64,000 bases of DNA from NCBI RefSeq assembly GCF_020510565.1, contig NZ_CP075189.1, positions 62,001-126,000 on the forward strand, given 5' to 3'. The notes under the pieces were generated by a model that was given only the letters and a program-made list of their open reading frames with translations, was not told the DNA's origin and made no database searches. The number at the start of each line of letters is the position of its first letter. Position 1 is the stretch's first letter. This document shows, in pieces, positions 1-64,000 of this stretch. This stretch comes from Ferribacterium limneticum (lineage in GTDB: Bacteria > Pseudomonadota > Gammaproteobacteria > Burkholderiales > Rhodocyclaceae). A program made the position numbers and the translations under genes.

Positions 1-279
1 GCCACCATCCGCTTGCTCATCGCCGACGCCGCAGCGCGCGGCGCAACGCTGGTCGCCAGCCTGCACGCCGTCGATCTGGCGCTCGGCAATTTCTCGCGCA
101 TCGTCGGTGTCAGGGCCGGGCAGATTGCCTTCGACCTGCCGGCCGGCGACGTCAGCGTGCCGCTGCTGCATTACCTCTACGCCAGCGAAGGCGATGAACT
201 GCCGGTGCAGGCGCACGAACCGCATTTCCTGTCGCAATCTGCCGCCAACGACGCGGCGACGCGCGCCGCATGTTGTTGA
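1..279 (+). CDS. phnC: Phosphonate-type ABC transporter ATP-binding protein, C-terminal end (partial)
   Basis: Open from the first base of the window; only the last 92 residues are present. The visible part ([20 protein letters not shown]) fits the region after the D-loop of an ABC ATPase, where the switch His lies in SLHAVDLAL. The Walker A and B motifs would lie upstream of the window. The 3' end overlaps the start of the phnE-like permease by 10 bp, so the two are translationally coupled. The PhnC assignment rests mainly on that partner; the substrate (phosphonate, phosphite or another oxyanion) cannot be told from this fragment. Confidence 0.75.
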
Positions 280-1826
280 ACCCTGCCGAGCGCGACCCCG
301 CCGCCCGCAGCCGCCTGATCGGCGCGCTGGCCACGCTGGTCGTCCTCTGGCCGCTCTTTCAGGCTGCCGAGGTCAAGCCCGGTGTGTTGTTCGATCCGGG
401 CAACCTCAAGGTCATCGGCAACTTCCTGGCCGGCTTCCTGCCGCCCGAAACCGGCGCCGAGTTCATGGGCTATCTGGCCAAGGCAACGCTCGAAACCCTG
501 GCCATCGCCACGGCCGGCATGGCGCTGGCCTTCCTGATCGCCGTGCCGATGGGCTATCTGGCGACCGGCGCCGGGCGCGAGCAGCCGACGCTCAACCCCG
601 TCACGCGCAGCCTGCTGACTATCCTGCGCGGCATCCCCGAGCTGGTCTGGGCCCTCGTTTTCGTCCGCGTCTTCGGCCTCGGCCCGGCGGCCGGCGTGCT
701 GGCGCTGGGCCTGACTTACGGCGGCATGCTGGCCAAGGTCTATGCCGAAATTCTCGAATCGGTCGATGCCGCCCCAGCCCGGGCGCTCCGCCACAACGGC
801 GCCGGCCGGCCGCTGGCCATCCTCTATGGGCTGATCCCGCAGGCCTCGAAGGAGCTGGCCTCGTATACGGTCTATCGCTGGGAATGCGCCATCCGCGCCT
901 CGGTGGTGATGGGCTTCGTCGGCGCCGGCGGCCTCGGCCAGCTCATGGATCAGGCCATGAAAATGCTCAACGGCGGCGAAGCGGCGACCATCCTGTTTGC
1001 CTTCATGGTCCTCGTTTTCGCCGCCGACGGTTTCTCGGGCTGGCTGCGCCGGGCCCTCGACACACCGCCGGCCAACCGCGCCTCGCCCTTCGGCTGGCGT
1101 AGCGGCGGGCTCGGGCTGGTGCTGGTCGTCAGCATCGTCGCCAGCTTCAATTATTTGGAAATTGGCCTGAAATCCCTGTTGACCGTGGAAGCCGCCCGCA
1201 GCATTGGCGAATTCGTCGCCGGCTTCTTTCCGCCCGATTTGTCGGCCGAGTGGCTGGCCAAGGTCGGCAAGGGCATCTGGGAAACGCTTGCCATCTCGGT
1301 TGTCGGCACCTTGCTCGCCGCCGTCGCCGGCCTGCTGCTGGCGCTACCGAAATGGCGGGCGCCGTTCAGCTTCCTGCTCAACACCCTGCGCTCGGTGCCG
1401 GAACTCGTCTGGGCCACCATCACCGCGCTGGCCGTCGGCCTCGGCCCTTTCGCCGGCGCGCTGGCCTTGGCCCTGCACACAACCGGCGTCCTCGGTCGCC
1501 TCTACGCCGAAGCCCTCGACAACGCCCCGCCGACCCCCGGCCTGGCCCTGCGTCTGGCCGGCGCTCCGGGCGGCTTCGCCTTCCTCTACGGCACCTTGCC
1601 CGGCGCCGCCCCGCAGCTCATCGCCTACACGCTCTACCGCTGGGAAATGAACATCCGCATGGCCGCCATCCTCGGCTTCGTCGGCGCCGGCGGGCTCGGC
1701 CAACTGCTTTATTTCGAACTCTCGCTGTTCCACCACGCCCAGGCATCGACGGTGATCATCGCCATGTTGCTGCTGTCGATTGCCGTCGATCAGGCCAGTG
1801 CGTGGTTGCGGCGAAAAATGCACTGA
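270..1826 (+). CDS. phnE: Tandem-fused PhnE-type ABC transporter permease
   Basis: Inner-membrane permease of about 518 residues, twice the usual PhnE length of roughly 260-280. It holds two consecutive permease domains. Each ends in the same EAA-loop signature: [14 protein letters not shown] near residue 215 and [14 protein letters not shown] near residue 470. Each also has a copy of the (S/T)(I/L)RG-IPELVWA / [10 protein letters not shown] motif. So one polypeptide probably supplies both halves of the channel. The ATG at 270 lies inside the end of the ATPase gene. The linker between the halves carries a copy of the dispersed motif (core 1175-1188), coding LLTVEAA. No substrate-binding protein is next door in the window; a distant PhnD-like gene lies at 26477-27331. 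Confidence 0.88.
1151..1190 (+). repeat. Dispersed motif, copy 1 (in phnE)
   Basis: Core at 1175-1188 reads CCTGTTGACCGTGG, preceded by two A/T tracts (TTATTTGGAAATT and GAAAT). It lies in the linker between the two permease halves, on the coding strand. Confidence 0.7.
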
Positions 1827-1842
1827 ACCTCGGAGATTTATC

Positions 1843-2196
1843 ATGCAAAACATCCTGATCATCATCAACGCCGCCCCCTATGGCAGCGAACGCTGTCTGT
1901 CCGCCCTGCGTCTGGCCACGGCCTTGGCCGGTAGCGACGCCAAGCCGGCGGTGCGCATTTTTCTGATGTCCGACGCCACGGTGCTTGGTTTGCCGAACCA
2001 GATCGACGGCGCCGGCAATGGGCTGCAGGGTATGGTCGAAGGGCTGGTCGGGCAGGGCGTCGACATCCGTCTGTGCCGGACCTGCGCGCTGGCCCGTGGT
2101 CTTGGCGAGTTGCCGTTGATTCCCGGTACTTCCATCGGCACGTTGGTCGAGCTGGCCGAGGCGACGCTGGCGGCGGACAAGGTGATCACCTTCTGA
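1843..2196 (+). CDS. DsrE-family small protein
   Basis: 117-residue cytosolic protein with the DsrE/DsrF-like fold: N-terminal beta strand ILIIINAAPYGSERC, then an alternating alpha/beta pattern and a conserved-looking Cys pair in CRTCALARG near residue 80. Family members act as sulfur carriers or in sulfur relay; that is family knowledge, and the substrate here is unknown. The start ATG at 1843 is preceded by GGAG at 1831-1834; an upstream in-frame ATG at 1780 lies inside phnE and has no such site. It follows phnE by 16 bp, so it is probably the last gene of that operon. Confidence 0.8.
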   Translation: MQNILIIINAAPYGSERCLSALRLATALAGSDAKPAVRIFLMSDATVLGLPNQIDGAGNGLQGMVEGLVGQGVDIRLCRTCALARGLGELPLIPGTSIGTLVELAEATLAADKVITF

Positions 2197-2213
2197 TTTC
2201 TCCTGGGCGAGCA

Positions 2214-2252
2214 TTTCATTTTTTGGCGTTTTTTCCGGTTGACCGTGGGAAT
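2214..2252 (+). repeat. Dispersed motif, copy 2 (intergenic)
   Basis: Near-perfect copy: tracts ATTTCATTTTTTGG and GTTTTTTCC, then core CCGGTTGACCGTGG at 2235-2248 followed by GAAT. It lies just after the DsrE gene and upstream of the fdn regulatory region. Confidence 0.85.
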
Positions 2253-2310
2253 AGCCTCGCTTTCGTAGCCGTCCAATCTGCTGGCAGGAAGGGCTTTTCG
2301 GGATGTTTCG

Positions 2311-2329
2311 GTGGGACAAAATGTCCCAC
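2311..2329. promoter_or_regulatory. Upstream activator palindrome 1 of the fdn operon
   Basis: Perfect inverted repeat GTGGGACAAAATGTCCCAC (8-bp arms, 3-bp spacer). Its centre is 29 bp from a second copy and about 120 bp upstream of the transcription start predicted from the sigma54 promoter. Two phased copies at this distance fit binding of a sigma54 enhancer-binding protein. The regulator is not identified. Confidence 0.75.
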
Positions 2330-2342
2330 CTTCGCCGACCAT

Positions 2343-2355
2343 GGACAAAATGTCC
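2343..2355. promoter_or_regulatory. Upstream activator palindrome 2 of the fdn operon
   Basis: GGACAAAATGTCC, a shortened copy of the palindrome at 2311-2329, with the same GGACA/TGTCC half-sites and AAA spacer. The centre lies about 90 bp upstream of the predicted start of transcription. Confidence 0.7.
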
Positions 2356-2413
2356 CGGTTTTTCACCCCGCCCCCAAACCCTGATTCCTCATCGTTCAAT
2401 GACTTATGCCGAA

Positions 2414-2429
2414 TGGCACATTCATTGCA
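2414..2429 (+). promoter_or_regulatory. Sigma54 promoter of fdnGHI
   Basis: TGGCACATTCATTGCA matches the -24/-12 consensus TGGCAC-N5-TTGCW exactly, with GG and GC separated by 10 bp. Transcription should start near 2440, leaving a leader of about 39 nt with GAGGG before the fdnG ATG at 2479. Confidence 0.88.
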
Positions 2430-2478
2430 CTGTTTCCCCCTTGCGACACGGGGTCGCATATAAGAGGGAAAAACTCAA

Positions 2479-5400
2479 ATGAACATGAACAGGCGGCAGT
2501 TCTTCAAGGTCTGCTCCGCCGGGCTCAGTGGGTCATCCATCGCGTTGATGGGTTTCTCACCGACTGCAGCCCAGGCGGAAGTACGCACCTTCAAGCTCGC
2601 CCGCGCCACCGAGACACGGAATATTTGTCCGTACTGCTCGGTGTCCTGCGGCGTGCTGATCTACTCGACCGGCGATAAATCCAAGAATTCGCAGGCCGAG
2701 ATCATCCACATCGAAGGCGACCCGGATAATCCGGTCAATCGCGGCACCTTGTGCCCGAAGGGCGCCGGCCTGCGCGACATGGTGCAGAGCACCAATCGCC
2801 TGAAGTGGCCGGAAGTGCGTGAAGCCGGCACGAATGAATGGAAGAAGATTTCCTGGCAGGAAGCCATCGAGCGTATCGCCAAGCACATGAAGGCCGACCG
2901 CGACGCGAACTTCATGGCGCAGAACAAGGACGGCGTGACCGTCAATCGCTGGACGACTACTGGATTCCTTGCATCATCGGCAGCACCGAATGAGGCCGGC
3001 TACCTGACCGTGAAGACGATTCGCGCGATGGGCATGACCTCGATCGATACCCAGGCACGTATTTGACACGCTCCCACGGTGGCCAGTCTGGCTCCGAGTT
3101 TTGGGCGTGGTGCGATGACCAACCACTGGGTGGACATCAAGAACGCTGATCTGATTCTGGTAATGGGCGGCAACCCCGCCGAAGCGCACCCGTGCGGCTT
3201 CAAGTGGGTGATCGAAGCCAAGAAGACGCGCAAGGCCAAGCTCGTGGTCGTTGACCCGCGCTTCAACCGCACCGCTTCCGTGGCCGATTTCTATACCCCG
3301 CTACGTTCCGGTACCGACATCGCCTTCCTCGGCGGCGTCATCAATTACCTCGTTTCGAGCGACAAGATTCATCACGAATACGTCAAGTCGTACACCAATT
3401 CGACCTTCCTGATCGACCCGAACTTCAAGTTCGACGACGGCATTTTCTCCGGCTACAACGAGGAGAAGCGCAGTTACGACAAGACGACCTGGAAGTACCA
3501 GATGGGCGAAGACGGTTTCGCCAAGGTCGACGAGACCATGCAGGATCCGAACTGCGTCTGGCAACTCATGAAGACCCACTATTCGCGCTACACGCCGGAA
3601 ATGGTGAGCAAGGTCTGCGGCACGCCGAAGGATGCATTCATCAAGGTTTGCGAGATGATTGCCGAGACCGCGGCGCCGAACAAGACGATGACCAGCCTCT
3701 ACGCGCTGGGCTGGACCGAGCACTCTGTCGGCTCCCAGAACATCCGCTGCATGGCGATCATCCAGCAATTGCTCGGCAACATGGGCATGGCCGGGGGCGG
3801 CATCAACGCGCTGCGCGGTCACGCCAACGTTCAGGGCATCACCGACTTCGCCCTCTACGCGCAGAACCTGCCGGGCTACGTTTCGGCGCCGACCGATGCC
3901 GATCCGGACCGCACGACTTATCTGGGCAAGCGCACGCCCAAGGCACTGCGCCCGGGCCAGATGAACTTCGCGCAGAACTTCCCGAAATGGCATACCAGCC
4001 TGGCGAAAGCTTGGTGGGGCGACGCGGCGAACAAGGACAACGACTTCGCCTACGACTACTTCCCGAAACTGGGTGGGGCGTCGGACGTGCTGTCGATCTT
4101 CAACGCGATGTACGAAGGCAAGGTTAACGGCTTCTTCTGTCAGGGCTTCAACCCGTTGGCTTCCGTAGCCAACAAGAAGAAGGTCAGCGACGGCCTGTCC
4201 AAGCTCAAGTACATGGTCGTCATGGACCCGCTGGCAACCGATACCTCCGAGTACTGGAAACCGCACGGCGAGTTCAACGAAGTCGATCCGGCCAAGATCC
4301 CGACTGAGGTCTTCCGCCTGCCGACCACGCTGTTCGCCGAAACCGCCGGTACCTTCACCAACTCCGGCCGCGTTATTCAATGGCGCTGGAAGGCAGCGGA
4401 TGGTCCGGGCGATGCCAAGGACGACACCGAAATCATGGCGGCGCTTTTCCTGAAGCTCAAGGAAATGTACGCCAAGGACGGCGGTGCTTTCCCCGATCCG
4501 ATCTTGAAGCTCACCTGGGCCTACAACCAGCCGACCAAGCCGTCGCCGGAAGAACTGCTGCGCGAAATCAACGGCAAGGCGCTGGCTGACGTGCTCGATC
4601 CGAAAGACCCGACCAAGGTGCTGGTCAAGGCCGGCGAGCAACTGGCTTCCTTTGCCCAGCTACGCGACGACGGGTCGACCACCTGCGGCAACTGGATCTA
4701 CTGCGGTGTCTGGTCGCAGGCCGGCAACAACTCGGCGCGGCGTGACAACGCCGATCCGTCCGGTCTCGGTCAAACCCTGAACTGGGGCTTCGCCTGGCCG
4801 GTCAATCGCCGCATCATCTACAACCGGGCCTCGGCCGACCTCGCGGGTAAACCGTGGGATCCGAAGCGGACCGTGTTGAAGTGGGTGGGCGACAAGTGGG
4901 GCGGCAACGACGTGCCCGACATGCGTCCGGATGCGGCGCCTGATCAGAACGTCATGCCTTTCATCATGAATCCGGAAGGTGTGGCCCGTCTGTTCAGCCG
5001 CGAGCTGATGGCCGAAGGTCCGTTCCCCGAGCACTACGAGCCGTTCGAAACCCCGCTCGACAACAATCCGATGCACCCGAAGAACCCGAAGGCGACCAGC
5101 AACCCGGCCGCCCGCGTGTACAAGGGCGACATGGAGGCGTTCGGCAAGGCCAAGGATTTCCCGTATGTGGCGACGACCTACCGTCTGACCGAGCATTTCC
5201 ACTACTGGACCAAGTACTCCAAGATCAACGCGATCACGCAGCCGGAACAGTTCGTGGAAATCGGCGAGGAACTGGCCAAGGAGAAGGGCATTTCGCTCGG
5301 CGACAAGGTCAAGGTCCGCTCCAACCGAGGCTTCATCAAGGCCGTGGCGGTGGTGACCAAGCGCATCAAGGCTTTCGACATCGACGGCAAGAAGGTGCAC

Positions 5401-5544
5401 ACCATCGGCATCCCGATCCACTACGGATTCAAGGGGGCGACGAAGCCTGGCTTCATCACCAACACCCTGACCCCGTTCGTCGGTGACGCCAATACGCAGA
5501 CGCCGGAGTACAAGGCGTTCCTGGTCAACATCGAGAAAGCGTAA
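2479..5544 (+). CDS. fdnG: Formate dehydrogenase major subunit, selenocysteine-containing (Tat-exported)
   Basis: Oxidises formate to CO2 at a molybdopterin (Mo or W) centre, probably on the periplasmic side. The frame is interrupted at 3064-3066 by TGA, which I read as selenocysteine 196: the frame continues without a break as HAPTVASLAPSFGRG, typical of Sec formate dehydrogenases, and a SECIS-like hairpin follows. E. coli FdnG also has Sec at 196. Total length is 1021 residues, close to FdnG/FdoG. The N-terminus has a Tat signal (RRQFFK), then CPYCSVSCG and LCPKGAG for a [4Fe-4S] cluster. selA, selB and tRNA-Sec are in the same window. Ordinary gene callers will split this gene at 3066. Confidence 0.96.
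3064..3107 (+). other. Selenocysteine codon and SECIS element in fdnG
   Basis: TGA at 3064-3066 is followed by a hairpin. Its apical stem GGTGGCC (3078-3084) pairs with GGCTCC (3090-3095), with loop AGTCT and a bulged T. Sequence and spacing resemble the E. coli fdnG SECIS that binds SelB. It is a coding-region element, as usual in bacteria. Confidence 0.9.
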
Positions 5545-5556
5545 AGGAGAGCTGAT

Positions 5557-6444
5557 ATGGCACTGCAATCGCTAGACATCAAACAGCGCTCCGCGACGAC
5601 GACGCCCTCCACGCAAGTGCGGGAAACCATCGAAATCGCCAAGCTTATCGACGTATCCGCCTGCATCGGCTGCAAGGCGTGTCAGGTGGCCTGCTCGGAG
5701 TGGAATGACATCCGCGACGAAGTCGGCAACTGCCATGGCGTCTACGACAACCCGATGGATCTGACGGCGAAGTCGTGGACGGTGATGCGCTTCACCGAGG
5801 TCGAGCAGAACAACAAGCTCGAATGGCTGATCCGCAAGGACGGGTGCATGCACTGCGCCGACCCCGGTTGCCTGAAGGCCTGTCCGGCTCCGGGCGCGAT
5901 CATCCAGTACAGCAACGGCATCGTCGATTTCCATCAGGAAAACTGCATCGGCTGCGGCTACTGCGTCACCGGCTGCCCGTTCGACGTTCCGCGCATGTCG
6001 AAGGAAGACAACAAGGCTTACAAGTGCTCGTTGTGTTCCGACCGCGTGGCTGTCAACCAGGCGCCGGCCTGCGTGAAATCCTGCCCGACCGGAGCGATCC
6101 AGTTCGGTAGCAAGGAGGACATGAAGGACTACGCGGCCAAGCGCGTCACCGACCTCAAGGAACGTGGCTACGATCAGGCCGGGCTGTACGACCCGCAAGG
6201 CGTTGGCGGCACGCACGTCATGTACGTGCTGCACCATGCCGACAAGCCCGATCTCTACGCCGGCCTGCCGGCCAATCCGTCGATCAGCCCGCTGGTCTCG
6301 CTGTGGAAGGGCTTCGCCAAGCCGCTCGCCACGCTGGCTCTGGCTGGCGTCGCACTGGGCAGCCTGTTCCATTACGTGACCAAGGGTCCGAACGAGGTCT
6401 CGAAAGAGATCGAGGACGAGATCGAAAAGGAGGACGCAAAATGA
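5557..6444 (+). CDS. fdnH: Formate dehydrogenase iron-sulfur (beta) subunit
   Basis: Electron-transfer subunit carrying electrons from FdnG to the cytochrome b subunit. 295 residues, like E. coli FdnH. Four ferredoxin-type Cys clusters: [11 protein letters not shown] near residue 35, [14 protein letters not shown] near 97, [12 protein letters not shown] near 129, and CSLCSDRV...ACVKSCP near 156. A single C-terminal membrane helix (about residues 252-272) anchors it, as in FdnH. AAAGGAG precedes the ATG. The stop overlaps the start of fdnI by 4 bp (ATGA). Confidence 0.95.
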
Positions 6445-7061
6445 TCCGCGATCCGAAAGACCTCAAGCGCTACGAGCCCCAGGAACGGGCCAATCACTGG
6501 GTGGTGGGCATCAGCTTCATCCTGCTCGCCCTCTCCGGTCTGGCCTTCTTCCACCCGGCGTTCTTCCCGCTGACGCAGCTGTTCGGCGGGCCGACCTGGA
6601 CGCGCATCATTCACCCCTACCTCGGGGTGTTGATGGCGCTGTCCTTCCTGGCCATGTTCTTCCGCTTCAAGCATCTCAACAAGATGACGCCGGCGGACAA
6701 GGACTGGCTGAACAAGGTCGGGCAGATGGTGGATGGCGACGACCACAACATGCCGGAGCAGGGCAAGTACAACGGTGGCCAGAAAGTCATGTTCTGGGCG
6801 ATGGCCATCTGCATGCTGCTCATGACGGTGTCGGGCTTGTTCATCTGGCGCGCCTGGTTCGGCTTTGACATCACGCTCGTCCGCATGGGCGCCGTGGTGC
6901 ACGCCGCGGCGGGCGCTGTCATCATCGGCCTGATCATGGTCCACGTTTATGCCGCCATCTGGGTCAAGGGCACCATCCGCGCCATGTGGTACGGCACGGT
7001 GACCCGCGGCTGGGCCAAGCAGCATCATCGTGGCTGGTACCGTCAGGTGACTGGGAAGTAA
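6441..7061 (+). CDS. fdnI: Formate dehydrogenase cytochrome b556 (gamma) subunit
   Basis: Membrane subunit of 206 residues that takes electrons from FdnH to the quinone pool through two b haems. About four hydrophobic helices are visible. Candidate haem ligands are the His in [19 protein letters not shown] and MVHVYAAIW. The ATG at 6441 overlaps the fdnH stop and is preceded by AAAAGGAGG at 6426-6434; a longer upstream reading frame from 6303 lies inside fdnH and is not used. Confidence 0.94.
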
Positions 7062-7127
7062 TTGAAGCAATGCCACCACCCGGGTTTCGGCCGGGGTGAT
7101 GGCAACAACCGTTTTACCTTGCGTTTA

Positions 7128-7166
7128 GGGGGCTCTGCAGAGAACATTCTGCAACCCCCGTTTTTT
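7128..7166 (+). terminator. Rho-independent terminator after fdnI
   Basis: Stem GGGGG...TGCAGA pairs with TCTGCA..CCCCC (7149-7159), followed by G and six T. A second hairpin (GCCACCACCC with GGGGTGATGGC) lies upstream at about 7071-7103 without a T run. Confidence 0.75.
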
Positions 7167-7198
7167 CAATTTTGGGCAAAATTTCCGGTTGAGCGCGC
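7161..7198 (+). repeat. Dispersed motif, copy 3 (degenerate, intergenic)
   Basis: A/T tracts TTTTTTCAATTTTGG and CAAAATTTCC are intact, but the core at 7185-7198 is decayed to CCGGTTGAGCGCGC. It overlaps the T run of the fdn terminator. Confidence 0.55.
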
Positions 7199-7227
7199 CC
7201 CGAAGGAAGTCCCCTTGGGGGATAGCA

Positions 7228-8172
7228 ATGCTCATCCGGGTCAAAACAACAGACGAGACACCCCGCATGCAATCCCAAGTGATCGATTTCCATCCGCCAG
7301 TCGAAGAAGCCGCACCGATTCTGCTGCCGGTAACCGCCACGTTGTTCGCCGACCGCGCCGACCGCTTCGCTGCGCTGGCCACCGGCCACAGCCTTGGCGA
7401 CTGGCTGGCGTTTCTCGGCCAGTTGAGCCGGGCCCAGCACGAAGCCCTGAAAACCCTGCAGGCGCTGCCACTGCCCGATGCGACGAGGCTGGAACAGGCG
7501 CGCGCGCACGGCATGCCGCCGCTGAATCTAGCGCTTCGCCCGGCTGCCTGGCGTGGCGTGCTGCGCCAGATCGCCCACGAACTGGGCAAGACATCGCCCG
7601 ATGGCGCCCGCCAGGCACTCGATGCGCTGCTTGCCGCCGACGACGCCTGGCTCGACAAGCTCGCCGACACGCTGCTGAGCGGCGAACTCGAAGCCGGCGA
7701 TGCGGCCGAACTGCCCTTCATCGCCGCCGCCCTGCAGGTGGTTTTCACCAAGCTGGCCAGCCAGCTCGACGCTAGCCAGCTGCAAAAACTCGACGCCCAC
7801 GGCATTTGCCCGTGCTGCGGCAGCCCGGCGGTGGCCAGCGTCGTTCGTCTCGGCGCTGCCATCAACAACCTGCGCTACCTGCATTGCAGCCTGTGCAACA
7901 GCGAATGGAACGTGCCGCGCGCCACCTGCACGGCCTGCGATACCGACAAGGAGGTTGCGTTGCATGAAGTCGACGGCTCGAAAGGCGCCGTCCGCGCCGA
8001 GACCTGCGATGCCTGCAAGAGCTACCTGAAAATCGTCTATCAGGAGAAAGACCCGCGCGTTGACCCGGTGGCCGACGACCTCGCCACGCTGGCCCTCGAC
8101 ATGCTGGTCGACGAAGCCGGTTACGAGCGCTCCGGCCCGAATCTGCTTTTAATTGGCGCGTATAGCGGCTAA
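7228..8172 (+). CDS. fdhE: Formate dehydrogenase accessory protein
   Basis: Cytosolic protein needed for maturation of Tat-exported formate dehydrogenases. About 314 residues, close to E. coli FdhE (309). The C-terminal half has four CxxC pairs: [22 protein letters not shown] and CDACKS, the rubredoxin-like iron or zinc sites of the family. I chose ATG 7228, preceded by GGGG at 7217-7220, because its N-terminus ([10 protein letters not shown]) resembles that of E. coli FdhE; ATG 7267 (301 residues) is an alternative. It ends 41 bp before selA, which suggests co-transcription. Confidence 0.93.
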
Positions 8173-8213
8173 CCGCCTTTGATCAACCTTTCTGCCCGGT
8201 CCGGGTGAAAGCC

Positions 8214-9611
8214 ATGAACGAAAACAAACGACTTCCCGCGGTCGACCGCGTCCTGCAGCAACTTTCCGCAGCCATTGAAATCTACGGCCGTCAGCTTGTC
8301 ACCGGCTGCGTTCGCGCCGAACTGGCCGCCGCCCGTGAAGGCTTGAAACATGGCCTGCCATTGCCGGAAGAAGCAGCCCTGCTTGCGGCTATCCGCCGCC
8401 GTGCCGACGATGCCGGCCGGGCCAATTTGCGCGCCGTCTTCAACCTGACCGGCACGGTCCTGCACACCAACCTCGGCCGCGCCCAACTGGCCGAAGAGGC
8501 CATCGCCGCCATGGTCGAAGCCGCCCGCTCACCGTGTGCGCTGGAATACGACCTGGCCTCCGGCGGGCGCGGCGACCGCGATGATCTGGTGTCCGGTCTG
8601 CTCGCCGAGTTGATCGCTGGCGGTGATCCGAATGTCGCCGCCACCATCGTCAACAACAACGCCGCCGCCGTGCTGCTGACCCTCAACGCGCTGGCCCAGG
8701 GCAAGGAGGCTGTCGTTTCCCGCGGTGAACTCGTCGAGATCGGCGGCGCTTTCCGCATTCCTGACGTAATGCGTCGGGCGCAGGTCAAGCTCCACGAAAT
8801 CGGCACGACCAACCGCACCCACGCCAAGGATTTTCAGGAAGCGATCAACGCCAAAACCGCGCTGCTCATGAAGATCCACACCAGCAATTACGCCGTCACC
8901 GGCTTCACGGCGGCAGTCGACGAGAAAGTCATCGCCGACATCGCCCACGCCGCCGGCCTGCCTTTCGTCATCGACCTCGGCAGCGGCACGCTGTGCGATT
9001 TCGCCGCTCACGGTCTGCCGGCCGAGCCGACGCCGCAGCAGGCACTGGCCGCCGGCGCCGACATCGTTACCTTCTCCGGCGACAAGCTGCTCGGCGGCCC
9101 GCAGGCCGGGCTCATCGTCGGCCGCAAGGACTTGATCGCGAAGATCAAGAAGAACCCGCTCAAACGCGCCCTGCGTGTCGGCAAGACGACGCTGGCGGCG
9201 CTCGAAGCGACCTTGCGCCTGTACCGCGACCCGGACCGCCTGGCCGAACGCCTGCCGACCTTGCGCCTGCTGACCCGTTCCGTCGCCGAGATCACCGCGC
9301 TGGCCGAGCGCATCCAGCCCGCCGTGCAAGCCGTCATCGGCCAACAGGCCACGGTCAGCGTCGAAGCGTGCAGCAGCCAGATCGGCAGCGGCGCCTTGCC
9401 GGTCGAACGCCTGCCCTCGGCGGCGCTGGTCATCCGGCCCAATTTCAAAAAAGCCGGAAAATTCCTGTTGACCGTGGAAGCCGCCTTCCGCAGCCTGCCG
9501 ACGCCGGTCATCGGCTACATCCGCGACGATGCCTATCATCTCGATCTGCGCTGTCTCGAAGCGAAGGATGAAGCCCGCTTCGTCGAGCAATTGCAGTATC
9601 TGAAATTTTGA
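8214..9611 (+). CDS. selA: L-seryl-tRNA(Sec) selenium transferase
   Basis: PLP enzyme that converts Ser-tRNA(Sec) to Sec-tRNA(Sec) with selenophosphate. About 465 residues. Conserved blocks include INLTGT-type [44 protein letters not shown], and the PLP-lysine loop [13 protein letters not shown] near residue 290. ATG 8214 is preferred; GTG 8205 is in frame with it. It serves the Sec codon in fdnG. A copy of the dispersed motif lies in its C-terminal domain (core 9464-9477), coding FLLTVEAAF. selD, needed to make selenophosphate, is not in the window. Confidence 0.96.
9441..9479 (+). repeat. Dispersed motif, copy 4 (in selA)
   Basis: Core CCTGTTGACCGTGG at 9464-9477, with upstream tracts AATTTCAAAAAAG and GGAAAATT. 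Same variant core and reading frame as copy 1 in phnE (LLTVEAA). Confidence 0.72.
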
Positions 9612-9653
9612 AAACAGCCTCGCTGGGCGGTCTGCGTACCGCCTGCTGTTTTC
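9610..9653 (+). terminator. Hairpin terminator after selA
   Basis: Long nested stem: GAAAACAG (9610-9617) with CTGTTTTC (9646-9653), and inside it GGCGGT (9626-9631) with ACCGCC (9638-9643). The 3' arm supplies TTTT. It may attenuate rather than stop read-through to the next gene. Confidence 0.65.
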
Positions 9654-9729
9654 TTCCGCGCCCGTCAGGGCGCCCCTGTAAATCCGGGCATCTCCGTGTC
9701 CGGGTGGTTCACATAATGGAGAAGAGAGC

Positions 9730-11064
9730 ATGACCTTCAATCGCCGGCAATTCCTGGCGGCTGGCGCAGCGCTGGGGGCCACGACGGCCATCGCCCAGCC
9801 GACCAGCCCGCTGCCTTTCCTCATCAACATGCAGTCTGATCCCCTGTTGCCCAAGGCGACTGGCAAGCGCGTCGTTATCTGTGGTGGCGGCTGGGGCGGT
9901 ATCAGCGCCGCCAAGCATCTGAAGAAGCTCGATGCCAGCCTCGAGGTGGTTGTCCTCGAACGCAACCCGGTCTTTTTCTCGTGCCCGATGAGCAACAAGT
10001 GGCTGGTTGATGTCGTCGACACCAACTTCCTGACTTTCAGCTACCTCGAAGTTGCCCAGAAATACGACTACAAATTCATCCAGACCGAAGTCACCGCCTT
10101 CGAGCGCGACAGGAAACGTGTCATCACCGCCCAGGGCTGGCTCGATTATGACTACCTGATCATCGGCTCGGGCATCCGCTACAACTACGAGGCCTGGTTC
10201 GGCAATGACCGCAAGGCCGCCGACTACACCAAGGCCATGTTCCCGGCCGCCTACATCCCGAACGCCGAGCATTTCCGCCTCAAGCAGAGCATCCAGAATT
10301 TCAGGGGCGGCGACCTGGTCATGACCCTGCCGCCGCCGCCGCACCGCTGCCCGCCGTCGCCGTACGAGCGCGCCTGCCTGATCGCCGGCCTCTTCAAGCA
10401 GCGCAAGATCAAGGGCAAGGTCATCATCCTCGACCCGAAACCGAGTCCGGCGCCAATCACCGGTGGTTTCCAGGAAGCCTTCGCCAATCTGTACAAGGAC
10501 CAGATCGTCTACGTGCCGAAGGCGGTCATCCAGGAAGTCGACCCGTTCAACAAGAAGATCAAGACCGCCGCCGGCGATTTCACCTTCGACCACTCCATCC
10601 TGATGGCCCCGCATCAGGCCGGCGACATGGCCTGGAAGGCCGGGGTGATCGGCAAGAACGAGGAAGGAAAGCCGACCGGTTGGGCCGGCGTCGATCCCTT
10701 CATGCTGAACATGAAGGACGACCCGGACACCTACGTGATCGGCGACTCGGTCGGCATGGTCTCGCCGCTTTTCCGCTTCTATCCGAAGGCCGGTCACGTC
10801 GCCAACGCGCACGCCAAGATCGTCGCCAAATACATCAGCGAGCGGGTCAAGGGCCGCGAGCCGAAGTACGCGCTGCCCGACAACCTGTGCTTCATGATGG
10901 TCAACACCGAGCCGCGCGAAGACATCGCCGTGCGCTTCAAGTACTGGGTCAACGACAAGGGCGTCATCGTCCAGGACCAGGACGACGACAACCTGCGCCG
11001 CGAGGAAGTCGTCACCGAAGACTTCGCATGGGCCGGAAGAATGTATGAGGACATGTTCGGTTGA
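9730..11064 (+). CDS. Tat-exported FAD-dependent oxidoreductase, sulfide dehydrogenase flavoprotein-like (FccB-like)
   Basis: 444-residue periplasmic flavoprotein. Twin-arginine signal NRRQFLAAGAALGATTAIA, then an FAD-binding Rossmann motif (VVICGGGWGGISAAKHL) near residue 50. PPPPHRCPPSPYERAC near residue 205 and LCFMMV near residue 390 match the two regions holding the redox-active Cys of flavocytochrome c sulfide dehydrogenases. No FccA cytochrome gene is beside it, so the electron acceptor is unknown. Its place between selA and selB is unusual; a role in selenium or sulfur redox is only inference. Confidence 0.82.
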   Translation: MTFNRRQFLAAGAALGATTAIAQPTSPLPFLINMQSDPLLPKATGKRVVICGGGWGGISAAKHLKKLDASLEVVVLERNPVFFSCPMSNKWLVDVVDTNFLTFSYLEVAQKYDYKFIQTEVTAFERDRKRVITAQGWLDYDYLIIGSGIRYNYEAWFGNDRKAADYTKAMFPAAYIPNAEHFRLKQSIQNFRGGDLVMTLPPPPHRCPPSPYERACLIAGLFKQRKIKGKVIILDPKPSPAPITGGFQEAFANLYKDQIVYVPKAVIQEVDPFNKKIKTAAGDFTFDHSILMAPHQAGDMAWKAGVIGKNEEGKPTGWAGVDPFMLNMKDDPDTYVIGDSVGMVSPLFRFYPKAGHVANAHAKIVAKYISERVKGREPKYALPDNLCFMMVNTEPREDIAVRFKYWVNDKGVIVQDQDDDNLRREEVVTEDFAWAGRMYEDMFG

Positions 11065-11136
11065 TCGGCAATTACCCGGCCCGCATCCCGGGTCGGGCAT
11101 GCCAGAATAGGCCCGTTATCCAATCAGACTCCTGCC

Positions 11137-11694
11137 ATGTCCCACTTCCTCTTCCTCAATGCCAGTACCCGCGAACCGGGACATATCGGCAACAGTGAAA
11201 CCCTGGCCCGTCGTGCTGCCGCCGGCCTGCCCGCCGACACCAAGCAAACCTGGTGCAAACTGGCCGATCTGGAACTGCCGCCCTTCGTCGATCTGCGCCA
11301 TACCGCCGGCACCTACCCGATGCCGATGGCCGACGCCAAGTCCATGCTCGACGCCACGCTGGCCGCCACCGACCTGGTCTTCGTCTCGCCCGTTTACTGG
11401 TTCTCGATCCCGTCGCCATTGAAAACCTATCTCGACAACTGGAGCGCCTGGTTGCGCGTTCCAGGCCTCGATTTCAAGGAAGCGATGGTCGGCAAGCGCC
11501 TGTGGGTCATCGCCACCAGCGGCAACCGCGAAAAGGCTCAGCCGATGTTGGACAGCTATCGCCTGTGCGCCGAATTCCTCGGCATGCAATGGCAGACCCC
11601 GCTGTGGGGCAAGGGCGGGGCGCCGGATGCGGTGCTCGCCGATGGCGAGGCGCTGGCCGCGGCGGTCGGCTATTTTTCGGGTCTGCCAGCGTAG
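11137..11694 (+). CDS. NAD(P)H-dependent FMN reductase / flavodoxin-fold protein
   Basis: 185-residue cytosolic protein with a flavodoxin-like fold: FLNASTREPGHIGNS (phosphate-binding loop region) and SPVYWFSIPSPLKTYLDNW near residue 85, the signature of NADPH-dependent FMN reductase/quinone reductase families. Its stop is followed directly by the ATG of the MOSC gene. Substrate is not evident. Position within the selA-selB interval makes an electron-donating role in selenium handling possible, but nothing in the sequence proves this. Confidence 0.8.
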   Translation: MSHFLFLNASTREPGHIGNSETLARRAAAGLPADTKQTWCKLADLELPPFVDLRHTAGTYPMPMADAKSMLDATLAATDLVFVSPVYWFSIPSPLKTYLDNWSAWLRVPGLDFKEAMVGKRLWVIATSGNREKAQPMLDSYRLCAEFLGMQWQTPLWGKGGAPDAVLADGEALAAAVGYFSGLPA

Positions 11695-12171
11695 ATGGTC
11701 GTCGAACGCCTTTTCCTCAGCCCCGCTCGCGGTGAAACACAGCGCGAATGCCGGCAGCTTGAGTTGCTGGCCGGGCAGGGCGTGCTTGGCGACCGGCATT
11801 TCGCCAAGGAGAGCTGGGCCGGTCAGCAATTGACGCTGGTCGAGGCCGAGGAAATCGAGCGTTTCTGCGCCCACACCGGACGCCCCGACGACCTGTCGCT
11901 CACCCGCCGCAATGTCGTGACGCGCGGCATCCGGCTGAACCAGCTGGTCGGCCGTCAGTTCCGCCTCGGCGCCTGCTTGCTGGTCGGCGTCGAAACCTGT
12001 GAACCCTGCCGCACACTGGGCCGGCGGCTGGCCAACGAAACCCTGTCAGCGCCCGAGGTCGTCAAATACTGGCTCGGTCGCGGCGGGCTGCGCGCCAATG
12101 TGCTCATTTCCGGCCATGTGGCCTGTGGCGATACGCTGACCCTGATCGAAGCCGGGGAAGGCGCTCCATGA
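11695..12171 (+). CDS. MOSC-domain protein
   Basis: 158 residues matching a single MOSC domain (the C-terminal domain of molybdenum cofactor sulfurase): [34 protein letters not shown], the Cys motif CEPC near residue 102, and [18 protein letters not shown] proteins are thought to carry sulfur or bind Moco. Starts on the base after the previous stop and overlaps selB by 4 bp. A role in maturing the Moco or selenium centre of formate dehydrogenase is an inference from position. Confidence 0.85.
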
Positions 12172-14045
12172 TCATCGGCACCGCCGGCCACATCGACCAC
12201 GGCAAAACCACGCTGGTCAAAGCCCTGACCGGCGTCGACTGCGACCGCCTGAAGGAAGAGAAGGCGCGCGGCATCACCGTCGACCTCGGCTACGCCTACA
12301 CCGAAAAGCTCGGTTTCATCGACGTCCCCGGTCATGAAAAGCTCATCCACAACATGCTGGCTGGCGCCACCGGCATCGATTTCGCCCTGCTCGTCATCGC
12401 CGCCGACGACGGCCCGATGCCGCAGACCCGCGAGCATCTGGAAATCATCGAACTGCTCGGTATCCGGCGTGGCGCGGTGGCGCTGACCAAAATCGACGTT
12501 GCTACGGTCAACCGGAAAAATGAGGCAAAAACGGAAATTGCCGAACTGCTCGCTGGTACCGCGCTGGCTGATGCACCGATCTTCCCGGTCGCTGCCGTCA
12601 GCGGCGACGGCATCGCCGAGTTGCGCGCCCACCTCGAAGCCGCCGCGGCGGAGCAGGGCGAGCGCCTAGCAGCCGGCGGCTTCCGCCTCGCCATCGACCG
12701 TTGCTTCACGCTGTCCGGCGCCGGCACCGTCGTCACCGGCACGGCCTTCGCCGGCGCCGTCAAAGTCGGCGATCAGTTAATTCTCTCGCCGCCCAACAAG
12801 CCCGTCCGCGTGCGCAGCCTGCGCGTCCAGGATGCCCCGGCCGAATCCGGCCACGCCGGGCAGCGCATCGCGCTGGCGTTGAGTGGCGTCGAAAAGGCCG
12901 AGGTCGAACGCGGCCAGTGGATCGTCGCGCCCGGTCTGCACGCCCCGGCCCGCCGCTTCGATGCCAGAATCCGCGTCCTCTCCGGCCAGCCGGCGCTCAA
13001 GCACTGGACGCAGGTCCACCTCCACCTTGGCGCCGAAGATGTCCCGGCCCGCATCGCCCTGCTCGGCGCCGACGAGATCGCCCCGGGATTTGAAAATTGG
13101 GCGCAAATTGCCGTTGACCGTGAGATCGGCGCGCTGGCCGGCGACCGCTTCATCCTGCGCGACGCCGGCGCCCGCCACACCATCGGCGGCGGTATCGTCC
13201 TCGACATCTTCCCGCCCAGCCGCAAGAAAAGCAGCCCGGAACGCCTGGCCATGCTTGCCGCGCTGGCCGACGCCAACCCGGCGACGGCACTGCAATTGGC
13301 CGCCGAGCAACAGCCGGCCGGTGTTGACCTCGCTACCCACGCCCTGAACCGCAATCTCGACGCCAGCACGCTCAAAACGCTGTGCCAGCAACTGAAGCTC
13401 AAAGTTGTCGGCGCCACCGCCTTCGCCCCGAGCCGCTGGCAGGAACTCGAAGTCCGCCTGCTCGCCGCCATCGCCGCCGAACACGAGCGCGCCCCGGACC
13501 TCACCGGCGTCGAACGCGACCGCTTGCGCCGCCTGACCTTGCCAACGCTCTCCCGCCCGGCCTTCGACGCGCTGCTCGCCGCACCGCTGGCCGATGGCCG
13601 CATCGCCCAGACCAACGCCTGGCTGCACCTGCCCGAACATCGCGTCCAACTCGCCGCCGCCGACCGCGAGCTATGGCAAACGCTCAAGCCCTTGCTCGCC
13701 GCCGAACCCTACGCCCCACCCCGCGTCCGCGATATCGCCAAGGCCAGCGGCGTCGGCGAAGACAGCGTGCGCAACCTGTTCAAACGCATCGCCCGCCACG
13801 GCGACGCCTGGCCGGTGGCGCACGACCATTTTTTCACCGCCGAAGCCGTCGCCGAACTGGCCCGGAAGGTCGCCGCCCTCAATGAGCGCGACGGCTGCGC
13901 CCGCGCTGCCAGCCTGCGCGACGGGATTGGCGGCGGCCGCAAAGTCGCCATCCACATCCTCGAATTCTTCGACCGCATCGGCTACACTCGCCGCGTGCGC
14001 GATACCCATGTTTTGCGCGGGTCTCCGGAGCAATTCGGCTCATGA
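12168..14045 (+). CDS. selB: Selenocysteine-specific elongation factor
   Basis: GTPase that delivers Sec-tRNA(Sec) to UGA codons marked by a SECIS. 625 residues. G1 [10 protein letters not shown] near residue 7, G2 [11 protein letters not shown]3 [12 protein letters not shown], and G4 as TKID. EF-Tu-like domains follow, then winged-helix repeats in the last 230 residues that would bind the SECIS. The start ATG overlaps the MOSC stop (ATGA). Two copies of the dispersed motif lie inside it: one on the minus strand in the G domain (12502-12515) and one on the plus strand near residue 316 (13110-13123). tRNA-Sec begins 5 bp after its stop. Confidence 0.96.
12500..12540 (-). repeat. Dispersed motif, copy 5 (in selB, minus strand)
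   Basis: Reverse-strand core CCGGTTGACCGTAG at 12515-12502. The upstream tracts are CATTTTT and GTTTTTGCC. It codes [10 protein letters not shown] in SelB, just after the TKID motif. One of only three minus-strand copies. Confidence 0.75.
13088..13125 (+). repeat. Dispersed motif, copy 6 (in selB)
   Basis: Core variant GCCGTTGACCGTGA at 13110-13123, preceded by ATTTGAAAATTGG and GCAAATT. Codes QIAVDREI. Confidence 0.6.
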
Positions 14046-14050
14046 ACAAC

Positions 14051-14146
14051 GGAAGGAATCGTTCCCCGGTGGGACGGACGGTCTTCAAAACCGTCAGGAC
14101 CTGTCAAACAGGTTTGGGTAGGTTCGACTCCTGCTTCCTTCCGCCA
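14051..14146 (+). tRNA. selC: tRNA-Sec (anticodon TCA)
   Basis: 96 nt with encoded CCA. The 8-bp acceptor stem GGAAGGAA (14051-14058) pairs with TTCCTTCC (14135-14142); discriminator G is followed by CCA. Anticodon stem GACGGT/ACCGTC with loop CTTCAAA puts TCA at 14085-14087. A long variable arm and the T-loop GGTTCGACTCC are present. Length and 8-bp acceptor stem are typical of bacterial selC. It sits directly after selB. Confidence 0.97.
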
Positions 14147-14249
14147 GCTATCGTTTGCATTGCATCCATGACTTTGTCGACTTCGCCTCGTCGTGCAATA
14201 GCACTGCCTTCGGCTCGTCTTCGCGTCCTGAATGCAATGCAAACGTAGC
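14147..14249. repeat. Long inverted repeat directly after tRNA-Sec
   Basis: Begins on the base after the tRNA CCA. Arms CGTTTGCATTGCAT (14152-14165) and ATGCAATGCAAACG (14232-14245) are perfect, and GCTA/TAGC extend them past a single-base bulge. They enclose a 66-nt structured stretch. There is no T run for a standard terminator. It could be a processing signal, an attenuator or a small palindromic element. Confidence 0.7.
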
Positions 14250-14269
14250 CCATTTCTCAAACGTTCGAC

Positions 14270-14704
14270 ATGGCCCACACCCCCTTCACCGGTACCATCC
14301 CCGACGACCGCCTCTACTGCCTGCGCTACGACATGTGGGTTCAGGAAACCGCGGACGGCGAAGTGCTGATCGGCGCCACCAGTTTTGGCATTTTTCTGGC
14401 TGGCGAGATCATCGCCTTCACCAGCAAGCCGAAGGGGGCGGAGGTGGAGATCGGGCGGGGAATGGGTACGGTGGAGTGCCGCAAGACGGTGCTCGCGGTG
14501 CATGCACCGGTGTCTTTTGTCTTGCTCGAAGGCAACGACGAGGCCGAGGAGCGGCCGAAGCTGGTCAACGTAGATCCCTACGGCGCCGGCTGGATGGCGC
14601 GGGCCCGACCGACGCGCTGGGCCGAGGAGAAGCTGACGCTGATCGATGCGGCTACCTATCGCCAGCACATTCTCAAGATCGAACCGGAGGCGAGCTTTGG
14701 CTGA
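14270..14704 (+). CDS. GcvH-like lipoyl-carrier protein
   Basis: 144 residues with the glycine-cleavage H-protein fold: HAPVSFVLLEGND matches the lipoyl hairpin, and ERPKLVNVDPYGAGWM matches the conserved C-terminal ELVN-DPYGxGW block of GcvH. The expected lipoylated Lys is in VECRKTVL, in place of ESVKAASD. It diverges from normal GcvH and has no gcvT or gcvP beside it. It overlaps a DsrE-like gene, a pairing that recalls lipoate-based sulfur carriers, so a sulfur-trafficking role is more likely than glycine cleavage. No strong ribosome-binding site precedes ATG 14270. Confidence 0.75.
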   Translation: MAHTPFTGTIPDDRLYCLRYDMWVQETADGEVLIGATSFGIFLAGEIIAFTSKPKGAEVEIGRGMGTVECRKTVLAVHAPVSFVLLEGNDEAEERPKLVNVDPYGAGWMARARPTRWAEEKLTLIDAATYRQHILKIEPEASFG

Positions 14705-15071
14705 CAAACTGGCGCTCCTGATCTGGGCGGCGACGCCCGATCATCCCGAACTGGTCGTTACGCCGCTGATCCACGCGCTGGCGGCGCGGGCGCTCGATGC
14801 CGAGGTCGAAATCCACTTTGCCGGGCCGGCCGTGCGCTGGCTGGTCGATGGCGTCGCCGATGCCGCTTACGCCACCCGTGACAAGGAAAAGTCGATCGGC
14901 GATTTTCTGCGTGAAGTGCAGCAGGAAGGCGTCACGCTCTACGCCTGCGGCATGGCGCAGGCGCAGTGGGTGAATGCAGGGGAAAGCCTGCTGGTTGGCT
15001 GCCGTCACGCCGGGGCGACGGCGTTTGTCGTCCGCGGGCTTGATCCCGCGTGGCGGACGCTGACTTACTGA
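14697..15071 (+). CDS. DsrE-family protein
   Basis: 124 residues. I chose TTG 14697 because GGAGG at 14686-14690 lies 6 nt upstream and the first strand KLALLIWAAT starts there; it overlaps the GcvH-like stop by 8 bp. A single Cys in LYACGMAQ near residue 82 sits where DsrE-family proteins have their functional Cys. Likely works with the lipoyl-carrier protein in sulfur (or selenium) transfer; this is inference from the coupled genes. Confidence 0.78.
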   Translation: MADKLALLIWAATPDHPELVVTPLIHALAARALDAEVEIHFAGPAVRWLVDGVADAAYATRDKEKSIGDFLREVQQEGVTLYACGMAQAQWVNAGESLLVGCRHAGATAFVVRGLDPAWRTLTY

Positions 15072-15078
15072 ACCTGAA

Positions 15079-15570
15079 TCAGCCCTTGGGCTGGATGCGG
15101 CTGGAGGTTTTCTTGACGCCGCCGTTTTCGGTATCGAAATGCACCATGAAATAGGTTTCCTCGGTCGACGGGATGCCCTCGACGCGCCATTCCCAGATTT
15201 CCTCGCGCAGGTTGGCAAAAACCTGCTTGGTGGCCGGGGCGCCGAACAGGCGGCGGATGTCGTCCTTGCTCATGCCGACGCGGACCTTGCCGTAGTTGGC
15301 TTCGTTGAGCACCTGTTCGATCTTGCTGATCACCAGATTGCTGCCGAAGGTGATCATGTAGCAGTGGGTGCCGTTCGGCTGCCGGGCGTATTCCCAGGTC
15401 GCCGTGCCGTCGTCGTTGTGATGAACGAAACCCGGTTCGCCCATGCGGGTGCGAACTTCGGCCTGGGTCGTGATGCCCGGCTTCATTTCCTGCATGTTGA
15501 CGTAGTCGCAGCCGGGCAGGGCAGCGATGATGGCCGTCGTGGCCGTGGTGATCCAGGCGGGAAGTTTCAT
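15079..15570 (-). CDS. BamE/SmpA-OmlA-like outer-membrane lipoprotein
   Basis: 163 residues with a lipoprotein signal ending in the lipobox LPGC near residue 21. Two tandem BamE-like units can be seen: MKPGITTQAEVRTRMGEP and VRVGMSKDDIRRLFGAP, each followed by a W/Y-E core (TWEYAR, IWEWRV). Probably sits in the outer membrane facing the periplasm. It may be a second BamE-type factor rather than the core BamE, whose usual neighbours (fur, recN) are absent. Convergent with the DsrE gene. Confidence 0.75.
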   Translation of the reverse strand: MKLPAWITTATTAIIAALPGCDYVNMQEMKPGITTQAEVRTRMGEPGFVHHNDDGTATWEYARQPNGTHCYMITFGSNLVISKIEQVLNEANYGKVRVGMSKDDIRRLFGAPATKQVFANLREEIWEWRVEGIPSTEETYFMVHFDTENGGVKKTSSRIQPKG

Positions 15571-15653
15571 GCGGGCTCCGATAGAACGGTTCGATCAAGT
15601 TGTCGCTTTGCGCTGCTTGCTTTCATAATATCGGACTACCCTAATTTTCGGAT

Positions 15654-16052
15654 ATGCCGATGCTGCATCTCGATCCTCTCGCCGCCCACGCCCTGCTTCA
15701 GGAAAACCCGCAAGCCGTGCTCGTCGATTGCCGGACGGAAATCGAGCACATGTACGTCGGCCACCCGGCCGGTGCCGAGCATGTCGCCTGGCAGGAAGGT
15801 CCGGACTGGGAGATCGATCCGGAATTCACCGACAAGGTCAAACATCTCGTGCGCAACGACCTGGACCGGCCGGTATTGATCATCTGCCGCAGCGGCCAGC
15901 GTTCCATCCATGCCGGTGACGCGCTCGAAACGGCTGGTTTTACCCAAGTCATCAACGTTCTTGAAGGTTTCGAAGGGCCGCTCGACGAGGACTATCACCG
16001 CGGCACGCTGGGCGGCTGGCGCTTCCGCGGACTACCTTGGTTTCAAACGTAA
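15654..16052 (+). CDS. Rhodanese-domain protein
   Basis: 132 residues, one rhodanese domain. The active-site loop is IICRSGQRS near residue 78, with Cys as sulfur acceptor. VLVDCRTEIE near residue 22 and INVLEGFEGPLD near residue 102 are other family blocks. Probably a cytosolic sulfurtransferase. Its 3' end overlaps the converging MFS gene by 21 bp. Confidence 0.88.
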   Translation: MPMLHLDPLAAHALLQENPQAVLVDCRTEIEHMYVGHPAGAEHVAWQEGPDWEIDPEFTDKVKHLVRNDLDRPVLIICRSGQRSIHAGDALETAGFTQVINVLEGFEGPLDEDYHRGTLGGWRFRGLPWFQT

Positions 16053-17237
16053 ACGCTGGTGGAGCAGGGCGGCCAGGCCGCCAAGCAGGAGCAGACCTGC
16101 CATGCCGAACGCCATGGTCAGGGTCGAACCCCACAGGGCCGGGACGATCAGTGCGGCGGACAGGCTGTTGAAGCCGGACTGGAAGAAAGTCTGGCAGGAG
16201 GCAGCGAGGCCGCGCTGGGCAGGAAAAGGGTCGAGGGCAAACAGGGTCAGACTTGGCATGGCCAGCGACATGCCGGTCGTGTAGACAAAGATCGGCATGA
16301 CGCTCCATGGCAACCCCGGTGGCAGCGTCAGGTTGAGGATCAGGTTGAAGCAGGCGGCGCTGCCCATGACCAGGTAGCCGAGCAATATCGTCCGGCTCGG
16401 CGTGATCTTGCCGGCCAGCCGGCCGGATAGCCCGGCCCCGACTACCATGCCGGCCATGGCAGGACCGAACAGCCAGAGAAAGCCGGTTTCCGGGACGCCG
16501 AGATGGGTCATCAGAAAGACCGGTGCCGACAGCACGTAGATGAAAAATCCACCGAAATTGAGCGACACCGCGGCGCAGGCAAACAGGAAGGGCGGCGAGG
16601 TCATGACCTTCAGGTAGGTGGCGCCGAGGTAGGCCGGGCGTAGCGACTGGCGTTTTTCCGGGGGCAGGGTTTCGGGCAGCAGTTTCCAGCAGGCCAGCCA
16701 CAATGCTGCGGTCGACACGACCAAAAAGGCAAAAACCGAACGCCAGCCAAACCAGCTTTGCAGCCAGCCGCCGATGACTGGCGCGATGGCCGGCGCCAGC
16801 GCGAACATCATGGTGATCTGCGACATCAGGCGCTGGGCCGGGGCGCCGTCGTACAGATCGCGGACGATGGCGCGACTGATGACGATGCCGGCACCAGCCG
16901 TCATGCCCTGCATGGCCCGCCAGAACCACAGGTGCTCGATGCGCGTCGCCAGCGTGCAGCCGGCAGAGGCGACGGCGAACAGGCCAACGGCGACGAGAAT
17001 CACGTTGCGCCGGCCGAAGCGGTCGGCAATCGCGCCGTGCCATAGCGTCATGACGGCGAACGAGAGCAGGTAAATGGACAGCGTCTGCTGAACTTCGAGC
17101 GGCGTGGCGTGCAGCTTCTCGGCTATTTCAGGGAAAGACGGCAGGTAGGTGTCGATCGAAAACGGCCCGAGCGCCGCCAGCGAGGCGAGCAGAATGGCGA
17201 TGCCGCGCGTCTCGCGCCGGGTCTGGTGCTCACCCAC
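16032..17237 (-). CDS. Bcr/CflA-family MFS drug-resistance transporter
   Basis: Inner-membrane exporter of 401 residues with about 12 hydrophobic helices. DTYLPSFPEIA near residue 28 and IADRFGRRNVIL near residue 70 are the Bcr/CflA and MFS motif A signatures. The start is GTG at 17237, inside the end of yifB (8-bp overlap), which gives the family length of about 400; the longer reading frame upstream is a shadow of yifB. Confidence 0.88.
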   Translation of the reverse strand: MGEHQTRRETRGIAILLASLAALGPFSIDTYLPSFPEIAEKLHATPLEVQQTLSIYLLSFAVMTLWHGAIADRFGRRNVILVAVGLFAVASAGCTLATRIEHLWFWRAMQGMTAGAGIVISRAIVRDLYDGAPAQRLMSQITMMFALAPAIAPVIGGWLQSWFGWRSVFAFLVVSTAALWLACWKLLPETLPPEKRQSLRPAYLGATYLKVMTSPPFLFACAAVSLNFGGFFIYVLSAPVFLMTHLGVPETGFLWLFGPAMAGMVVGAGLSGRLAGKITPSRTILLGYLVMGSAACFNLILNLTLPPGLPWSVMPIFVYTTGMSLAMPSLTLFALDPFPAQRGLAASCQTFFQSGFNSLSAALIVPALWGSTLTMAFGMAGLLLLGGLAALLHQRLRLKPR

Positions 17238-18726
17238 GGGCGAAACGTCGATACTGGATGGCTTCGGCGACGTGGGCGGCGCGAATGTCGTCGCAGGCGG
17301 CCAGGTCGGCAATGGTTCGCGCGACTTTGAGGATGCGGTGCCAGGCGCGGGCCGACAGGTCGAGCTGGGTCGTTGCCTGTTGCAGCAACTTGTTGCCGGT
17401 TGCGTCGGGTTGGCAGTCGGCATCGACTTCCTTGGTGCTCAGCCGGGCGTTTGGTTTCTGTTGCCGGGCCTGCTGGCGATTCTGGGCATGCTCGACGCGG
17501 GCGCGAACGGTCGCTGACGATTCGCCATCGGCCTTGCCGGCGAGGCTTTCGGCAAGCAGCGCGGGAACTTCGATGATCAGGTCGATGCGGTCGAGGAAGG
17601 GTCCGGAGAGCTTGCCGCGATAGCGGGCAATCTGGTCCGGCGAGCAGCGGCATTTGCCTTTCGACGATCCATGATGCCCACATGGACACGGATTCATTGC
17701 CGCGATGAGCTGGAATTCGGCCGGAAACTCGGCCTGCCGGGCGGCGCGGGCGATATGGACGCGCCCGGATTCGAGCGGTTCGCGCAGGGTTTCGAGGACT
17801 TTCCGGTCAAACTCGGGCAGTTCATCCAAAAACAGAATGCCTTGATGCGCCAGGCTGATTTCGCCGGGCCGTGGCGGGTTGCCGCCACCGACCAGCGCTA
17901 CGGCGGAGGCGGTGTGGTGCGGCTGGCGGTAAGGGCGAACGCCGAAGGCTTCCGGTCGGAACTGGCCGACCAGCGACAGCACGGCAGCCGACGATTTGGC
18001 CGCTTCGCCCTGCAAGGCCGGCATGAGGCCGGGCAGACGGGCGGCGAGCATGGATTTGCCGGAGCCGGGCGGGCCGACCATCAATAAGGAATGGTTGCCA
18101 GCGGCAGCGATTTCCAGCGCCCGCTTGGCCTGCGACTGGCCGCGAACCTCAGCAAGGTCTGCGAAAATTGGCTGATTTTCCGGGTTGACCGTGGCAATCG
18201 CCTGCGGCAACGACTCACGCTCGGCGAGGTGGGCGCAGACATCGAGCAGCGAGCGGGCGGAGAGTATTTCATTGCTGCCGATCAGCGCAGCTTCGCGGGC
18301 GCTGGCTTCGGGCAGGATGAAATGCTTGCCGTGCCCTGCCGTTTGCAAGGCCATGGCGAGTGCACCGCGAATCGGGCGCAGTTCGCCGGACAGCGACAAC
18401 TCGCCGGCAAATTCATAATCGGCCAGATGCTTGCCGGGAATCTGCCCGCTGGCAGCGAGGATGCCGAGGGCGATGGGCAGGTCAAAACGGCCGGATTCTT
18501 TCGGTAGGTCGGCTGGTGCCAGATTTACCGTAATTCGTTTGGACGGAAACTCGAAGCCGGAATTGACGATGGCGGCGCGAACGCGGTCACGCGCTTCCTT
18601 GACTTCGGTATCCGGCAAGCCGACGAGGGTGAAGCTGGGCAGGCCACTGGCCAGATGAGCCTCGACAGTCACCGGCGGCGCGTTCAGGCCATCCAGTCCT
18701 CGACTGTGCGCGATGGCCAGTGCCAC
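17230..18726 (-). CDS. yifB: YifB-family magnesium-chelatase-like AAA+ ATPase
   Basis: 498 residues. N-terminal Lon-protease-like domain (VEAHLASGLPSFTLVGLPDTEVKEARDR begins near residue 20), Walker A GPPGSGKSML near residue 222, Walker B ILFLDELPEF near residue 300, and a Cys cluster NPCPCGHHGSSKGKCRC. Homologues are the ComM/YifB group; ComM is a helicase that aids branch migration of incoming DNA during natural transformation. A dispersed motif copy sits in the linker between the two domains (core 18181-18194). Confidence 0.92.
   Translation of the reverse strand: MALAIAHSRGLDGLNAPPVTVEAHLASGLPSFTLVGLPDTEVKEARDRVRAAIVNSGFEFPSKRITVNLAPADLPKESGRFDLPIALGILAASGQIPGKHLADYEFAGELSLSGELRPIRGALAMALQTAGHGKHFILPEASAREAALIGSNEILSARSLLDVCAHLAERESLPQAIATVNPENQPIFADLAEVRGQSQAKRALEIAAAGNHSLLMVGPPGSGKSMLAARLPGLMPALQGEAAKSSAAVLSLVGQFRPEAFGVRPYRQPHHTASAVALVGGGNPPRPGEISLAHQGILFLDELPEFDRKVLETLREPLESGRVHIARAARQAEFPAEFQLIAAMNPCPCGHHGSSKGKCRCSPDQIARYRGKLSGPFLDRIDLIIEVPALLAESLAGKADGESSATVRARVEHAQNRQQARQQKPNARLSTKEVDADCQPDATGNKLLQQATTQLDLSARAWHRILKVARTIADLAACDDIRAAHVAEAIQYRRFARG
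18161..18198 (+). repeat. Dispersed motif, copy 7 (in yifB)
   Basis: Tracts GAAAATTGG and GATTTTCC, then GGGTTGACCGTGG (to 18194) followed by CAAT. Relative to the gene it is reversed and codes IATVNPENQ. Confidence 0.78.
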
Positions 18727-18730
18727 TCGG

Positions 18731-18973
18731 CTACACGCCCGAGCGGGATTTTTCCAGCGCGTCGACGCGGGCTTCGAGATCCTTGAGCTTTTCGCGGGTA
18801 CGGGCCAGCACTTGCGCCTGAACGTCGAATTCTTCGCGAGTCACGAGATCGAGCTTCGAGAAAAAGCCGCTCATCACCATCTTGGCGTTCTTTTCGATGT
18901 CCTTGGCCGGGGAGTTGGCCAGCAGGGCGCTGATCTTGGCGCCGAATTCTTCGAGTGTCTTGGGGTCGAGCAT
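18731..18973 (-). CDS. ubiK: Ubiquinone biosynthesis accessory factor
   Basis: 80-residue protein with the BMFP/YqiC profile: N-terminal helix MLDPKTLEEFGAKIS, central MVMSGFFSKLDLVTREEFDVQ and a C-terminal coiled coil LKDLEARVDALEK. UbiK helps assemble the soluble ubiquinone-synthesis complex. GGAGG is placed before the ATG. It lies 4 bp upstream of yifB and shares its direction. Confidence 0.92.
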   Translation of the reverse strand: MLDPKTLEEFGAKISALLANSPAKDIEKNAKMVMSGFFSKLDLVTREEFDVQAQVLARTREKLKDLEARVDALEKSRSGV

Positions 18974-19063
18974 GTTGTCCTCCGTGGAGGTTTTGAGTTT
19001 AACACAGCGGAATTATTAGGGTTTTGGCTAGCCGCTCACCCGTGGTGCGTAACGTTCTGTAAC

Positions 19064-19093
19064 TGCACTGTAATGGTGCGACAAGTTGGTGCA
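19064..19093. promoter_or_regulatory. Two overlapping NtrC-like sites
   Basis: TGCACTGTAATGGTGCG (19064-19080) and TGCGACAAGTTGGTGCA (19077-19093) each resemble TGCACC-N4-TGGTGCA. They share 4 bp and lie about 75-90 bp upstream of the start expected from the sigma54 promoter. Confidence 0.78.
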
Positions 19094-19143
19094 TCATCTG
19101 GCTAGCAGCGGGCAATCCTTTGATTCCGATCAAAAAAACACCC

Positions 19144-19159
19144 TGGCACGCCTTCTGCT
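19144..19159 (+). promoter_or_regulatory. Sigma54 promoter of torF-glnK-amtB
   Basis: TGGCACGCCTTCTGCT, with GG and GC 10 bp apart; only the -12 box (CTGCT for TTGCA) is imperfect. With the NtrC-like sites it points to nitrogen control of the three genes downstream. Confidence 0.8.
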
Positions 19160-19216
19160 ATTGCTGTACTGCACAAAATTCTTTTTTTACTTTAATCAAT
19201 CCGTAGGAGAGAAAAC

Positions 19217-19963
19217 ATGAAGAAGTCACTAATCGCTCTGGCTCTTGTTAGCGCCTTTACCGCTCCGGCTTTTGCCGAAGAAGCAGCTCCGGCCAGCGAT
19301 CACACCCTGACCGGTAACATTGGTCTGTTCTCCAGCTACCGTTTCCGTGGTATCGACCAGACCTTCGGCAAGCCGGCCCTGCAAGGCGGCTTCGATTACT
19401 CACATTCGAGCGGCGTTTATCTCGGCAACTGGAACTCGAACGTTAGCGAGTACGCCGGGTTCCCGGAGGGCAACCTCGAAATGGACGTCTACGGCGGTTA
19501 CAAACACGCTTTCGGTGACTTCGGTATTGATGTTGGTGCCCTGTATTACTACTACCCGGGTTCGACCAATGGCTTTGGTAAGGCTGTCGACAACTTCGAA
19601 GTTTATCTGGGCGCCAGCTGGAAGTTTGTGACCTTCAAGTACTCACATGCACTGTCCAACTATTTTGATATCGCTGATACCAAGAACACCGGGTATTTCG
19701 ATCTGGCTGCCAGCTATGACCTGGGCGGTGGCTGGGGCGTCAATGGCCACGTCGGTTACACCGATGTTAAAAACCGTGATGATCTGGATTACACCGACTG
19801 GAAACTGGGCGTGACCAAGGACATCGGCGGCTACGTATTTGGTCTGGCCTATATCGACACCGATGCTGCCAAGAGCTCCTACACCTGGACCAAGCCGACT
19901 ACTGGCAAGCAGATCTACGCTGGCAAGGCAACTGCCGTCCTCTCCGTATCCAAGTCCTTCTAA
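19217..19963 (+). CDS. TorF-family putative porin
   Basis: 248-residue outer-membrane protein. Signal peptide of 20 residues (MKKSLIALALVSAFTAPAFA), then about a dozen amphipathic beta strands and a C-terminal Phe (VSKSF), as expected for outer-membrane insertion. The start LTGNIGLFSSYRFRGIDQTF is typical of the family. Located between a sigma54/NtrC promoter and glnK-amtB, it may let nitrogen compounds or ammonium cross the outer membrane. AGGAGA precedes the ATG. Confidence 0.88.
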   Translation: MKKSLIALALVSAFTAPAFAEEAAPASDHTLTGNIGLFSSYRFRGIDQTFGKPALQGGFDYSHSSGVYLGNWNSNVSEYAGFPEGNLEMDVYGGYKHAFGDFGIDVGALYYYYPGSTNGFGKAVDNFEVYLGASWKFVTFKYSHALSNYFDIADTKNTGYFDLAASYDLGGGWGVNGHVGYTDVKNRDDLDYTDWKLGVTKDIGGYVFGLAYIDTDAAKSSYTWTKPTTGKQIYAGKATAVLSVSKSF

Positions 19964-20386
<423 letters not shown>

Positions 20387-20399
20387 GGAGCCACAAACC

Positions 20400-21884
20400 A
20401 TGAAACGTCTATTTGCATTGCTGGCTCTGGTCGGTGCCGTCGGTTTCGGCGCTCCGGCCTGGGCCGAAGAAAAGGCTGCCGCCCCTGAAGCTGCCGTTGC
20501 CACCGCGCCGGCCGCCGCCCCCGCTGCTGCTGTTGAAGCCGCTCCGGCTGAAGCTGCCCCGGCCGCTGCACCGCTCGTTGCCAACAAGGCCGACAACGCC
20601 TGGGTGATGGTCTGTGCCGCTCTCGTCATCCTGATGTCCATCCCCGGCCTGGCGCTGTTCTACGGCGGTCTGGTGCGCACCAAGAACATGTTGTCGGTGC
20701 TCATGCAGGTCTTCGTGACCTTCTCGCTGATTTCGGTTCTCTGGGTGATCTACGGCTACTCGGCCGCCTTCACCGAGGGTAACGAATTCTTCGGTGTGCT
20801 CGACAAGCTCTTCCTCAAGGGTGTCACGATCGAATCGGTTGGCGCGACCTTCTCCAAGGGTGTCGTCATCTCCGAACTGGCCTTCGTGATCTTCCAGGGC
20901 GCTTTCGCTGCCATCACCTGCGGCCTGATCGTCGGTGCCTTCGCTGAGCGTGCGAAGTTCTCCGCAGTCCTGGTCTTCATGGTCATCTGGTTCACGCTGT
21001 CCTACATCCCGATGGCACACATGGTCTGGTACTGGGCCGGTCCTGACGCCTACATCGATGCTGCTGCTGGCGAAGCTGCCGGCAAGACGGCAGGCTTCCT
21101 GTTCCAGAAGGGCGCGCTCGACTTCGCCGGCGGTACCGTTGTGCATATCAACGCCGCTATCGCTGGTCTGGTTGGTGCCTACATGGTTGGCAAGCGTACC
21201 GGCCTCGGTAACGTCTCGATGGCCCCGCACTCCCTGACCTTCACGATGATCGGTGCATCCCTGCTGTGGTTCGGCTGGTTCGGCTTCAACGCCGGTTCCG
21301 CCCTCGAAGCCTCCGGTGGCGCTGCTCTGGCCATGGTCAATACCTGGGTTGCAACGGCCTGTGCCGCGCTGTCCTGGATGTTTGCCGAATGGATGTTGAA
21401 GGGCAAGCCTTCCATGCTGGGCGCTGCTTCCGGCGCCGTTGCCGGTCTGGTTGCGATCACCCCGGCGGCCGGCTTCGTCGGCGTCATGGGCGGCATCATC
21501 ATCGGCCTGGTGGCTGGCGTGATCTGTCTGTGGGGCGTCAATGGCCTCAAGAAGATGCTCGGTGCTGACGACTCCCTCGACGTCTTCGGCGTCCATGGTA
21601 TCGGTGGTATCACCGGTGCCATCCTGACCGGTGTCTTCGTTGATCCGGCCCTTGGCGGCACGGGTGTCTATGACTACGTGGCCAACGCTGTTGCCCCGTT
21701 CGACATGACCACCCAGGTGATCAGCCAGCTGTGGGGTGTCGGTACCGTGGTTGTCTGGTCCGGCGTGGTTTCCCTGGTGGCCTACAAACTGGTGGATATC
21801 GTCATCGGCCTGCGTGTACCGGAAGACGAAGAGCGTGAAGGTCTCGACCTCACCTCGCACGGCGAAACCGCCTACCACCACTAA
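20400..21884 (+). CDS. amtB: Ammonium transporter
   Basis: Inner-membrane ammonium channel of 494 residues with 11 helices expected after the signal. Signal peptide of about 22 residues, then an unusual Ala/Pro/Glu-rich stretch up to about residue 60, before NAWVMVCAALVILMSIPGLALFYGGL. Other family blocks are FNAGSALEASGGAALAMVNT and DVFGVHGIGGITGAILTG, which hold pore residues. The low-complexity periplasmic extension is longer than in E. coli AmtB. Confidence 0.95.
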   Translation: MKRLFALLALVGAVGFGAPAWAEEKAAAPEAAVATAPAAAPAAAVEAAPAEAAPAAAPLVANKADNAWVMVCAALVILMSIPGLALFYGGLVRTKNMLSVLMQVFVTFSLISVLWVIYGYSAAFTEGNEFFGVLDKLFLKGVTIESVGATFSKGVVISELAFVIFQGAFAAITCGLIVGAFAERAKFSAVLVFMVIWFTLSYIPMAHMVWYWAGPDAYIDAAAGEAAGKTAGFLFQKGALDFAGGTVVHINAAIAGLVGAYMVGKRTGLGNVSMAPHSLTFTMIGASLLWFGWFGFNAGSALEASGGAALAMVNTWVATACAALSWMFAEWMLKGKPSMLGAASGAVAGLVAITPAAGFVGVMGGIIIGLVAGVICLWGVNGLKKMLGADDSLDVFGVHGIGGITGAILTGVFVDPALGGTGVYDYVANAVAPFDMTTQVISQLWGVGTVVVWSGVVSLVAYKLVDIVIGLRVPEDEEREGLDLTSHGETAYHH

Positions 21885-21912
21885 GATTAATCTCTGTAGT
21901 CTCTCTCCCTTC

Positions 21913-21939
21913 GGGCACCTTCGGGTGCCCGTTTTTTTT
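21913..21939 (+). terminator. Terminator after amtB
   Basis: GGGCACC (21913-21919), TTCG tetraloop, GGTGCCC (21924-21930), G, then eight T. Confidence 0.92.
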
Positions 21940-21945
21940 GGGAGG

Positions 21946-21986
21946 CATTTCAGTTTTGGCGGTTTTTTCCGGTTGACCGTGGGATT
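21946..21986 (+). repeat. Dispersed motif, copy 8 (intergenic)
   Basis: Tracts CATTTCAGTTTTGG and GGTTTTTTCC with the perfect core CCGGTTGACCGTGG at 21969-21982. It lies between the amtB terminator and the converging isochorismatase-like gene. Confidence 0.85.
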
Positions 21987-22012
21987 TGGCTCAACGCGGA
22001 GCCGGCCGTCGC

Positions 22013-22555
22013 TTACTTGATCAGCGGCAGCAATTTGCGGAAGTCATCGGTGCCGGCCTGATGCAGCCACTCGAAGAGCACCATTTCAGTCGTTACGATG
22101 CCGATACCGGCCGCCCGCATGCGCTCGATGGCCGCGCTGCGGTTTTCCGGCGTCCGTGACGAGGCCGCATCGGCGACGAGATAGACCTCGAAGCCGGCAG
22201 CCTGCAACCCGAAAGCGGTCTGCAGGACGCAAACATGCGTTTCGGTACCGGTCAGCACGATCTGCGGCCGCTTGGCGGCGTGCAGCAGATCGATGACGCC
22301 GGGTTCGGCGGCGCAGGAAAAATGCGTCTTTTCGAAAAACTGGGCGTCGACCGCAGCCGTCCGGATGACGTCGAGACTGGGGCCGAGGCCCTTGACGTAT
22401 TGCTCCGAAATGAAAGCCGGCACGCCAAGCAGCTTGGCGCCTTCGAGCAGGCGAACCGAATTGGCGACGACGCGTTCGCTGTCGTGAATCGCCGGCGCCA
22501 GCTTTTGCTGGATATCGACGATGAGGAGCAGCGAATCGGCGCGGCGGATCAACAT
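22013..22555 (-). CDS. Isochorismatase-family hydrolase
   Basis: 180-residue cytosolic cysteine hydrolase. Catalytic triad residues are seen in LLLIVDIQQKL (Asp near residue 14), in the FFEKTHFSC region (Lys near 76) and in LTGTETHVCVLQTA (Cys near 109). This pattern is close to YcaC-type proteins. Substrate unknown. It starts 3 bp after the purU stop, so the two are co-transcribed. Confidence 0.85.
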   Translation of the reverse strand: MLIRRADSLLLIVDIQQKLAPAIHDSERVVANSVRLLEGAKLLGVPAFISEQYVKGLGPSLDVIRTAAVDAQFFEKTHFSCAAEPGVIDLLHAAKRPQIVLTGTETHVCVLQTAFGLQAAGFEVYLVADAASSRTPENRSAAIERMRAAGIGIVTTEMVLFEWLHQAGTDDFRKLLPLIK

Positions 22556-22558
22556 GGC

Positions 22559-23422
22559 TTAACGGAAAACCACGGTCTTGTTGCCATGCACCAACACCCG
22601 GTCCTCAAGGTGGTAGCGCAGGCCGCGGGCGAGCACGGTTTTCTCGATGTCCTTGCCGTAGCGCACCATGTCTTCCGGCGAATCGGAATGGTCGATGCGG
22701 ATGACGTCCTGCTCGATGATCGGGCCGGCGTCGAGTTCAGCAGTGACGAAGTGGCAGGTCGCGCCGATCAGTTTGACGCCGCGCGTGTAAGCCTGGTGGT
22801 AAGGCTTGGCGCCGGCGAAGCTGGGCAGGAAGCTGTGATGGATGTTGATGATCTTGCCGGCCAGCGCCGCACATAGTTCCGGCGACAGCACCTGCATGTA
22901 GCGGGCGAGGACCATCGTATCGCCGCGCACATCGTCGAAGATGCGCTGAATTTCGGCGTAGGCGGCGGCCTTGTTGTCGGCAGTCACCGGCACGTGATGG
23001 AAGGGGATGCCGTGCCATTCGACGAAGCCGCGGAAAGTATCGTGGTTGGAAATAACGCAGGGAATTTCGATGTCGAGTTCCTTGGCCTGCCAGCGTGCGA
23101 GCAGGTCGTAGAGGCAATGCTCCTGCTTGGAAACCATGACGACGACGCGTTTCTTGACCGCGCTGTCGTTGATCTGCCAGGTCATGGCCAGCGGTTCGGC
23201 AACCTCGGTGCGGAAACGTTCGCGGAACTCGGCGAGCAGGAAAGGCAGCGAATCGGCCTTGATCTCGATGCGCATGAAATAGCGGCTGGTCAGCACGTCC
23301 GAATGGAAACTCGATTCGAGAATCCAGCCGCCGTTGCCGGCGATGAAGCCGGAAACGCGGGCGATGATGCCGACCTGATCGGGACAGGAAGCGGACAGCG
23401 TGTAGAAACGGTCGCTATGCAT
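22559..23422 (-). CDS. purU: Formyltetrahydrofolate deformylase
   Basis: 287 residues. Hydrolyses 10-formyl-THF to formate and THF. An N-terminal ACT domain (LSASCPDQVGIIARVSGFIA) is followed by the formyltransferase fold, with the catalytic Asn/His/Asp in KIINIHHSFLPSFAGAKPYHQAY and ELDAGPIIEQD. It makes formate, which the formate dehydrogenase encoded 16 kb away could oxidise; the two are not adjacent. Confidence 0.95.
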   Translation of the reverse strand: MHSDRFYTLSASCPDQVGIIARVSGFIAGNGGWILESSFHSDVLTSRYFMRIEIKADSLPFLLAEFRERFRTEVAEPLAMTWQINDSAVKKRVVVMVSKQEHCLYDLLARWQAKELDIEIPCVISNHDTFRGFVEWHGIPFHHVPVTADNKAAAYAEIQRIFDDVRGDTMVLARYMQVLSPELCAALAGKIINIHHSFLPSFAGAKPYHQAYTRGVKLIGATCHFVTAELDAGPIIEQDVIRIDHSDSPEDMVRYGKDIEKTVLARGLRYHLEDRVLVHGNKTVVFR

Positions 23423-23432
23423 GATCCTGGGC

Positions 23433-24044
23433 CTAGGCGGCCTTGGCGAAAGCCTTGTCGATCTCGCTGCGCAAGTCGTCGTAATTCAGCACAACCGGGT
23501 ACTGCGGGAATTCGCGGATGACGTTCTCGGGCGGGTGGAACAGGATGCCGCCGTGGGCTTCGCCGAGCATGGCTGTATCGTTGTACGAATCGCCGGCGGC
23601 GACGATCTTGAAATTCAGTTCCTTGAAGCGCTTGACCGCCTCGCGCTTCTGGTCCGGCATGCGCAAATGGTAGTTGACCAGCATGCCGTCGGCGTCGTCT
23701 TCGAGCGAATGGCAGAACAGCGTCGGCCAGCCCAGTTGGCGCATCAGCGGATGAGCGAATTCGTAGAAGGTATCGGACAGGATGACGACCTGGTAATCCT
23801 CGCGCAGTTTGTCGAGGAAGGCGCGGGCGCCGGCCATCGGGCCCATTTCGCCGATCACCTTCTGGATGTCCGGCAGGCCGAGCTTGTGCTCGCGCAGGAT
23901 GTTCAGGCGGTAGGTCATGAGCTTGTCGTAATCCGGCTCGTCGCGCGTCGTGCGCATGAGCTCGGGAATGCCCGTGCGCTTGGAGAATTCGATCCAGATT
24001 TCGGGGACGAGGACCCCTTCGAGGTCTAGGCAGACGATTTGCAC
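23433..24044 (-). CDS. thrH: Phosphoserine phosphatase / homoserine phosphotransferase
   Basis: 203-residue HAD-family enzyme. Motif I is VCLDLEGVLVPE (nucleophile Asp near residue 6), motif II LSDTFYEF and motif III/IV AAGDSYNDTAML. The LEGVLVPEIW start is characteristic of ThrH rather than SerB. Acts in serine/threonine metabolism. It is read in the same direction as purU, 10 bp upstream of it. Confidence 0.92.
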   Translation of the reverse strand: MQIVCLDLEGVLVPEIWIEFSKRTGIPELMRTTRDEPDYDKLMTYRLNILREHKLGLPDIQKVIGEMGPMAGARAFLDKLREDYQVVILSDTFYEFAHPLMRQLGWPTLFCHSLEDDADGMLVNYHLRMPDQKREAVKRFKELNFKIVAAGDSYNDTAMLGEAHGGILFHPPENVIREFPQYPVVLNYDDLRSEIDKAFAKAA

Positions 24045-24088
24045 GGTTTGGCTCCAGCGGCGTTCGGGAAAATCGCGATTTTACCCGA

Positions 24089-26476
24089 TCAGGGCACGCT
24101 TATATCGGCCTCAGGGCGCGAAAGATAGTAGCCCTGCACGTAATCGACGCCGATCTCGGCGAGCAGCCGCAGGGTTTCGGCATCGCCGACGAATTCGGCC
24201 ACGGTTTTCTTGCCCAGGCCGCGCGCCACGTCGACGATGGCGCGGACGAAAACCTGGTCTTCGCGGCTGGTCGGCAGGTTGCTGATGAACATGCCATCGA
24301 TCTTCAGCACATCGGCCGACAGGTGCTTGAGATAGGCGAAGGACGAAAAGCCGACGCCGAAATCATCGAGGCAGACGGTGCAGCCGAGGGCGCGGATATC
24401 GCGGATGAACTGCTCGGAATCGTGCATGTTGGCCAGTGCCGAGGTTTCGGTCAGTTCGACGATGAGGCGCCGCGGTTCGACCTGGAACTCGGCGAGCAGC
24501 GAACTGATGCTCCGCGCCAGGGTCGGATCGTCGAAGGAGCGGGCAGATATGTTGATGGCCAGGGCGGGCAGCGTCGGGTTTTCGGCCAGTTTGGCGATCG
24601 CCGCGCGCATCACCCAGCGGTCGATATCGACAATCCGGCCGGTCCGTTCGGCCGCCGGAATGAAGCGGCCGGGCAGCACCAGTTCGTCCGGATGCTCGGG
24701 GTCGCGCATGCGGACCAGTGCTTCGTAGTGGGAAATCGCGCTGCTGCCGGTCGAATGAATGCCCTGGAAATGCAGCAGGAAGCGTCCGGTCGTCAACGCC
24801 GCCTGAATTTTTTCGTTCCAGCCGAGGTGCACCAGCATGGCTTCCGACTGGTCGAGATCAGGGCGGTAGAGGCGCCAGCCGTTCTTGCCGCCCCGCTTGG
24901 CCTGGTACATCGCCGCATCGGCGCGCGAAACGAGCTCTTCAGCGCTGCCGGCATGTTCGGGGAAAAGGGCGATACCGACGCTGATGGTCAGGCTGAGCCG
25001 GCGGTTCTCGAACTCGAATTGCATGGCAGCAACCGCGCTGAGCAGGCGTTCAGCCAGGCTCTGGGCGCCAGCCAGGCTGGCGTTGGGGGCGATGATGGCG
25101 AACTCGTCGCCACCGAGGCGGGCGAACAGTTCGGTGGTGCGGACCAGCTTGCTGACCGTATCGGCGGTGCGGATCAGCACGTGGTCCCCGGCCCGGTGGC
25201 CAAAGGTATCGTTGATCGTCTTGAACTCGTCGATATCGAAATAGATCAGCGCCCCGAACAAGCCGGGGTCGCGCCCGGCCTGGGTCAGCAGGCGATCCAG
25301 TTCGGCATCGAAGCGGGCGCGGTTGGCGAGGGAGGTCAGCGAGTCGCGCTCGGCCATGAAAACCAGGCGCTCGGCAATCTGGCGCTGGCTCGTGATGTCC
25401 TCGAAAATCCACAAGCGTCCGCCCTCGACGGCAGTCGGGCTGGTCACGGCGACGCTGTGTTCGGTAATCGTCCGGCCATCCGGCAGGCCGTATTCGCGTA
25501 GCGAACCGTCGCCATCGAAACACTGCCGGGAACCGGCAACCGGCATCTGTCGTTGCAGTTCCTGACGGAGCTGGCTCACCGGCTGGTCGATCAGTTGATG
25601 CGCCGGGGTGATGCCCCACAGTTTGAGAAAAGCCGGGTTGAGGTAGGAAATCCGGCCGTCACCGGCAACGAAGACGAGGCCCAGGCGCATGGCGGCGAGC
25701 AGGGCGTCGAGGCGGCCGCGTTCGGTGGCGAGGATTTCGGCCAGGGCGCGTTGCTCGGATTCGGAACGCTGGAGATCGAGCATCCGTCGTTCGAGCGCGG
25801 CAGCCATGCCATTGAAGGCATTGACGACGACGCCAATGTCGTCATTTACCGGGGCATGCAGCGGCTGGAACGGGCGGCCGGCCGCCAGGTCATTGCTGGC
25901 GGCGCTGAGTGCGGCCAGACGGCGGGTCAGCCAGAGGGCGATGGCGATCAGGACGAAGGTCGACAACAGGATGCCGAGTATCGCCAGCACGAAGTTTTGC
26001 AGCAGGATTTCTTGACGGGCTTCATTGAGGAAACGCAGATCGATGCCAATCTGCAATTCGCCGTAACTGCGCTGCTCAAGACGGATCGGAATGCGGACGT
26101 TGAGGTTCTGCAAGCGGAAAATCGGCTCGTTTCCGGCGTCGACCGCAGGTATCGCGCCGGCGCTGTCGATATTGCTGCTGGCCACCCGCTGCTTGTCCTC
26201 ATCGAACATGACCAGATAAGTCATGCCTTGCAACTGCTGCGCACTGTCCAGGATTTCGCTGACCGCGGCGTAGTCGCGCTGGACCATGGCCGGGGCCAGG
26301 GCGGCCTGGAGCAGGCTGCTGATTTCAGCGCGGCGCAGTTCGAACTGACGGATCAGGTGTTCCTCGGCCAGGCGCTGGCTGTTCCACAGGATGGCCGAAA
26401 TCATCACGATCTCGGCCACCACCGTCAGCGTGATGAGCCGGCCGCGCAAGGACTGCAGGAAACGGAAGAAGCCCAT
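24089..26476 (-). CDS. Membrane GGDEF-EAL protein with PAS domain (c-di-GMP turnover)
   Basis: 795 residues. N-terminal membrane helix, periplasmic segment, second helix near residue 170, HAMP-like region (LTRRLAALSAASNDLAAGRP), PAS domain (about 255-370), GGDEF domain with intact RLGGDEFAII near residue 455, and EAL domain with HYEALVRM near residue 584. The later EAL blocks (ELTETSAL, CLDDFGVGFSSF) are also present, so both synthesis and hydrolysis of c-di-GMP are possible. It starts on the base after the stop of a PhnD-like periplasmic binding protein, which may be its ligand sensor. Confidence 0.93.
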   Translation of the reverse strand: MGFFRFLQSLRGRLITLTVVAEIVMISAILWNSQRLAEEHLIRQFELRRAEISSLLQAALAPAMVQRDYAAVSEILDSAQQLQGMTYLVMFDEDKQRVASSNIDSAGAIPAVDAGNEPIFRLQNLNVRIPIRLEQRSYGELQIGIDLRFLNEARQEILLQNFVLAILGILLSTFVLIAIALWLTRRLAALSAASNDLAAGRPFQPLHAPVNDDIGVVVNAFNGMAAALERRMLDLQRSESEQRALAEILATERGRLDALLAAMRLGLVFVAGDGRISYLNPAFLKLWGITPAHQLIDQPVSQLRQELQRQMPVAGSRQCFDGDGSLREYGLPDGRTITEHSVAVTSPTAVEGGRLWIFEDITSQRQIAERLVFMAERDSLTSLANRARFDAELDRLLTQAGRDPGLFGALIYFDIDEFKTINDTFGHRAGDHVLIRTADTVSKLVRTTELFARLGGDEFAIIAPNASLAGAQSLAERLLSAVAAMQFEFENRRLSLTISVGIALFPEHAGSAEELVSRADAAMYQAKRGGKNGWRLYRPDLDQSEAMLVHLGWNEKIQAALTTGRFLLHFQGIHSTGSSAISHYEALVRMRDPEHPDELVLPGRFIPAAERTGRIVDIDRWVMRAAIAKLAENPTLPALAINISARSFDDPTLARSISSLLAEFQVEPRRLIVELTETSALANMHDSEQFIRDIRALGCTVCLDDFGVGFSSFAYLKHLSADVLKIDGMFISNLPTSREDQVFVRAIVDVARGLGKKTVAEFVGDAETLRLLAEIGVDYVQGYYLSRPEADISVP

Positions 26477-27331
26477 TTAGCGGATGGTTGCCCCGAGCTG
26501 GCGGCGGGTCTCCGGCAGCAGACGATCGAGGAAATCGGCCTCGGCGCGGCCCGGTTCGGCGAAACCGCCATGCTTGGTTTTTTCGAAAAACTGTTGGCCG
26601 TCCGCTGATTTTTCGAAAGCCAGCAGCGCCGCCTTGACCTGCTTCTGCCGGGCCGCCGGCACGCGGTTATGGGCGATGTAGAACTGTCCGGGGATGCTGC
26701 TCAATTCGCGCCAGATGACGGCGTCGCGCTGCAGTTCCGGCGAGGCGAGGATCAGCGTCGAATAGGAAATCAGCGCCGCCCGCGATTTGCCGGAGGCGGC
26801 GTTGTACAGCGCGCTGGAATGAGAAACGGTCTCGACAAAGGTGTAATCGCTGCCTTCCTTGAGCCCTTCATCGGCCAGCGTGACGGCGCCGACGATGACG
26901 AGCAGCGCGCTGCGGTCGACGATGGCGATGCTTTGTCCGCGCAGTTCGTCAACGCTGGTCAGCGGCTTGTTGCGGGCGGTCACGATGACGCCGCGAATTG
27001 GCGCCTTGTGCATGAGCAGGGCGCTATAGCCGAAATCGCGGATGGCCAGCCGGGCAAAGTGGGGGGCGAGCAGCGCCACGTCGTATTCGCCATCGAGCAC
27101 GCGCTTGACGTAAGTGTCGAAATCGGGGGCGGTGACCAGCTGGACGGGCTGCTGCAGCTCCTGTTCGAGGGCGACGGCAATTGGCTGGTAATTGGCCAGC
27201 AGCGTGCGGGTGCTGAGGTAGGGCATGAGCCCGACGGTCAGCGGCCGGACCGTGGTCTTTTCCTGGGCTGGCACCAGTGGCGAAAACACGCTCAGGCAGC
27301 AGGACAACAGCAGAAAATGAAGGATCTTCAT
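26477..27331 (-). CDS. PhnD-like periplasmic binding protein (oxyanion sensor or transporter component)
   Basis: 284 residues starting MKILHFLLLSCCLS, a signal peptide (possibly a lipoprotein, with Cys near 15-16). PLTVGLMPYLSTRTLLANYQPIA and DFDTYVKRVLDGEYDVALLAPHFA match the phosphate/phosphite/phosphonate-binding family. ATG 27331 is chosen over 27343 because the signal peptide begins there. No ABC permease adjoins it; instead it is directly coupled to the GGDEF-EAL gene, so it probably feeds a signalling protein. Confidence 0.85.
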   Translation of the reverse strand: MKILHFLLLSCCLSVFSPLVPAQEKTTVRPLTVGLMPYLSTRTLLANYQPIAVALEQELQQPVQLVTAPDFDTYVKRVLDGEYDVALLAPHFARLAIRDFGYSALLMHKAPIRGVIVTARNKPLTSVDELRGQSIAIVDRSALLVIVGAVTLADEGLKEGSDYTFVETVSHSSALYNAASGKSRAALISYSTLILASPELQRDAVIWRELSSIPGQFYIAHNRVPAARQKQVKAALLAFEKSADGQQFFEKTKHGGFAEPGRAEADFLDRLLPETRRQLGATIR

Positions 27332-27408
27332 ATGCCGCTCCAAGACCTTGGTGGATAAAAGGTCATTATAGGAGCAAAGGTGGCGAGCCGTGCCCGTAGC
27401 TGTTTGAT

Positions 27409-27426
27409 TTCATGGAATTCCATGAA
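27409..27426. promoter_or_regulatory. Perfect 18-bp palindrome upstream of the phnD-like/GGDEF-EAL unit
   Basis: TTCATGGAATTCCATGAA has perfect two-fold symmetry and lies about 80 bp upstream of the PhnD-like start. Probably an operator; the regulator is unknown. The rest of 27332-27665 shows only a dispersed motif copy. Confidence 0.55.
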
Positions 27427-27503
27427 GCGTATTTTCGCTGCGTCGATGTGCACGGCTTGGCTCCGGGGGGCTGAGCGGGGAAATGCCATTTTGCCTGATC
27501 CGA

Positions 27504-27543
27504 GATTTTGTTTTCGGGCATTTTTTCCGGTTGACCGTGGGAT
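27504..27543 (+). repeat. Dispersed motif, copy 9 (intergenic)
   Basis: Tracts GATTTTGTTTTCGG and CATTTTTTCC with the perfect core CCGGTTGACCGTGG at 27527-27540, followed by GAT. It lies between two divergent genes. Confidence 0.85.
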
Positions 27544-27665
27544 AGGGCAATGTATTCCGCTGTTGAGCCGGGGTACTACTTTCTTTTGGCCAAGATTGAA
27601 TATCCGGACTAGGATGTACGAGTGAATTGACTCATTTTCAGGCAACCCGTTCAGGAGAAAAGCTC

Positions 27666-27734
27666 ATGGGCAGCAAAGACAAGAAGAAGGAATCAAAGGG
27701 TAAGAAACCGCAACCCAAACCGGCGATCCGGTAG
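27666..27734 (+). CDS. Putative 22-residue Lys-rich microprotein
   Basis: Short frame ATG 27666 to TAG 27732-27734. AGGAG at 27651-27655 stands at good spacing (10 nt) before the ATG. The peptide starts MGSKDKKKES and is strongly basic (9 of 22 residues Lys or Arg), with Pro near the end and no hydrophobic stretch. It has no recognised family. The ribosome-binding site and the biased composition are the only evidence that it is translated; it could instead be a leader. Confidence 0.45.
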   Translation: MGSKDKKKESKGKKPQPKPAIR

Positions 27735-27829
27735 GCCGAAAACGTCAACTGGTGGGCTGGGGCGTTGCATGGTGTGTGATGCGCCATGCCGGCGCAGGTT
27801 TGACTACTTTTTATTTGCCGAGGTGAAAT

Positions 27830-28144
27830 ATGTCCAATGTGACTGATCTGAACAACAGCCAGAAAATTGTTGCCGACATGAAAGCGGTTGTCTCCGATGC
27901 GGAAGATATTTTTCGCGAGACTGCCGGCGTTGCTGGCGACAAGATGCTCGACGTGCGTCAGCGCATCAGCGAGCGTCTGGGCGCCGCCAAGGTGCGGGTT
28001 GCGAATGCCGAGGCCGCTGTTCTGGAAAAGAGCAAGGCTGCTGCCGCGGCGACGGATGCCTGTATTCGGAAGAATCCGTGGCAGTCGGTCGGGATCGCGG
28101 CCAGTGTCGGCTTGGTGCTCGGCATGCTGATCGGACGTAGATAG
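27830..28144 (+). CDS. DUF883-family membrane-anchored protein (YqjD/ElaB-like)
   Basis: 104 residues: a long amphipathic helical part (KIVADMKAVVSDAEDIF to about residue 75), then the typical C-terminal anchor RKNPWQSVGIAASVGLVLGMLIGRR. YqjD and ElaB anchor ribosomes to the inner membrane in stationary phase; the assignment is by family. GAGG precedes the ATG. Confidence 0.9.
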   Translation: MSNVTDLNNSQKIVADMKAVVSDAEDIFRETAGVAGDKMLDVRQRISERLGAAKVRVANAEAAVLEKSKAAAAATDACIRKNPWQSVGIAASVGLVLGMLIGRR

Positions 28145-28217
28145 GCCAGGGCGGCCAGACGGAAGCATTGCCAAGCGGTGATGCTTCCGGAAAACCCCGA
28201 AGGCTTTCGCGCTCGGC

Positions 28218-30125
28218 TCAATCGGCCGATGGCAAGGCCTCAAGCGCCTCATGCACTTCGAGCCAGCGCATTTCGGCTTCGTCGATCTGCTCGCCGAGCA
28301 GGCCGGCCTGCTTGTGCATTTCCTCGCTTTTTACCCGGTCGACCGTGGCATAGAAGTCCGGGTCGGCGAACTGCGCGTCGAGCGCCGCTTTTTCCTCATT
28401 CCACTTCGCCAGCTTGCGCTCCAGCTGCTCGATCTCCTTGATCAGCGGCCGGCGTTGGGCCAGCAGGGCCTGCCGGTTGGCTTTGGCATCGGCGCGTAGT
28501 GCCAGTCGTTCCGACTTCTCGGCAGCAACGTCCGCCTCCGGCGCCTTTTCGGCATTGCGCTGGGCGGCCAGCCAGGCGGCGTAGTCGTCGAGGTCGCCTT
28601 CGAATTCCGTGACCTTGCCGTCCGCAACCAGCAGCAGTTCGTCGGCGCAGGTGCGCAGCAGGTGGCGGTCGTGCGAGACGAAGACGACGCCGCCTTCGAA
28701 ATCCTGCATGGCGAAGGTCAGGGCTTCGCGCATTTCGAGGTCGAGGTGGTTGGTCGGTTCGTCGAGCAGCAGCAGGTTGGGCTTGGTGCGAATGAGCAGG
28801 GCCAGCGCCAGGCGGGATTTTTCGCCGCCGGAGAAGGGTTCGATGGCGCGGGTGGCCATGTCGCCACGGAAATCGAAGCCGCCGATGTAGTCGCGCAGTT
28901 CCTGTTCGGTGGCCATCGGGTCGAGGCGGACGAGGTGTTGCAGCGGCGATTCGTCGGGGCGCAGTTGTTCGAGCTGGTGCTGGGCGAAGTAGCCGATGTT
29001 GAGGGCCTTGGCTTCCTTGCGCTCGCCGCCTTGCTGGGGAATTGAATTGGCCAGCAGTTTGATCAGCGTCGATTTTCCGGCGCCGTTGCGGCCGAGGAGG
29101 CCGATCCGGCAGCCGGGGCGCAGCGTCATGGTGACGTGGTCGATGATTTTGTGATCGGCATAGCCGGCCGAGGCTTTTTCGATGCTCAGCAGCGGGTCGG
29201 GCAGGGCGGTCGGCTGGCGGAAGGCGAAATGGAAGGGCGAGTCGACGTGGGCGGCGGCGACCATTTCCATGCGCTCCAGCGTCTTGATCCGGCTTTGCGC
29301 CTGGCGGGCCTTGGTGGCTTTAGCTTTGAAGCGTTCGATGAAGCTCGACAGGTGGGCGATTTCGCGCTGCTGGGCTTCGTAGGACGACTGCTGGGTGGCG
29401 AGTCGGGCGGCGCGGGCGCGTTCGTAGTCGCTGTAGCCGCCGCTGGTCAGCGTCAGGCGCTGGAGGTCGATGGCGATGATCTGGCCGACAACGGCGTCGA
29501 GGAAGTCGCGGTCGTGGGAGATCAACAGCAGCGTGGCCGGCGTGTTCTTGAGCCAGTTTTCGAGCCAGAAGACGGCGTCGAGGTCGAGGTGGTTGGTCGG
29601 TTCGTCGAGCAGCAGGAGGTCGGCGCGGCAGGAGAGGGCGCGGGCGAGATTGAGGCGGACGCGCCAGCCGCCGGAGAATTCAGCGACCGAACGCTGAAAA
29701 TCGGCGTCGGTGAAGCCCAGCCCGTGCAGCACTTCGGCGACGCGGGCCTTGGCCGAGTAGCCGCCGATGTCGGCATAGCGAGCGTGCAGGTGGCCGATGG
29801 CGACACCGTCGCCGCTGGCTTCGGCATCGACCAGTTCGCGCTCGATGCGGCGCAGTTCGACGTCGCCGTCGAGGACGAAATCGATGGCGGCGTCGGGCAG
29901 GGCCGGGGTTTCCTGCGCGACGCGGGCGATGTGCCAGCTGGCCGGGATTTCGACGTTGCCCGACTCGGCGTGGAGTTCGTTGGCGAGCAGCGCGAAGAGG
30001 CTGGATTTGCCGCAGCCGTTGGCGCCGACAACGCCGACTTTCCAGCCGGGGTGCAGTTGAACAGAGGCGTCGATGACGAGCGGACGGCCGGCGCGGGCGA
30101 AGGTGACTTGGCGGAGGGCGATCAT
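28218..30125 (-). CDS. ABC-F family ATP-binding protein (YheS-like)
   Basis: 635 residues with two ABC ATPase domains and no membrane segment. First Walker A GANGCGKSS near residue 38 and second GRNGAGKST near residue 350. Signatures are FSGGWRVRL and FSGGEKSRL, with LLLDEPTNHLDL twice. A linker of charged helices joins them, and there is a C-terminal coiled coil. ABC-F proteins act on the ribosome. ATG 30125 (MIALRQVTF) fits the family N-terminus; a longer frame upstream has no support. A dispersed motif copy lies in the C-terminal coiled coil. Confidence 0.93.
   Translation of the reverse strand: MIALRQVTFARAGRPLVIDASVQLHPGWKVGVVGANGCGKSSLFALLANELHAESGNVEIPASWHIARVAQETPALPDAAIDFVLDGDVELRRIERELVDAEASGDGVAIGHLHARYADIGGYSAKARVAEVLHGLGFTDADFQRSVAEFSGGWRVRLNLARALSCRADLLLLDEPTNHLDLDAVFWLENWLKNTPATLLLISHDRDFLDAVVGQIIAIDLQRLTLTSGGYSDYERARAARLATQQSSYEAQQREIAHLSSFIERFKAKATKARQAQSRIKTLERMEMVAAAHVDSPFHFAFRQPTALPDPLLSIEKASAGYADHKIIDHVTMTLRPGCRIGLLGRNGAGKSTLIKLLANSIPQQGGERKEAKALNIGYFAQHQLEQLRPDESPLQHLVRLDPMATEQELRDYIGGFDFRGDMATRAIEPFSGGEKSRLALALLIRTKPNLLLLDEPTNHLDLEMREALTFAMQDFEGGVVFVSHDRHLLRTCADELLLVADGKVTEFEGDLDDYAAWLAAQRNAEKAPEADVAAEKSERLALRADAKANRQALLAQRRPLIKEIEQLERKLAKWNEEKAALDAQFADPDFYATVDRVKSEEMHKQAGLLGEQIDEAEMRWLEVHEALEALPSAD
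28318..28350 (+). repeat. Dispersed motif, copy 10 (in the ABC-F gene)
   Basis: Core variant CCGGTCGACCGTGG at 28335-28348, with tracts ATTTCC and CTTTTTA. Reversed relative to the gene; codes YATVDRVKS. Confidence 0.65.
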
Positions 30126-30183
30126 GAGGGGGACGATTATAACGAGGCGGGATCGAGATACCGATTTTCCGGCACATTTTCCG

Positions 30184-30222
30184 AATTCCACGGTCAACCG
30201 GAAAAATCGGCAAAATTTGAAA
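30184..30222 (-). repeat. Dispersed motif, copy 11 (intergenic, minus strand)
   Basis: Reverse-strand perfect core CCGGTTGACCGTGG at 30201-30188, with upstream tracts GATTTTT and CAAATTTTGCC. It lies in the promoter region between the divergent ABC-F and HD-GYP genes. Confidence 0.85.
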
Positions 30223-30292
30223 CATTACAAAGGCTTGCCGCGCCTTTCAGTCATTTTGGCTACGCTTTGCGACAGCCTGCTAGAATCACCGC

Positions 30293-31498
30293 ATGATCAA
30301 GCAGATCCGCACCGACCAGCTCAAGCCGGGCATGTTCATTCATGACCTCAATTGCGGCTGGCTCGATCATCCCTTCATGTCCAGCACCTTCCATGTGCGC
30401 GATCAGGCGACCGTGGACAAGATCGTCGAGATCGGCATCCGCGAGCTCTACATCGACACGGTCAAGGGGGCGGATGTCCGCGAGGCGCGCCCGCAGAGCG
30501 AGGTCAATGCCGACCTCGAGCGCCGCCTGCAGGAGATTGCCGAAAAGCCCGTCGACAAGCCGGTGGTCGCCGACCTCAAGAATGAAGCGGTGCGCGCCCG
30601 GCGCCTGCATGGCGAGGCCAACAAGGTGATCCGGCATGTGCTCGACGACATCCGCTTCGGCCAGAAAATCCAGGTGGCGCGCGTCGAGCCGCTCATCGAC
30701 AGCATGGTCGATTCGGTTTTCCGCAATCAGGATGCGCTGTTGCCGCTGGCCCGCCTAAAGAACCTCGACGACTACACCTTCGAACATTCGGTTGGCGTCA
30801 GCGCCCTCCTCGTCGCTTTCGGCCGCAGCATGAAGCTGCCCAGGGAAACAATCCGGGAAGTCGCCCTCGGCGGCCTGCTCCACGATATCGGCAAGGCGCA
30901 GATTCCCGATTCCATCCTCAACAAGCCGGCCAAGCTGACCGACGACGAATTCGCCCGCATGCAGTCGCACGTTGCCGAGAGCCTGCACCTGCTCGAAGAC
31001 GTGCCGGGGATCAGCCTCGCCACACTGCAGGTGGTCGGCGAACACCACGAACGCTTCGATGGCACCGGTTATCCGCACAAGCGGGTCGGCGAGGGCATTT
31101 CCCTCTACGGCCAGATGGCCGCCATCGTCGATGTTTACGACGCCATCACCTCGGAGAAGGTCTACAACCGCGGCATGCCGCCGACGCAGGCGCTCAAGAA
31201 GCTGCTCGAATGGAGCAATCACCATTTCGATCCGCAACTCGTGCAGGCTTTCATCCGCGCCATCGGCATCTATCCGACCGGCTCGCTGGTTCGCCTCGAA
31301 AGCAGTCGCATGGGCGTCGTCATCGAACAAAATGAAGGCAAACTGCTCGAACCCGTCGTCCGCATTTTTTACCATGCCGGCCAACAACACTACGTTCCGC
31401 CCGAGATCGTCGATCTCGCCAAGGTGCCGGACCGCATCGCCAGTTTTGAGAGTTACGAAAAATGGAAAATCGATCCCTACCAGTGGTTGCCGGCCTGA
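30293..31498 (+). CDS. HD-GYP c-di-GMP phosphodiesterase
   Basis: 401 residues. N-terminal DUF3391 domain (MIKQIRTDQLKPGMFIHDL), then an HD-GYP domain with all expected metal and substrate residues: EHSVGVS, LLHDIGKAQIP near residue 199, and HHERFDGTGYP near residue 254. Family members hydrolyse c-di-GMP to GMP. A possible -10 box TAGAAT lies at 30281-30286. The 3' end overlaps the next gene by 37 bp. Confidence 0.93.
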   Translation: MIKQIRTDQLKPGMFIHDLNCGWLDHPFMSSTFHVRDQATVDKIVEIGIRELYIDTVKGADVREARPQSEVNADLERRLQEIAEKPVDKPVVADLKNEAVRARRLHGEANKVIRHVLDDIRFGQKIQVARVEPLIDSMVDSVFRNQDALLPLARLKNLDDYTFEHSVGVSALLVAFGRSMKLPRETIREVALGGLLHDIGKAQIPDSILNKPAKLTDDEFARMQSHVAESLHLLEDVPGISLATLQVVGEHHERFDGTGYPHKRVGEGISLYGQMAAIVDVYDAITSEKVYNRGMPPTQALKKLLEWSNHHFDPQLVQAFIRAIGIYPTGSLVRLESSRMGVVIEQNEGKLLEPVVRIFYHAGQQHYVPPEIVDLAKVPDRIASFESYEKWKIDPYQWLPA

Positions 31499-32070
31499 TC
31501 GTCCTGCTCGCCCTGCCGTTTGCCGCGCTGGCGGCCGATGGCGAGGTGAGTGCCGAGCGCCAGGCGGCCTGGCAGACGCGCCTCGACAAGGCGGCGGCGC
31601 TGCAGGCCGAGAGCAGGGCGCGCCAGGATGAAGCCGACGCCTTGCTGGTGCAGAAGAACGAGGTGTGCGCGACCAAATTCCTCATCAACGATTGCCGCAA
31701 TGCCGCCGCCCGGGAGCACCTCAAAACGACGCGCGAGGCCCGCCGGCTGGAAATTGACGGCAAGGCGATCGAGCGCGAAGTGAAGCGCGAGCAGTTGGGC
31801 GACCGGAACCGGGTGCAGGCCGAAGATGCGCCACGGCGTGCTGCCGAGCTCGAATTGCGTCAGGCCGAATCGATGAACGCCCGTCAGGTGGCCGAGGACA
31901 AGATAGCCGCGACGCGCGCCGCCAAGGCCGCCAAGGCGGCCGAAGGCGAAAAACGCAAGCTCGCCGAGGCTGAAAAACAGCGCAAGAAGCAAGCCGATCA
32001 CGACGCCCGCGTCGCCAAAAAAGTGCGCGAAGCGGAGCAGCGTGCCGCCGAGGCCGCCGAGAAAAAATAA
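31462..32070 (+). CDS. Periplasmic coiled-coil protein of unknown function
   Basis: 202 residues. Signal peptide of about 24 residues (LPVVAGLIVLLALPFAALA), then almost wholly charged helix rich in Ala, Lys, Glu and Arg (for example AAKAAEGEKRKLAEAEKQRK), with two Cys near residues 69 and 77 (VCATKFLINDC) that could form a disulfide. No domain recognised. It starts inside the first HD-GYP gene and precedes the second by 14 bp, so all three form one operon. Confidence 0.8.
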   Translation: MENRSLPVVAGLIVLLALPFAALAADGEVSAERQAAWQTRLDKAAALQAESRARQDEADALLVQKNEVCATKFLINDCRNAAAREHLKTTREARRLEIDGKAIEREVKREQLGDRNRVQAEDAPRRAAELELRQAESMNARQVAEDKIAATRAAKAAKAAEGEKRKLAEAEKQRKKQADHDARVAKKVREAEQRAAEAAEKK

Positions 32071-32084
32071 GCGAAACTACCGGC

Positions 32085-33299
32085 ATGATCCGCAAGATAA
32101 GCATCGACCAGTTGTTGCCCGGCATGTATGTCGTGGACCTGCACAAGCGCTGGTTCGACCATTCCCTGTGGCAGTCGAAATTCAAGGTGCGCGACGAGGC
32201 GCATGTCTCGAAGATCAGGGAAGAAGGCATCAGCGAAATCAGCATCGATACCGACAAGGGTGCCGATCTGCCGCCGACGCCGATTGCGCGCATCAACCAG
32301 ATCGAACAGAAACTCAAGTCGCTGGCCGAAATCCGGGCGGCCACGCCGCCCACGGTGTCGCTCGGCGAGGAGCGGCGGCGGGCCGGCCGGCTGCTGCATG
32401 AAGCGAGCAATACGGTGAGCGGGTTGATGCTCGCCGCCAAGGCCGGCAGCAATGTCGATGCCGCCTATCTTGAACCGATCGTCAGCAAGATGATCGCCTC
32501 GGTCATCCGCAATCCCGACGCCCTCGTGCCGCTGGCCCGCCTCAAGCGCCTCGACGCCTACGCCACCGAACACGCCGTGGCGACGGCGGCGCTGATCATC
32601 GCCTTCGGTCGGCATCAAGGCCTGCCCGAGCCGGAAATCGAAAAGCTGGCACTCGGCACCATGGTCAAGGACATCGGTCACGCCGCTCTCGATGCCAAGC
32701 TGACAGCCAAGCCGGGCCAGCTCTCCCAGGCCGAGTTCTCGATTGTGCAGAGCCATGTCGAAGAAGGGCTGGCCGTGCTCGACGCGACAACGCGGTTGTC
32801 CGAAACCTCAGTCGCTGTCGTCCTCGAACACCACGAGCGATACAACGGCTGTGGCTACCCGTACCGGATGGCTGGCGACGAAATCTCCGTGGCCGGGCGC
32901 ATGGCGGCCATCGTCGATACCTACGACGCGATGACTTCCGACCGCCCCTACCGGGCCGCCATGTCGCCATCGCACACGCTGCGCCAGCTCTACGACGAGG
33001 CCGGTTTTCAGTACGATCCGGCGCTCGTGACCGCCTTCGTCAAGACCGTCGGCATCTACCCGGTCGGCACGCTGGTCCTGCTCGAAAGCGGGCATCTCGC
33101 CGTGGTCGGCCAACTGCACGCCGACAATATGCTGACGCCTACCGTCCGCGTCATTTACCACACCGGCCGGCAGCAATACGTCACCACGCCGGTCGATGTC
33201 GACCTCTCACGCAAGATCGGCAACCACTACGGCCAGATCGTCCGGGCCGAAACCTTCGAGCGCTGGGGCATCAGCCCCTTGCGCTGGCAACCTGCCTGA
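32085..33299 (+). CDS. HD-GYP paralogue with degenerate active site
   Basis: 404 residues, a paralogue of the gene at 30293: DUF3391 start MIRKISIDQLLPGMYVVDL, then the HD-GYP fold. Key residues differ. LLHDIGK is replaced by MVKDIGH near residue 190, so the HD His and the DIGK Lys are lost, and GTGYP becomes GCGYP. EHAV and HHERYNGCGYP are kept. It probably lacks phosphodiesterase activity and may act as a c-di-GMP receptor or partner. Its 3' end overlaps the converging mutY by 29 bp. Confidence 0.88.
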   Translation: MIRKISIDQLLPGMYVVDLHKRWFDHSLWQSKFKVRDEAHVSKIREEGISEISIDTDKGADLPPTPIARINQIEQKLKSLAEIRAATPPTVSLGEERRRAGRLLHEASNTVSGLMLAAKAGSNVDAAYLEPIVSKMIASVIRNPDALVPLARLKRLDAYATEHAVATAALIIAFGRHQGLPEPEIEKLALGTMVKDIGHAALDAKLTAKPGQLSQAEFSIVQSHVEEGLAVLDATTRLSETSVAVVLEHHERYNGCGYPYRMAGDEISVAGRMAAIVDTYDAMTSDRPYRAAMSPSHTLRQLYDEAGFQYDPALVTAFVKTVGIYPVGTLVLLESGHLAVVGQLHADNMLTPTVRVIYHTGRQQYVTTPVDVDLSRKIGNHYGQIVRAETFERWGISPLRWQPA

Positions 33300-34308
33300 T
33301 CAGTTTCTTGATCGGCGCCGGCACACCGGCATCGGCTGCACGTTCGATATCCACCCATTCCAGCCCCGGCTCGGCCGCCTGAAACCGGGCGTCGATCCGG
33401 CACAGCACGGGCTCCAGCGTCAGCCGGAAATGCGTGAAGACATGTTTGAACGGTGGCAACTTCGTCGTTTCGCCGAGCGCCAGCCCGAAGCGCGCCGCCA
33501 CCGCAGCCGGCTCGCCTTCCGGCGGCACCAGCAGGCCGCCCCACAGCCCTGAAGGGGGGCGTCGTTCGAGCAGCAGGCGCTGGCCATCGGTGAGCAGAAC
33601 AAAAGTCGAGGTGCGTTCCGGCACCGCCGCCCGCGGTTTTGCTTCCGGCAATTCGCCCTGCCGGCCATCACGTTTGGCGACGCAGCCGTCCGCTACCGGG
33701 CAGTCGCCACAGCGCGGCCGGCTGCGTGTGCACAGCGTGGCGCCAAGGTCCATCAGCCCCTGCGTGTAAACCTCGATGTCGTTCTCCGGCAGCAGGCTTT
33801 CGGCCAGCAGCCAAAGGCGGTCATGCACGGCCTTGGCGCCGGGAAAACCCGCGATGCCGAATTGCCGGCACAGCACGCGCTTGACGTTGCCATCGAGAAT
33901 CGCCGCCCGGCGCCCGAAGGCGAAGGCCGCAATAGCCGCCGCGGTCGACCGGCCAATGCCCGGCAATTCCTCCAGTTGCGCTTCGGTTTCCGGGAATTTT
34001 CCGGCGTGGACCGTGGCAATCTGCTGCGCGCAGCGGTGCAGATTGCGGGCCCGGGCGTAATAGCCGAGGCCGGCCCAGTGCTCGATGACCAGCTCGATCG
34101 GCGCTGCGGCGAGGGCCAGTACATCAGGAAAACTGGCCAGAAAGCGGGCGTAATAGGGGATCACCGTGCTGACCTGGGTCTGCTGCAGCATGATCTCGGA
34201 CAGCCAGATACGGTAAGGGTCTTGCGTCTTCTGCCAGGGCAGGTCGTGGCGGCCGGCGGTCTTCTGCCAGGCGATCAGGTGTGCGGTAAAACGGTTTTGG
34301 GCGGCCAA
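33271..34308 (-). CDS. mutY: A/G-specific adenine glycosylase
   Basis: 345 residues. Removes A mispaired with 8-oxoG. DLPWQ and WLSEIMLQQTQVSTVIPYY at the N-terminus, helix-hairpin-helix LEELPGIGRSTAAAI, catalytic Asp in ILDGNVKRVL, and the [4Fe-4S] set CTRSRPRCGDCPVADGC. A C-terminal NUDIX-like domain (ERRPPSGLWGGLLVPPEGE) recognises 8-oxoG. TTG 34308 is chosen for GAGG 6 nt upstream and a good match to the E. coli N-terminus; GTG 34338 is an alternative. Confidence 0.92.
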   Translation of the reverse strand: MAAQNRFTAHLIAWQKTAGRHDLPWQKTQDPYRIWLSEIMLQQTQVSTVIPYYARFLASFPDVLALAAAPIELVIEHWAGLGYYARARNLHRCAQQIATVHAGKFPETEAQLEELPGIGRSTAAAIAAFAFGRRAAILDGNVKRVLCRQFGIAGFPGAKAVHDRLWLLAESLLPENDIEVYTQGLMDLGATLCTRSRPRCGDCPVADGCVAKRDGRQGELPEAKPRAAVPERTSTFVLLTDGQRLLLERRPPSGLWGGLLVPPEGEPAAVAARFGLALGETTKLPPFKHVFTHFRLTLEPVLCRIDARFQAAEPGLEWVDIERAADAGVPAPIKKLIRQVASARG

Positions 34309-34382
34309 ATTCTGCCTCGACGCGGGCTGCGGGAGCACGGATAATACGGCCTCTTTTTCTTCCGGCCTACCGGCCCTGCCCG

Positions 34383-34877
34383 ATGACCCAACCGCAAAAC
34401 GACAGCCGCGCCCTGCGCAACGCACTGGGGCGCTATGCCACCGGCGTCACCATCGTCACGGCCATCGACCCGGACGGCCACCCCATCGGCCTGACCGTCA
34501 ATTCCTTCGCCGCCGTCTCGCTCGAGCCGGCGCTCGTCCTCTGGTGCCTCGACAACAAGTCGCACAACCTCGAAGCCTTCCGCCAGGCCACGCATCACGC
34601 CATCAACGTGCTGGCCGCCGACCAGCAGGATCTGTCGAATCGCTTCGCTACCTGGCCGGCCGACCGCTTTGCCGGCCTGCCGTGGCACGCCGGAGCCGGT
34701 GGCGCCCCGGTGTTTCCGGGATGCTGCGCGACCTTTGAAATGGCCAAGGTCACCGAACACGCCGCCGGCGATCACACCATTTTCGTCGGCAGCGTCGAAC
34801 GCTTCAGCGAAACGCCGGACCTCGCGCCGCTGCTGTTCCACGCCGGCCGCTACCGGGAATTGGCCGAACTCGCCTGA
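34383..34877 (+). CDS. Flavin reductase-family protein
   Basis: 164 residues with the FMN-binding split-barrel fold: ALGRYATGVTIVTAIDPDG at the N-terminus, LTVNSFAAVSLEPALVLWCLD near residue 40, and GDHTIFVGSVERF near residue 125. Such enzymes reduce FMN with NAD(P)H, often for a partner monooxygenase; none is next to it. Divergent from mutY. Confidence 0.88.
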   Translation: MTQPQNDSRALRNALGRYATGVTIVTAIDPDGHPIGLTVNSFAAVSLEPALVLWCLDNKSHNLEAFRQATHHAINVLAADQQDLSNRFATWPADRFAGLPWHAGAGGAPVFPGCCATFEMAKVTEHAAGDHTIFVGSVERFSETPDLAPLLFHAGRYRELAELA

Positions 34878-34886
34878 GTTCCCGCC

Positions 34887-36017
34887 TCAGCCGGCTGCCG
34901 GCAGAACGATCTCGACGAGCAGCCCGGGGCTGCCGTCGGATTTCATTTTTGCAGTAATTTTCCCGTTGACCGTAGCAATCACCTGCCGGGCAATCGCCAG
35001 CCCCAGACCATAGCCGTCGCCCGTCGCCAGATTCCGCCCGCGATAAAACGGGGTGAAAATCGCCTCCAGTTCGGCTTCCGGCACACCGATGCCCTGATCG
35101 GCGATGCCCAGGTGGATCAAGCCGTCAGCTTCCCGTTTCGCCGCGATCTGCAGGCTTGTTCCGGCCGGCGAAAAGCGTAGCCCGTTGCGCACCACGTTCT
35201 CGATGGCCCGGTGCAGCAACTCCGGATTGGCCTGCACGAACAGCCCCGGCGCCGCCACGAAGTCGACGCCAACCTGCTCGGCCACGCCCTCAAAGCGCGC
35301 ATCCTCGACGATCCCCGCCAGCAATTCGCCCAGATCAAGCTTCTCCAACGGGCCTGAAACGCCCGCCTCCAGCCGGGACAGCGTCAGCAACTCGCCGATC
35401 AGCCCGTTCATGCGTTCGCCCTCGCGCTCGATGCGCGCCAGCGTATCCTCAACCCGCCCCGGCTGCTGGCGGGCCAGGCCAATGGCCGCCTGCAGGCGGG
35501 CCAGCGGCGAGCGCATTTCGTGCGAAACATCATGCAGCAGGTGTTTCTGAGCCGCCATCAAGGCCTGCAGGCGCTCGGCCATGCGGTCGAAATCCTGGCC
35601 CAGATCGGCCAGTTCGTCGCGCCGGCCGCCCATGGCGCCGCCCACCCGGGTATCGAGATCACCCTCGGCCGCCGTGGCGAAGGCATTGCGCAGGTGGCGA
35701 ATCGGCTTGGCGAAATACCAGGCCACGCCGGCCGCACAGAGCAGGCTGGCGATCAGGGCAGCGATCATGGGAAATAGCGGCAGCCGGCCACCCGGTCGCT
35801 TGTCGTCGGGCGACGGCGGGCGATGGGGCGGTCCGCCTCGATCGAACTCCATCGGCGGCGGCCGGTGCTCGTCAAAATCAGGCCGCGGCGGAGGTGGGCG
35901 ATCAGCCCGCATCGGCGACTGCTGGCGCTCGAACCAGAAGAATGTTCCGGTGCCGACCACGGCTGCCACCTGGCCGAGCCAGATGAAGAGAAAGAACTTC
36001 CAGAACAGGCGTCCCAT
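34887..36017 (-). CDS. cpxA: CpxA-like sensor histidine kinase
   Basis: 376 residues. N-terminal membrane helix, a short Pro/Arg/Asp-rich periplasmic loop (about residues 30-75), second helix, HAMP, H-box LLHDVSHEMRSPLARLQAAI near residue 165, N-box ENVVRNGLRFSP and G-box YGLGLAIARQVI. Much smaller periplasmic part than E. coli CpxA. It starts 1 bp after the response regulator. A dispersed motif copy is in the last part of the ATPase domain. Confidence 0.88.
   Translation of the reverse strand: MGRLFWKFFLFIWLGQVAAVVGTGTFFWFERQQSPMRADRPPPPRPDFDEHRPPPMEFDRGGPPHRPPSPDDKRPGGRLPLFPMIAALIASLLCAAGVAWYFAKPIRHLRNAFATAAEGDLDTRVGGAMGGRRDELADLGQDFDRMAERLQALMAAQKHLLHDVSHEMRSPLARLQAAIGLARQQPGRVEDTLARIEREGERMNGLIGELLTLSRLEAGVSGPLEKLDLGELLAGIVEDARFEGVAEQVGVDFVAAPGLFVQANPELLHRAIENVVRNGLRFSPAGTSLQIAAKREADGLIHLGIADQGIGVPEAELEAIFTPFYRGRNLATGDGYGLGLAIARQVIATVNGKITAKMKSDGSPGLLVEIVLPAAG
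34940..34979 (+). repeat. Dispersed motif, copy 12 (in cpxA-like gene)
   Basis: Core CCCGTTGACCGTAG at 34962-34975, with tracts ATTTCATTTTTG and GTAATTTT. Reversed relative to the gene; codes IATVNGKITAKM. Confidence 0.7.
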
Positions 36018-36018
36018 C

Positions 36019-36702
36019 TCAGGACCGGATCAACTGGTAACCCTGCCGATAAACCGTCTGGATGCACGAGCGCCCGTCGGCCAGCGTGCCCAGCTTGTGG
36101 CGAATGCTCGACAAATGGACGTCGATGCTCCGGTCAAAACGGACCAGCGCCCGGCCCAGCGCCTGTTCCGACAGATCGCTCTTGCTCACCGGCCGCCCGG
36201 CATTGCGGGCCAGCACTTCAAGCAAATTGAATTCCGTGCTGGTCAGGTCCACAGCGACGCCAGACCATTCGGCCAGACGTTGTTCCGGCCGAATGCACAG
36301 TTCGCCAACCACCAGTGGGACGTTGCTCGGCTCGGCCGACGGCGCCGCGCGACGCAGGATGGCGCGCAGGCGGGCGGCCAGCTCGCGCGGCTGGCAGGGC
36401 TTGGGGACGTAATCGTCAGCGCCCAGTTCAAGGCCAACGATGCGATCCATGTCGTCACCCTTGGCCGTCAGCATGAGCACCGGCATCGCGCTGACCGCCC
36501 GAATCCGGCGCAAGACCTCGACACCGGAAAGGCCCGGCATCATCACATCGAGCACGGCAATGGCGTACTGCCCCGAGAGCGCCGCCTCGGCACCGCTCAG
36601 GCCATCGTGCAACGTGGTCACCACAAAGCCGTCCTGGGCCAGGTAGTCGCCCAGCATCTCGGCCAGTTCAACGTCGTCGTCCACCAGCAAAACTGCCGCC
36701 AT
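36019..36702 (-). CDS. cpxR: CpxR-like response regulator
   Basis: 227 residues. Receiver domain with acidic pocket VLLVDDDVELAEML, phospho-acceptor Asp in VLDVMMPGLSG near residue 51 and Lys in DDYVPKPCQPREL; then an OmpR-type winged helix (TSTEFNLLEVLARNAGRPVSKSDLSEQALGR...FDRSIDVHLSSIRHKLG). Its LGRxLxxFDRxIDxHxSxxRxKL signature is like E. coli CpxR. A perfect GTAAA-N5-GTAAA box is found upstream of it, which supports autoregulation. Confidence 0.9.
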   Translation of the reverse strand: MAAVLLVDDDVELAEMLGDYLAQDGFVVTTLHDGLSGAEAALSGQYAIAVLDVMMPGLSGVEVLRRIRAVSAMPVLMLTAKGDDMDRIVGLELGADDYVPKPCQPRELAARLRAILRRAAPSAEPSNVPLVVGELCIRPEQRLAEWSGVAVDLTSTEFNLLEVLARNAGRPVSKSDLSEQALGRALVRFDRSIDVHLSSIRHKLGTLADGRSCIQTVYRQGYQLIRS

Positions 36703-36767
36703 CGCTTATTCACCCACAAAATTATCCGGTTGAATCATAGCCAAGGGTGGCGACTGCGAGCGCTTGA

Positions 36768-36782
36768 TTTACAGAGATTTAC
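36768..36782 (-). promoter_or_regulatory. CpxR box upstream of cpxRA
   Basis: On the minus strand GTAAATCTCTGTAAA fits GTAAA-N5-GTAAA exactly, 66 bp upstream of the cpxR start. Confidence 0.75.
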
Positions 36783-36914
36783 CTCATTCCCGATTGCTCT
36801 GGTCGGGTAACGATCGGCAAATATTGCCGGCGAGCGGTTTTTGCCGCCAATAGCCCAAAAATTCCGGCTTTTGCCGGTGTTATTCCTAATAAAACGCCAC
36901 GAATACAGTTTTTC

Positions 36915-36929
36915 TTAACATTCTTTTAC
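36915..36929. promoter_or_regulatory. CpxR-like box upstream of the EF-hand gene
   Basis: On the minus strand GTAAAAGAATGTTAA has one mismatch to GTAAA-N5-GTAAA. It lies about 115 bp upstream of the EF-hand gene. The rest of 36703-37043 is AT-richer non-coding DNA without another clear signal. Confidence 0.5.
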
Positions 36930-37043
36930 CCGGATTAACCCAAAGCGCCGTCAAAACACCTCGGTTTAGGCCGATAACTTGCACTAGGAAAGCTACTTGG
37001 CCAAAGGCCAGGCATCTCGTCAATTTCATCCAAGGAGCGAATC

Positions 37044-37691
37044 ATGTTGAGCGGAATCAACCAGGCATCTCAAATGGCAAGCATGCTGTTCTCGAAGCTG
37101 GACACCAAGAGCCAGGGCTATCTCGAAAAAAGCGATCTGGCCGCAGCCTTCAGCCAGATCACCAGCAACGCCAGTCAAAGCACCAGCAGCACGAGCGCCG
37201 AAGACGTCTTCACGGCGCTCGACAGCAACAGCGACGGCAAGGTCACCAAAGACGAATTCGCCACCGTTCTCGCCAAGCTGCAGGAATCTGTCAGCAGCCA
37301 GTTCGGCGGCCCGATGCAAGGCCCCGGCGGCATGCCACCCCCGCCGCCAGCCGACGACGCCGGCTTCACCAAGGAAGAACTGACCAGCCAGCTCGAATCC
37401 GTCGACAGCAGCGATACGAAACGAACCGAGCTGATCAACAAGATCGTCGAGAATTTTGAAGCAGCGGACACCGATAGCGACGGCAAGGTCAGCTTCAAGG
37501 AAGCCATGGCCTACGACAAATCAACCGAGTCGACCTCCGCCTCCGACACCGGCACGGCCACCGCGACGACCACGGCAAACAACAGCGATGCCGAGGTGAT
37601 GATGAAAATCATGCAACTGATGCACGCCTACGGCCCCGGCCAGGATCAGGAAAACAGCGGGATTGCCACGCTGCTCTCAGTGACCGCCTAG
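37044..37691 (+). CDS. EF-hand calcium-binding protein
   Basis: 215 residues. Canonical EF-hand loops DSNSDGKVTKDEF near residue 61 and DTDSDGKVSFKEA near residue 142, with a less clear one at LDTKSQGYLEKSDL near residue 19. A Pro/Gly-rich hinge (GGPMQGPGGMPPPPPA) lies between, and a Ser/Thr-rich stretch at 165-185. There is no clear signal peptide. Strong AAGGAG before the ATG. A CpxR-like box upstream suggests envelope-stress control; the partner is unknown. Confidence 0.85.
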   Translation: MLSGINQASQMASMLFSKLDTKSQGYLEKSDLAAAFSQITSNASQSTSSTSAEDVFTALDSNSDGKVTKDEFATVLAKLQESVSSQFGGPMQGPGGMPPPPPADDAGFTKEELTSQLESVDSSDTKRTELINKIVENFEAADTDSDGKVSFKEAMAYDKSTESTSASDTGTATATTTANNSDAEVMMKIMQLMHAYGPGQDQENSGIATLLSVTA

Positions 37692-37766
37692 GCAACCCGA
37701 CCGACCCCGCACAGGAACATTGAACCGGCCGCCTTCTGCGCATAGAATGGCGGCCTGCTGTCCTGA

Positions 37767-37840
37767 GCGGGCGTCGTATAATGGTAATACCCTAGCTTCC
37801 CAAGCTAGAGCCGTGGGTTCGATTCCCATCGCCCGCTCCA
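37767..37840 (+). tRNA. tRNA-Gly (anticodon CCC)
   Basis: 74 nt with encoded CCA. Acceptor GCGGGCG pairs with CGCCCGC; anticodon stem CTAGC/GCTAG with loop TTCCCAA places CCC at 37799-37801; T-loop GGTTCGATTCC. A T-run hairpin follows at 37871-37900. Confidence 0.96.
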
Positions 37841-37870
37841 CATCGAATTCATACAGGTCGTTTATCTGCA

Positions 37871-37900
37871 AAAAAGCCAACCGAGAGAGGTTGGCTTTTT
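37871..37900. terminator. Bidirectional terminator between tRNA-Gly and fic
   Basis: AAAAAGCCAACC, loop GAGAGA, GGTTGGCTTTTT. A-run and T-run on either side let it serve both converging units. Confidence 0.9.
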
Positions 37901-37921
37901 GTTTTCTGGTGGTTGCTTCGG

Positions 37922-39073
37922 TCAAACAAATGGCTTTTCCAATGCTTCCAGGATAGGTGGACACACATAGTACCGTCCCCATTGTCGCCCACTGACCTCT
38001 TTCAATATCCCATTGCCTTCAAGGGCCTTTATCGCTGCATTGGCCGTTGGATGGGTCTTGCCCAGGATTTTTACGGCACGGGCAATTGTCATGTAAGGGT
38101 TAACGAACAGTTCATCGACCAAACCTAGCGCGTTCGGCTTATCCCGCAGTCTGGCTCGGTATTGTTCCCTGAGTGAGTGCAGTTCCTTTGCTTGCTGCCC
38201 GGCTTCCGTTGCGATCTCGGTTACTCCCTGGAGGAAGTAATGGAACCAGGGATTCCACTCGCCATGGGTACGAACCCGCTGAAGCAAGTCATAGTAGTCG
38301 CCTTTGTGGGCGTCGATGAATGCCGATAGATAGAGCAGGGGCTGGGACAGCCGTTTCCTTTCGAGAAGGAAGAAGGTGACGAGCAGACGGCCTACCCGGC
38401 CGTTTCCATCCAGGAATGGGTGGATGGTCTCGAACTGGACATGCATCATCGCGCACTGGATGAGATCAGGAATGACGTCGTGGAGATGCAGGAATTTCTC
38501 CCAATCTCCAAGGCAATCATTCATGTCGTCAACCGGTGGTGGGACGAACGCGGCGGTCATCGGGGTACTACCGGCGGGGCCTATCCAGTTTTGCGTTTTG
38601 CGGAATTCTCCAGGCGTCGCCTTGTCACCGCGCACGCCTTGCATCAACTTGGCGTGAATTTCGCGAATCAACCGGAGGGAAAGCGGCAATTCGTTCAGTA
38701 GATTGACGCCATGCTCCAGCGCAGTAACGTAATTCCGGACTTCCTTGATGTCGTCCGTGGCCGTGCGCTTGGTGTTGCCATCCTCGATTTCGTCGATGAG
38801 GAGGTCGGAGAGGCTGGCTTTGGTCCCTTCGATTCGAGACGATAGAACCGCTTCCCTTTTGATGTAGGGTGAAATCAACAGATGCGGGTTCGGTAGTTGC
38901 CCTCCTAGCCCGGAAAGTTCAGATAGCGCGGAATCGGCCTTCGACAAGGCAAGGGCCAGGCCCATGTCGAATTCGATAGGAGGTGGAAGTGGATTGGGAA
39001 CAAAGGCCGTGTAGCCCTTTGGGGTATCGATCAAACGGCCGCTAGGTCTGTCTGAAAAATCGTTTTTATTCAC
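37922..39073 (-). CDS. Fic-family protein (probable AMPylase with built-in inhibitory helix)
   Basis: 383 residues. Active-site motif HPFLDGNGRVGR near residue 217 matches HPFx(D/E)GNGRxxR. The inhibitory motif SSRIEGT near residue 78 matches (S/T)xxxE(G/N), of the N-terminal (class II) type. The last 60 residues look like a winged helix (NPYMTIARAVKILGKTHPTANAAIKAL). Fic proteins transfer AMP to target hydroxyl groups. Base composition is visibly more AT-rich than its neighbours, it lies next to a tRNA, and operator-like repeats precede it: probably acquired by transfer. Confidence 0.9.
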   Translation of the reverse strand: MNKNDFSDRPSGRLIDTPKGYTAFVPNPLPPPIEFDMGLALALSKADSALSELSGLGGQLPNPHLLISPYIKREAVLSSRIEGTKASLSDLLIDEIEDGNTKRTATDDIKEVRNYVTALEHGVNLLNELPLSLRLIREIHAKLMQGVRGDKATPGEFRKTQNWIGPAGSTPMTAAFVPPPVDDMNDCLGDWEKFLHLHDVIPDLIQCAMMHVQFETIHPFLDGNGRVGRLLVTFFLLERKRLSQPLLYLSAFIDAHKGDYYDLLQRVRTHGEWNPWFHYFLQGVTEIATEAGQQAKELHSLREQYRARLRDKPNALGLVDELFVNPYMTIARAVKILGKTHPTANAAIKALEGNGILKEVSGRQWGRYYVCPPILEALEKPFV

Positions 39074-39096
39074 GGTGTTACCCCGTTAACCGAAAG

Positions 39097-39222
39097 TTTC
39101 TTTCAAAGTATTTTTTGCTTTGAAAGAAAGTGGGTGTTTTTTTTCAAAGCGGAAAAAGGATTTGAAAAATATTTGTATCGGATTATATGCTTTGAAAGAA
39201 ATTTGGCGAATTTTTTCAAAGC
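39097..39222. promoter_or_regulatory. Cluster of TTTCAAAG/CTTTGAAA repeats upstream of fic
   Basis: TTTCTTTCAAAG (39097-39108) and CTTTGAAAGAAA (39118-39129) form a perfect 12-bp inverted repeat. Further copies follow: TTTCAAAGC near 39142-39150 and the pair GCTTTGAAA (39189-39197) / TTTCAAAGC (39214-39222). Probably operators, perhaps for the winged helix of Fic itself. The rest of 39074-39475 is AT-rich, with a 9-bp tandem (GAAATGGTC) near 39375-39401 and no convincing gene. Confidence 0.7.
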
Positions 39223-39475
39223 GATTGGGGGTTCAAAGTTTGTTCAACATACGATAAGTCTGTGGCTGGCGACTGTTGTCACATCTGGGGTTGTTTGCGA
39301 GTCACTGGCGATTAGACAATGGTTTAGCCGAGCGAAATTCAGGAGGGTTCGAGGTAATAATGAGGTTTCCTGGAATGGTCGAAATGGTCGAAATGGTCGC
39401 TCAGGCGATCTGGCAGCGTTGTTCCGGAGCCAGCTATTTCAGGGGGCTTTTCTCTTCATATAAAAAGGAGACATC

Positions 39476-39874
39476 ATGATTTTTGAAGGTGGTTGCTATT
39501 GCGGCGAGGTGCGTTATCGGGTCGAAGGCGAGCCGGTCCTGGAGGGGCAGTGTCACTGTCGCCAGTGTCAGTACATCACGGGGGGCGAGCCGAATACGTT
39601 CATCGCTGTCCCGTCGAGCGGCTTTGCCTACACCAAGGGCAATCCGGCCTCATTTACGCGCAGCGATGTGCCCAATGCGGTGACGCGCCGGTTTTGCCCG
39701 AACTGTGGCACGGCGATTGGCACTGAGATTCCGGGTGGGTTGATGGCGGTGAAGGTTGGCACGATGGATGAGCCGGCCCGTTTTGTCCCCAAGGTCGCGA
39801 TTTTTACGGTGGACAAGCAAGCGTTCCACATGATTCCCGAGGGCCTTCCCAGCTTCGAGAGAATGCCGGGCTGA
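39476..39874 (+). CDS. GFA-family (glutathione-dependent formaldehyde-activating-like) zinc protein
   Basis: 132 residues matching the GFA/Mss4-like fold: GGCYCGEVRYRVEG at the N-terminus, CHCRQCQ near residue 26 and FCPNCGTAIG near residue 73 give the Cys ligands for zinc. Family members bind glutathione adducts; most have unknown function. AAAAGGAG precedes the ATG. Confidence 0.88.
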   Translation: MIFEGGCYCGEVRYRVEGEPVLEGQCHCRQCQYITGGEPNTFIAVPSSGFAYTKGNPASFTRSDVPNAVTRRFCPNCGTAIGTEIPGGLMAVKVGTMDEPARFVPKVAIFTVDKQAFHMIPEGLPSFERMPG

Positions 39875-39893
39875 GTTTTTATTTCAGACATTC

Positions 39894-39916
39894 CCCCCCG
39901 GCAAGCTGTCGGGGGG
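39894..39916. terminator. GC hairpin between converging genes
   Basis: CCCCCCG (39894-39900) pairs with CGGGGGG (39910-39916); no clear T run on either side. Probably a shared weak terminator. Confidence 0.45.
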
Positions 39917-39937
39917 TGTAACCAAAGCAATTGGTTT

Positions 39938-40573
39938 TCAGCCGAGCAGTTTCCGCTGGTCGAGGTATTTTTCGAGGATTTCGAGGCGGGCGAGCGGGTC
40001 GTCGAGTTCGAGCAGTTTTTGCTTGGCGAGGTTCTGGATGGGCAGGACTTCGGTGATGCGAAAGCCGACCCATTCGGCCTCGTCGTAGCGGTGCGGTTCG
40101 GGCAGGCGTTCGTTGCCGAGGTCGTCGACGACGCGGCGGAGCAGCGGGACCAGGCGCTGGCGTTCGGGCGGTAGCGGTGTCGGGCCGCTTTCGGCGAGCA
40201 GTTCCACGCTGGCTTCAAGCTGGTTGTTGGCGCCGACGCTGGTTTCGATGATGCGGAAGCGGCGGCTGCCGTGGGCGGTGATCATCAGGATGCCGAGCTG
40301 TTCCATCTCCCAGTCGCCGATGGTGGCCAGCGTGCCGACGGCGTGCGGTTCGGCGGTGGCACCGACTTCGCTGCCTTTTTCGATGAGGCAGACGCCGAAG
40401 GGCGAGCCGTCTTTCATGCAGGCGGCGGCCATGTCGAGGTAGCGTTGCTCGAAGATCTTGAGCGGCAGCACGCTACCCGGGAAAAGCACGGTGTTGAGCG
40501 GGAAGAGCGGGATGCGCATCGTTTCGACGGCGTTGCCGGTCGGCGAGCGGACGAAGTCGAACCAGCCCATCAT
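39938..40573 (-). CDS. LON substrate-binding-domain protein
   Basis: 211 residues holding only the N-terminal (LAN) domain of Lon protease, with no ATPase or protease part: RIPLFPLNTVLFPGSVLPLKIFEQRYLDM near residue 19, GVCLIEKGSEVG, and a C-terminal helix bundle. Function of stand-alone members is unclear. The start (ATG 40573 or 40570) overlaps the ubiX stop; MRIPLF at 40519 is a possible later start. Confidence 0.85.
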   Translation of the reverse strand: MMGWFDFVRSPTGNAVETMRIPLFPLNTVLFPGSVLPLKIFEQRYLDMAAACMKDGSPFGVCLIEKGSEVGATAEPHAVGTLATIGDWEMEQLGILMITAHGSRRFRIIETSVGANNQLEASVELLAESGPTPLPPERQRLVPLLRRVVDDLGNERLPEPHRYDEAEWVGFRITEVLPIQNLAKQKLLELDDPLARLEILEKYLDQRKLLG

Positions 40574-41175
40574 TCGCCCCAGCGCTGCATCAGCGTGTGC
40601 GGCACGCCGATCTGGTCGAGGATGCGGGCGACGACGAAATTGACGATGTCCTGGACGTTTTGCGGATGGTGGTAGAAGCCCGGGCTGGGTGGCAGGATGA
40701 CGACGCCGGCGCGGGAGAGGCGCAGCATGTTTTCGAGGTGGATGGCCGAGAACGGCGTTTCGCGCGGCACCAGCACGAGCTTGCGGCCTTCTTTCATGAC
40801 GACGTCGGCAGCGCGTTCGATGAGGTTGTCGGCCAGGCCCTGGGCGATGGCGGCCAGGGTGCCCATCGAGCACGGGCAGACGACCATGGCGTCGGGCGGG
40901 TTGGAGCCGGAGGCGACCGGGGCGAACCATTCTTCGCGGCCGAAAACGGCGAGGTTTTCCGGGTTGACCGTGGGAAAGCGGGCGAGCAGGGCGGCTTTGG
41001 CCTCGGACGGGCGCGACGGCAGCTCGAAATCCAGTTCCTGTTTGGCGACGACTTGCGATGCCTGCGAATAGAGCAACTGCACCTTGCAGCCGGCGTCAAG
41101 CAGGCATTCGAGCAGGCGCAGGCCGTAGGGCATGCCAGAGGCACCGGTCAGCGCGAGGCAAATCGTTTTAGGCAT
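40570..41175 (-). CDS. ubiX: Flavin prenyltransferase
   Basis: 201 residues. Makes the prenylated FMN used by UbiD decarboxylase in ubiquinone synthesis. ALTGASGMPYGLRLLE at the N-terminus, CPCSMGTLAAIAQGLADNLIERAADV near residue 92, and LVLVPRETPFSAIHLENML. It overlaps the LON-domain gene. A dispersed motif copy codes FPTVNPENLAVF near residue 68. Confidence 0.95.
   Translation of the reverse strand: MPKTICLALTGASGMPYGLRLLECLLDAGCKVQLLYSQASQVVAKQELDFELPSRPSEAKAALLARFPTVNPENLAVFGREEWFAPVASGSNPPDAMVVCPCSMGTLAAIAQGLADNLIERAADVVMKEGRKLVLVPRETPFSAIHLENMLRLSRAGVVILPPSPGFYHHPQNVQDIVNFVVARILDQIGVPHTLMQRWGE
40943..40977 (+). repeat. Dispersed motif, copy 13 (in ubiX)
   Basis: GAGGTTTTCC then GGGTTGACCGTGG (to 40973) followed by GAAA; the distal tract is poor (GAAAACGG). 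Same CCGGGTTGACCGTGG variant as in yifB. Confidence 0.68.
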
Positions 41176-41704
41176 TGGAAACTTCCGGAGGCGCAGGTTC
41201 AGCCAGCAGTTTAGCCGCGATCAGGCCGTTGATGGTGCCGAAAACCAGTGCCGCGGCGGCGAAAACCGGGGTGAGCAGAAAGACCCCGTCGTGCGGAATG
41301 AGCCAGACGCGGGCGAGCAGCAACTGGCCGCCGATGTGGGCGAAGGCGGCGAGGATGGACAGGCTGACCGGGCCGAACCAGCGGGCAGGCAGATGACGGG
41401 CGAGACCGAGGGTGAGCAGGCTGAGCGTCGTCCCGATGAGCGACAGGAAGAAGCCGGGGGCGAGGAAGAAGCCGAGCAGCAGGCTGCCGGCCAAAACCCG
41501 CAGGGCGCTGACCCAGACCGCCGTGCCCCAGCCGTAGCGGGCCAGGACAACGAGGGTGACGATGTTGGCCAGCCCCGGCTTGACGCCGGGCAGCGGCGAC
41601 GGGATGGCGGCGTCGACCAGCGAGAGGCCGACCGCCGCCGTGGCCAGCCAGGCGACGCGGCGGTCCTCGGCGGTCACGGTGAGTTCAATAACTGATCGAG
41701 TCAT
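41168..41704 (-). CDS. Gx transporter-family membrane protein (heptaprenyl diphosphate synthase component I-like)
   Basis: 178 residues, about five membrane helices. PSPLPGVKPGLANIVTLVVLARYGW near residue 35 is the family signature. ATG 41704 lies inside the upstream NusG-II gene (20-bp overlap). Such genes often pair with NusG-domain-II genes near flavin/quinone functions; transport substrate unknown. Confidence 0.82.
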   Translation of the reverse strand: MTRSVIELTVTAEDRRVAWLATAAVGLSLVDAAIPSPLPGVKPGLANIVTLVVLARYGWGTAVWVSALRVLAGSLLLGFFLAPGFFLSLIGTTLSLLTLGLARHLPARWFGPVSLSILAAFAHIGGQLLLARVWLIPHDGVFLLTPVFAAAALVFGTINGLIAAKLLAEPAPPEVSNA

Positions 41705-42059
41705 AGACCTTGGTCCGCCCGGCGATCTGGACGCTGACGCGATTCGGGGCGCAGATGGCGATTTCGCCGGGGCGCATGAGCCAGCCCTGCTTGACGCAAT
41801 ACTGGCGCGGGCTGGGGTCGGAGACGACGCGGGCACGGCCCGGTTCGACGGCGATCAGCGTGGTGCCGAGCGGGCCGGCGACTGCGTATTGCTTGCGGGC
41901 CTTGAGGTCGACTTCGGCGAAGACCTTGCCTTCCTGCCGGATGATGGCGCGGTCAGCCAGCCCGCCTTGCCAGAAAATCGGGATGCTGGCGCCGACTGCG
42001 GCGGCGCTGAGCAGCATGATCAGCCAGTCGCCGGGGCGGATCAAGGGCAGCCAGCTCAT
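41685..42059 (-). CDS. NusG domain II-containing membrane-anchored protein
   Basis: 124 residues. One N-terminal membrane helix (WLIMLLSAAAVGASIPIFW), then a beta-rich NusG-II-like domain with Cys in RQYCVKQGW and CAPNRVSVQI. Overlaps the Gx-family gene, a conserved pairing. Function unknown; it probably faces the periplasm. Confidence 0.8.
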   Translation of the reverse strand: MSWLPLIRPGDWLIMLLSAAAVGASIPIFWQGGLADRAIIRQEGKVFAEVDLKARKQYAVAGPLGTTLIAVEPGRARVVSDPSPRQYCVKQGWLMRPGEIAICAPNRVSVQIAGRTKVYDSISY

Positions 42060-42080
42060 GGCCTTGCCCGGCGCCGGGGC

Positions 42081-42120
42081 ATTTCGATTTTGGCCATTAT
42101 TTCCGGTTGACCGTGGAATT
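42081..42120 (+). repeat. Dispersed motif, copy 14 (intergenic)
   Basis: Tracts ATTTCGATTTTGG and CATTATTTCC, perfect core CCGGTTGACCGTGG at 42103-42116, then AATT. Between rapZ and the NusG-II gene. Confidence 0.85.
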
Positions 42121-42137
42121 GGCTGCCTGCAGCACCC

Positions 42138-42983
42138 TCAGCCGCCAGCCAGCGTACGATGGCGGACCAGGACCCGGGCCCGCGTGGCGAATTCGTTGGC
42201 CAGCCATTCGGCCATGTAAACCGAGCGGTGCTGGCCGCCCGTGCAGCCGATGGCGACGGTCAGGTAATTGCGGTTGTCGCGGATGTAGCAGGGCAGCCAG
42301 GTGGCGACGAAACGGCAGATGTCGTCGCGCATGCGGCGGACTTCTTCCTCGGCTTCGAGGAAATCGACGACTGGCTGGTCGCGGCCGGTCAGCGGGCGCA
42401 GTTCGGGGTCGTAGTGCGGGTTGGGCAGGCAGCGGACGTCGAAGACGAGATCGGCATCGAGCGGAATGCCGTGCTTGAAGCCGAAGGACTCGAACATCAG
42501 GGTCAGGCCCTGGCCCGGCTCGGCCTCGATGAACTGGCGGACCCATTCGCGCAGGCCGCTGGCTTTCATGCCGCTGGTGTCGATGCGGTGGCCGAGGGTG
42601 GAAATCGGCTCGAGCAATTTGTTTTCGGCCCGGATCGCTTCTTCCAGCGTCTGTCCGGCGGTGGCCAGCGGGTGACGGCGCCGCGATTCGGAATAGCGCT
42701 TGAGCAGCGTTTCCTCGTGCGAAAAGAGAAAGAGGAAGGTGATTTTGACGCCGTCTTCCTTCAATTTGTCGAGCTTGGCTGGCAGCAGCTCGATGCCGTG
42801 GCCGGAGCGGGCGTCGATGGCGACAGCCACCTTGCCGACATTTTCTTCCTTGAGCATCCCGGCGAGGACCGTCAACATGATCACCGGCAGGTTGTCCACG
42901 CAGTAATAGCCGGCGTCTTCGAGCAGGTTCAGGGCGACGGACTTGCCGGACCCGGAAAGTCCGCTGATCAGTATGAGTTCCAT
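42138..42983 (-). CDS. rapZ: RNase adapter protein
   Basis: 281 residues. Walker A ISGLSGSGKSVALNLLEDAGYY at the N-terminus, VDNLP, and the C-terminal block CTGGQHRSVYMAEWLA. In E. coli RapZ guides RNase E to the small RNA GlmZ and so controls amino-sugar synthesis. Read alone here; the usual neighbours ptsN and hprK are not in the window. Confidence 0.93.
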   Translation of the reverse strand: MELILISGLSGSGKSVALNLLEDAGYYCVDNLPVIMLTVLAGMLKEENVGKVAVAIDARSGHGIELLPAKLDKLKEDGVKITFLFLFSHEETLLKRYSESRRRHPLATAGQTLEEAIRAENKLLEPISTLGHRIDTSGMKASGLREWVRQFIEAEPGQGLTLMFESFGFKHGIPLDADLVFDVRCLPNPHYDPELRPLTGRDQPVVDFLEAEEEVRRMRDDICRFVATWLPCYIRDNRNYLTVAIGCTGGQHRSVYMAEWLANEFATRARVLVRHRTLAGG

Positions 42984-43063
42984 GGAGGCAGAGCATAATC
43001 AAGGCGGCGCACGGTATCAACCCGCGGCATAATATAAAGCCGGCAGTCTTTGTACGAGCTGCA

Positions 43064-43162
43064 CGTCATTCCCGCGGCCTCGACACACCCGGGACTCCGC
43101 TTCGCGGCGGGCGAAGCGGGAATCCGGTTCAAGCATGGACTCCCGCTTTCGCGGGCGTGACG
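43064..43162. repeat. Palindromic intergenic element (CGTCATTCCCGCG type)
   Basis: Imperfect terminal inverted repeats CGTCATTCCCGCG (43064-43076) and CGCGGGCGTGACG (43150-43162). They enclose GCGAAGCGGGAATCC and GGACTCCCGCTTTCGCGGG. This resembles a widespread class of intergenic palindromic repeats in proteobacteria; it may be a non-autonomous mobile element. It lies upstream of the amidohydrolase. Confidence 0.65.
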
Positions 43163-43200
43163 AATCAGGTTGCCGGCGAACAGAAAAACAGGAGATCAAC

Positions 43201-44385
43201 ATGACCCCGACAATTCCATTGCTCGACCTGCCATTCCTGGCTGAACTGACGGCGCTGCGCCGCGACATTCACGCCCATCCCGAGCTGGCTTTCAACGAGA
43301 ACCGGACGGCCGACATCGTCGCCCGCGAACTCGAGCGCTACGGCCTCGAAGTCCATCGCGGCATCGCCAAAACCGGCGTCGTTGGCGTCTTGCGCGCCGG
43401 TACCTCGTCCAAGATGGTCGGCCTGCGCGCCGACATGGATGCGCTGCCGCTGGCCGAAATGAACGAATTTCCGCATCACTCCAAGCACGCCGGAAAGATG
43501 CACGCCTGCGGCCATGACGGCCACACCGCCATGCTGCTCGGTGCCGCCCGCCACCTGGCGCAGCACCCCGATTTCGATGGCGTCGCGGTCTTCATCTTCC
43601 AGCCGGCCGAGGAATCCGAAGGTGGCGCCGCGGTGATGATCGAGGATGGCCTGTTCGAGCGTTTCCCGGTCGAGGCGGTGTTCGGCCTGCACAACTGGCC
43701 GGGCATCCCGGTCGGCGAAATGGCTGTTATGCCCGGGCCGGTCATGGCCGGCACCTGCGCCTTCGAGATCATCGTACGCGGCCACGGCTGCCACGCCGCC
43801 ATGCCGCATCAGGGTGTCGATTCCATCGTCGCCGGCTCGCAGTTGGTGCTGGCCCTGCAAACCGTGGTCAGCCGTACGCTGCACCCGTGCGAATCGGCCG
43901 TCGTCAGCGTCACGCAATTTCATGCCGGCGAGGCGTGGAACATCATTCCCGAAGAGGTGATTTTGCGCGGCACCATCCGCAGCTTCAAGCCGGAGGTCCA
44001 GGAAAACATCGAACGCGCCGTCGAACGGCTGTGCAGCGGCATCGCGGCGGCCAACGGGGCGCAGATCAGCGTCCAGTTCGACCACCGCTATCCACCTACG
44101 GTCAACAGCGTCAACGAGGCCAAATTCTGCCGCGAAGTCGCCGGCGAAGTCTTCAAACCGGAACGTGTGCTGACCGACATCCTGCCTTCGATGGGCGCCG
44201 AGGATTTCGCTTACATGCTCAACGAAAAGCCGGGTTGCTACGTCTGGCTCGGCAACGGCCCGGGCACCGGCGGCTGCACGCTGCACAACCCGCACTACGA
44301 TTTCAACGACGAGTTGCTGACGCTGGGCGCCAGCTACTGGGTGCGCCTCGTTCAGCGTTATCTGCCGGTAAAACCAGCGGCCTGA
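43201..44385 (+). CDS. M20-family amidohydrolase (hippurate hydrolase-like)
   Basis: 394 residues. Zinc metallo-amidohydrolase. RRDIHAHPELAFNE near residue 21, GLRADMDALP near residue 76, HACGHDGHTAMLLGAA near residue 101, and FQPAEESEGGAAVMIEDGLFE near residue 138. Probably cytosolic and acting on N-acyl amino acids or similar amides; the exact substrate is not evident. ATG 43201 is preceded by CAGGAG. Confidence 0.92.
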   Translation: MTPTIPLLDLPFLAELTALRRDIHAHPELAFNENRTADIVARELERYGLEVHRGIAKTGVVGVLRAGTSSKMVGLRADMDALPLAEMNEFPHHSKHAGKMHACGHDGHTAMLLGAARHLAQHPDFDGVAVFIFQPAEESEGGAAVMIEDGLFERFPVEAVFGLHNWPGIPVGEMAVMPGPVMAGTCAFEIIVRGHGCHAAMPHQGVDSIVAGSQLVLALQTVVSRTLHPCESAVVSVTQFHAGEAWNIIPEEVILRGTIRSFKPEVQENIERAVERLCSGIAAANGAQISVQFDHRYPPTVNSVNEAKFCREVAGEVFKPERVLTDILPSMGAEDFAYMLNEKPGCYVWLGNGPGTGGCTLHNPHYDFNDELLTLGASYWVRLVQRYLPVKPAA

Positions 44386-44402
44386 GCCGGTTTTGCAGGC
44401 GA

Positions 44403-44431
44403 AAAAAAGCGGCGTTCAACGCCGCTTTTTA
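44403..44431. terminator. Bidirectional terminator
   Basis: AAAAAAGCGGCG, loop TTCAA, CGCCGCTTTTT between two converging genes. Confidence 0.92.
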
Positions 44432-44450
44432 GCAATGGGCGCCGCCCCGT

Positions 44451-46064
44451 CTAGAGCTTGAAGCGGGAAACCTGCTGGTTCAACTCGCCGGCCATGCCTT
44501 TCAGGCGTTCGGCCGAAGCGACGACGTCGCGCATGGCGCGGGCCCCTTCTTCGATCAGGTTGCGCACTACGCCAATGTGGGTCTGCATCGTTCCTTCGTT
44601 CTGATACTCGACGCTGATGGCATCGGTGATGCGCGCCACCACCTGTGTCACCTCGAGCGAACTGGTGTTCATCTGGTCGAAGGCGTCGCGCGCCTGGTTG
44701 GATAGCTGGACACTGCCATCGACCTGCCGCATGCCGGATTCCATGGCATCGACGGCGCGTGCCGTGCCGGTGTGGATGCTATCGACCATGGCGGAAATTT
44801 CGGCGGTCGATTTTGTCGTGCGTTCGGCCAGCTTGCGCACTTCGTCGGCGACCACGGCAAAGCCGCGCCCCTGTTCGCCGGCGCGTGCCGCTTCGATGGC
44901 GGCATTGAGGGCGAGCAGGTTGGTCTGGCTGGCGATGTCGGAGATGACGCCGAGGATCGAATTGATCTGGGCGGACAGCGTGCCCAGTTCGCGGATGTGG
45001 GTGGCCGTGACCTGCACCGAACTGGCCATCGATTTGGTTTCTTCGGCGGCCTTGCTGGCTAGCGCCGCGCCGCTGCCCGAGATTTTGCTCGACCCCTGAA
45101 CGATCTGCTCGGCTTCCCTGACGGCATTCATCACCTGGCCGAGGCTTTCGGAGAGCACTTCGCCATTGCTGACCATGTTGCGGGCGACATCCAGTTGCTG
45201 ATCGCTGCCGCTGGCTACCTGCGAGGTGGCCGACGCCATCTGGGTCGCCGTCTGGGCGACGTCGCTCGCATGCCTGGCCAGCGTGCTGACCAGTTCGCGC
45301 AGGTGCACCTGCATGGCAGCCAACCCGGCCAGCAGACTGTTACGGTCGTCATCGGCAATGGCGATCGGTTGCGTCAGGTCGCCGGTGGCGATCGCGTTGG
45401 CCACCTGACGGGCGTAGCCCGGCTCGCCGCCGAGTTGGCGGCGAACATAGGCCAGCGTGGTGATGACGCTGGCGATGCCGACCAGAATGGCCAACGCCGA
45501 CAGCGCCAGCACGATGTTGCCGGCCTGTTCGGCCTTGGCGGCCACTTCGTGGCGCTGGGCATCGGTGGCCTTGTCGATGACCTCGAGGTCATCAAGCAGG
45601 GCCTTCTTCAAGGCCCGCCAGGCGGGCGTTTCCTTGCTGTTGATCAGGGTCTTCGCGTCATCCGTGCGGCCCGCCTTGATGGCGGCGAGAACTTCAGTCT
45701 GGGCATCGGCCTGGGCTTTGGCGAGGGGTCCGAGGCGGGCCAGCGAAGTGCTGAAGCCGTCGACGGACGCGGCGGCGCTGGTGGCGCGTTCGCGCGCCGC
45801 GGCGAAGTCCTTGCGGGCTTTTTCGAGATTGTCGAAAGCCTTGGGATTGCTCGGGTCGAGGACAATGTTGCGCAACGCCTGGCCCATTTGCAGCCCCTGG
45901 CTGTACATATCCTGATAGCCGTGCTGCAGGGCACCGATGCCATCGAGGAAGCTGCCGAAGCGGGCCGATGTGCTGCGCAGGCCGCTGTTGGCGACAACAA
46001 CGGCGGCAATGAAAGCGGCCATGATCAAGGCCATGCCAAGCAACAGTCGGTTACGGAAACTCAT
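44451..46064 (-). CDS. Methyl-accepting chemotaxis protein
   Basis: 537 residues. First membrane helix at residues 8-28, a periplasmic four-helix ligand domain to about residue 188, second helix near 190-210, HAMP, then a coiled-coil signalling domain. The hairpin tip [38 protein letters not shown] near residue 380 is the universal MCP signature. Signals to CheA/CheW, which are not in the window. Ligand unknown. Confidence 0.94.
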
Positions 46065-46130
46065 GGCCCTACCCCTTTTGTAATATTAGGGTTTCATTGT
46101 ACGGCCACCGTTTTGCAACAGCCAGCCAGT

Positions 46131-47045
46131 TTAGCCGGCGGTGATCATTCCATCGTTGAGCCTGAGGGCATTGACCAGCAGCAGTTCGCGTTCGAGGCCG
46201 GCGACCAGGCGCTCGTCGGAGAGATTCAGAAAGCGGGCGTTGACGTCGACGGCGAACGGTAGCGAGAGCACGAAGGCGGGAAAGTCGGCTTTCGGCAACT
46301 GGCGTTTTTCCATCATCGCGAAGGAGACGATGACCTTGATGGCATGCCAGGCCAGTTGCCCGATATTGCTGCGGAAGTTGCCAAGGCGCCGGAAAGCCCG
46401 TTCAAAAGCGGCGTCCACCGTGGAAAACGGCTTGCCGTGGCCGGGAATGACGATGTCGATGGGCAGCCGGGCGAGCATTTCGAGGGTTTCCTGCGTGCTG
46501 GCCAGGCCGTCGGCTTCGCCGAGCAGTTCCGGGAAGATGACGCCGAAGCCGTTTTCCCAGAGGGCATCGCCGGAAATCAGGATGCGCTTTTCCGGGTTGT
46601 AATAGGCCAGCGCCTCCATGTCGTGGCCGGGAACGGCCAGTGCCTGCCAGTTGAGGCCGCCCATTTCGATTTCGTGGTTGGCGTCGATCAGGCTGTCGTG
46701 CTGGAAGCGGGCGCTTTGCTGGCCGAGAGGGGAGAGCAGCAGAGCATCCTTGTCCCACTCGGCAATGGCCGCGTGCAGGCCGGCCGGGACGATGATCTCG
46801 CAGTCAAAGGCGGCCTTGAGCGCGGCATTGCCGCCGATGTGGTCGGAATGCGAGTGGGTGTTGATCAGCCGAGTCAGTTGGCGGCCGGCCAGGGCGTGAT
46901 GGACCAGTTGGACCGTCTGTTCGGCATGCGTGACGTAGCCACTATCGACCAGGGTGGCCTGATCGCCATCGAAAAACAGGATGTTGTTGGCCGACAGCCA
47001 GCCGCGCTCAAGGACGAGCAGGCTGGCCGGGAGGTCCGGGTTCAT
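46131..47045 (-). CDS. MBL-fold metallo-hydrolase
   Basis: 304 residues. Zinc motif NTHSHSDHIGG near residue 62 (HxHxDH), later His in VPGHDMEAL near 139, Asp in ISGDAL near 157 and VIPGHGKPFS near 200, so the active site is complete. A C-terminal helical part follows. Substrate unknown. Last in a chain of overlapping genes that begins with liuE; start overlaps the upstream gene by 4 bp. Confidence 0.88.
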   Translation of the reverse strand: MNPDLPASLLVLERGWLSANNILFFDGDQATLVDSGYVTHAEQTVQLVHHALAGRQLTRLINTHSHSDHIGGNAALKAAFDCEIIVPAGLHAAIAEWDKDALLLSPLGQQSARFQHDSLIDANHEIEMGGLNWQALAVPGHDMEALAYYNPEKRILISGDALWENGFGVIFPELLGEADGLASTQETLEMLARLPIDIVIPGHGKPFSTVDAAFERAFRRLGNFRSNIGQLAWHAIKVIVSFAMMEKRQLPKADFPAFVLSLPFAVDVNARFLNLSDERLVAGLERELLLVNALRLNDGMITAG

Positions 47046-47218
47046 TCCGGCTTTTCCGGGCTGCCATCACGATTGGCCGGCTGCGTTGTCGTTGGCACGA
47101 CCAGCTCGGCGACGATGTCCGGTGCGCTCAGCGGCGGCCGGCCGCAGCCGAGGCAATAGCCGGAATCGGGGTCGGCCATGCAGATGCCGACGCATTGGTA
47201 GAGTTCTTCGTCGTTCAT
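47042..47218 (-). CDS. Small DUF1289-like Cys protein
   Basis: 58 residues, short enough to be missed by many gene finders. Starts MNDEELYQCVGICMADPDSG, then YCLGCGRPP; four Cys (about residues 9, 13, 22 and 25) in a CxxxC...CxxC pattern like the DUF1289 family, suggesting a metal site. ATG overlaps the stop of the next DUF1289 gene (47215-47218), and its own TGA overlaps the metallo-hydrolase ATG, so the frame is bound in by coupling at both ends. Confidence 0.8.
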   Translation of the reverse strand: MNDEELYQCVGICMADPDSGYCLGCGRPPLSAPDIVAELVVPTTTQPANRDGSPEKPE

Positions 47219-47421
47219 TTTGTGTTGGTGTTGCTGCGACTATTGCATTCCTGCGGAGCCTGTTCGTGGCGTCGCCGGGCGACGTTGGCCAGGATGTGCT
47301 GCTGCCCGGCGTCGTCGAGGCGCGACCAGGCCGTGATTTCATCGATAGTGCGCAAGCAACCTTGGCACAGGCCGTTGCTCGCATCCATCTTGCAGATGTT
47401 GATGCAGGGTGAGGTGGTCAT
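47215..47421 (-). CDS. DUF1289-family protein
   Basis: 68 residues: SPCINICKMDASNGLCQGCLRTIDEITAWSRL is the family block, with Cys near 6, 10, 19 and 22, and IDEI..W following. Function unknown. It directly follows the gene at 47422 with no gap and overlaps the second DUF1289 gene, so two related small Cys proteins stand in tandem. Confidence 0.9.
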   Translation of the reverse strand: MTTSPCINICKMDASNGLCQGCLRTIDEITAWSRLDDAGQQHILANVARRRHEQAPQECNSRSNTNTK

Positions 47422-48411
47422 TTAAATGAGCATGAAGCGGTGTTGCTGGTCGCGGACCATTTCAACGGCTTCGAGGGCTTCGTCGCGACTGATTCTGGCC
47501 AGCATGGCCAGATGAAGACGGCGGTCACGGGCAGTTAGTTCCGGGAAGTTGAGCGTATGGGCGTTGATATCCTCGTTGCCGTCGTCGGAAACAATGCCCT
47601 GACGGTCGACCGTGATGCTGACCGGCGTCAGGTGCAGGGCCTCTTCGGGCGACTTGAGGTAGTCGGCCAGCGCGTGGACCAGATGCTCGGGCATCAGCGA
47701 TTCGGCGGTGTGGCGCAGTTTGGTGTCGAGCTCGGCGAGGTGACGGGTGCCGACTTCCAGGGCATGGTCGCCCGAGGTGCCGCGCAGGATGGTGAGGTGG
47801 GCGCGTTCGACCGAGACATCGGCACGCAGGCCTTCGCGCTCGTCGCGCAGGGCTTTCACATGGGCGTGGAAGGTATGGAGCAGGCTTTCGAGCGCCTTGC
47901 AGCGCAGGCCGTGTCGGGTGGCGTCGAGCTGGCAGCTCGGCTCGATCAGCGTCTGGCCGGAGAAAAAGAGCACGAGCTGGGGGACGTCGTTGCGGATGAC
48001 ATCGCCTTGTTGCGCCATGCCGAGCTGCTTTTTCTGTTGCCGGCGGGCGGCGAACATGGCGTAGAAATACTCGTTTTCCCAGCTGCATGGCTCGGCGAGA
48101 AAATCGCGCACGGCCTGGCTGCGGCCGAGCATCTGGTCGATGTCGCCGGCCGTGGCGAACAGCGCGTGCACCAGCGGATCGTTGGCGAAGGCCTTGCGGT
48201 TGATGTCGATCGGGCCGGGCAGCGAGGCGACCAGCCCGTCGCAGTAACCCAGCGCGTATTCAACCGGGCCGCTCAGGTGCTTTTCGAAACCGGGGGCAGC
48301 CTTGAGCATCGGGTCCACCATCTCGGCCACCCGGTCGAGCGCCTTGCGCAAGGACGGGTCGAGCGGCGGCGCGGGCTTGAGAAAATCGGCTACGGTGGAA
48401 AGAAGGCTCAC
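47422..48411 (-). CDS. Conserved-looking protein of unknown function
   Basis: 329 residues from GTG 48411, which overlaps the liuE stop by 4 bp (GTGA); TTG 48426 would add five residues. Mostly helical and soluble, no signal peptide or membrane segment. Visible features: [22 protein letters not shown] near the N-terminus, [21 protein letters not shown] near residue 120, and a C-terminal [21 protein letters not shown] do not recognise a domain. Its place between leucine degradation and DUF1289 genes gives no clear role. Confidence 0.8.
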
Positions 48412-49313
48412 TCGGACCTGGCACAAAGGGCCCGGCCGGCTTTGGCGCCATTCGGGCGGTTGATGGCGCTGGAAATCCAGTCGCCGACAATTGCCAGTTT
48501 AGCCAGATCGATGCCGGTTTCAATGCCCATGCCTTGCAATAGATAAACAACGTCCTCAGTCGCCACGTTGCCGGAGGCGCCTTTGGCGTAGGGACAGCCG
48601 CCGAGGCCGGCGATCGAGCTGTCGAAGACGGCCATGCCCATCTGCAGTGAGGCGTAGATGTTGGCGACAGCCATGCCGTAGGTGTCGTGGTAATGGCCGG
48701 CCAGTTTTTCGATGGGGAGGAGTTTGGCGCAGGCTTCGATCAGGCGTTTGATGGAAGCCGGATTGCCGACGCCGATGGTGTCGCCGAGCGAGACTTCGTA
48801 ACAACCCATGTCGAACAGGGTTTTGGCGACTTCGGCAGCTTTTTTCGGGTCGATGGCGCCTTCATACGGACAGCCGACGACGCAGGAAACGTAGCCGCGG
48901 ACCGGAATTTCCAGTGCCGAGGCAGCCGAAACGATGGGTTCGAAGCGTTTCAGGCTCTCGGCAATCGAGCAATTGATGTTTTTTTGGGAAAAAATCTCGG
49001 AGGCAGCGCCGAAAATGGCGACTTCGGTCGCGCCGGCTTCAATGGCCGCATCAAAACCTTGCAAATTTGGCGTTAAAACCGGGTAGACCGTAGCAGCGTG
49101 GCGTTTGATGCCGCGCATGACCGCCGCGTTGTCGCCCATCTGCGGCACCCATTTTGGCGAGACGAAGGAGGTCGACTCGATGACGCGCAGGCCGACATCG
49201 GCCAGGCGTTCGATCAGTTCGATCTTGATCGCCGTCGGGACCACCTGCGCCTCATTCTGCAACCCGTCGCGCGGGCCGACTTCGACGATTTTTACCTTGC
49301 TGGGCAGCTTCAT
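48408..49313 (-). CDS. liuE: Hydroxymethylglutaryl-CoA lyase
   Basis: 301 residues. Last step of leucine breakdown: HMG-CoA to acetoacetate and acetyl-Co[15 protein letters not shown] at the N-terminus, [13 protein letters not shown], the GDTIGVGNP metal-site block and the catalytic-Cys loop [24 protein letters not shown] near residue 265. Same direction as liuD with 47 bp between, which hold a hairpin. A weak motif-like stretch (49066-49093) is too decayed to count. Confidence 0.94.
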
Positions 49314-49331
49314 GGGGGTACCTCGTTAACT

Positions 49332-49352
49332 CCCTCCCCTTCAAGGGGAGGG
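49332..49352. repeat. CCCTCCCCTT hairpin between liuD and liuE
   Basis: CCCTCCCCTTCAAGGGGAGG is a near-perfect palindrome. The same sequence recurs twice in the element at 58383-58486, so it is a small dispersed repeat. It may reduce read-through into liuE. Confidence 0.7.
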
Positions 49353-49360
49353 AACTTGGT

Positions 49361-51358
49361 TTAGTTCGGCTCGAATTCGACCAGTTCGGCTCCATCGGCC
49401 ACCTGCTCGCCGGCAGCGTAGCAGAAAGTCTTGACGGTTCCGGCGGCGGGGGCGGTGATGGTGTGCTCCATTTTCATGGCTTCGAGGATGAGCAGCGGTG
49501 CGCCTTTTTCGACCTTCTGGCCGGGCTGGGCGAGCAGGGCGACGACCTTGCCGGGCATCGGTGCGGTCAGGCCGCCGCCTTGGGCACCGCCGGCTTCGAC
49601 CAGGTGTAGTGGATCGTCGCGGAGAAGTGAGTACGTGCTTCCGTTGAGGAAGATGCTGCGTTTTTCATCGACGGCGACAACGCTGGCCATCAGGCGACGG
49701 TCGTCGAGTTCGACGGCAAAGCGGTCGCCTTCGAGTTTCTTGCCACGGGCCAGCGTGGTCTGGCCGTTGATGGTGATCTGCCATTTGTCGCCTTGGTAGC
49801 GCACCATGGCTTCGATCAGGCTGTCGCCGTCGCGGAAGCCGATCAGGCGGGCGGCCGACAGGTTCATGCGCCAGCCGTCGCGGGCATGCCACGGCGAGCA
49901 GGGGTCGCCGCTGTTTTTGGCTGCTTGTTTGGCTTCGTGCTGTTCCCAGAGTAGTTCGCCGACCGTGGCGACGAGCAGGGCATCGCGCGGCACGGCCTGG
50001 GCGGCGGGGAAAAGGAATTCCTTCTGGCGTTCGATCAGCCCGGTGTCGAGGTCGGCACTAGCAAAGGCCGGACAGGCGACGAGGCGGGAGAGGAAATCGA
50101 CGTTGGTGGTGACGCCGGCCACCTGATAGTCGGCCAGCGCCTTGCGCATGCGGGCCAGGGCGGCGTCGCGATGCTCGTCCCAGACGATGAGCTTGGCGAT
50201 CATCGGGTCGTAGAAAGGCGTGATTTCGTCGCCTTCCTCGACGCCGGTATCGACGCGGACATTGAGGCTTTCGGCCGGCGGCGACAGACGGACGAGCTTG
50301 CCGGTCGACGGCAGGAAGCCCTTGTTGGTGTCCTCTGCGTAGATGCGGGCTTCGAGGGCGTGGCCGCGAATCTGCAGCTGTTCCTGGGCGAGCGGTAGCG
50401 GCTGGCCGGCGGCGACGCGCAATTGCCATTCGACGAGGTCCTGCCCGGTGATCATTTCGGTGACCGGGTGCTCGACCTGCAGGCGGGTGTTCATTTCCAT
50501 GAAATAGAACGAACCGTCCTGATTGGCGATGAATTCGACCGTACCGGCGCCGACGTAACCGACGGCTTTGGCGGCGGCGACGGCGGCCTTGCCCATCTCA
50601 TGGCGGCGCGCATCGGTCATGCCGGGGGCGGGGGCTTCTTCGAGCACCTTCTGGTGGCGGCGTTGCACCGAGCAGTCGCGTTCGAAGAGATAGACGCAAT
50701 CGCCCTGCGTGTCGGCGAAGACCTGGATTTCGATGTGGCGCGGCTTGGTGATGTATTTCTCGATGAGCACGTGCTCGTTGCCGAAGCTGGAGGCGGCTTC
50801 GCGTTTGCACGAGGCGAGGGAGTCGGGGAAATCCTCGCTCTTTTCGACGAGGCGCATGCCCTTGCCGCCGCCGCCCGCTGCCGCCTTGATCAGCACCGGG
50901 TAGCCGATGGCGTCGGCTTCCTTGTGCAGCAGTTCCGGCGTCTGGTCGTCGCCGTGGTAGCCCGGGGTGAGCGGTACGGCGGCCTTGCCCATCAGTTTCT
51001 TGGCTTCGGATTTCGAGCCCATGGCGCGAATGGCCGAGGCTGGCGGGCCGATGAAGGCGATGCCGTTGGCGGCCAGCGCATCGGCAAAATCGGCGTTTTC
51101 GGACAGGAAACCGTAGCCGGGATGGACAGCCTGGGCGCCGGTGCGCTTGCAGGCGTCGACGATCTTGTCGGCGACGAGGTAGGACTCGCGGGCGGCGGCC
51201 GGGCCGAGCAAGACAGCTTCGTCGGCGAGGCGGACATGGCGGGCGTTGGCATCGGCTTCGGAATAGACGGCGACGGTGCGGATGCCCATGCGGCGAGCGG
51301 TCTTGATGACGCGGCAGGCTATTTCTCCGCGGTTAGCAATGAGGATCTTGTTAAACAT
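49361..51358 (-). CDS. liuD: Methylcrotonyl-CoA carboxylase, biotin carboxylase/biotin-carrier subunit
   Basis: 665 residues. Carboxylates biotin with ATP and bicarbonate for 3-methylcrotonyl-CoA carboxylase. Biotin carboxylase domain: MFNKILIANRGEIACRVIKTA, AAAGGGGKGMRLVE near residue 160, YFMEMNTRLQVEHPVTE near 285. A BT-like linker follows, and the biotinyl Lys is in LILEAMKMEHTITAP near residue 628. liuB and liuC lie nearby, which favours the methylcrotonyl over the acetyl or propionyl substrate. 3 bp after liuC. Confidence 0.94.
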   Translation of the reverse strand: MFNKILIANRGEIACRVIKTARRMGIRTVAVYSEADANARHVRLADEAVLLGPAAARESYLVADKIVDACKRTGAQAVHPGYGFLSENADFADALAANGIAFIGPPASAIRAMGSKSEAKKLMGKAAVPLTPGYHGDDQTPELLHKEADAIGYPVLIKAAAGGGGKGMRLVEKSEDFPDSLASCKREAASSFGNEHVLIEKYITKPRHIEIQVFADTQGDCVYLFERDCSVQRRHQKVLEEAPAPGMTDARRHEMGKAAVAAAKAVGYVGAGTVEFIANQDGSFYFMEMNTRLQVEHPVTEMITGQDLVEWQLRVAAGQPLPLAQEQLQIRGHALEARIYAEDTNKGFLPSTGKLVRLSPPAESLNVRVDTGVEEGDEITPFYDPMIAKLIVWDEHRDAALARMRKALADYQVAGVTTNVDFLSRLVACPAFASADLDTGLIERQKEFLFPAAQAVPRDALLVATVGELLWEQHEAKQAAKNSGDPCSPWHARDGWRMNLSAARLIGFRDGDSLIEAMVRYQGDKWQITINGQTTLARGKKLEGDRFAVELDDRRLMASVVAVDEKRSIFLNGSTYSLLRDDPLHLVEAGGAQGGGLTAPMPGKVVALLAQPGQKVEKGAPLLILEAMKMEHTITAPAAGTVKTFCYAAGEQVADGAELVEFEPN

Positions 51359-51361
51359 GGC

Positions 51362-52150
51362 TTATTCCCCAATCCAGTTGGGCTGACGTTTATCCAAAAA
51401 GGCGGCAATGCCTTCGCGGGCTTCCGGCGTGGCGCGGAGGTGGGCGATGCGGTGGGCGGTGTCATCGACCAGCGTGTCGTTGATCGGCCGGCCGTTGACA
51501 GCGCGGATCAGGTCCTTGGCGGCGGCGTGGGAAAGCGGGCCACCTTGCAGCAGCGAGGCGACGATTTCCTGCACCTTGGCATCGAGCTGTTCCGGCTCGA
51601 CGGCTTCATGAACGAGGCCGATTTCGCGGGCGCGGGTGGCATCGATGCGTTCGGCCGACTGGAAGTAGCGGTAAGCCTGCCGGGCGCCGATGGCGCGCAG
51701 CACGTACGGCGAAATGGCCGAGGGGATGATGCCGAACTTGACTTCGGAAGTGGCGAAGACGGCCTTGGTCGAGGCGACGGCGATGTCGCAGGCGGCAGCC
51801 AGACCCATGCCGCCACCGAGCGCGGCACCCTGGACGCGGGCGATGGTCGGCTTCTTCATCTCGGCCAGCACGCGGAGCATGCGGGCGAGGGCGCGGGCGT
51901 CGTTGAGGTTGTCGTCGAGGCCGTTGTTGGCGGCGCGCTTCATCCAGTTGAGGTCGGCGCCGGCGGAGAAGCTCTTGCCGCGGCCGGCCAGGATGACGAC
52001 GCGGACATCTTTGTCTTCGTCGAGGGCGATGCAGGCGGCGGTGAGTTCGGCGATGAGGGTTTCGTCGAAGGCATTGTGGAGGTCGGGGCGGTTCATCCAG
52101 ATGGTGGCGACCGGGCCGGTGAGTTGTATTTCCAGGGCTTGGAAGGGCAT
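51362..52150 (-). CDS. liuC: Methylglutaconyl-CoA hydratase (enoyl-CoA hydratase family)
   Basis: 262 residues with the crotonase fold: oxyanion-hole blocks FSAGADLNWMKRAAN near residue 61 and AALGGGMGLAAACDIAVAST near residue 105. The neighbours liuD, liuB and liuE point to 3-methylglutaconyl-CoA hydration rather than general beta-oxidation. Confidence 0.9.
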   Translation of the reverse strand: MPFQALEIQLTGPVATIWMNRPDLHNAFDETLIAELTAACIALDEDKDVRVVILAGRGKSFSAGADLNWMKRAANNGLDDNLNDARALARMLRVLAEMKKPTIARVQGAALGGGMGLAAACDIAVASTKAVFATSEVKFGIIPSAISPYVLRAIGARQAYRYFQSAERIDATRAREIGLVHEAVEPEQLDAKVQEIVASLLQGGPLSHAAAKDLIRAVNGRPINDTLVDDTAHRIAHLRATPEAREGIAAFLDKRQPNWIGE

Positions 52151-52211
52151 TTTGTTTGTCTCGGTTTTGTTATTTGGTTTTGCTGAATTGGCGTTGTTTT
52201 CCGCGCTTGAG

Positions 52212-52406
52212 GCGCGTCTTACTTTCTTCTTGCTTCGCCAAGAAGAAAGTAAGCAAAGAAGAAGGCGACCCTGGGTCGGTGCCGGCTACGCCGGTTCCCT
52301 GCGCTACTCGGGACTGGCGGGGGCTGCGGAACTCGGGCTTCGCCCTCAGACAGTCCTCGCCCTTTTTCCGCCAGCCCCTGCGTTGCTCGGCACCTCTCAA
52401 GGGGCC
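52212..52406 (+). repeat. Inverted repeat element, left copy
   Basis: About 190 bp, beginning with the hairpin CTTACTTTCTTCTTGCTTCG..CAAGAAGAAAGTAAG, then GGCGACCCTGGGTCGG, GCGCTACTCGGGACTGG, and ending near TGCGTTGCTCGGCACC. An inverted related copy lies at 52515-52699. Frames read through it look like spurious repeat-derived proteins. The non-coding stretch 52151-52762 holds these two copies and one dispersed motif, and nothing else I can see. Confidence 0.8.
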
Positions 52407-52435
52407 CGGTAAGGCGTCCACGCTGAGCCAGTGGA

Positions 52436-52474
52436 TTTCATTTTTGGGCTTTTTTTCCGGTTGACCGTGGGAAT
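52436..52474 (+). repeat. Dispersed motif, copy 15 (between the inverted repeat copies)
   Basis: Tracts ATTTCATTTTTGGG and CTTTTTTTCC with perfect core CCGGTTGACCGTGG at 52457-52470, then GAAT. The closest match to the consensus in the window. Confidence 0.88.
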
Positions 52475-52514
52475 CTGTTTTTTGGGGCAAAACGCTTGAA
52501 CATGGACGTTTTTG

Positions 52515-52699
52515 GGGCCCCCGTGGAAGGCGCTGAGCAACGCAGGCGGGCCGGGGGCAGTCGGCTTGCGTTGTCTGAGCCGCAGGCGAGTTTAGCAAGC
52601 CGCCCGGCCTGCCGAGTAGCGCAAGGAACCCGAAGGGCGCCGACCCTGGGGTCGCCTTTTCTTTGGCTACTTTCTTTTGGCGAAGCAAAAGAAAGTACG
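52515..52699 (-). repeat. Inverted repeat element, right copy
   Basis: Reverse complement relation to 52212-52406: on the minus strand it reads TACTTTCTTTTGCTTCG, GGCGACCCCAGGGTCGG, GCGCTACTCGGCAGGCC and TGCGTTGCTCAGCGCC in the same order. The copies differ at many positions, so they are not a recent duplication. Confidence 0.8.
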
Positions 52700-52762
52700 C
52701 CCGCCAACAAGGCGGAACCCCAAGCTCATTCAACGGAACCCCAAGCCAATTCGAGGAAACAA

Positions 52763-53386
52763 TCATTTAGAAACCCCCCTCCCCCGAATCAACCCAGCCA
52801 TCGGCTGCCCATCCAACGCCGCAATCAAACTCGCCTGATTAGCCGCCGGCTGATTCTGGCTAACCTTCCATTTCCCGACCAAGCGGTCGATGGCAATCTC
52901 AATCCCGACAATCGCCCCCAGCATCTTCCCGATGTAATCAGCCGGCGCATCATCAACCGCCCACGGACGTGGTAACCCGGCTTCGTGCTCAGCGGTCAGC
53001 GCATGCAACTGGGCCAAAAGCCACTCAGCATCGTCGATCAGGCGCAACTCGCCGTAGGCATGCACCGCCGTGTAATTCCAGGTTGGCACCACCTTGCCGT
53101 GCTCGGCCTTGGTGGCGTAGCCGGACGGGCTGATGTAGCAATCCGGACCTTTGAAAATAACGAGAATTTTCCGGTTGACCGTGGCATCAGCGGCCAGCGG
53201 ATTGGCCCGCGCAACGTGGCCGCGCAAGGTGCCGTTCGGGCCAGCGCTCGCGTCCAGATGCAACGGGATGTGGTTAGCCTCCAGCCCCTCCGCACCCTGC
53301 GTGACGACCGTGGCGAGCGGAAAGGCGCGCATCAGCTCGTGCATGACGCCGATGTCAGTTTCCGCAAAATGCTTGGGCAGATACAT
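52763..53386 (-). CDS. paiB: PaiB-family FMN-binding protein
   Basis: 207 residues with the FMN-binding split-barrel fold of PaiB: MYLPKHFAETDIGVMHELM, ANHIPLHLD, and CYISPSGYATKAEHGKVVPTWNYTAVHAYGEL near residue 83. Annotated in Bacillus as a negative regulator of protease and sporulation genes; in proteobacteria the role is unclear. It separates liuB from liuC. A dispersed motif copy codes DATVNRKILVIFKG, immediately before the conserved CYIS block. Confidence 0.88.
   Translation of the reverse strand: MYLPKHFAETDIGVMHELMRAFPLATVVTQGAEGLEANHIPLHLDASAGPNGTLRGHVARANPLAADATVNRKILVIFKGPDCYISPSGYATKAEHGKVVPTWNYTAVHAYGELRLIDDAEWLLAQLHALTAEHEAGLPRPWAVDDAPADYIGKMLGAIVGIEIAIDRLVGKWKVSQNQPAANQASLIAALDGQPMAGLIRGRGVSK
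53151..53187 (+). repeat. Dispersed motif, copy 16 (in paiB)
   Basis: Tracts TTGAAAATAACG and GAATTTTCC with perfect core CCGGTTGACCGTGG at 53171-53184. Reversed relative to the gene. Confidence 0.82.
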
Positions 53387-53390
53387 CGTC

Positions 53391-54998
53391 TTACATCCGG
53401 AAAATGCCGAACTTCGTCTCTTCGGCCGGCGCGTTCATTGACGCCGACAGCCCGAGGCCGAGCACCCGCCGCGTATCGGCCGGGTCGATGATGCCGTCGT
53501 CCCACAGCCGCGCCGAGGCGTAGTAGGGATGGCCCTGTGTCTCATACTGCTCGCGGATCGGGTCCTTGAACGCCGCTTCCTCCTCGGCACTCCAGGTCTT
53601 GCCGGACGCCTCGATGCCGTCGCGCTTGACGGTGGCCAGCACGCCGGCCGCCTGCTCGCCGCCCATCACCGAGATGCGGGCGTTCGGCCACATCCACAGG
53701 AAGCGCGGGCTGTAGGCGCGGCCGCACATGCCGTAGTTGCCGGCGCCGAACGAGCCGCCGATGACGACGGTGAATTTCGGCACCTTGGCCGTGGCGACGG
53801 CCGTCACCATCTTGGCGCCATCGCGGGCGATGCCGCCGTTTTCGTATTTGCGGCCGACCATGAAGCCGGTGATGTTCTGCAGGAATACGAGCGGAATGCC
53901 GCGCTGGGCGCAAAGTTCGATGAAATGGGCGCCCTTCAGGGCCGATTCGCTGAACAGAATGCCGTTGTTGGCGACGATGCCGACCGGGTAGCCGTAAATC
54001 CGGGCGAAACCGCAGACCAGCGTGGTGCCGTAGCGGGCCTTGAACTCGTCGAAGTCGGAGCCGTCGACGATGCGGGCGATGATTTCGCGGACGTCGAAGG
54101 GCTTCTTCGAATCGGTCGGGATGACGCCGTAGAGTTCTTCGGCGGCGTAGGACGGTTCGACCGGCGTCGTCAGCGTGACTGGCGGCTGCTTCTTCCAGTT
54201 CAGATCCTTGACGATGCGGCGGGCGATGGCCAGCGCGTGGGCATCGTTCTCGGCCAGATGGTCGACGACGCCGGAAATGCGCGTATGGACGTCGGCGCCG
54301 CCGAGGTCTTCAGCCGAGACGACTTCACCCGTGGCGGCTTTCACCAGCGGCGGGCCACCGAGAAAGATCGTGCCCTGATTCTTGACGATGATCGACTCGT
54401 CGCACATGGCCGGGACGTAGGCGCCGCCGGCCGTGCACGAACCCATGACGGCGGCGATCTGCGGAATGCCGGCGGCCGACAGGTTGGCCTGGTTGAAGAA
54501 GATGCGCCCAAAGTGTTCCTTGTCCGGGAATACCTCGTCCTGCATGGGCAGGAAGGCCCCGCCGGAATCGACGAGATAGACGCAGGGTAGCCGGTTTTCC
54601 AGGGCGATTTCCTGGGCGCGCAGGTGTTTCTTGACGGTCAGCGGGTAGTAGGTGCCGCCCTTCACTGTCGCGTCGTTGGCGACGACCATGCATTCGACGC
54701 CATTGACCCTGCCTATGCCGGCGATCACCGAGGCCGCCGGCACATCGCCGCCGTACATGCCGTAGGCGGCGAACTGGCCGATCTCAAGGAACGGTGTGCC
54801 GGGGTCGAGCAGGCCGTTGACCCGCTCGCGCGGCAGCAGCTTGCCACGGGCCAGATGTTTCTGGCGCGCCGCTTCCGGGCCGCCGAGGGCGATCTTCTCG
54901 ACCTTTTCATGGAGGTCGGCGACGACCGTGGCCATGGCCGCCGCGTTGGCCTGGAAGTCGGCCGAGCGCGGGTTGAGTTGGGATTTCAGGATGGTCAT
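53391..54998 (-). CDS. liuB: Methylcrotonyl-CoA carboxylase, carboxyltransferase subunit
   Basis: 535 residues. Transfers the carboxyl group from biotin on LiuD to 3-methylcrotonyl-Co[34 protein letters not shown] near residue 48, [42 protein letters not shown] near 185, and [31 protein letters not shown] near 375 match the MCC-beta family. Starts 4 bp upstream of paiB end-to-end, so paiB is in the same transcript. Confidence 0.94.
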
Positions 54999-55050
54999 GT
55001 CTCCTCGCTTCTTTTATGTGTGCGTTGCCTGAATTGCGATTTGGTAGGTG

Positions 55051-55650
55051 CTACAACTGCTTTTCCTCTTTGAGCCACTTGCTGACCGGATCAGGTCGGT
55101 AGGCAGTCATCGTGGCCAGCAGTTTTTCGATGTCGGTGTCGGCCAGCGCCATGGCCCGGTTCTGGGCGCGCAGGAAGCCTTCGGCTACGGCCTGGTCGAA
55201 CATGGCGAGCAGCGGGTCGTAGAAACCATTGACGTTGAGCAGGCCCATCGGCTTGGCATGGAAGCCGAGTTGGCCCCAAGTCAGGATTTCGCAGAATTCC
55301 TCGAAGGTGCCGAAGCCGCCAGGCAGGGCGATGAAACCGTCGGACAACTCGGCCATGCGTGCCTTGCGGGTGTGCATCGAATCGACGATCTCGATGCGCG
55401 TCAGCGCCCGGTGATCGACGGCGCGGCCGGCCACTTCCTTGCCCATCAGCGCCTCCGGGATGATGCCGATGACCGTGCCGCCCGCTTCCAGGCAGGCATC
55501 GGCGACGGCGCCCATGAGGCCGATGTTGCCGGCGCCATAGACCAGTTCGATGCCGCGGGCGGCAAGCAGGCGGCCGAGCTTTTCGGCTGCGGCGCGGTAG
55601 ACCGGGTTGCTGCCGGCGTTGGAGCCGCAGAAGACGCAGATTCGTTTCAT
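55051..55650 (-). CDS. LOG-family protein (TIGR00730; nucleoside 5'-monophosphate phosphoribohydrolase)
   Basis: 199 residues. ICVFCGSNAGSNPVYR at the N-terminus, GAGNIGLMGAVADACLEAGG near residue 45, and the LOG motif LPGGFGTFEEFCEILTWGQLG near residue 106. LOG enzymes release a base from nucleoside monophosphates such as cytokinin ribotides, or AMP. ATG 55650 is preferred because GAGGA lies just upstream. Within the minus-strand acyl-CoA region, after the DsbA-like gene. Confidence 0.9.
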   Translation of the reverse strand: MKRICVFCGSNAGSNPVYRAAAEKLGRLLAARGIELVYGAGNIGLMGAVADACLEAGGTVIGIIPEALMGKEVAGRAVDHRALTRIEIVDSMHTRKARMAELSDGFIALPGGFGTFEEFCEILTWGQLGFHAKPMGLLNVNGFYDPLLAMFDQAVAEGFLRAQNRAMALADTDIEKLLATMTAYRPDPVSKWLKEEKQL

Positions 55651-55657
55651 GAAATCC

Positions 55658-56272
55658 TCAGAAGCCACCGGTTTTCAGCCAGTGTTCGATCTGCGGCAGG
55701 CGGTCGGCGCCGAAGAAGGCTTCGCCGTCGATGATCACGTGCGGTGAGCCGAAGACGCCGGCGGCCAGCGCTTGCTCGCATTCGTCCTTGAGTCTGGCCT
55801 TGATTTCCGGACTTTTCATCGCGGCAGCCAGCGTGGCGCGATCGACGCCCAGCTTTTCGGCAATGTCGAGCACGGTGTCGGGCGAGGAAATGTCGAGGTC
55901 GTCGACGAAGAAGGCGCGATAGGTGGCGTGGGCAAACTGCCGGGCCAGCGCGCAGTCCTGGCCGTGCAGCCAATAATAGGCGCGGGCGGCGTTCTGTGTT
56001 GGCAGCGGGAAACGACTCGGCGGATTGAAGGGAATGCCCATGAAGCGCGCCGAGCGATGGAAGTCGTGCAGCATGTATTTGCCCTTGCTGCTGACGCCAT
56101 CGGCCGGTGGGCGCGAGCCGGTGGCCTGAAAAACGATGCCGAGCAGGATCGGGTGCCAGCGCACCTTGCGGCCGTATTGGGCGGCCAGGGCATCGATCTT
56201 TTCGCTGAGCAGATAGCCGTAGGGGCTGGAAAAATCGAACCAGAAGTCGATTGGGGGCTTGGCGTCGGTCAT
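55658..56272 (-). CDS. DsbA-family 2-hydroxychromene-2-carboxylate isomerase-like protein
   Basis: 204 residues, kappa-GST/DsbA fold. IDFWFDFSSPYGYLLSEKID at the N-terminus has SPYGY in place of a CxxC thiol motif. AGVFGSPHVIIDGEAFFGADRLPQIEHWL closes the fold near residue 165. HCCA isomerases are glutathione-dependent and act in aromatic breakdown; a wider role here is likely. ATG 56272 follows AGGAG; the longer upstream frame is not coding. Confidence 0.88.
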   Translation of the reverse strand: MTDAKPPIDFWFDFSSPYGYLLSEKIDALAAQYGRKVRWHPILLGIVFQATGSRPPADGVSSKGKYMLHDFHRSARFMGIPFNPPSRFPLPTQNAARAYYWLHGQDCALARQFAHATYRAFFVDDLDISSPDTVLDIAEKLGVDRATLAAAMKSPEIKARLKDECEQALAAGVFGSPHVIIDGEAFFGADRLPQIEHWLKTGGF

Positions 56273-56299
56273 CGTTTGTCTCCTGTTGGGGCTACGGTC

Positions 56300-56340
56300 A
56301 ATTTCATTTTTAGGGTTTTTTTCCGGTTGACCGTAGCAAT
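56300..56340 (+). repeat. Dispersed motif, copy 17 (intergenic)
   Basis: Tracts ATTTCATTTTTAGG and GTTTTTTTCC, core CCGGTTGACCGTAG at 56323-56336, then CAAT. A partial reverse core, GCTACGGTCAATTTC, begins about 30 bp before it (56291). Confidence 0.85.
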
Positions 56341-56349
56341 GGGGTTTGA

Positions 56350-57486
56350 CTACTCGTTGGCGATGCTGCGCCCGATGACCAGCCGCTGGATGTCGTTGGC
56401 GCCTTCGTAAATCTGGCAGATGCGCACGTCGCGGTAGATCCGTTCGACCGGGAAGTCGCTGGTGTAGCCGACGCCACCGTGGATCTGGATGGCGTCGGAA
56501 GCGATCTTCTCGGCGGCTTCGGAGGCGAACATCTTGGCCATCGAAGCTTCCTTCAAACACGGCTTGCCGGAGTCCTTGAGCTGGGCGGCGCGCCAGACCA
56601 TGAGGCGGGCGGCGTCGAGCAGGGTGTTCATGTCGGCCAGACGGAAATTGACGGCCTGGTGGTCGATGATAGCCACGCCGAAGGTGACGCGCTCCTTGGC
56701 GTAACGCACTGCCGCTTCAAACGCGGCGCGGGCCATGCCGATGCTCTGCGCGGCGATGCCGATGCGGCCGGCTTCAAGGTTGGAGAGGGCGATCTTGTAG
56801 CCTTCGCCTTCCTTGCCGAGCAGCGCCGAAGCCGGCACGCGGCAGTTTTCGAGAATGATCTGCACGGTGTCGGAGGCGTGCTGACCCATCTTGTCCTCGG
56901 TACGGCCGACGATGAAACCGGGCGTCGCGGTCGGGATCAGGAAGCAGGAAATGCCCTTCTTGCCGGCCGCCTTGTCGGTGACCGCGAAGACGATGGCCAT
57001 CTGGGCATGCTTGCCGGTGGTGATGAACTGCTTGACGCCGTTGAGCACGAAGGAGTCGCCATCGCGGTCGGCGCGTGTGGTGATCGCCGAGGCGTCGGAG
57101 CCGGTATGCGGCTCGGTCAGGCAGAAACAGCCGAGCTTTTCGCCGCGGGCCAGCGGTTTGAGCCATTCTTCCTTTTGCGCGTCGGTGCCGTATTTCATCG
57201 TGATGCCGCAGGCCAGCGAGTTCTGCACCGAGACGATGGTCGAGGTCGCACCGTCGCCGGCAGCGATTTCTTCGAGGGTCAGGACCAGCGACATGTAATC
57301 CATGCCGGCGCCGTCCCATTCCTCGGGGACGACCATGCCCAGCGCACCGAGTTCGCCGAGTTCCTTGAGCGCTTCGGCCGGGAAGGTGTGGTTGCGGTCC
57401 CAATCAGCAGCGAAGGGGGCGAGGCGCTCCTGCGCGAAGGCGCGCATAGTGTCGCGGATCATTTCCTGTTCTTGCGTGAGAATCAT
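56350..57486 (-). CDS. Acyl-CoA dehydrogenase
   Basis: 378 residues, FAD enzyme that introduces the 2,3 double bond in acyl-CoA. CFCLTEPHTGSDASAITTRA near residue 122, FITTGKHAQ, and catalytic Glu in CQIYEGANDIQRLVIGR near residue 362. Resembles short/branched-chain acyl-CoA dehydrogenases; separate from the liuA-type enzyme at 60935. The ATG overlaps the stop of the DMT transporter gene by 4 bp. Confidence 0.92.
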   Translation of the reverse strand: MILTQEQEMIRDTMRAFAQERLAPFAADWDRNHTFPAEALKELGELGALGMVVPEEWDGAGMDYMSLVLTLEEIAAGDGATSTIVSVQNSLACGITMKYGTDAQKEEWLKPLARGEKLGCFCLTEPHTGSDASAITTRADRDGDSFVLNGVKQFITTGKHAQMAIVFAVTDKAAGKKGISCFLIPTATPGFIVGRTEDKMGQHASDTVQIILENCRVPASALLGKEGEGYKIALSNLEAGRIGIAAQSIGMARAAFEAAVRYAKERVTFGVAIIDHQAVNFRLADMNTLLDAARLMVWRAAQLKDSGKPCLKEASMAKMFASEAAEKIASDAIQIHGGVGYTSDFPVERIYRDVRICQIYEGANDIQRLVIGRSIANE

Positions 57487-58376
57487 GCGGTTTTCTCCAG
57501 AGTATTTTTTTGTCGTGTGGTCAGCCAGACGCCGGCGATGACCAGCAGACCGCCGGCCAAGACGGCCGGGCGGAGCCGTTCGTCAAGCAGCAGCGCGGCC
57601 TGCAGGACGGCGAAGACGGGGACCAGATTGATGAAGACGGAGGCGTGGCCGGCACCGAGTTGATGCACGGCGGCGGTGAACCAGGTGTAGGCGATGGCCG
57701 TGCCGAACAAGGCGAGAAAGCCCATGCTGGCCCAGACGCGCCACGACCAGCCGGCCGGATCGATGTCACCTTGCCACAGCGCGGCCAGACCGAGCAGGAG
57801 GGCGCCGCTCAGGCTGGCGTAGAGCGTCGTCGCCAGCGCCGAGAAACAATGCGTCGCCTGCCAGCCGAGAAAGGTATAAGCCGCCCAGCTCGCCACGCAG
57901 CCGAGGATCAGCCATTCGCCGAGCCCGACCTCGCCGTTGATCAAGGCCAGCGGATCGCCGTTGCCGATCACCGTCAGGCAGCCGGCAAAGGCGATCAGGC
58001 TGCCGACAGCCTTGCGCGATGTCATGCGCTCCTTGCCGGTCAGCCAGGCCAGGATGACGATGACTACCGGGTTGAGCGCGACGACCAGCGCGCCGCGCCC
58101 GGCCGAAATGCGCTGCAGGCCGAAAAAGAAGCACAGGCCGTAGAGAAAGATGCCGAAAAACCCGAGCGCCCAGACCAGACCCCACTCCCGCCCGCCCTGC
58201 GGCAGCGGAATGCTGCCCTCGGACAGGAGCAGCACGCCGGCAACGATGGCGCCGGACAGCACGAAGCGCAGCGCGGCAATGGCCAGCGGTGCCGTCAGCT
58301 CCTGGGCAATGATGCGTCCAGCGATCCAGGTTCCACCCCAGAAAAACATCGCAGCGATCAGCTTGGCGTAGGTCAC
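57483..58376 (-). CDS. EamA/DMT-family transporter
   Basis: 297 residues with about ten membrane helices in two EamA repeats (LIAAMFFWGGTWIAGRII and LILGCVASWAAYTFLGWQA). FINLVPVFAVLQAALLLDERLRPAVLAGGLLVIAGVWL near the C-terminus is typical. Metabolite or amino-acid efflux is usual for the family; the substrate is unknown. Coupled to the acyl-CoA dehydrogenase gene. Confidence 0.9.
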   Translation of the reverse strand: MTYAKLIAAMFFWGGTWIAGRIIAQELTAPLAIAALRFVLSGAIVAGVLLLSEGSIPLPQGGREWGLVWALGFFGIFLYGLCFFFGLQRISAGRGALVVALNPVVIVILAWLTGKERMTSRKAVGSLIAFAGCLTVIGNGDPLALINGEVGLGEWLILGCVASWAAYTFLGWQATHCFSALATTLYASLSGALLLGLAALWQGDIDPAGWSWRVWASMGFLALFGTAIAYTWFTAAVHQLGAGHASVFINLVPVFAVLQAALLLDERLRPAVLAGGLLVIAGVWLTTRQKNTLEKTA

Positions 58377-58382
58377 AACGAC

Positions 58383-58486
58383 TCCTCCCCCTTCAAGGGG
58401 GAGGCTGGGAGGGGGATGGGTGCTGGTCTGCCATTGGCGACCGAATTACCCATCCCCACCCCAACCCTCCCCTTGAAGGGGAGGGA
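58383..58486. repeat. Imperfect inverted repeat with CCTCCCCTT hairpins
   Basis: Left arm has CCTCCCCCTTCAAGGGGGAG (58384-58403) followed by GGGAGGGGGATGGGT; right arm has ACCCATCCCCACCCC followed by CCCTCCCCTTGAAGGGGAGG (58465-58484). The arms are inverted relatives. Shares its hairpin with 49332-49352. It lies between thiolase and DMT transporter genes. Confidence 0.75.
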
Positions 58487-58510
58487 GTGGGTAGGCGACT
58501 CGATGGTCAC

Positions 58511-59701
58511 TTACAGCATTTCCACCGCGAGAGCCGTCGCTTCGCCGCCACCGATGCACAGGCTGGCGACACCCCGCTTCTTGCCGTACTTCCTGAGCGC
58601 GCCGAGCAACGTGACGACGATGCGGGCACCGGAAGCACCGATCGGGTGACCAAGCGCACAGGCGCCACCGTGGACATTGACCTTGGCCGGGTCGAGCTTG
58701 AGGTCGTGCAGCGAAGCCATGGTGACGACGGCGAAGGCTTCGTTGATTTCGAACAGATCGACCGATTCGGCAGTCCACCCGGTCTTGGCGAACAATTTCT
58801 GCATGGCGCCGACCGGAGCCGACGGGAAGAGGGCGGGCGTGCCGGCGTGCGTGGTGTGCGCAACGATGCGGGCAATCGGCTGCAGGCCGAGCTTGGCGGC
58901 TTGCGAAGCGCGCATGAGGACCATGGCGGCGGCGCCGTCGGAGATCGACGAGGAGTTGGCCGGGGTGACGGTCCCGTCCTTCTTGAAAGCTGGTTTCAAG
59001 GTCGGGACTTTTTCGACGTTGACCGCGAACGGGCCTTCGTCCTTGTCGATCACGACATCGCCCTTGCGGCCGGCAACGGTGGTCGGGGCGATTTCCCAGG
59101 CGAAGGAACCATTGTTGCTGGCTTCGATGGCGCGGGTCGTCGAACGGATGGCGAATTCGTCCTGCGCTTCACGCGTGAAACCGTAAGTGGTCGCGCATTC
59201 CTCGGCAAAGGTCCCCATCAGGCGGCCGCGGGTTTCCTTGGAATAAGCGTCTTCGAGGCCGTCCATGAACATGTGGTCGAACATCTGGCCGTGGCCGAGG
59301 CGATAGCCGCCGCGCGCCTTGGACAGCAGGTAGGGGGCGTTGGTCATCGACTCCATGCCGCCGACCACGGCGGCGCCATAGGAGCCAGCCAGGATGCCAT
59401 CGTGGCCGAGCATCGTTGCCTTCATGGCCGAGCCGCAGACCTTGTGGATGGTGGCGCAACCGGCCGAGAGCGGCAGACCTGCCTGCAATGCCGCCTGGCG
59501 GGCCGGGGCCTGGCCCTGGCCGGCTTGTAGCACGCAGCCCATGAGCACTTCCTCGATCAGGTTGGCGTCGATGCCGGCTCGCTCGACGGCGGCCTTGATG
59601 GCCACGGCGCCGAGATTGGCAGCGGTCAGGGCGCTGAAACCGCCTTGAAACGAGCCCATGGCGGTGCGGGCGGCGGAAACGATAACGATCGGGTCATTCA
59701 T
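58511..59701 (-). CDS. Acetyl-CoA C-acetyltransferase (thiolase)
   Basis: 396 residues. Condenses or cleaves acetoacetyl-CoA. Nucleophile Cys in TIHKVCGSAMKATMLG near residue 90, NVHGGACALGHPIGASGARIVVTLL near 345 and the catalytic CIGGGEATALAVE near 380. In this cluster it can take acetoacetyl-CoA from leucine breakdown to acetyl-CoA. Confidence 0.94.
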   Translation of the reverse strand: MNDPIVIVSAARTAMGSFQGGFSALTAANLGAVAIKAAVERAGIDANLIEEVLMGCVLQAGQGQAPARQAALQAGLPLSAGCATIHKVCGSAMKATMLGHDGILAGSYGAAVVGGMESMTNAPYLLSKARGGYRLGHGQMFDHMFMDGLEDAYSKETRGRLMGTFAEECATTYGFTREAQDEFAIRSTTRAIEASNNGSFAWEIAPTTVAGRKGDVVIDKDEGPFAVNVEKVPTLKPAFKKDGTVTPANSSSISDGAAAMVLMRASQAAKLGLQPIARIVAHTTHAGTPALFPSAPVGAMQKLFAKTGWTAESVDLFEINEAFAVVTMASLHDLKLDPAKVNVHGGACALGHPIGASGARIVVTLLGALRKYGKKRGVASLCIGGGEATALAVEML

Positions 59702-59733
59702 GCTGCTTTCTCCTTGCGTTGCTTGTTATGAAT

Positions 59734-60882
59734 TCAGGCGTCCAACGCTTTCAGTGCGGCGTCGTAACGGAAAGGCAAATCCTGCGGGTGGTCGACGGTG
59801 ATGCCGAGGTCGTGAATCAGGCCATCCTTGAGGCCGTAGATCCAGCCGTGGACGGTCAGCTGCTGGTCGCGCGCCCAGGCGTCCTGAACGACCGGGTTGT
59901 GGCAGACATTGACCACCTGCTCGAGCACGTTCAGTTCGCACAACCGGTCGTGGCGAAGTTCTTCGGGCAGGTTGTTGACGTTGGCCAGATGCTTGTTGTG
60001 CACGTCATGGACGTGGCGCAGCCAGAGGTCGACGACGCCAACCCGGGCCCGGTTGAGGGCGGCGAGCACGCCACCGCAGCCATAGTGGCCGACGACCATG
60101 ATGTGCTTCACTTTCAGCACATCGACGGCGTACTGAATGACCGACAGGCAGTTGAGGTCGGTGTGCACGACGACATTGGCGACGTTGCGATGGACGAAGA
60201 CTTCGCCCGGCAGCAGGCCGACGATCTGGTTGGCAGGCACGCGCGAATCGGAACAGCCGATCCACAGGAACTCCGGCGTCTGCAACTGTGACAGCTTGTC
60301 GAAATAATTTGGATCGACGGCTTGCATCTGGCCGGCCCAGGCGCGGTTGAAATCGAACAGGTGCGACAGGTTCTCGCTGCGAATTTCCTCTTCCGACCAA
60401 TTGTCGAGATCAAGGGCGAGGAACATCGTGCCTTCGACCGGCGTCTGGTAATAGTTCGGCGCCTCGGTGAAACCCAGCTCACGGTAGAGCTTCACGGCCA
60501 TGCGCATGTTGGGCAGGGTGTCGATGATCAGCTTGCGATAGCCGATCTCCTTGGCTGCCTTGATCGCGGCCAGGGCCAGTGCTGCGCCAACCCCGTGGCC
60601 GCGCTCTTCGGGCGCGACGTAGAGGCGTTTCATTTCGCAGACGCCTTCGCTGTCCGAGAGCGGGCGAACGCCGACGCAGCCAGCCGGACGGCCATCGACC
60701 TCGGCAAAGAACAGCCGGCCCTGCGGCGCGACATAGGTGCCGGGCAGGGAAGCCATTTCCTGGTCGAAGTTCTGGTACGACAGGTCGACGCCGAGCCAGG
60801 CCGCATAGTTGCGGAAATACTGGCGAACCTGCTCGAGGGCTTCGGTGTCGTCGGCGGTGAGGGTGCGTAGGGTAACGGGCAT
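59734..60882 (-). CDS. Fused GNAT acetyltransferase and beta-carbonic anhydrase
   Basis: 382 residues in one uninterrupted frame. Residues 1 to about 160 form a GNAT domain (MKRLYVAPEERGHGVGAALALAAIKAA is the acetyl-CoA-binding block). From about 170 a complete beta-carbonic anhydrase of the Can type follows: FLWIGCSDSRVPANQ, LFVHRN-like EVFVHRNVANVV, and VVGHYGCGGVLAAL hold the Cys/Asp/His/Cys zinc set. Carbonic anhydrase could supply bicarbonate to the LiuBD carboxylase; what the GNAT acts on is unknown. Start ATG 60882 (MPVTLRTL). Confidence 0.9.
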   Translation of the reverse strand: MPVTLRTLTADDTEALEQVRQYFRNYAAWLGVDLSYQNFDQEMASLPGTYVAPQGRLFFAEVDGRPAGCVGVRPLSDSEGVCEMKRLYVAPEERGHGVGAALALAAIKAAKEIGYRKLIIDTLPNMRMAVKLYRELGFTEAPNYYQTPVEGTMFLALDLDNWSEEEIRSENLSHLFDFNRAWAGQMQAVDPNYFDKLSQLQTPEFLWIGCSDSRVPANQIVGLLPGEVFVHRNVANVVVHTDLNCLSVIQYAVDVLKVKHIMVVGHYGCGGVLAALNRARVGVVDLWLRHVHDVHNKHLANVNNLPEELRHDRLCELNVLEQVVNVCHNPVVQDAWARDQQLTVHGWIYGLKDGLIHDLGITVDHPQDLPFRYDAALKALDA

Positions 60883-60934
60883 GCTGTGGGCTCCATGTTG
60901 CGGCGCCCCTGTCCGGAGCGCCGGCAGGAGCGTG

Positions 60935-62107
60935 TTATGCGGTTTCAGCGAAGAGTTCGCGACCAATCAGCATTCTACGGATTTCCGAGGTGCCTGCCCC
61001 GATCTCATAGAGCTTGGCATCGCGCCACAGGCGGCCGACCGGATACTCGTTGGTGTAGCCAACGCCACCCAGTGTCTGGATCGCTTCGCCTGCCATCCAG
61101 GTCGCCTTTTCGGCCGAATAGAGAATGGCGCCGGCGGCGTCCTTGCGCAGGGTGCGGGCGTGGTCGGTGGCATCGCAGGCCCGGCCGACGGCATAGACGT
61201 AGGCGCGGTTGGCCATCCAGGTCGAATACATGTCGGCGACCTTGCCCTGCATGAGCTGGAATTCGCCGATGGCCTGGCCGAACTGCTTGCGTTCGTGGAG
61301 GAAGGGCACGACGACGTCCATGCAGGCGGCCATGATGCCGAGCGGACCGCCACAGAGCACGGCGCGTTCGTAGTCGAGGCCGGACATCAGCACTTTGGTG
61401 CCGTTGCCGACACCGCCGAGGACGTTTTCTTCCGGCACTTCGCAGTCGTCAAAGAACAGCGGGAAGGTGTTCGAGCCACGCATGCCCAGCTTGTCGAGGT
61501 GGGTGCCGTGGCTGAAGCCGGTCATGCCCTTTTCGACGATGAAGGCAGTCATGCCCTTGGCGCCGGCGTTCATGTCGGTTTTGGCGTACACCACCAGCGT
61601 GTCGGCATCGCCACCGTTGGTGATCCACATCTTGGAACCGTTGAGGACGTAACGGTCGCCCTTTTTCTCGGCCTTGAGCTTCATCGAGACAACGTCGGAA
61701 CCGGCGCTCGGCTCCGACATCGCCAGCGCGCCGACGTGGTCGCCGGAAATGAGCTTGGGCAGATATTTCTGACGCTGGGCTTCGGTGCCGTTGCGACGGA
61801 TCTGGTTGACGCACAGATTCGAGTGGGCGCCGTAGGACAGGCCGATGGACGCCGAAGCGCGCGAGATTTCCTCGAGGGCGACGATGTGGGCAAGATAGCC
61901 CATGTTCGTGCCGCCGTATTCCTCGCCGGCCGTCATGCCGAGCAGGCCCATGTCGCCGAATTTCTTCCAGAGATCGGCCGGGAAGTGATTGATGCGGTCA
62001 ACTTCAGCGGCGCGCGGTGCGATTTCGGCATCGGCAAAAGCCTTCACCGCGTCACGCAGCAGGTTGATGTCTTCGCCGAGGCCAAAGTCGAGGCTGGGTA
62101 TGTTCAT
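60935..62107 (-). CDS. liuA: Isovaleryl-CoA dehydrogenase
   Basis: 390 residues. First committed step of leucine degradation, isovaleryl-CoA to 3-methylcrotonyl-Co[20 protein letters not shown] near residue 89 and [21 protein letters not shown] near 127 are typical of the enzyme; [21 protein letters not shown] near 268 holds the region of the catalytic Glu, and the end [19 protein letters not shown] fits. The LiuR gene and operator lie upstream. Confidence 0.93.
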
Positions 62108-62138
62108 GGTTTGTCTCCGTTATCGATTTATTTTTGAA

Positions 62139-62681
62139 TTACTTTTCGGTCTTGCCGTGCATGTTGTCGCCCTGCTCGGGCGACCCGTCAATATGGCTTG
62201 CGCGAATACTTGAATCGCTGCGCTCGCCGCCCGCCGAGGCGGACTTCTCGCTACGCACCACGGTCATGATGGTCTGCTGCATCAGCGCACAAAGCGTTTC
62301 CCGCCCGTCTTTCACAGCGAAGACTTCGGCCTGGGTGATGATCAACGTCTTGCCCGGGCGTACCACCTTGCCGCGGGCGATGAGCTTCTCGCCGTCGGCC
62401 GGGGCGACCAGATTCATCTTGAATTCGACGGTGAGCACCGAGGCGGTTTCCGGCACGACGGTCATTGCCGCATAGCCGGCCGCCGAATCGGCAATCATGC
62501 CGACGACGCCGCCATGGACAAAACCGTGCTGCTGCTCGACACCCGTCCAGTGCGGCAGGTGGATCTCCGTCCGGCCGTGTTCGATGACCGGCATCGTCGC
62601 CTGGATCAGTTCCATGGCGTTCTGGCGGGCAAAGCTGGCGCTGACGCGCTCGGCAAAGTGGTGATCGACGATTTTGGTCAT
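62139..62681 (-). CDS. PaaI-family hotdog thioesterase
   Basis: 180 residues. Hotdog fold with WTGVEQQHGFVHGGVVGMIADSAAGYAAM near residue 45 (HGG and Asp expected to be catalytic) and VEFKMNLVAPADGEKLIARGKVVRPG. Hydrolyses acyl-CoA thioesters. First structural gene after the LiuR palindrome, whose end is 20 bp upstream of this ATG. The last 40 residues are outside the core domain. Confidence 0.88.
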   Translation of the reverse strand: MTKIVDHHFAERVSASFARQNAMELIQATMPVIEHGRTEIHLPHWTGVEQQHGFVHGGVVGMIADSAAGYAAMTVVPETASVLTVEFKMNLVAPADGEKLIARGKVVRPGKTLIITQAEVFAVKDGRETLCALMQQTIMTVVRSEKSASAGGERSDSSIRASHIDGSPEQGDNMHGKTEK

Positions 62682-62700
62682 AGGTGGTGATTGTATTTAC

Positions 62701-62718
62701 GTTGACGTTAACGTCAAC
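62701..62718. promoter_or_regulatory. LiuR operator (perfect palindrome) of the liu operon
   Basis: GTTGACGTTAACGTCAAC is perfectly symmetric. On the minus strand it overlaps a TTGACG -35 box spaced 16 bp from TACAAT. MerR-family activators bind such sites between the boxes, and LiuR is encoded immediately upstream. Confidence 0.82.
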
Positions 62719-62735
62719 TAAAGATCAAACATTTT

Positions 62736-63128
62736 TTACGGGGCGTCGCGACGAGCCAGTTCCTGTTCGCACTGGCGCTCGAATTCCGAGATTTCGGCCA
62801 GCATCGCCTCAATGTCCTCGCGCTGCTGTTCCAGCGCGGCACGGCGCTTTTCCATGACGCGCAGGCATTCGAGCAATTGCGGCGTTTCGTCCTCGGTCGA
62901 CGCGTACATGCCGATCAGGTCTTTTATTTCGGCCAGCGACAGGCCGAGGCGCTTGCCGCGCAGGGCCATCTTGAGGCGCGCCCGGTCACGGCGGGTGAAG
63001 ACGCGCTTGCTGCCTTCGCGCTCGGGCGAGAGGATGCCCTGGTCTTCCCAGAAGCGGATGGTGCGCGGCGTGATGCCGAACTCGCGGGCGAGGTCGGAAA
63101 TGGCAAAGGTGGTGGCCGTCTGGCTCAA
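62736..63128 (-). CDS. liuR: MerR-family regulator of leucine/isovalerate degradation
   Basis: 130 residues. Helix-turn-helix with ISDLAREFGITPRTIRFWEDQGIL at the N-terminus and FTRRDRARLKMALRGKRLGLSLAEIKDLIGMY; a C-terminal coiled coil (MEKRRAALEQQREDIEAML) for dimer formation. This matches LiuR, which controls liu genes in many proteobacteria. It stands at the head of the minus-strand liu region, with the palindromic operator just downstream of its stop. Confidence 0.9.
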   Translation of the reverse strand: MSQTATTFAISDLAREFGITPRTIRFWEDQGILSPEREGSKRVFTRRDRARLKMALRGKRLGLSLAEIKDLIGMYASTEDETPQLLECLRVMEKRRAALEQQREDIEAMLAEISEFERQCEQELARRDAP

Positions 63129-63228
63129 ATCAGTCTCCTCAAGGTGCGGCCAAGTTAAACAGATGCGAGGGGTTTTTTCAATCCGCTACCGTATGGTAAG
63201 TTGTTCGCCTTGATCTCAAGGTTTGCCC

Positions 63229-64000
63229 ATGCCCCTGCATTTTCCCCACGCCCATCCGCCGGCAGCCGGCGAACTGACCGAAGTCGCGCCCGGCGTTTTC
63301 TGGCTGCGCATGCCGCTGCCCTTCCAACTTGACCACATCAATCTCTGGCTGCTCCGTGACGGCGCCGGTTGGGTCATCGTCGATACCGGCTTTCCGGATG
63401 ATGCGGTGCGTGCGATGTGGACGCAAATTCTGGAAAAACTCGACGGCCCGGTGACGCGCCTGATCGTCACCCATTTTCATCCCGATCATCTCGGGTTGGC
63501 TACCTGGCTTATGGAAAAGACCGGGGCGCCCTTGTCGATGACGACCGGCGAGTTCCTGACGGCCCATGCGGTGTGGCACGAGGTGGCCGGGCATGGCGCG
63601 CGTTTCATGGTCGAACAGTTCCGCCAGCACGGGCTGGATGGGGAGCATCTGGCCAAGTTCGAGAAGCGTGGTTCCGGTTACCGCAAGGCTGTCCCGGCCC
63701 TGCCGGAATATTATGACCGCCTGAAGATCGGTGACATTGCCACGGTCGACGGGAAAAATTGGCAAATTTTGATAGGTCATGGTCACGCTCCGGAACATAT
63801 GGCGCTTTACTGCGTCGAACTCGGCGTGTTAATTTCGGGCGACATGCTTTTGCCGAGAATTTCGACCAATATCAGCGTTTTTGCCGCAACCCCCAAGGCT
63901 GATGCATTACGCTGGTTTCTCGAGTCATTGGACGAAATGGCTGGTGAAATTCCGGACGAAACACTGGTATTGCCTTCGCACGGGTTGCCCTTCACAGGGA
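63229..64000 (+). CDS. MBL-fold metallo-hydrolase (3' end beyond window)
   Basis: Frame open from ATG 63229 to the window edge, 257 residues visible. Zinc motif VTHFHPDHLG near residue 81 (HxHxDH), later His in IGHGHAPEH near 186 and Asp in VLISGDML near 206, then LPSHGLPF, so the site is complete. Substrate unknown. A minus-strand dispersed motif copy codes IATVDGKNWQI near residue 172. Divergent from liuR. Confidence 0.88.
   Translation, partial: MPLHFPHAHPPAAGELTEVAPGVFWLRMPLPFQLDHINLWLLRDGAGWVIVDTGFPDDAVRAMWTQILEKLDGPVTRLIVTHFHPDHLGLATWLMEKTGAPLSMTTGEFLTAHAVWHEVAGHGARFMVEQFRQHGLDGEHLAKFEKRGSGYRKAVPALPEYYDRLKIGDIATVDGKNWQILIGHGHAPEHMALYCVELGVLISGDMLLPRISTNISVFAATPKADALRWFLESLDEMAGEIPDETLVLPSHGLPFTG
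63736..63778 (-). repeat. Dispersed motif, copy 18 (in metallo-hydrolase, minus strand)
   Basis: Reverse-strand core CCCGTCGACCGTGG at 63753-63740, tracts AATTTTT and CAAAATTTGCC. Third minus-strand copy. Confidence 0.7.

Follow-up and report, generated by a model that had tools for sequence, protein, structure and literature searches.

The stretch of DNA analysed here (the window, 64,000 nucleotides) raises the question of why a bacterium should repeat one 40-base label hundreds of times along its chromosome. The label occurs throughout the genome of Ferribacterium limneticum. The initial annotation, made from the window, counted 18 copies of a dispersed motif, and a weight matrix confirms the motif with 21 window sites above 20 bits. 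Its core, CCGGTTGACCGTGG, has 33 matches in the window with up to three mismatches, seven of them exact, against a mean of 9.86 in shuffled sequence, and none of 100 shuffles reaches 33. The order on the core strand is a ATTTCATTTTTGG-like tract, a spacing of about one turn, TTTTTT, the core, and then mostly nA(A/T)T. The A/T tracts occupy positions -6 to -1 and about -17 to -12 from the core with centres approximately 11 bp apart, and the flanks are thus as first described, two tracts about one turn apart before the core. Read in the orientation used for uptake sequences, the motif becomes nTn-CCACGGTCAACCGG-AAAAAA-nGGCC-AAAWWTGAAAT, in which a 14-bp core comes first and two A/T segments follow at an interval of one helical turn, and the inner core GGTYGACC is near-palindromic. 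The constraint spans about 38–40 bp, and letters outside the matrix columns are not conserved.

Abundance was assessed with a 42-column matrix. Its training sample, 464 kb of the genome, comprised the window and 20 stretches of 20 kb and was also the sequence scanned. The scan detects 101 sites above 20 bits, or approximately 0.22 per kb, and 107 above 8 bits. At the lower threshold, 0, 1, and 0 sites appear in three fourth-order Markov sequences of equal length and 0 in the reversed sequence; none of these controls has a site above 20 bits. Perfect cores and cores with one mismatch are equally common (34 each), and the reversed core is found in neither form. A genome-wide count had been named beforehand as the result on which the motif would stand or fall, and it bears the motif out: the whole genome (4.15 Mb) holds 287 exact copies of the 14-mer (147 plus, 140 minus), compared with 2 for its reversed control. 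The pattern WWWWNNNNNNWWWWWNNNNNTYGACCG occurs 667 times, compared with 1 when reversed. The site density extrapolates to ∼900 sites per genome.

The window illustrates the range of copies. Intergenic copies with an exact core lie on the plus strand at 2213..2252 (61.8 bits; same place in the relatives G290, G268, G277, and G262), 21947..21986 (58.0 bits; between convergent genes), 27505..27544 (54.2 bits), 42081..42120 (61.0 bits), and 52435..52474 (62.8 bits, the best in the window). The core is also exact at 30184..30223 (minus, 57.1 bits), at a gene start or intergenic, and inside a gene at 53149..53188 (plus, 42.7 bits). The copy at 56301..56340 (plus, 58.7 bits) stands at a doubtful gene boundary, while the copy at 7163..7202 (plus, 30.2 bits), has an altered core end (GAGCGCGC) at the point where a short insert-like sequence begins; G302 and G262 have TTGACCG at the same place. 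Other genic copies on the plus strand are at 1153..1192 (39.1 bits; same place in G290, G268, and G291), 9442..9481 (37.2 bits; same place in G290, G268, G277, G302, G262, G313, and G291, eroded in G265), 28313..28352 in an ABC-F gene (29.3 bits), 34940..34979 (52.8 bits), and 49058..49097 (33.3 bits), and on the minus strand at 16702..16741 (28.4 bits) and 63736..63775 (49.2 bits; variant CCCGTCGACCGTGG). The gene selB harbors two, at 12498..12537 (minus, 53.1 bits) and 13088..13127 (plus, 37.2 bits). Weak copies are found in mutY at 33981..34020 (plus, 22.6 bits) and in a gene at 40938..40977 (plus, 20.4 bits; TTGACCGCAGG in G313). The gene comM (17230..18726, minus), which encodes a YifB-type Mg chelatase-like ATPase (TIGR00368) that we take to be the natural-transformation helicase with a role in competence, holds a motif at 18181 (18159..18198, plus, 44.9 bits) that is in another dialect in G313 and H13. 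The first division of copies into eight intergenic and ten genic holds in part: rough gene calls give five and 16, and the doubtful starts at 7185, 30201, and 56323 would restore eight intergenic copies.

The Pasteurellaceae and Neisseriaceae, which tag their own DNA in this manner, are mostly host-associated. In the available portions of two papers, they are the only families credited with self-specific uptake sequences (PMC1626085, PMC12616744). No description of the present motif was met in the open literature searched, with preprints and most subscription papers lying outside that search. The uptake signal sequence (USS) of Pasteurellaceae, in its Hin and Apl types, consists of a short core and two A/T-rich segments spaced by about one turn, occurs in many copies in both orientations, and has its own dialect in each subclade, according to the accessible part of the source (PMC1626085). 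The present motif resembles the USS so described in its core followed by two A/T segments about one turn apart, its presence in both orientations, and its dialects. The initial annotation had proposed such a layout with different letters; the spacing agrees, and no copy of the USS core AAGTGCGGT or ACAAGCGGT is present in 464 kb. The core letters are unrelated, the core is 14 bp in contrast with the 9 bp given for the USS in the text available, and the host is a betaproteobacterium rather than a gammaproteobacterium. The density is lower than the figure of nearly 1 per kb that the same portion of that paper gives for both known families (PMC1626085). The DNA uptake sequence (DUS) of Neisseriaceae is described, in the sections consulted, as having dialects within a clade, members in which none is evident, dyad-like forms in certain species, high conservation, absence from recently acquired genes, and ComP as its receptor (PMC3630211, PMC2397512); it has no flanking A/T motifs in the source's available text (PMC1626085). 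As far as these sections go, dialects in one clade, members without the motif, dyad-like forms, and conservation are shared with the present motif. Unlike the DUS so described, the present core is flanked by A/T tracts; its consensus lacks the CTG core, and 464 kb contain no copy of GCCGTCTGAA.

The motif is best read, with a probability of roughly 0.8, as a DNA uptake sequence: it would mark DNA as self and bias natural transformation toward DNA of the same species. This was the first role suggested for it, and the copies, dialects, conservation, and erosion, together with the lack of close pairs, polarity, or a zone, favor it; the uptake itself we infer. As is general for uptake sequences, the copies number hundreds in both orientations, far above expectation, with dialects in related species.

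The distribution among relatives bears on the most durable alternative, in which the sites are bound by a protein that organises or segregates the chromosome (in the manner of matS/MatP, Noc, SlmA, or parS/ParB) and co-evolves with them into dialects. The initial annotation also listed a segregation mark and a recombination signal, and both fit worse than an uptake sequence, with no zone and no polarity. A protein of this kind would accommodate the many copies, the 38–40 bp constraint, the intergenic enrichment, the near-palindromic inner core, and the phased A/T tracts, which might bend the DNA. However, no origin or terminus zone is detected: the first 100 exact plus-strand copies in the list are spread over 2.6 Mb at 5–11 for every 200 kb, and none of the 21 sampled stretches is without a site. 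In the genus, 42 of 76 genomes have at least 60 copies, in dialects, four have 27–51, and 30 are near background at 0–19 (reversed controls 0–7), and some motif-poor genomes are complete single contigs (G249, G253, G265, and G297); a housekeeping protein would rarely be dispensable, and rarely would hundreds of its sites differ in letters between closely related species. This alternative is thus improbable. All of the 373 genomes sampled from other genera of the family have 0–6 copies.

Relatives share a layout of two A/T tracts one helical turn apart followed by TYGACCG, with differences in the letters. The dialects are CCGGTTGACCGTGG in G000 and G290, GTTGACCGCAG in G313, and GTCGACCGTGA/G in G147 and G296, with GTCGACCGC in G252 and G254 less firm. 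Dialects switch in place, as at 28335 in the ABC-F gene, where G313 and H13 have CGACCGCAGC. No replacement motif follows the A/T pattern in motif-poor G253 (140 kb) or G297 (120 kb). Weak A/T-rich pentamers are all that is seen after that pattern in G253. A ComM tree of 29 of the 44 genomes with matches, which leaves out G297 (filtered) and G449 (H13; no motif count), requires at least five changes of motif state, and motif state shows no significant clustering on it (62 of 500 shuffles score as low).

Placement relative to genes was determined for the 101 matrix sites of the 464-kb sample. Intergenic sites account for 47, compared with 22% non-coding sequence (p 5.5e-8), and the enrichment, the T tracts, and terminator-like pairs in G147 and G240 are what the operators or promoters of a large regulon would produce, and transcription terminators likewise. 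Such a role is very unlikely, as the other 54 sites are genic in both orientations, the sample contains no close pairs (the shortest of 80 gaps is 533 bp), the copies are extrapolated to ∼900, and no motif site has an Rfam match. KOPS, Chi, matS, and Noc signals are likewise repeated genome-wide and are defined by polarity or a restricted zone, neither of which was found for the present motif. A polar signal for recombination or translocation, of which Chi and KOPS are examples, would be consistent with the high copy number and the sites inside genes, yet the leading strand carries 57 of 101 sites (p 0.23, no bias), exact copies are split almost evenly between strands, and the motif is an intergenically enriched ∼40 bp rather than an octamer, leaving this reading with hardly any weight. 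Motif density rises with GC (rho 0.50, p 0.02). Mobile DNA was considered as the cause of low-density stretches and rejected, the gene content there being ordinary catabolic, flagellar, and chemotaxis genes.

Orthologous sites reveal both conservation and erosion. In five motif-rich relatives pooled, core identity is 0.949 compared with 0.895 in the flanks (p 7e-6, bases taken as independent), consistent with the general behavior of uptake sequences, as is decay in motif-poor relatives: the core is the worse conserved in G265 (0.61 vs 0.83, p 3e-6) and G112 (0.74 vs 0.84, p 0.04). In G286 and H13, with three sites each, the core is no better conserved than the flank. Many genic sites, those at 1175, 9464, 16719, 28335, 34962, and 53171 among them, align to relatives free of gaps, with substitutions only; several other sites display gaps or inserts. 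A small mobile repeat (REP, MITE, or similar) copied around the genome would explain many dispersed copies and, in some relatives, the inverted motif pairs resembling hairpins and the short palindromic inserts, but is scarcely credible given the many gap-free genic sites (several others being gapped), the dialect switches in place, the genic copies mainly in one reading frame per orientation, and the unconserved letters outside the matrix columns.

For the uptake sequence, the machinery of transformation is in place, as comEC, dprA, comM, and type IV pilins are all present in this bacterium. Across the genus, comEC is found in 71 of 76 genomes (51 of 51 of good quality) and dprA in 75 of 76 (50 of 51), and comM has a match in 44 of the 44 genomes queried, some broken. 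Motif-rich and motif-poor genomes are not separated by comEC, dprA, or the ComP_DUS-family pilin, all near-universal. Loss of competence as the cause of motif loss is suggested by broken comM or comEC in motif-poor G255, G265, and G297 but contradicted by motif-rich G277, where comEC is split, and by G257, where it has a stop although the genome carries 152 sites. The 33.7-kb island inside comEC of G277, the one island examined, has 0 sites.

No receptor emerged from gene presence or absence compared with motif state across the 76 genus genomes. Presence does not track the motif for the PF16732 pilin (70 of 76, motif-poor species included; one in this genome), PilE (52 of 76 by protein search), DprA, or ComEC, and the small pilin pair at 764 kb (24 of 76) is not conserved among species with the same core. 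In contrast with the DUS and ComP, the ComP_DUS-family pilin here varies from species to species within one core. The FimT-PilVWXY1-PilE operon also varies between same-core species, with PilE identity of 35–39%, and judging by these sequences a ComP-like minor pilin and FimT appear to be poor candidates.

A plausible mechanism begins with a cell-surface DNA receptor on a type IV pilus or competence pseudopilus that would bind the core, while the two phased A/T segments may aid bending or opening of the duplex at the outer-membrane pore. ComEC would import one strand, and DprA, RecA, and ComM would recombine it. Recombination would spread and maintain the tags genome-wide because better-tagged fragments are taken up more often, and this molecular drive would leave copies by the hundred that are close to perfect, with intermediates rare and sites conserved in place. 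As receptor specificity drifts, the sites would follow to form a new dialect; where specific uptake is lost, they would decay.

With a USS-like architecture, unrelated letters, and Dechloromonas-type Rhodocyclales as hosts, this is likely a third such system. It is probably also a third, independently evolved family in environmental Rhodocyclales that converged on the core-plus-two-phased-A/T-tract design of the USS, with dialects in the genus, several gains or losses, and a receptor that is neither a ComP-family PilE nor FimT. If so, the design arose twice, and its recurrence would point to a mechanical part in the passage of duplex DNA through the outer membrane. A third case, in Dechloromonas-type betaproteobacteria, would provide a test of receptor bias and molecular drive against exchange among kin, and several dialects and natural losses within one genus offer material for finding the receptor. 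The reading predicts natural competence in Dechloromonas-type bacteria, which are important in bioremediation and wastewater.

The motif is a dispersed label of ∼40 bp in which two A/T tracts, one helical turn apart, are followed by a 14-bp core. In the window, the core CCGGTTGACCGTGG is matched 33 times with up to three mismatches (9.86 expected) and seven times exactly, and the A/T flanks claimed by the initial annotation are present beside it. A sample of 464 kb, consisting of the window and 20 stretches of 20 kb distributed across the window's own genome (G000; 4.15 Mb, single contig), contains 34 exact-core sites, which reveal constraint from approximately −22 to +17 of the core in the form ATTTCAWTTTnGGCCnWTTTTT-CCGGTTGACCGTGG-nAAT. 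A 42-column matrix, refined on the same 464-kb sample that was scanned, detects 101 sites above 20 bits, 21 of them in the window, and only six further sites at 8–20 bits. Three fourth-order Markov sequences together yielded a single match above 8 bits, which did not exceed 16 bits, while the matrix scan of the reversed sequence yielded none above 8 bits; given the six intermediates and near-empty controls, motif sites are cleanly separated from background. The repeat extends genome-wide, with 147 forward and 140 reverse copies of the exact 14-mer in G000 (reversed control, 0 and 2) and 667 vs. 1 for a dialect-free pattern, WWWWNNNNNNWWWWWNNNNNTYGACCG. Extrapolation of the sampled density (101 in 464 kb) gives ∼900 copies per genome.

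The nearest named relative by ComM is Dechloromonas sp. H13 (Azonexaceae, Rhodocyclales; 83% identity), among 80 retained loci from which very near records are possibly absent. Exact copies of the 14-mer are almost confined to the species of G000: the counts across 249 family genomes are 287 in G000, 0–11 in the seven other genus members sampled, and 0–2 in other genera. The initially suggested test of related genomes recovers the layout with other letters: word counts in stretches of the relatives reveal dialects that share the architecture with a different core: GTCGACCGTGA/G in G147 and G296, GTTGACCGCAG in G313, TTGACCGTGG in G290, G302, and G268, and, less certainly, GTCGACCGC in G254 and G252. 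The matrices for G252/G251, G254/G222, and G177 are less certain, with seeds of only 6, 3, and 3, respectively. Across 76 genus genomes, some incomplete, the architecture pattern occurs at least 60 times in 42, 27–51 times in four, and 0–19 times in 30 (reversed controls, 0–7); several of the motif-poor genomes, with near-background counts, are complete single contigs. Of the 395 family genomes counted, 373 belong to other genera, and each of these holds 0–6 copies. Motif-rich and motif-poor genomes are intermixed in a ComM tree of 29 rows, requiring at least five state changes; clustering of motif state in this tree is not significant, and it gives no direction of change. In G147, G296, and G240 (loci L034-L037, L155-L156, and L045), some dialect copies form near-perfect palindromes (TTTTCACGGTCGACCGTGAAAA) flanked on both sides by A/T tracts, so that a single site may function in either direction. 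The inner core GTYGAC also corresponds to a HincII/SalI-type sequence.

Window sites were traced to syntenic stretches in thirteen relatives (twelve and H13). In the motif-rich G290, G268, G302, G262, and G291, identity is 94.9% in the 11-bp core vs. 89.5% in the 240-bp flank (pooled p 7e-6; p < 0.05 in three of the five), with p values that are rough as bases are treated as independent and the same site is counted in several relatives. Figures for G277, G280, and G313 tend in the same direction; core conservation is not above flank in G286 and H13 (three sites each), and G263, with too few sites, lies outside the comparison. The core falls below the flank in the motif-poor G265 (61% vs. 83%, p 3e-6) and G112 (74% vs. 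84%, p 0.04). At window 28335, G000 has CGACCGTGGC and both G313 and H13 have CGACCGCAGC at the identical gene position; thus, the dialect switched in place. Many genic sites align with the relatives free of gaps, diverging by substitution, and several others, mainly intergenic, contain gaps or short inserts. Short near-palindromic inserts within motif copies of relatives (CGCCCCGNAGGAAGTCCCCTTGGGGG; CCTGGGGCCAGCCGTAGTTTCYATGG; ACGCTTCGCGTAGTAAACCCGG-like) lie at window 7163-7230 and, by alignment of G313, G302, and G290, at window 12515, 13110, 21969, and 27527, a pattern that targeting of the motif by a REP-like element might leave.

Rough gene calls for the 464-kb sample (78% coding) place 54 of 101 matrix sites within genes and 47 between them, an intergenic enrichment (p 5.5e-8); convergent-gene gaps hold 12 of the 47. 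Genic sites divide 25 and 29 by orientation, and one frame dominates in each (20/25 and 24/29), as coding tolerance would yield. With the origin at about coordinate 0 and the terminus at ∼2.5 Mb, placed by GC skew of the sampled stretches, the leading strand holds 57 of the 101 sites in the 464-kb sample, revealing no significant polarity (p 0.23). As for the initially suggested comparison with origin and terminus, the first 100 exact forward copies, which occupy the initial 2.6 Mb, number 5–11 per 200 kb, and the distances among them are near random in spread (CV 0.96). The shortest of 80 neighbor gaps in the 464-kb sample is 533 bp, and random scatter at equal density is estimated to give about nine gaps below this length. 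Motif density increases with GC across 21 stretches (rho 0.50, p 0.02), and the lowest-density stretches of G000 hold ordinary genes by content. The window is strand-skewed (17 plus and 4 minus of 21 copies, p 0.007) and differs from the genome overall. It also harbors a selenocysteine gene set: a SECIS at the formate dehydrogenase gene (window 3061-3119), selB (window 12168-14045), and tRNA-Sec (window 14051-14142).

Competence genes are widespread in the genus, with comEC in 71 of 76 genomes (51/51 of good quality), dprA in 75 of 76 (50/51 of good quality), and comM in all 44 queried; comM of G000 lies in the window with its own motif copy. G000 encodes 17 pilin-like genes, among them a PilE-type minor pilin that matches ComP_DUS (PF16732, 88 bits), a type present in 70 of 76 genus genomes. 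The FimT-PilV-PilW-PilX-PilY1-PilE operon has one form in G000 and G262 and another in G290, G268, and G291; PilE is 35–39% identical between the forms, and FimT matches over only ∼60 residues. As all five genomes have a common TTGACCGT(G/A)G core and a dialect-reading receptor should not differ so strongly among same-core species, the operon is judged unlikely to be the source of specificity. The divergent forms also differ in gene order (G000:C1:1628001-1642000 vs. G290:C1:3112001-3126000) at 97–99% ComM identity, which suggests, from sequence comparison, wholesale replacement among close species.

In the motif-rich G277, a 33.7-kb low-GC island (contig C33:109609-143310; L343, L158, L344) splits comEC; its genes include a type ISP restriction-modification system and a large serine recombinase. 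This single island has no motif sites vs. ∼4.5 expected from the pattern count across the genome (563 in 4.2 Mb). The 5′ part of comEC has one site immediately ahead of the island, another follows the island, and 60 kb from elsewhere contain 17. An island in G297 (C1:2218693-2251157) also splits comEC, and the two, of ∼32–34 kb, interrupt the gene at nearly the same point; in G300, comEC is interrupted at contig ends close to this position. The islands are possibly mobile elements that silence competence. Among motif-poor genomes, comM is split by ∼25 kb in G255 (C1:513051-538061) and is without residues 37-212 in G265 (C1:67432-68379).

The Neisseriaceae DNA uptake sequence (DUS) is described as highly conserved, missing from genes of recent acquisition, and with a spacing like that of conversion fragments (PMC2397512), and dialects are reported in both known uptake-sequence families (PMC3630211, PMC1626085). 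The Pasteurellaceae uptake signal sequence (USS) consists of a core and two A/T segments at approximately one-turn spacing (PMC1626085), for which a role in DNA kinking or melting at the pore is proposed (PMC1626085, PMC12616744). The G000 motif shares this layout, but its letters differ from those of USS and DUS, whose cores have no copies in the 464 kb of G000; the likeness drawn in the initial annotation, of arrangement and not of sequence, is therefore upheld. In the excerpted portions, a 2006 paper states that uptake sequences were not known from other transformable bacteria (PMC1626085), and a 2025 paper names only these two families (PMC12616744); no paper linking uptake sequences with Dechloromonas or Rhodocyclaceae was found in the open literature.

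The repeat is real and strong and has probably not been described before. Of the roles initially considered (uptake sequence, nucleoid or segregation mark, or recombination signal), the first is favored because several features in combination match the signature described for uptake sequences: copies in the hundreds with few intermediates, dialects that vary by species, in-place switching, erosion in sister species, no close pairs, and no polarity. With a probability of roughly 0.8, the motif represents a third, independently evolved uptake-sequence system, a reading from which biased uptake, a cognate receptor, and a mechanical role of the A/T tracts would follow.
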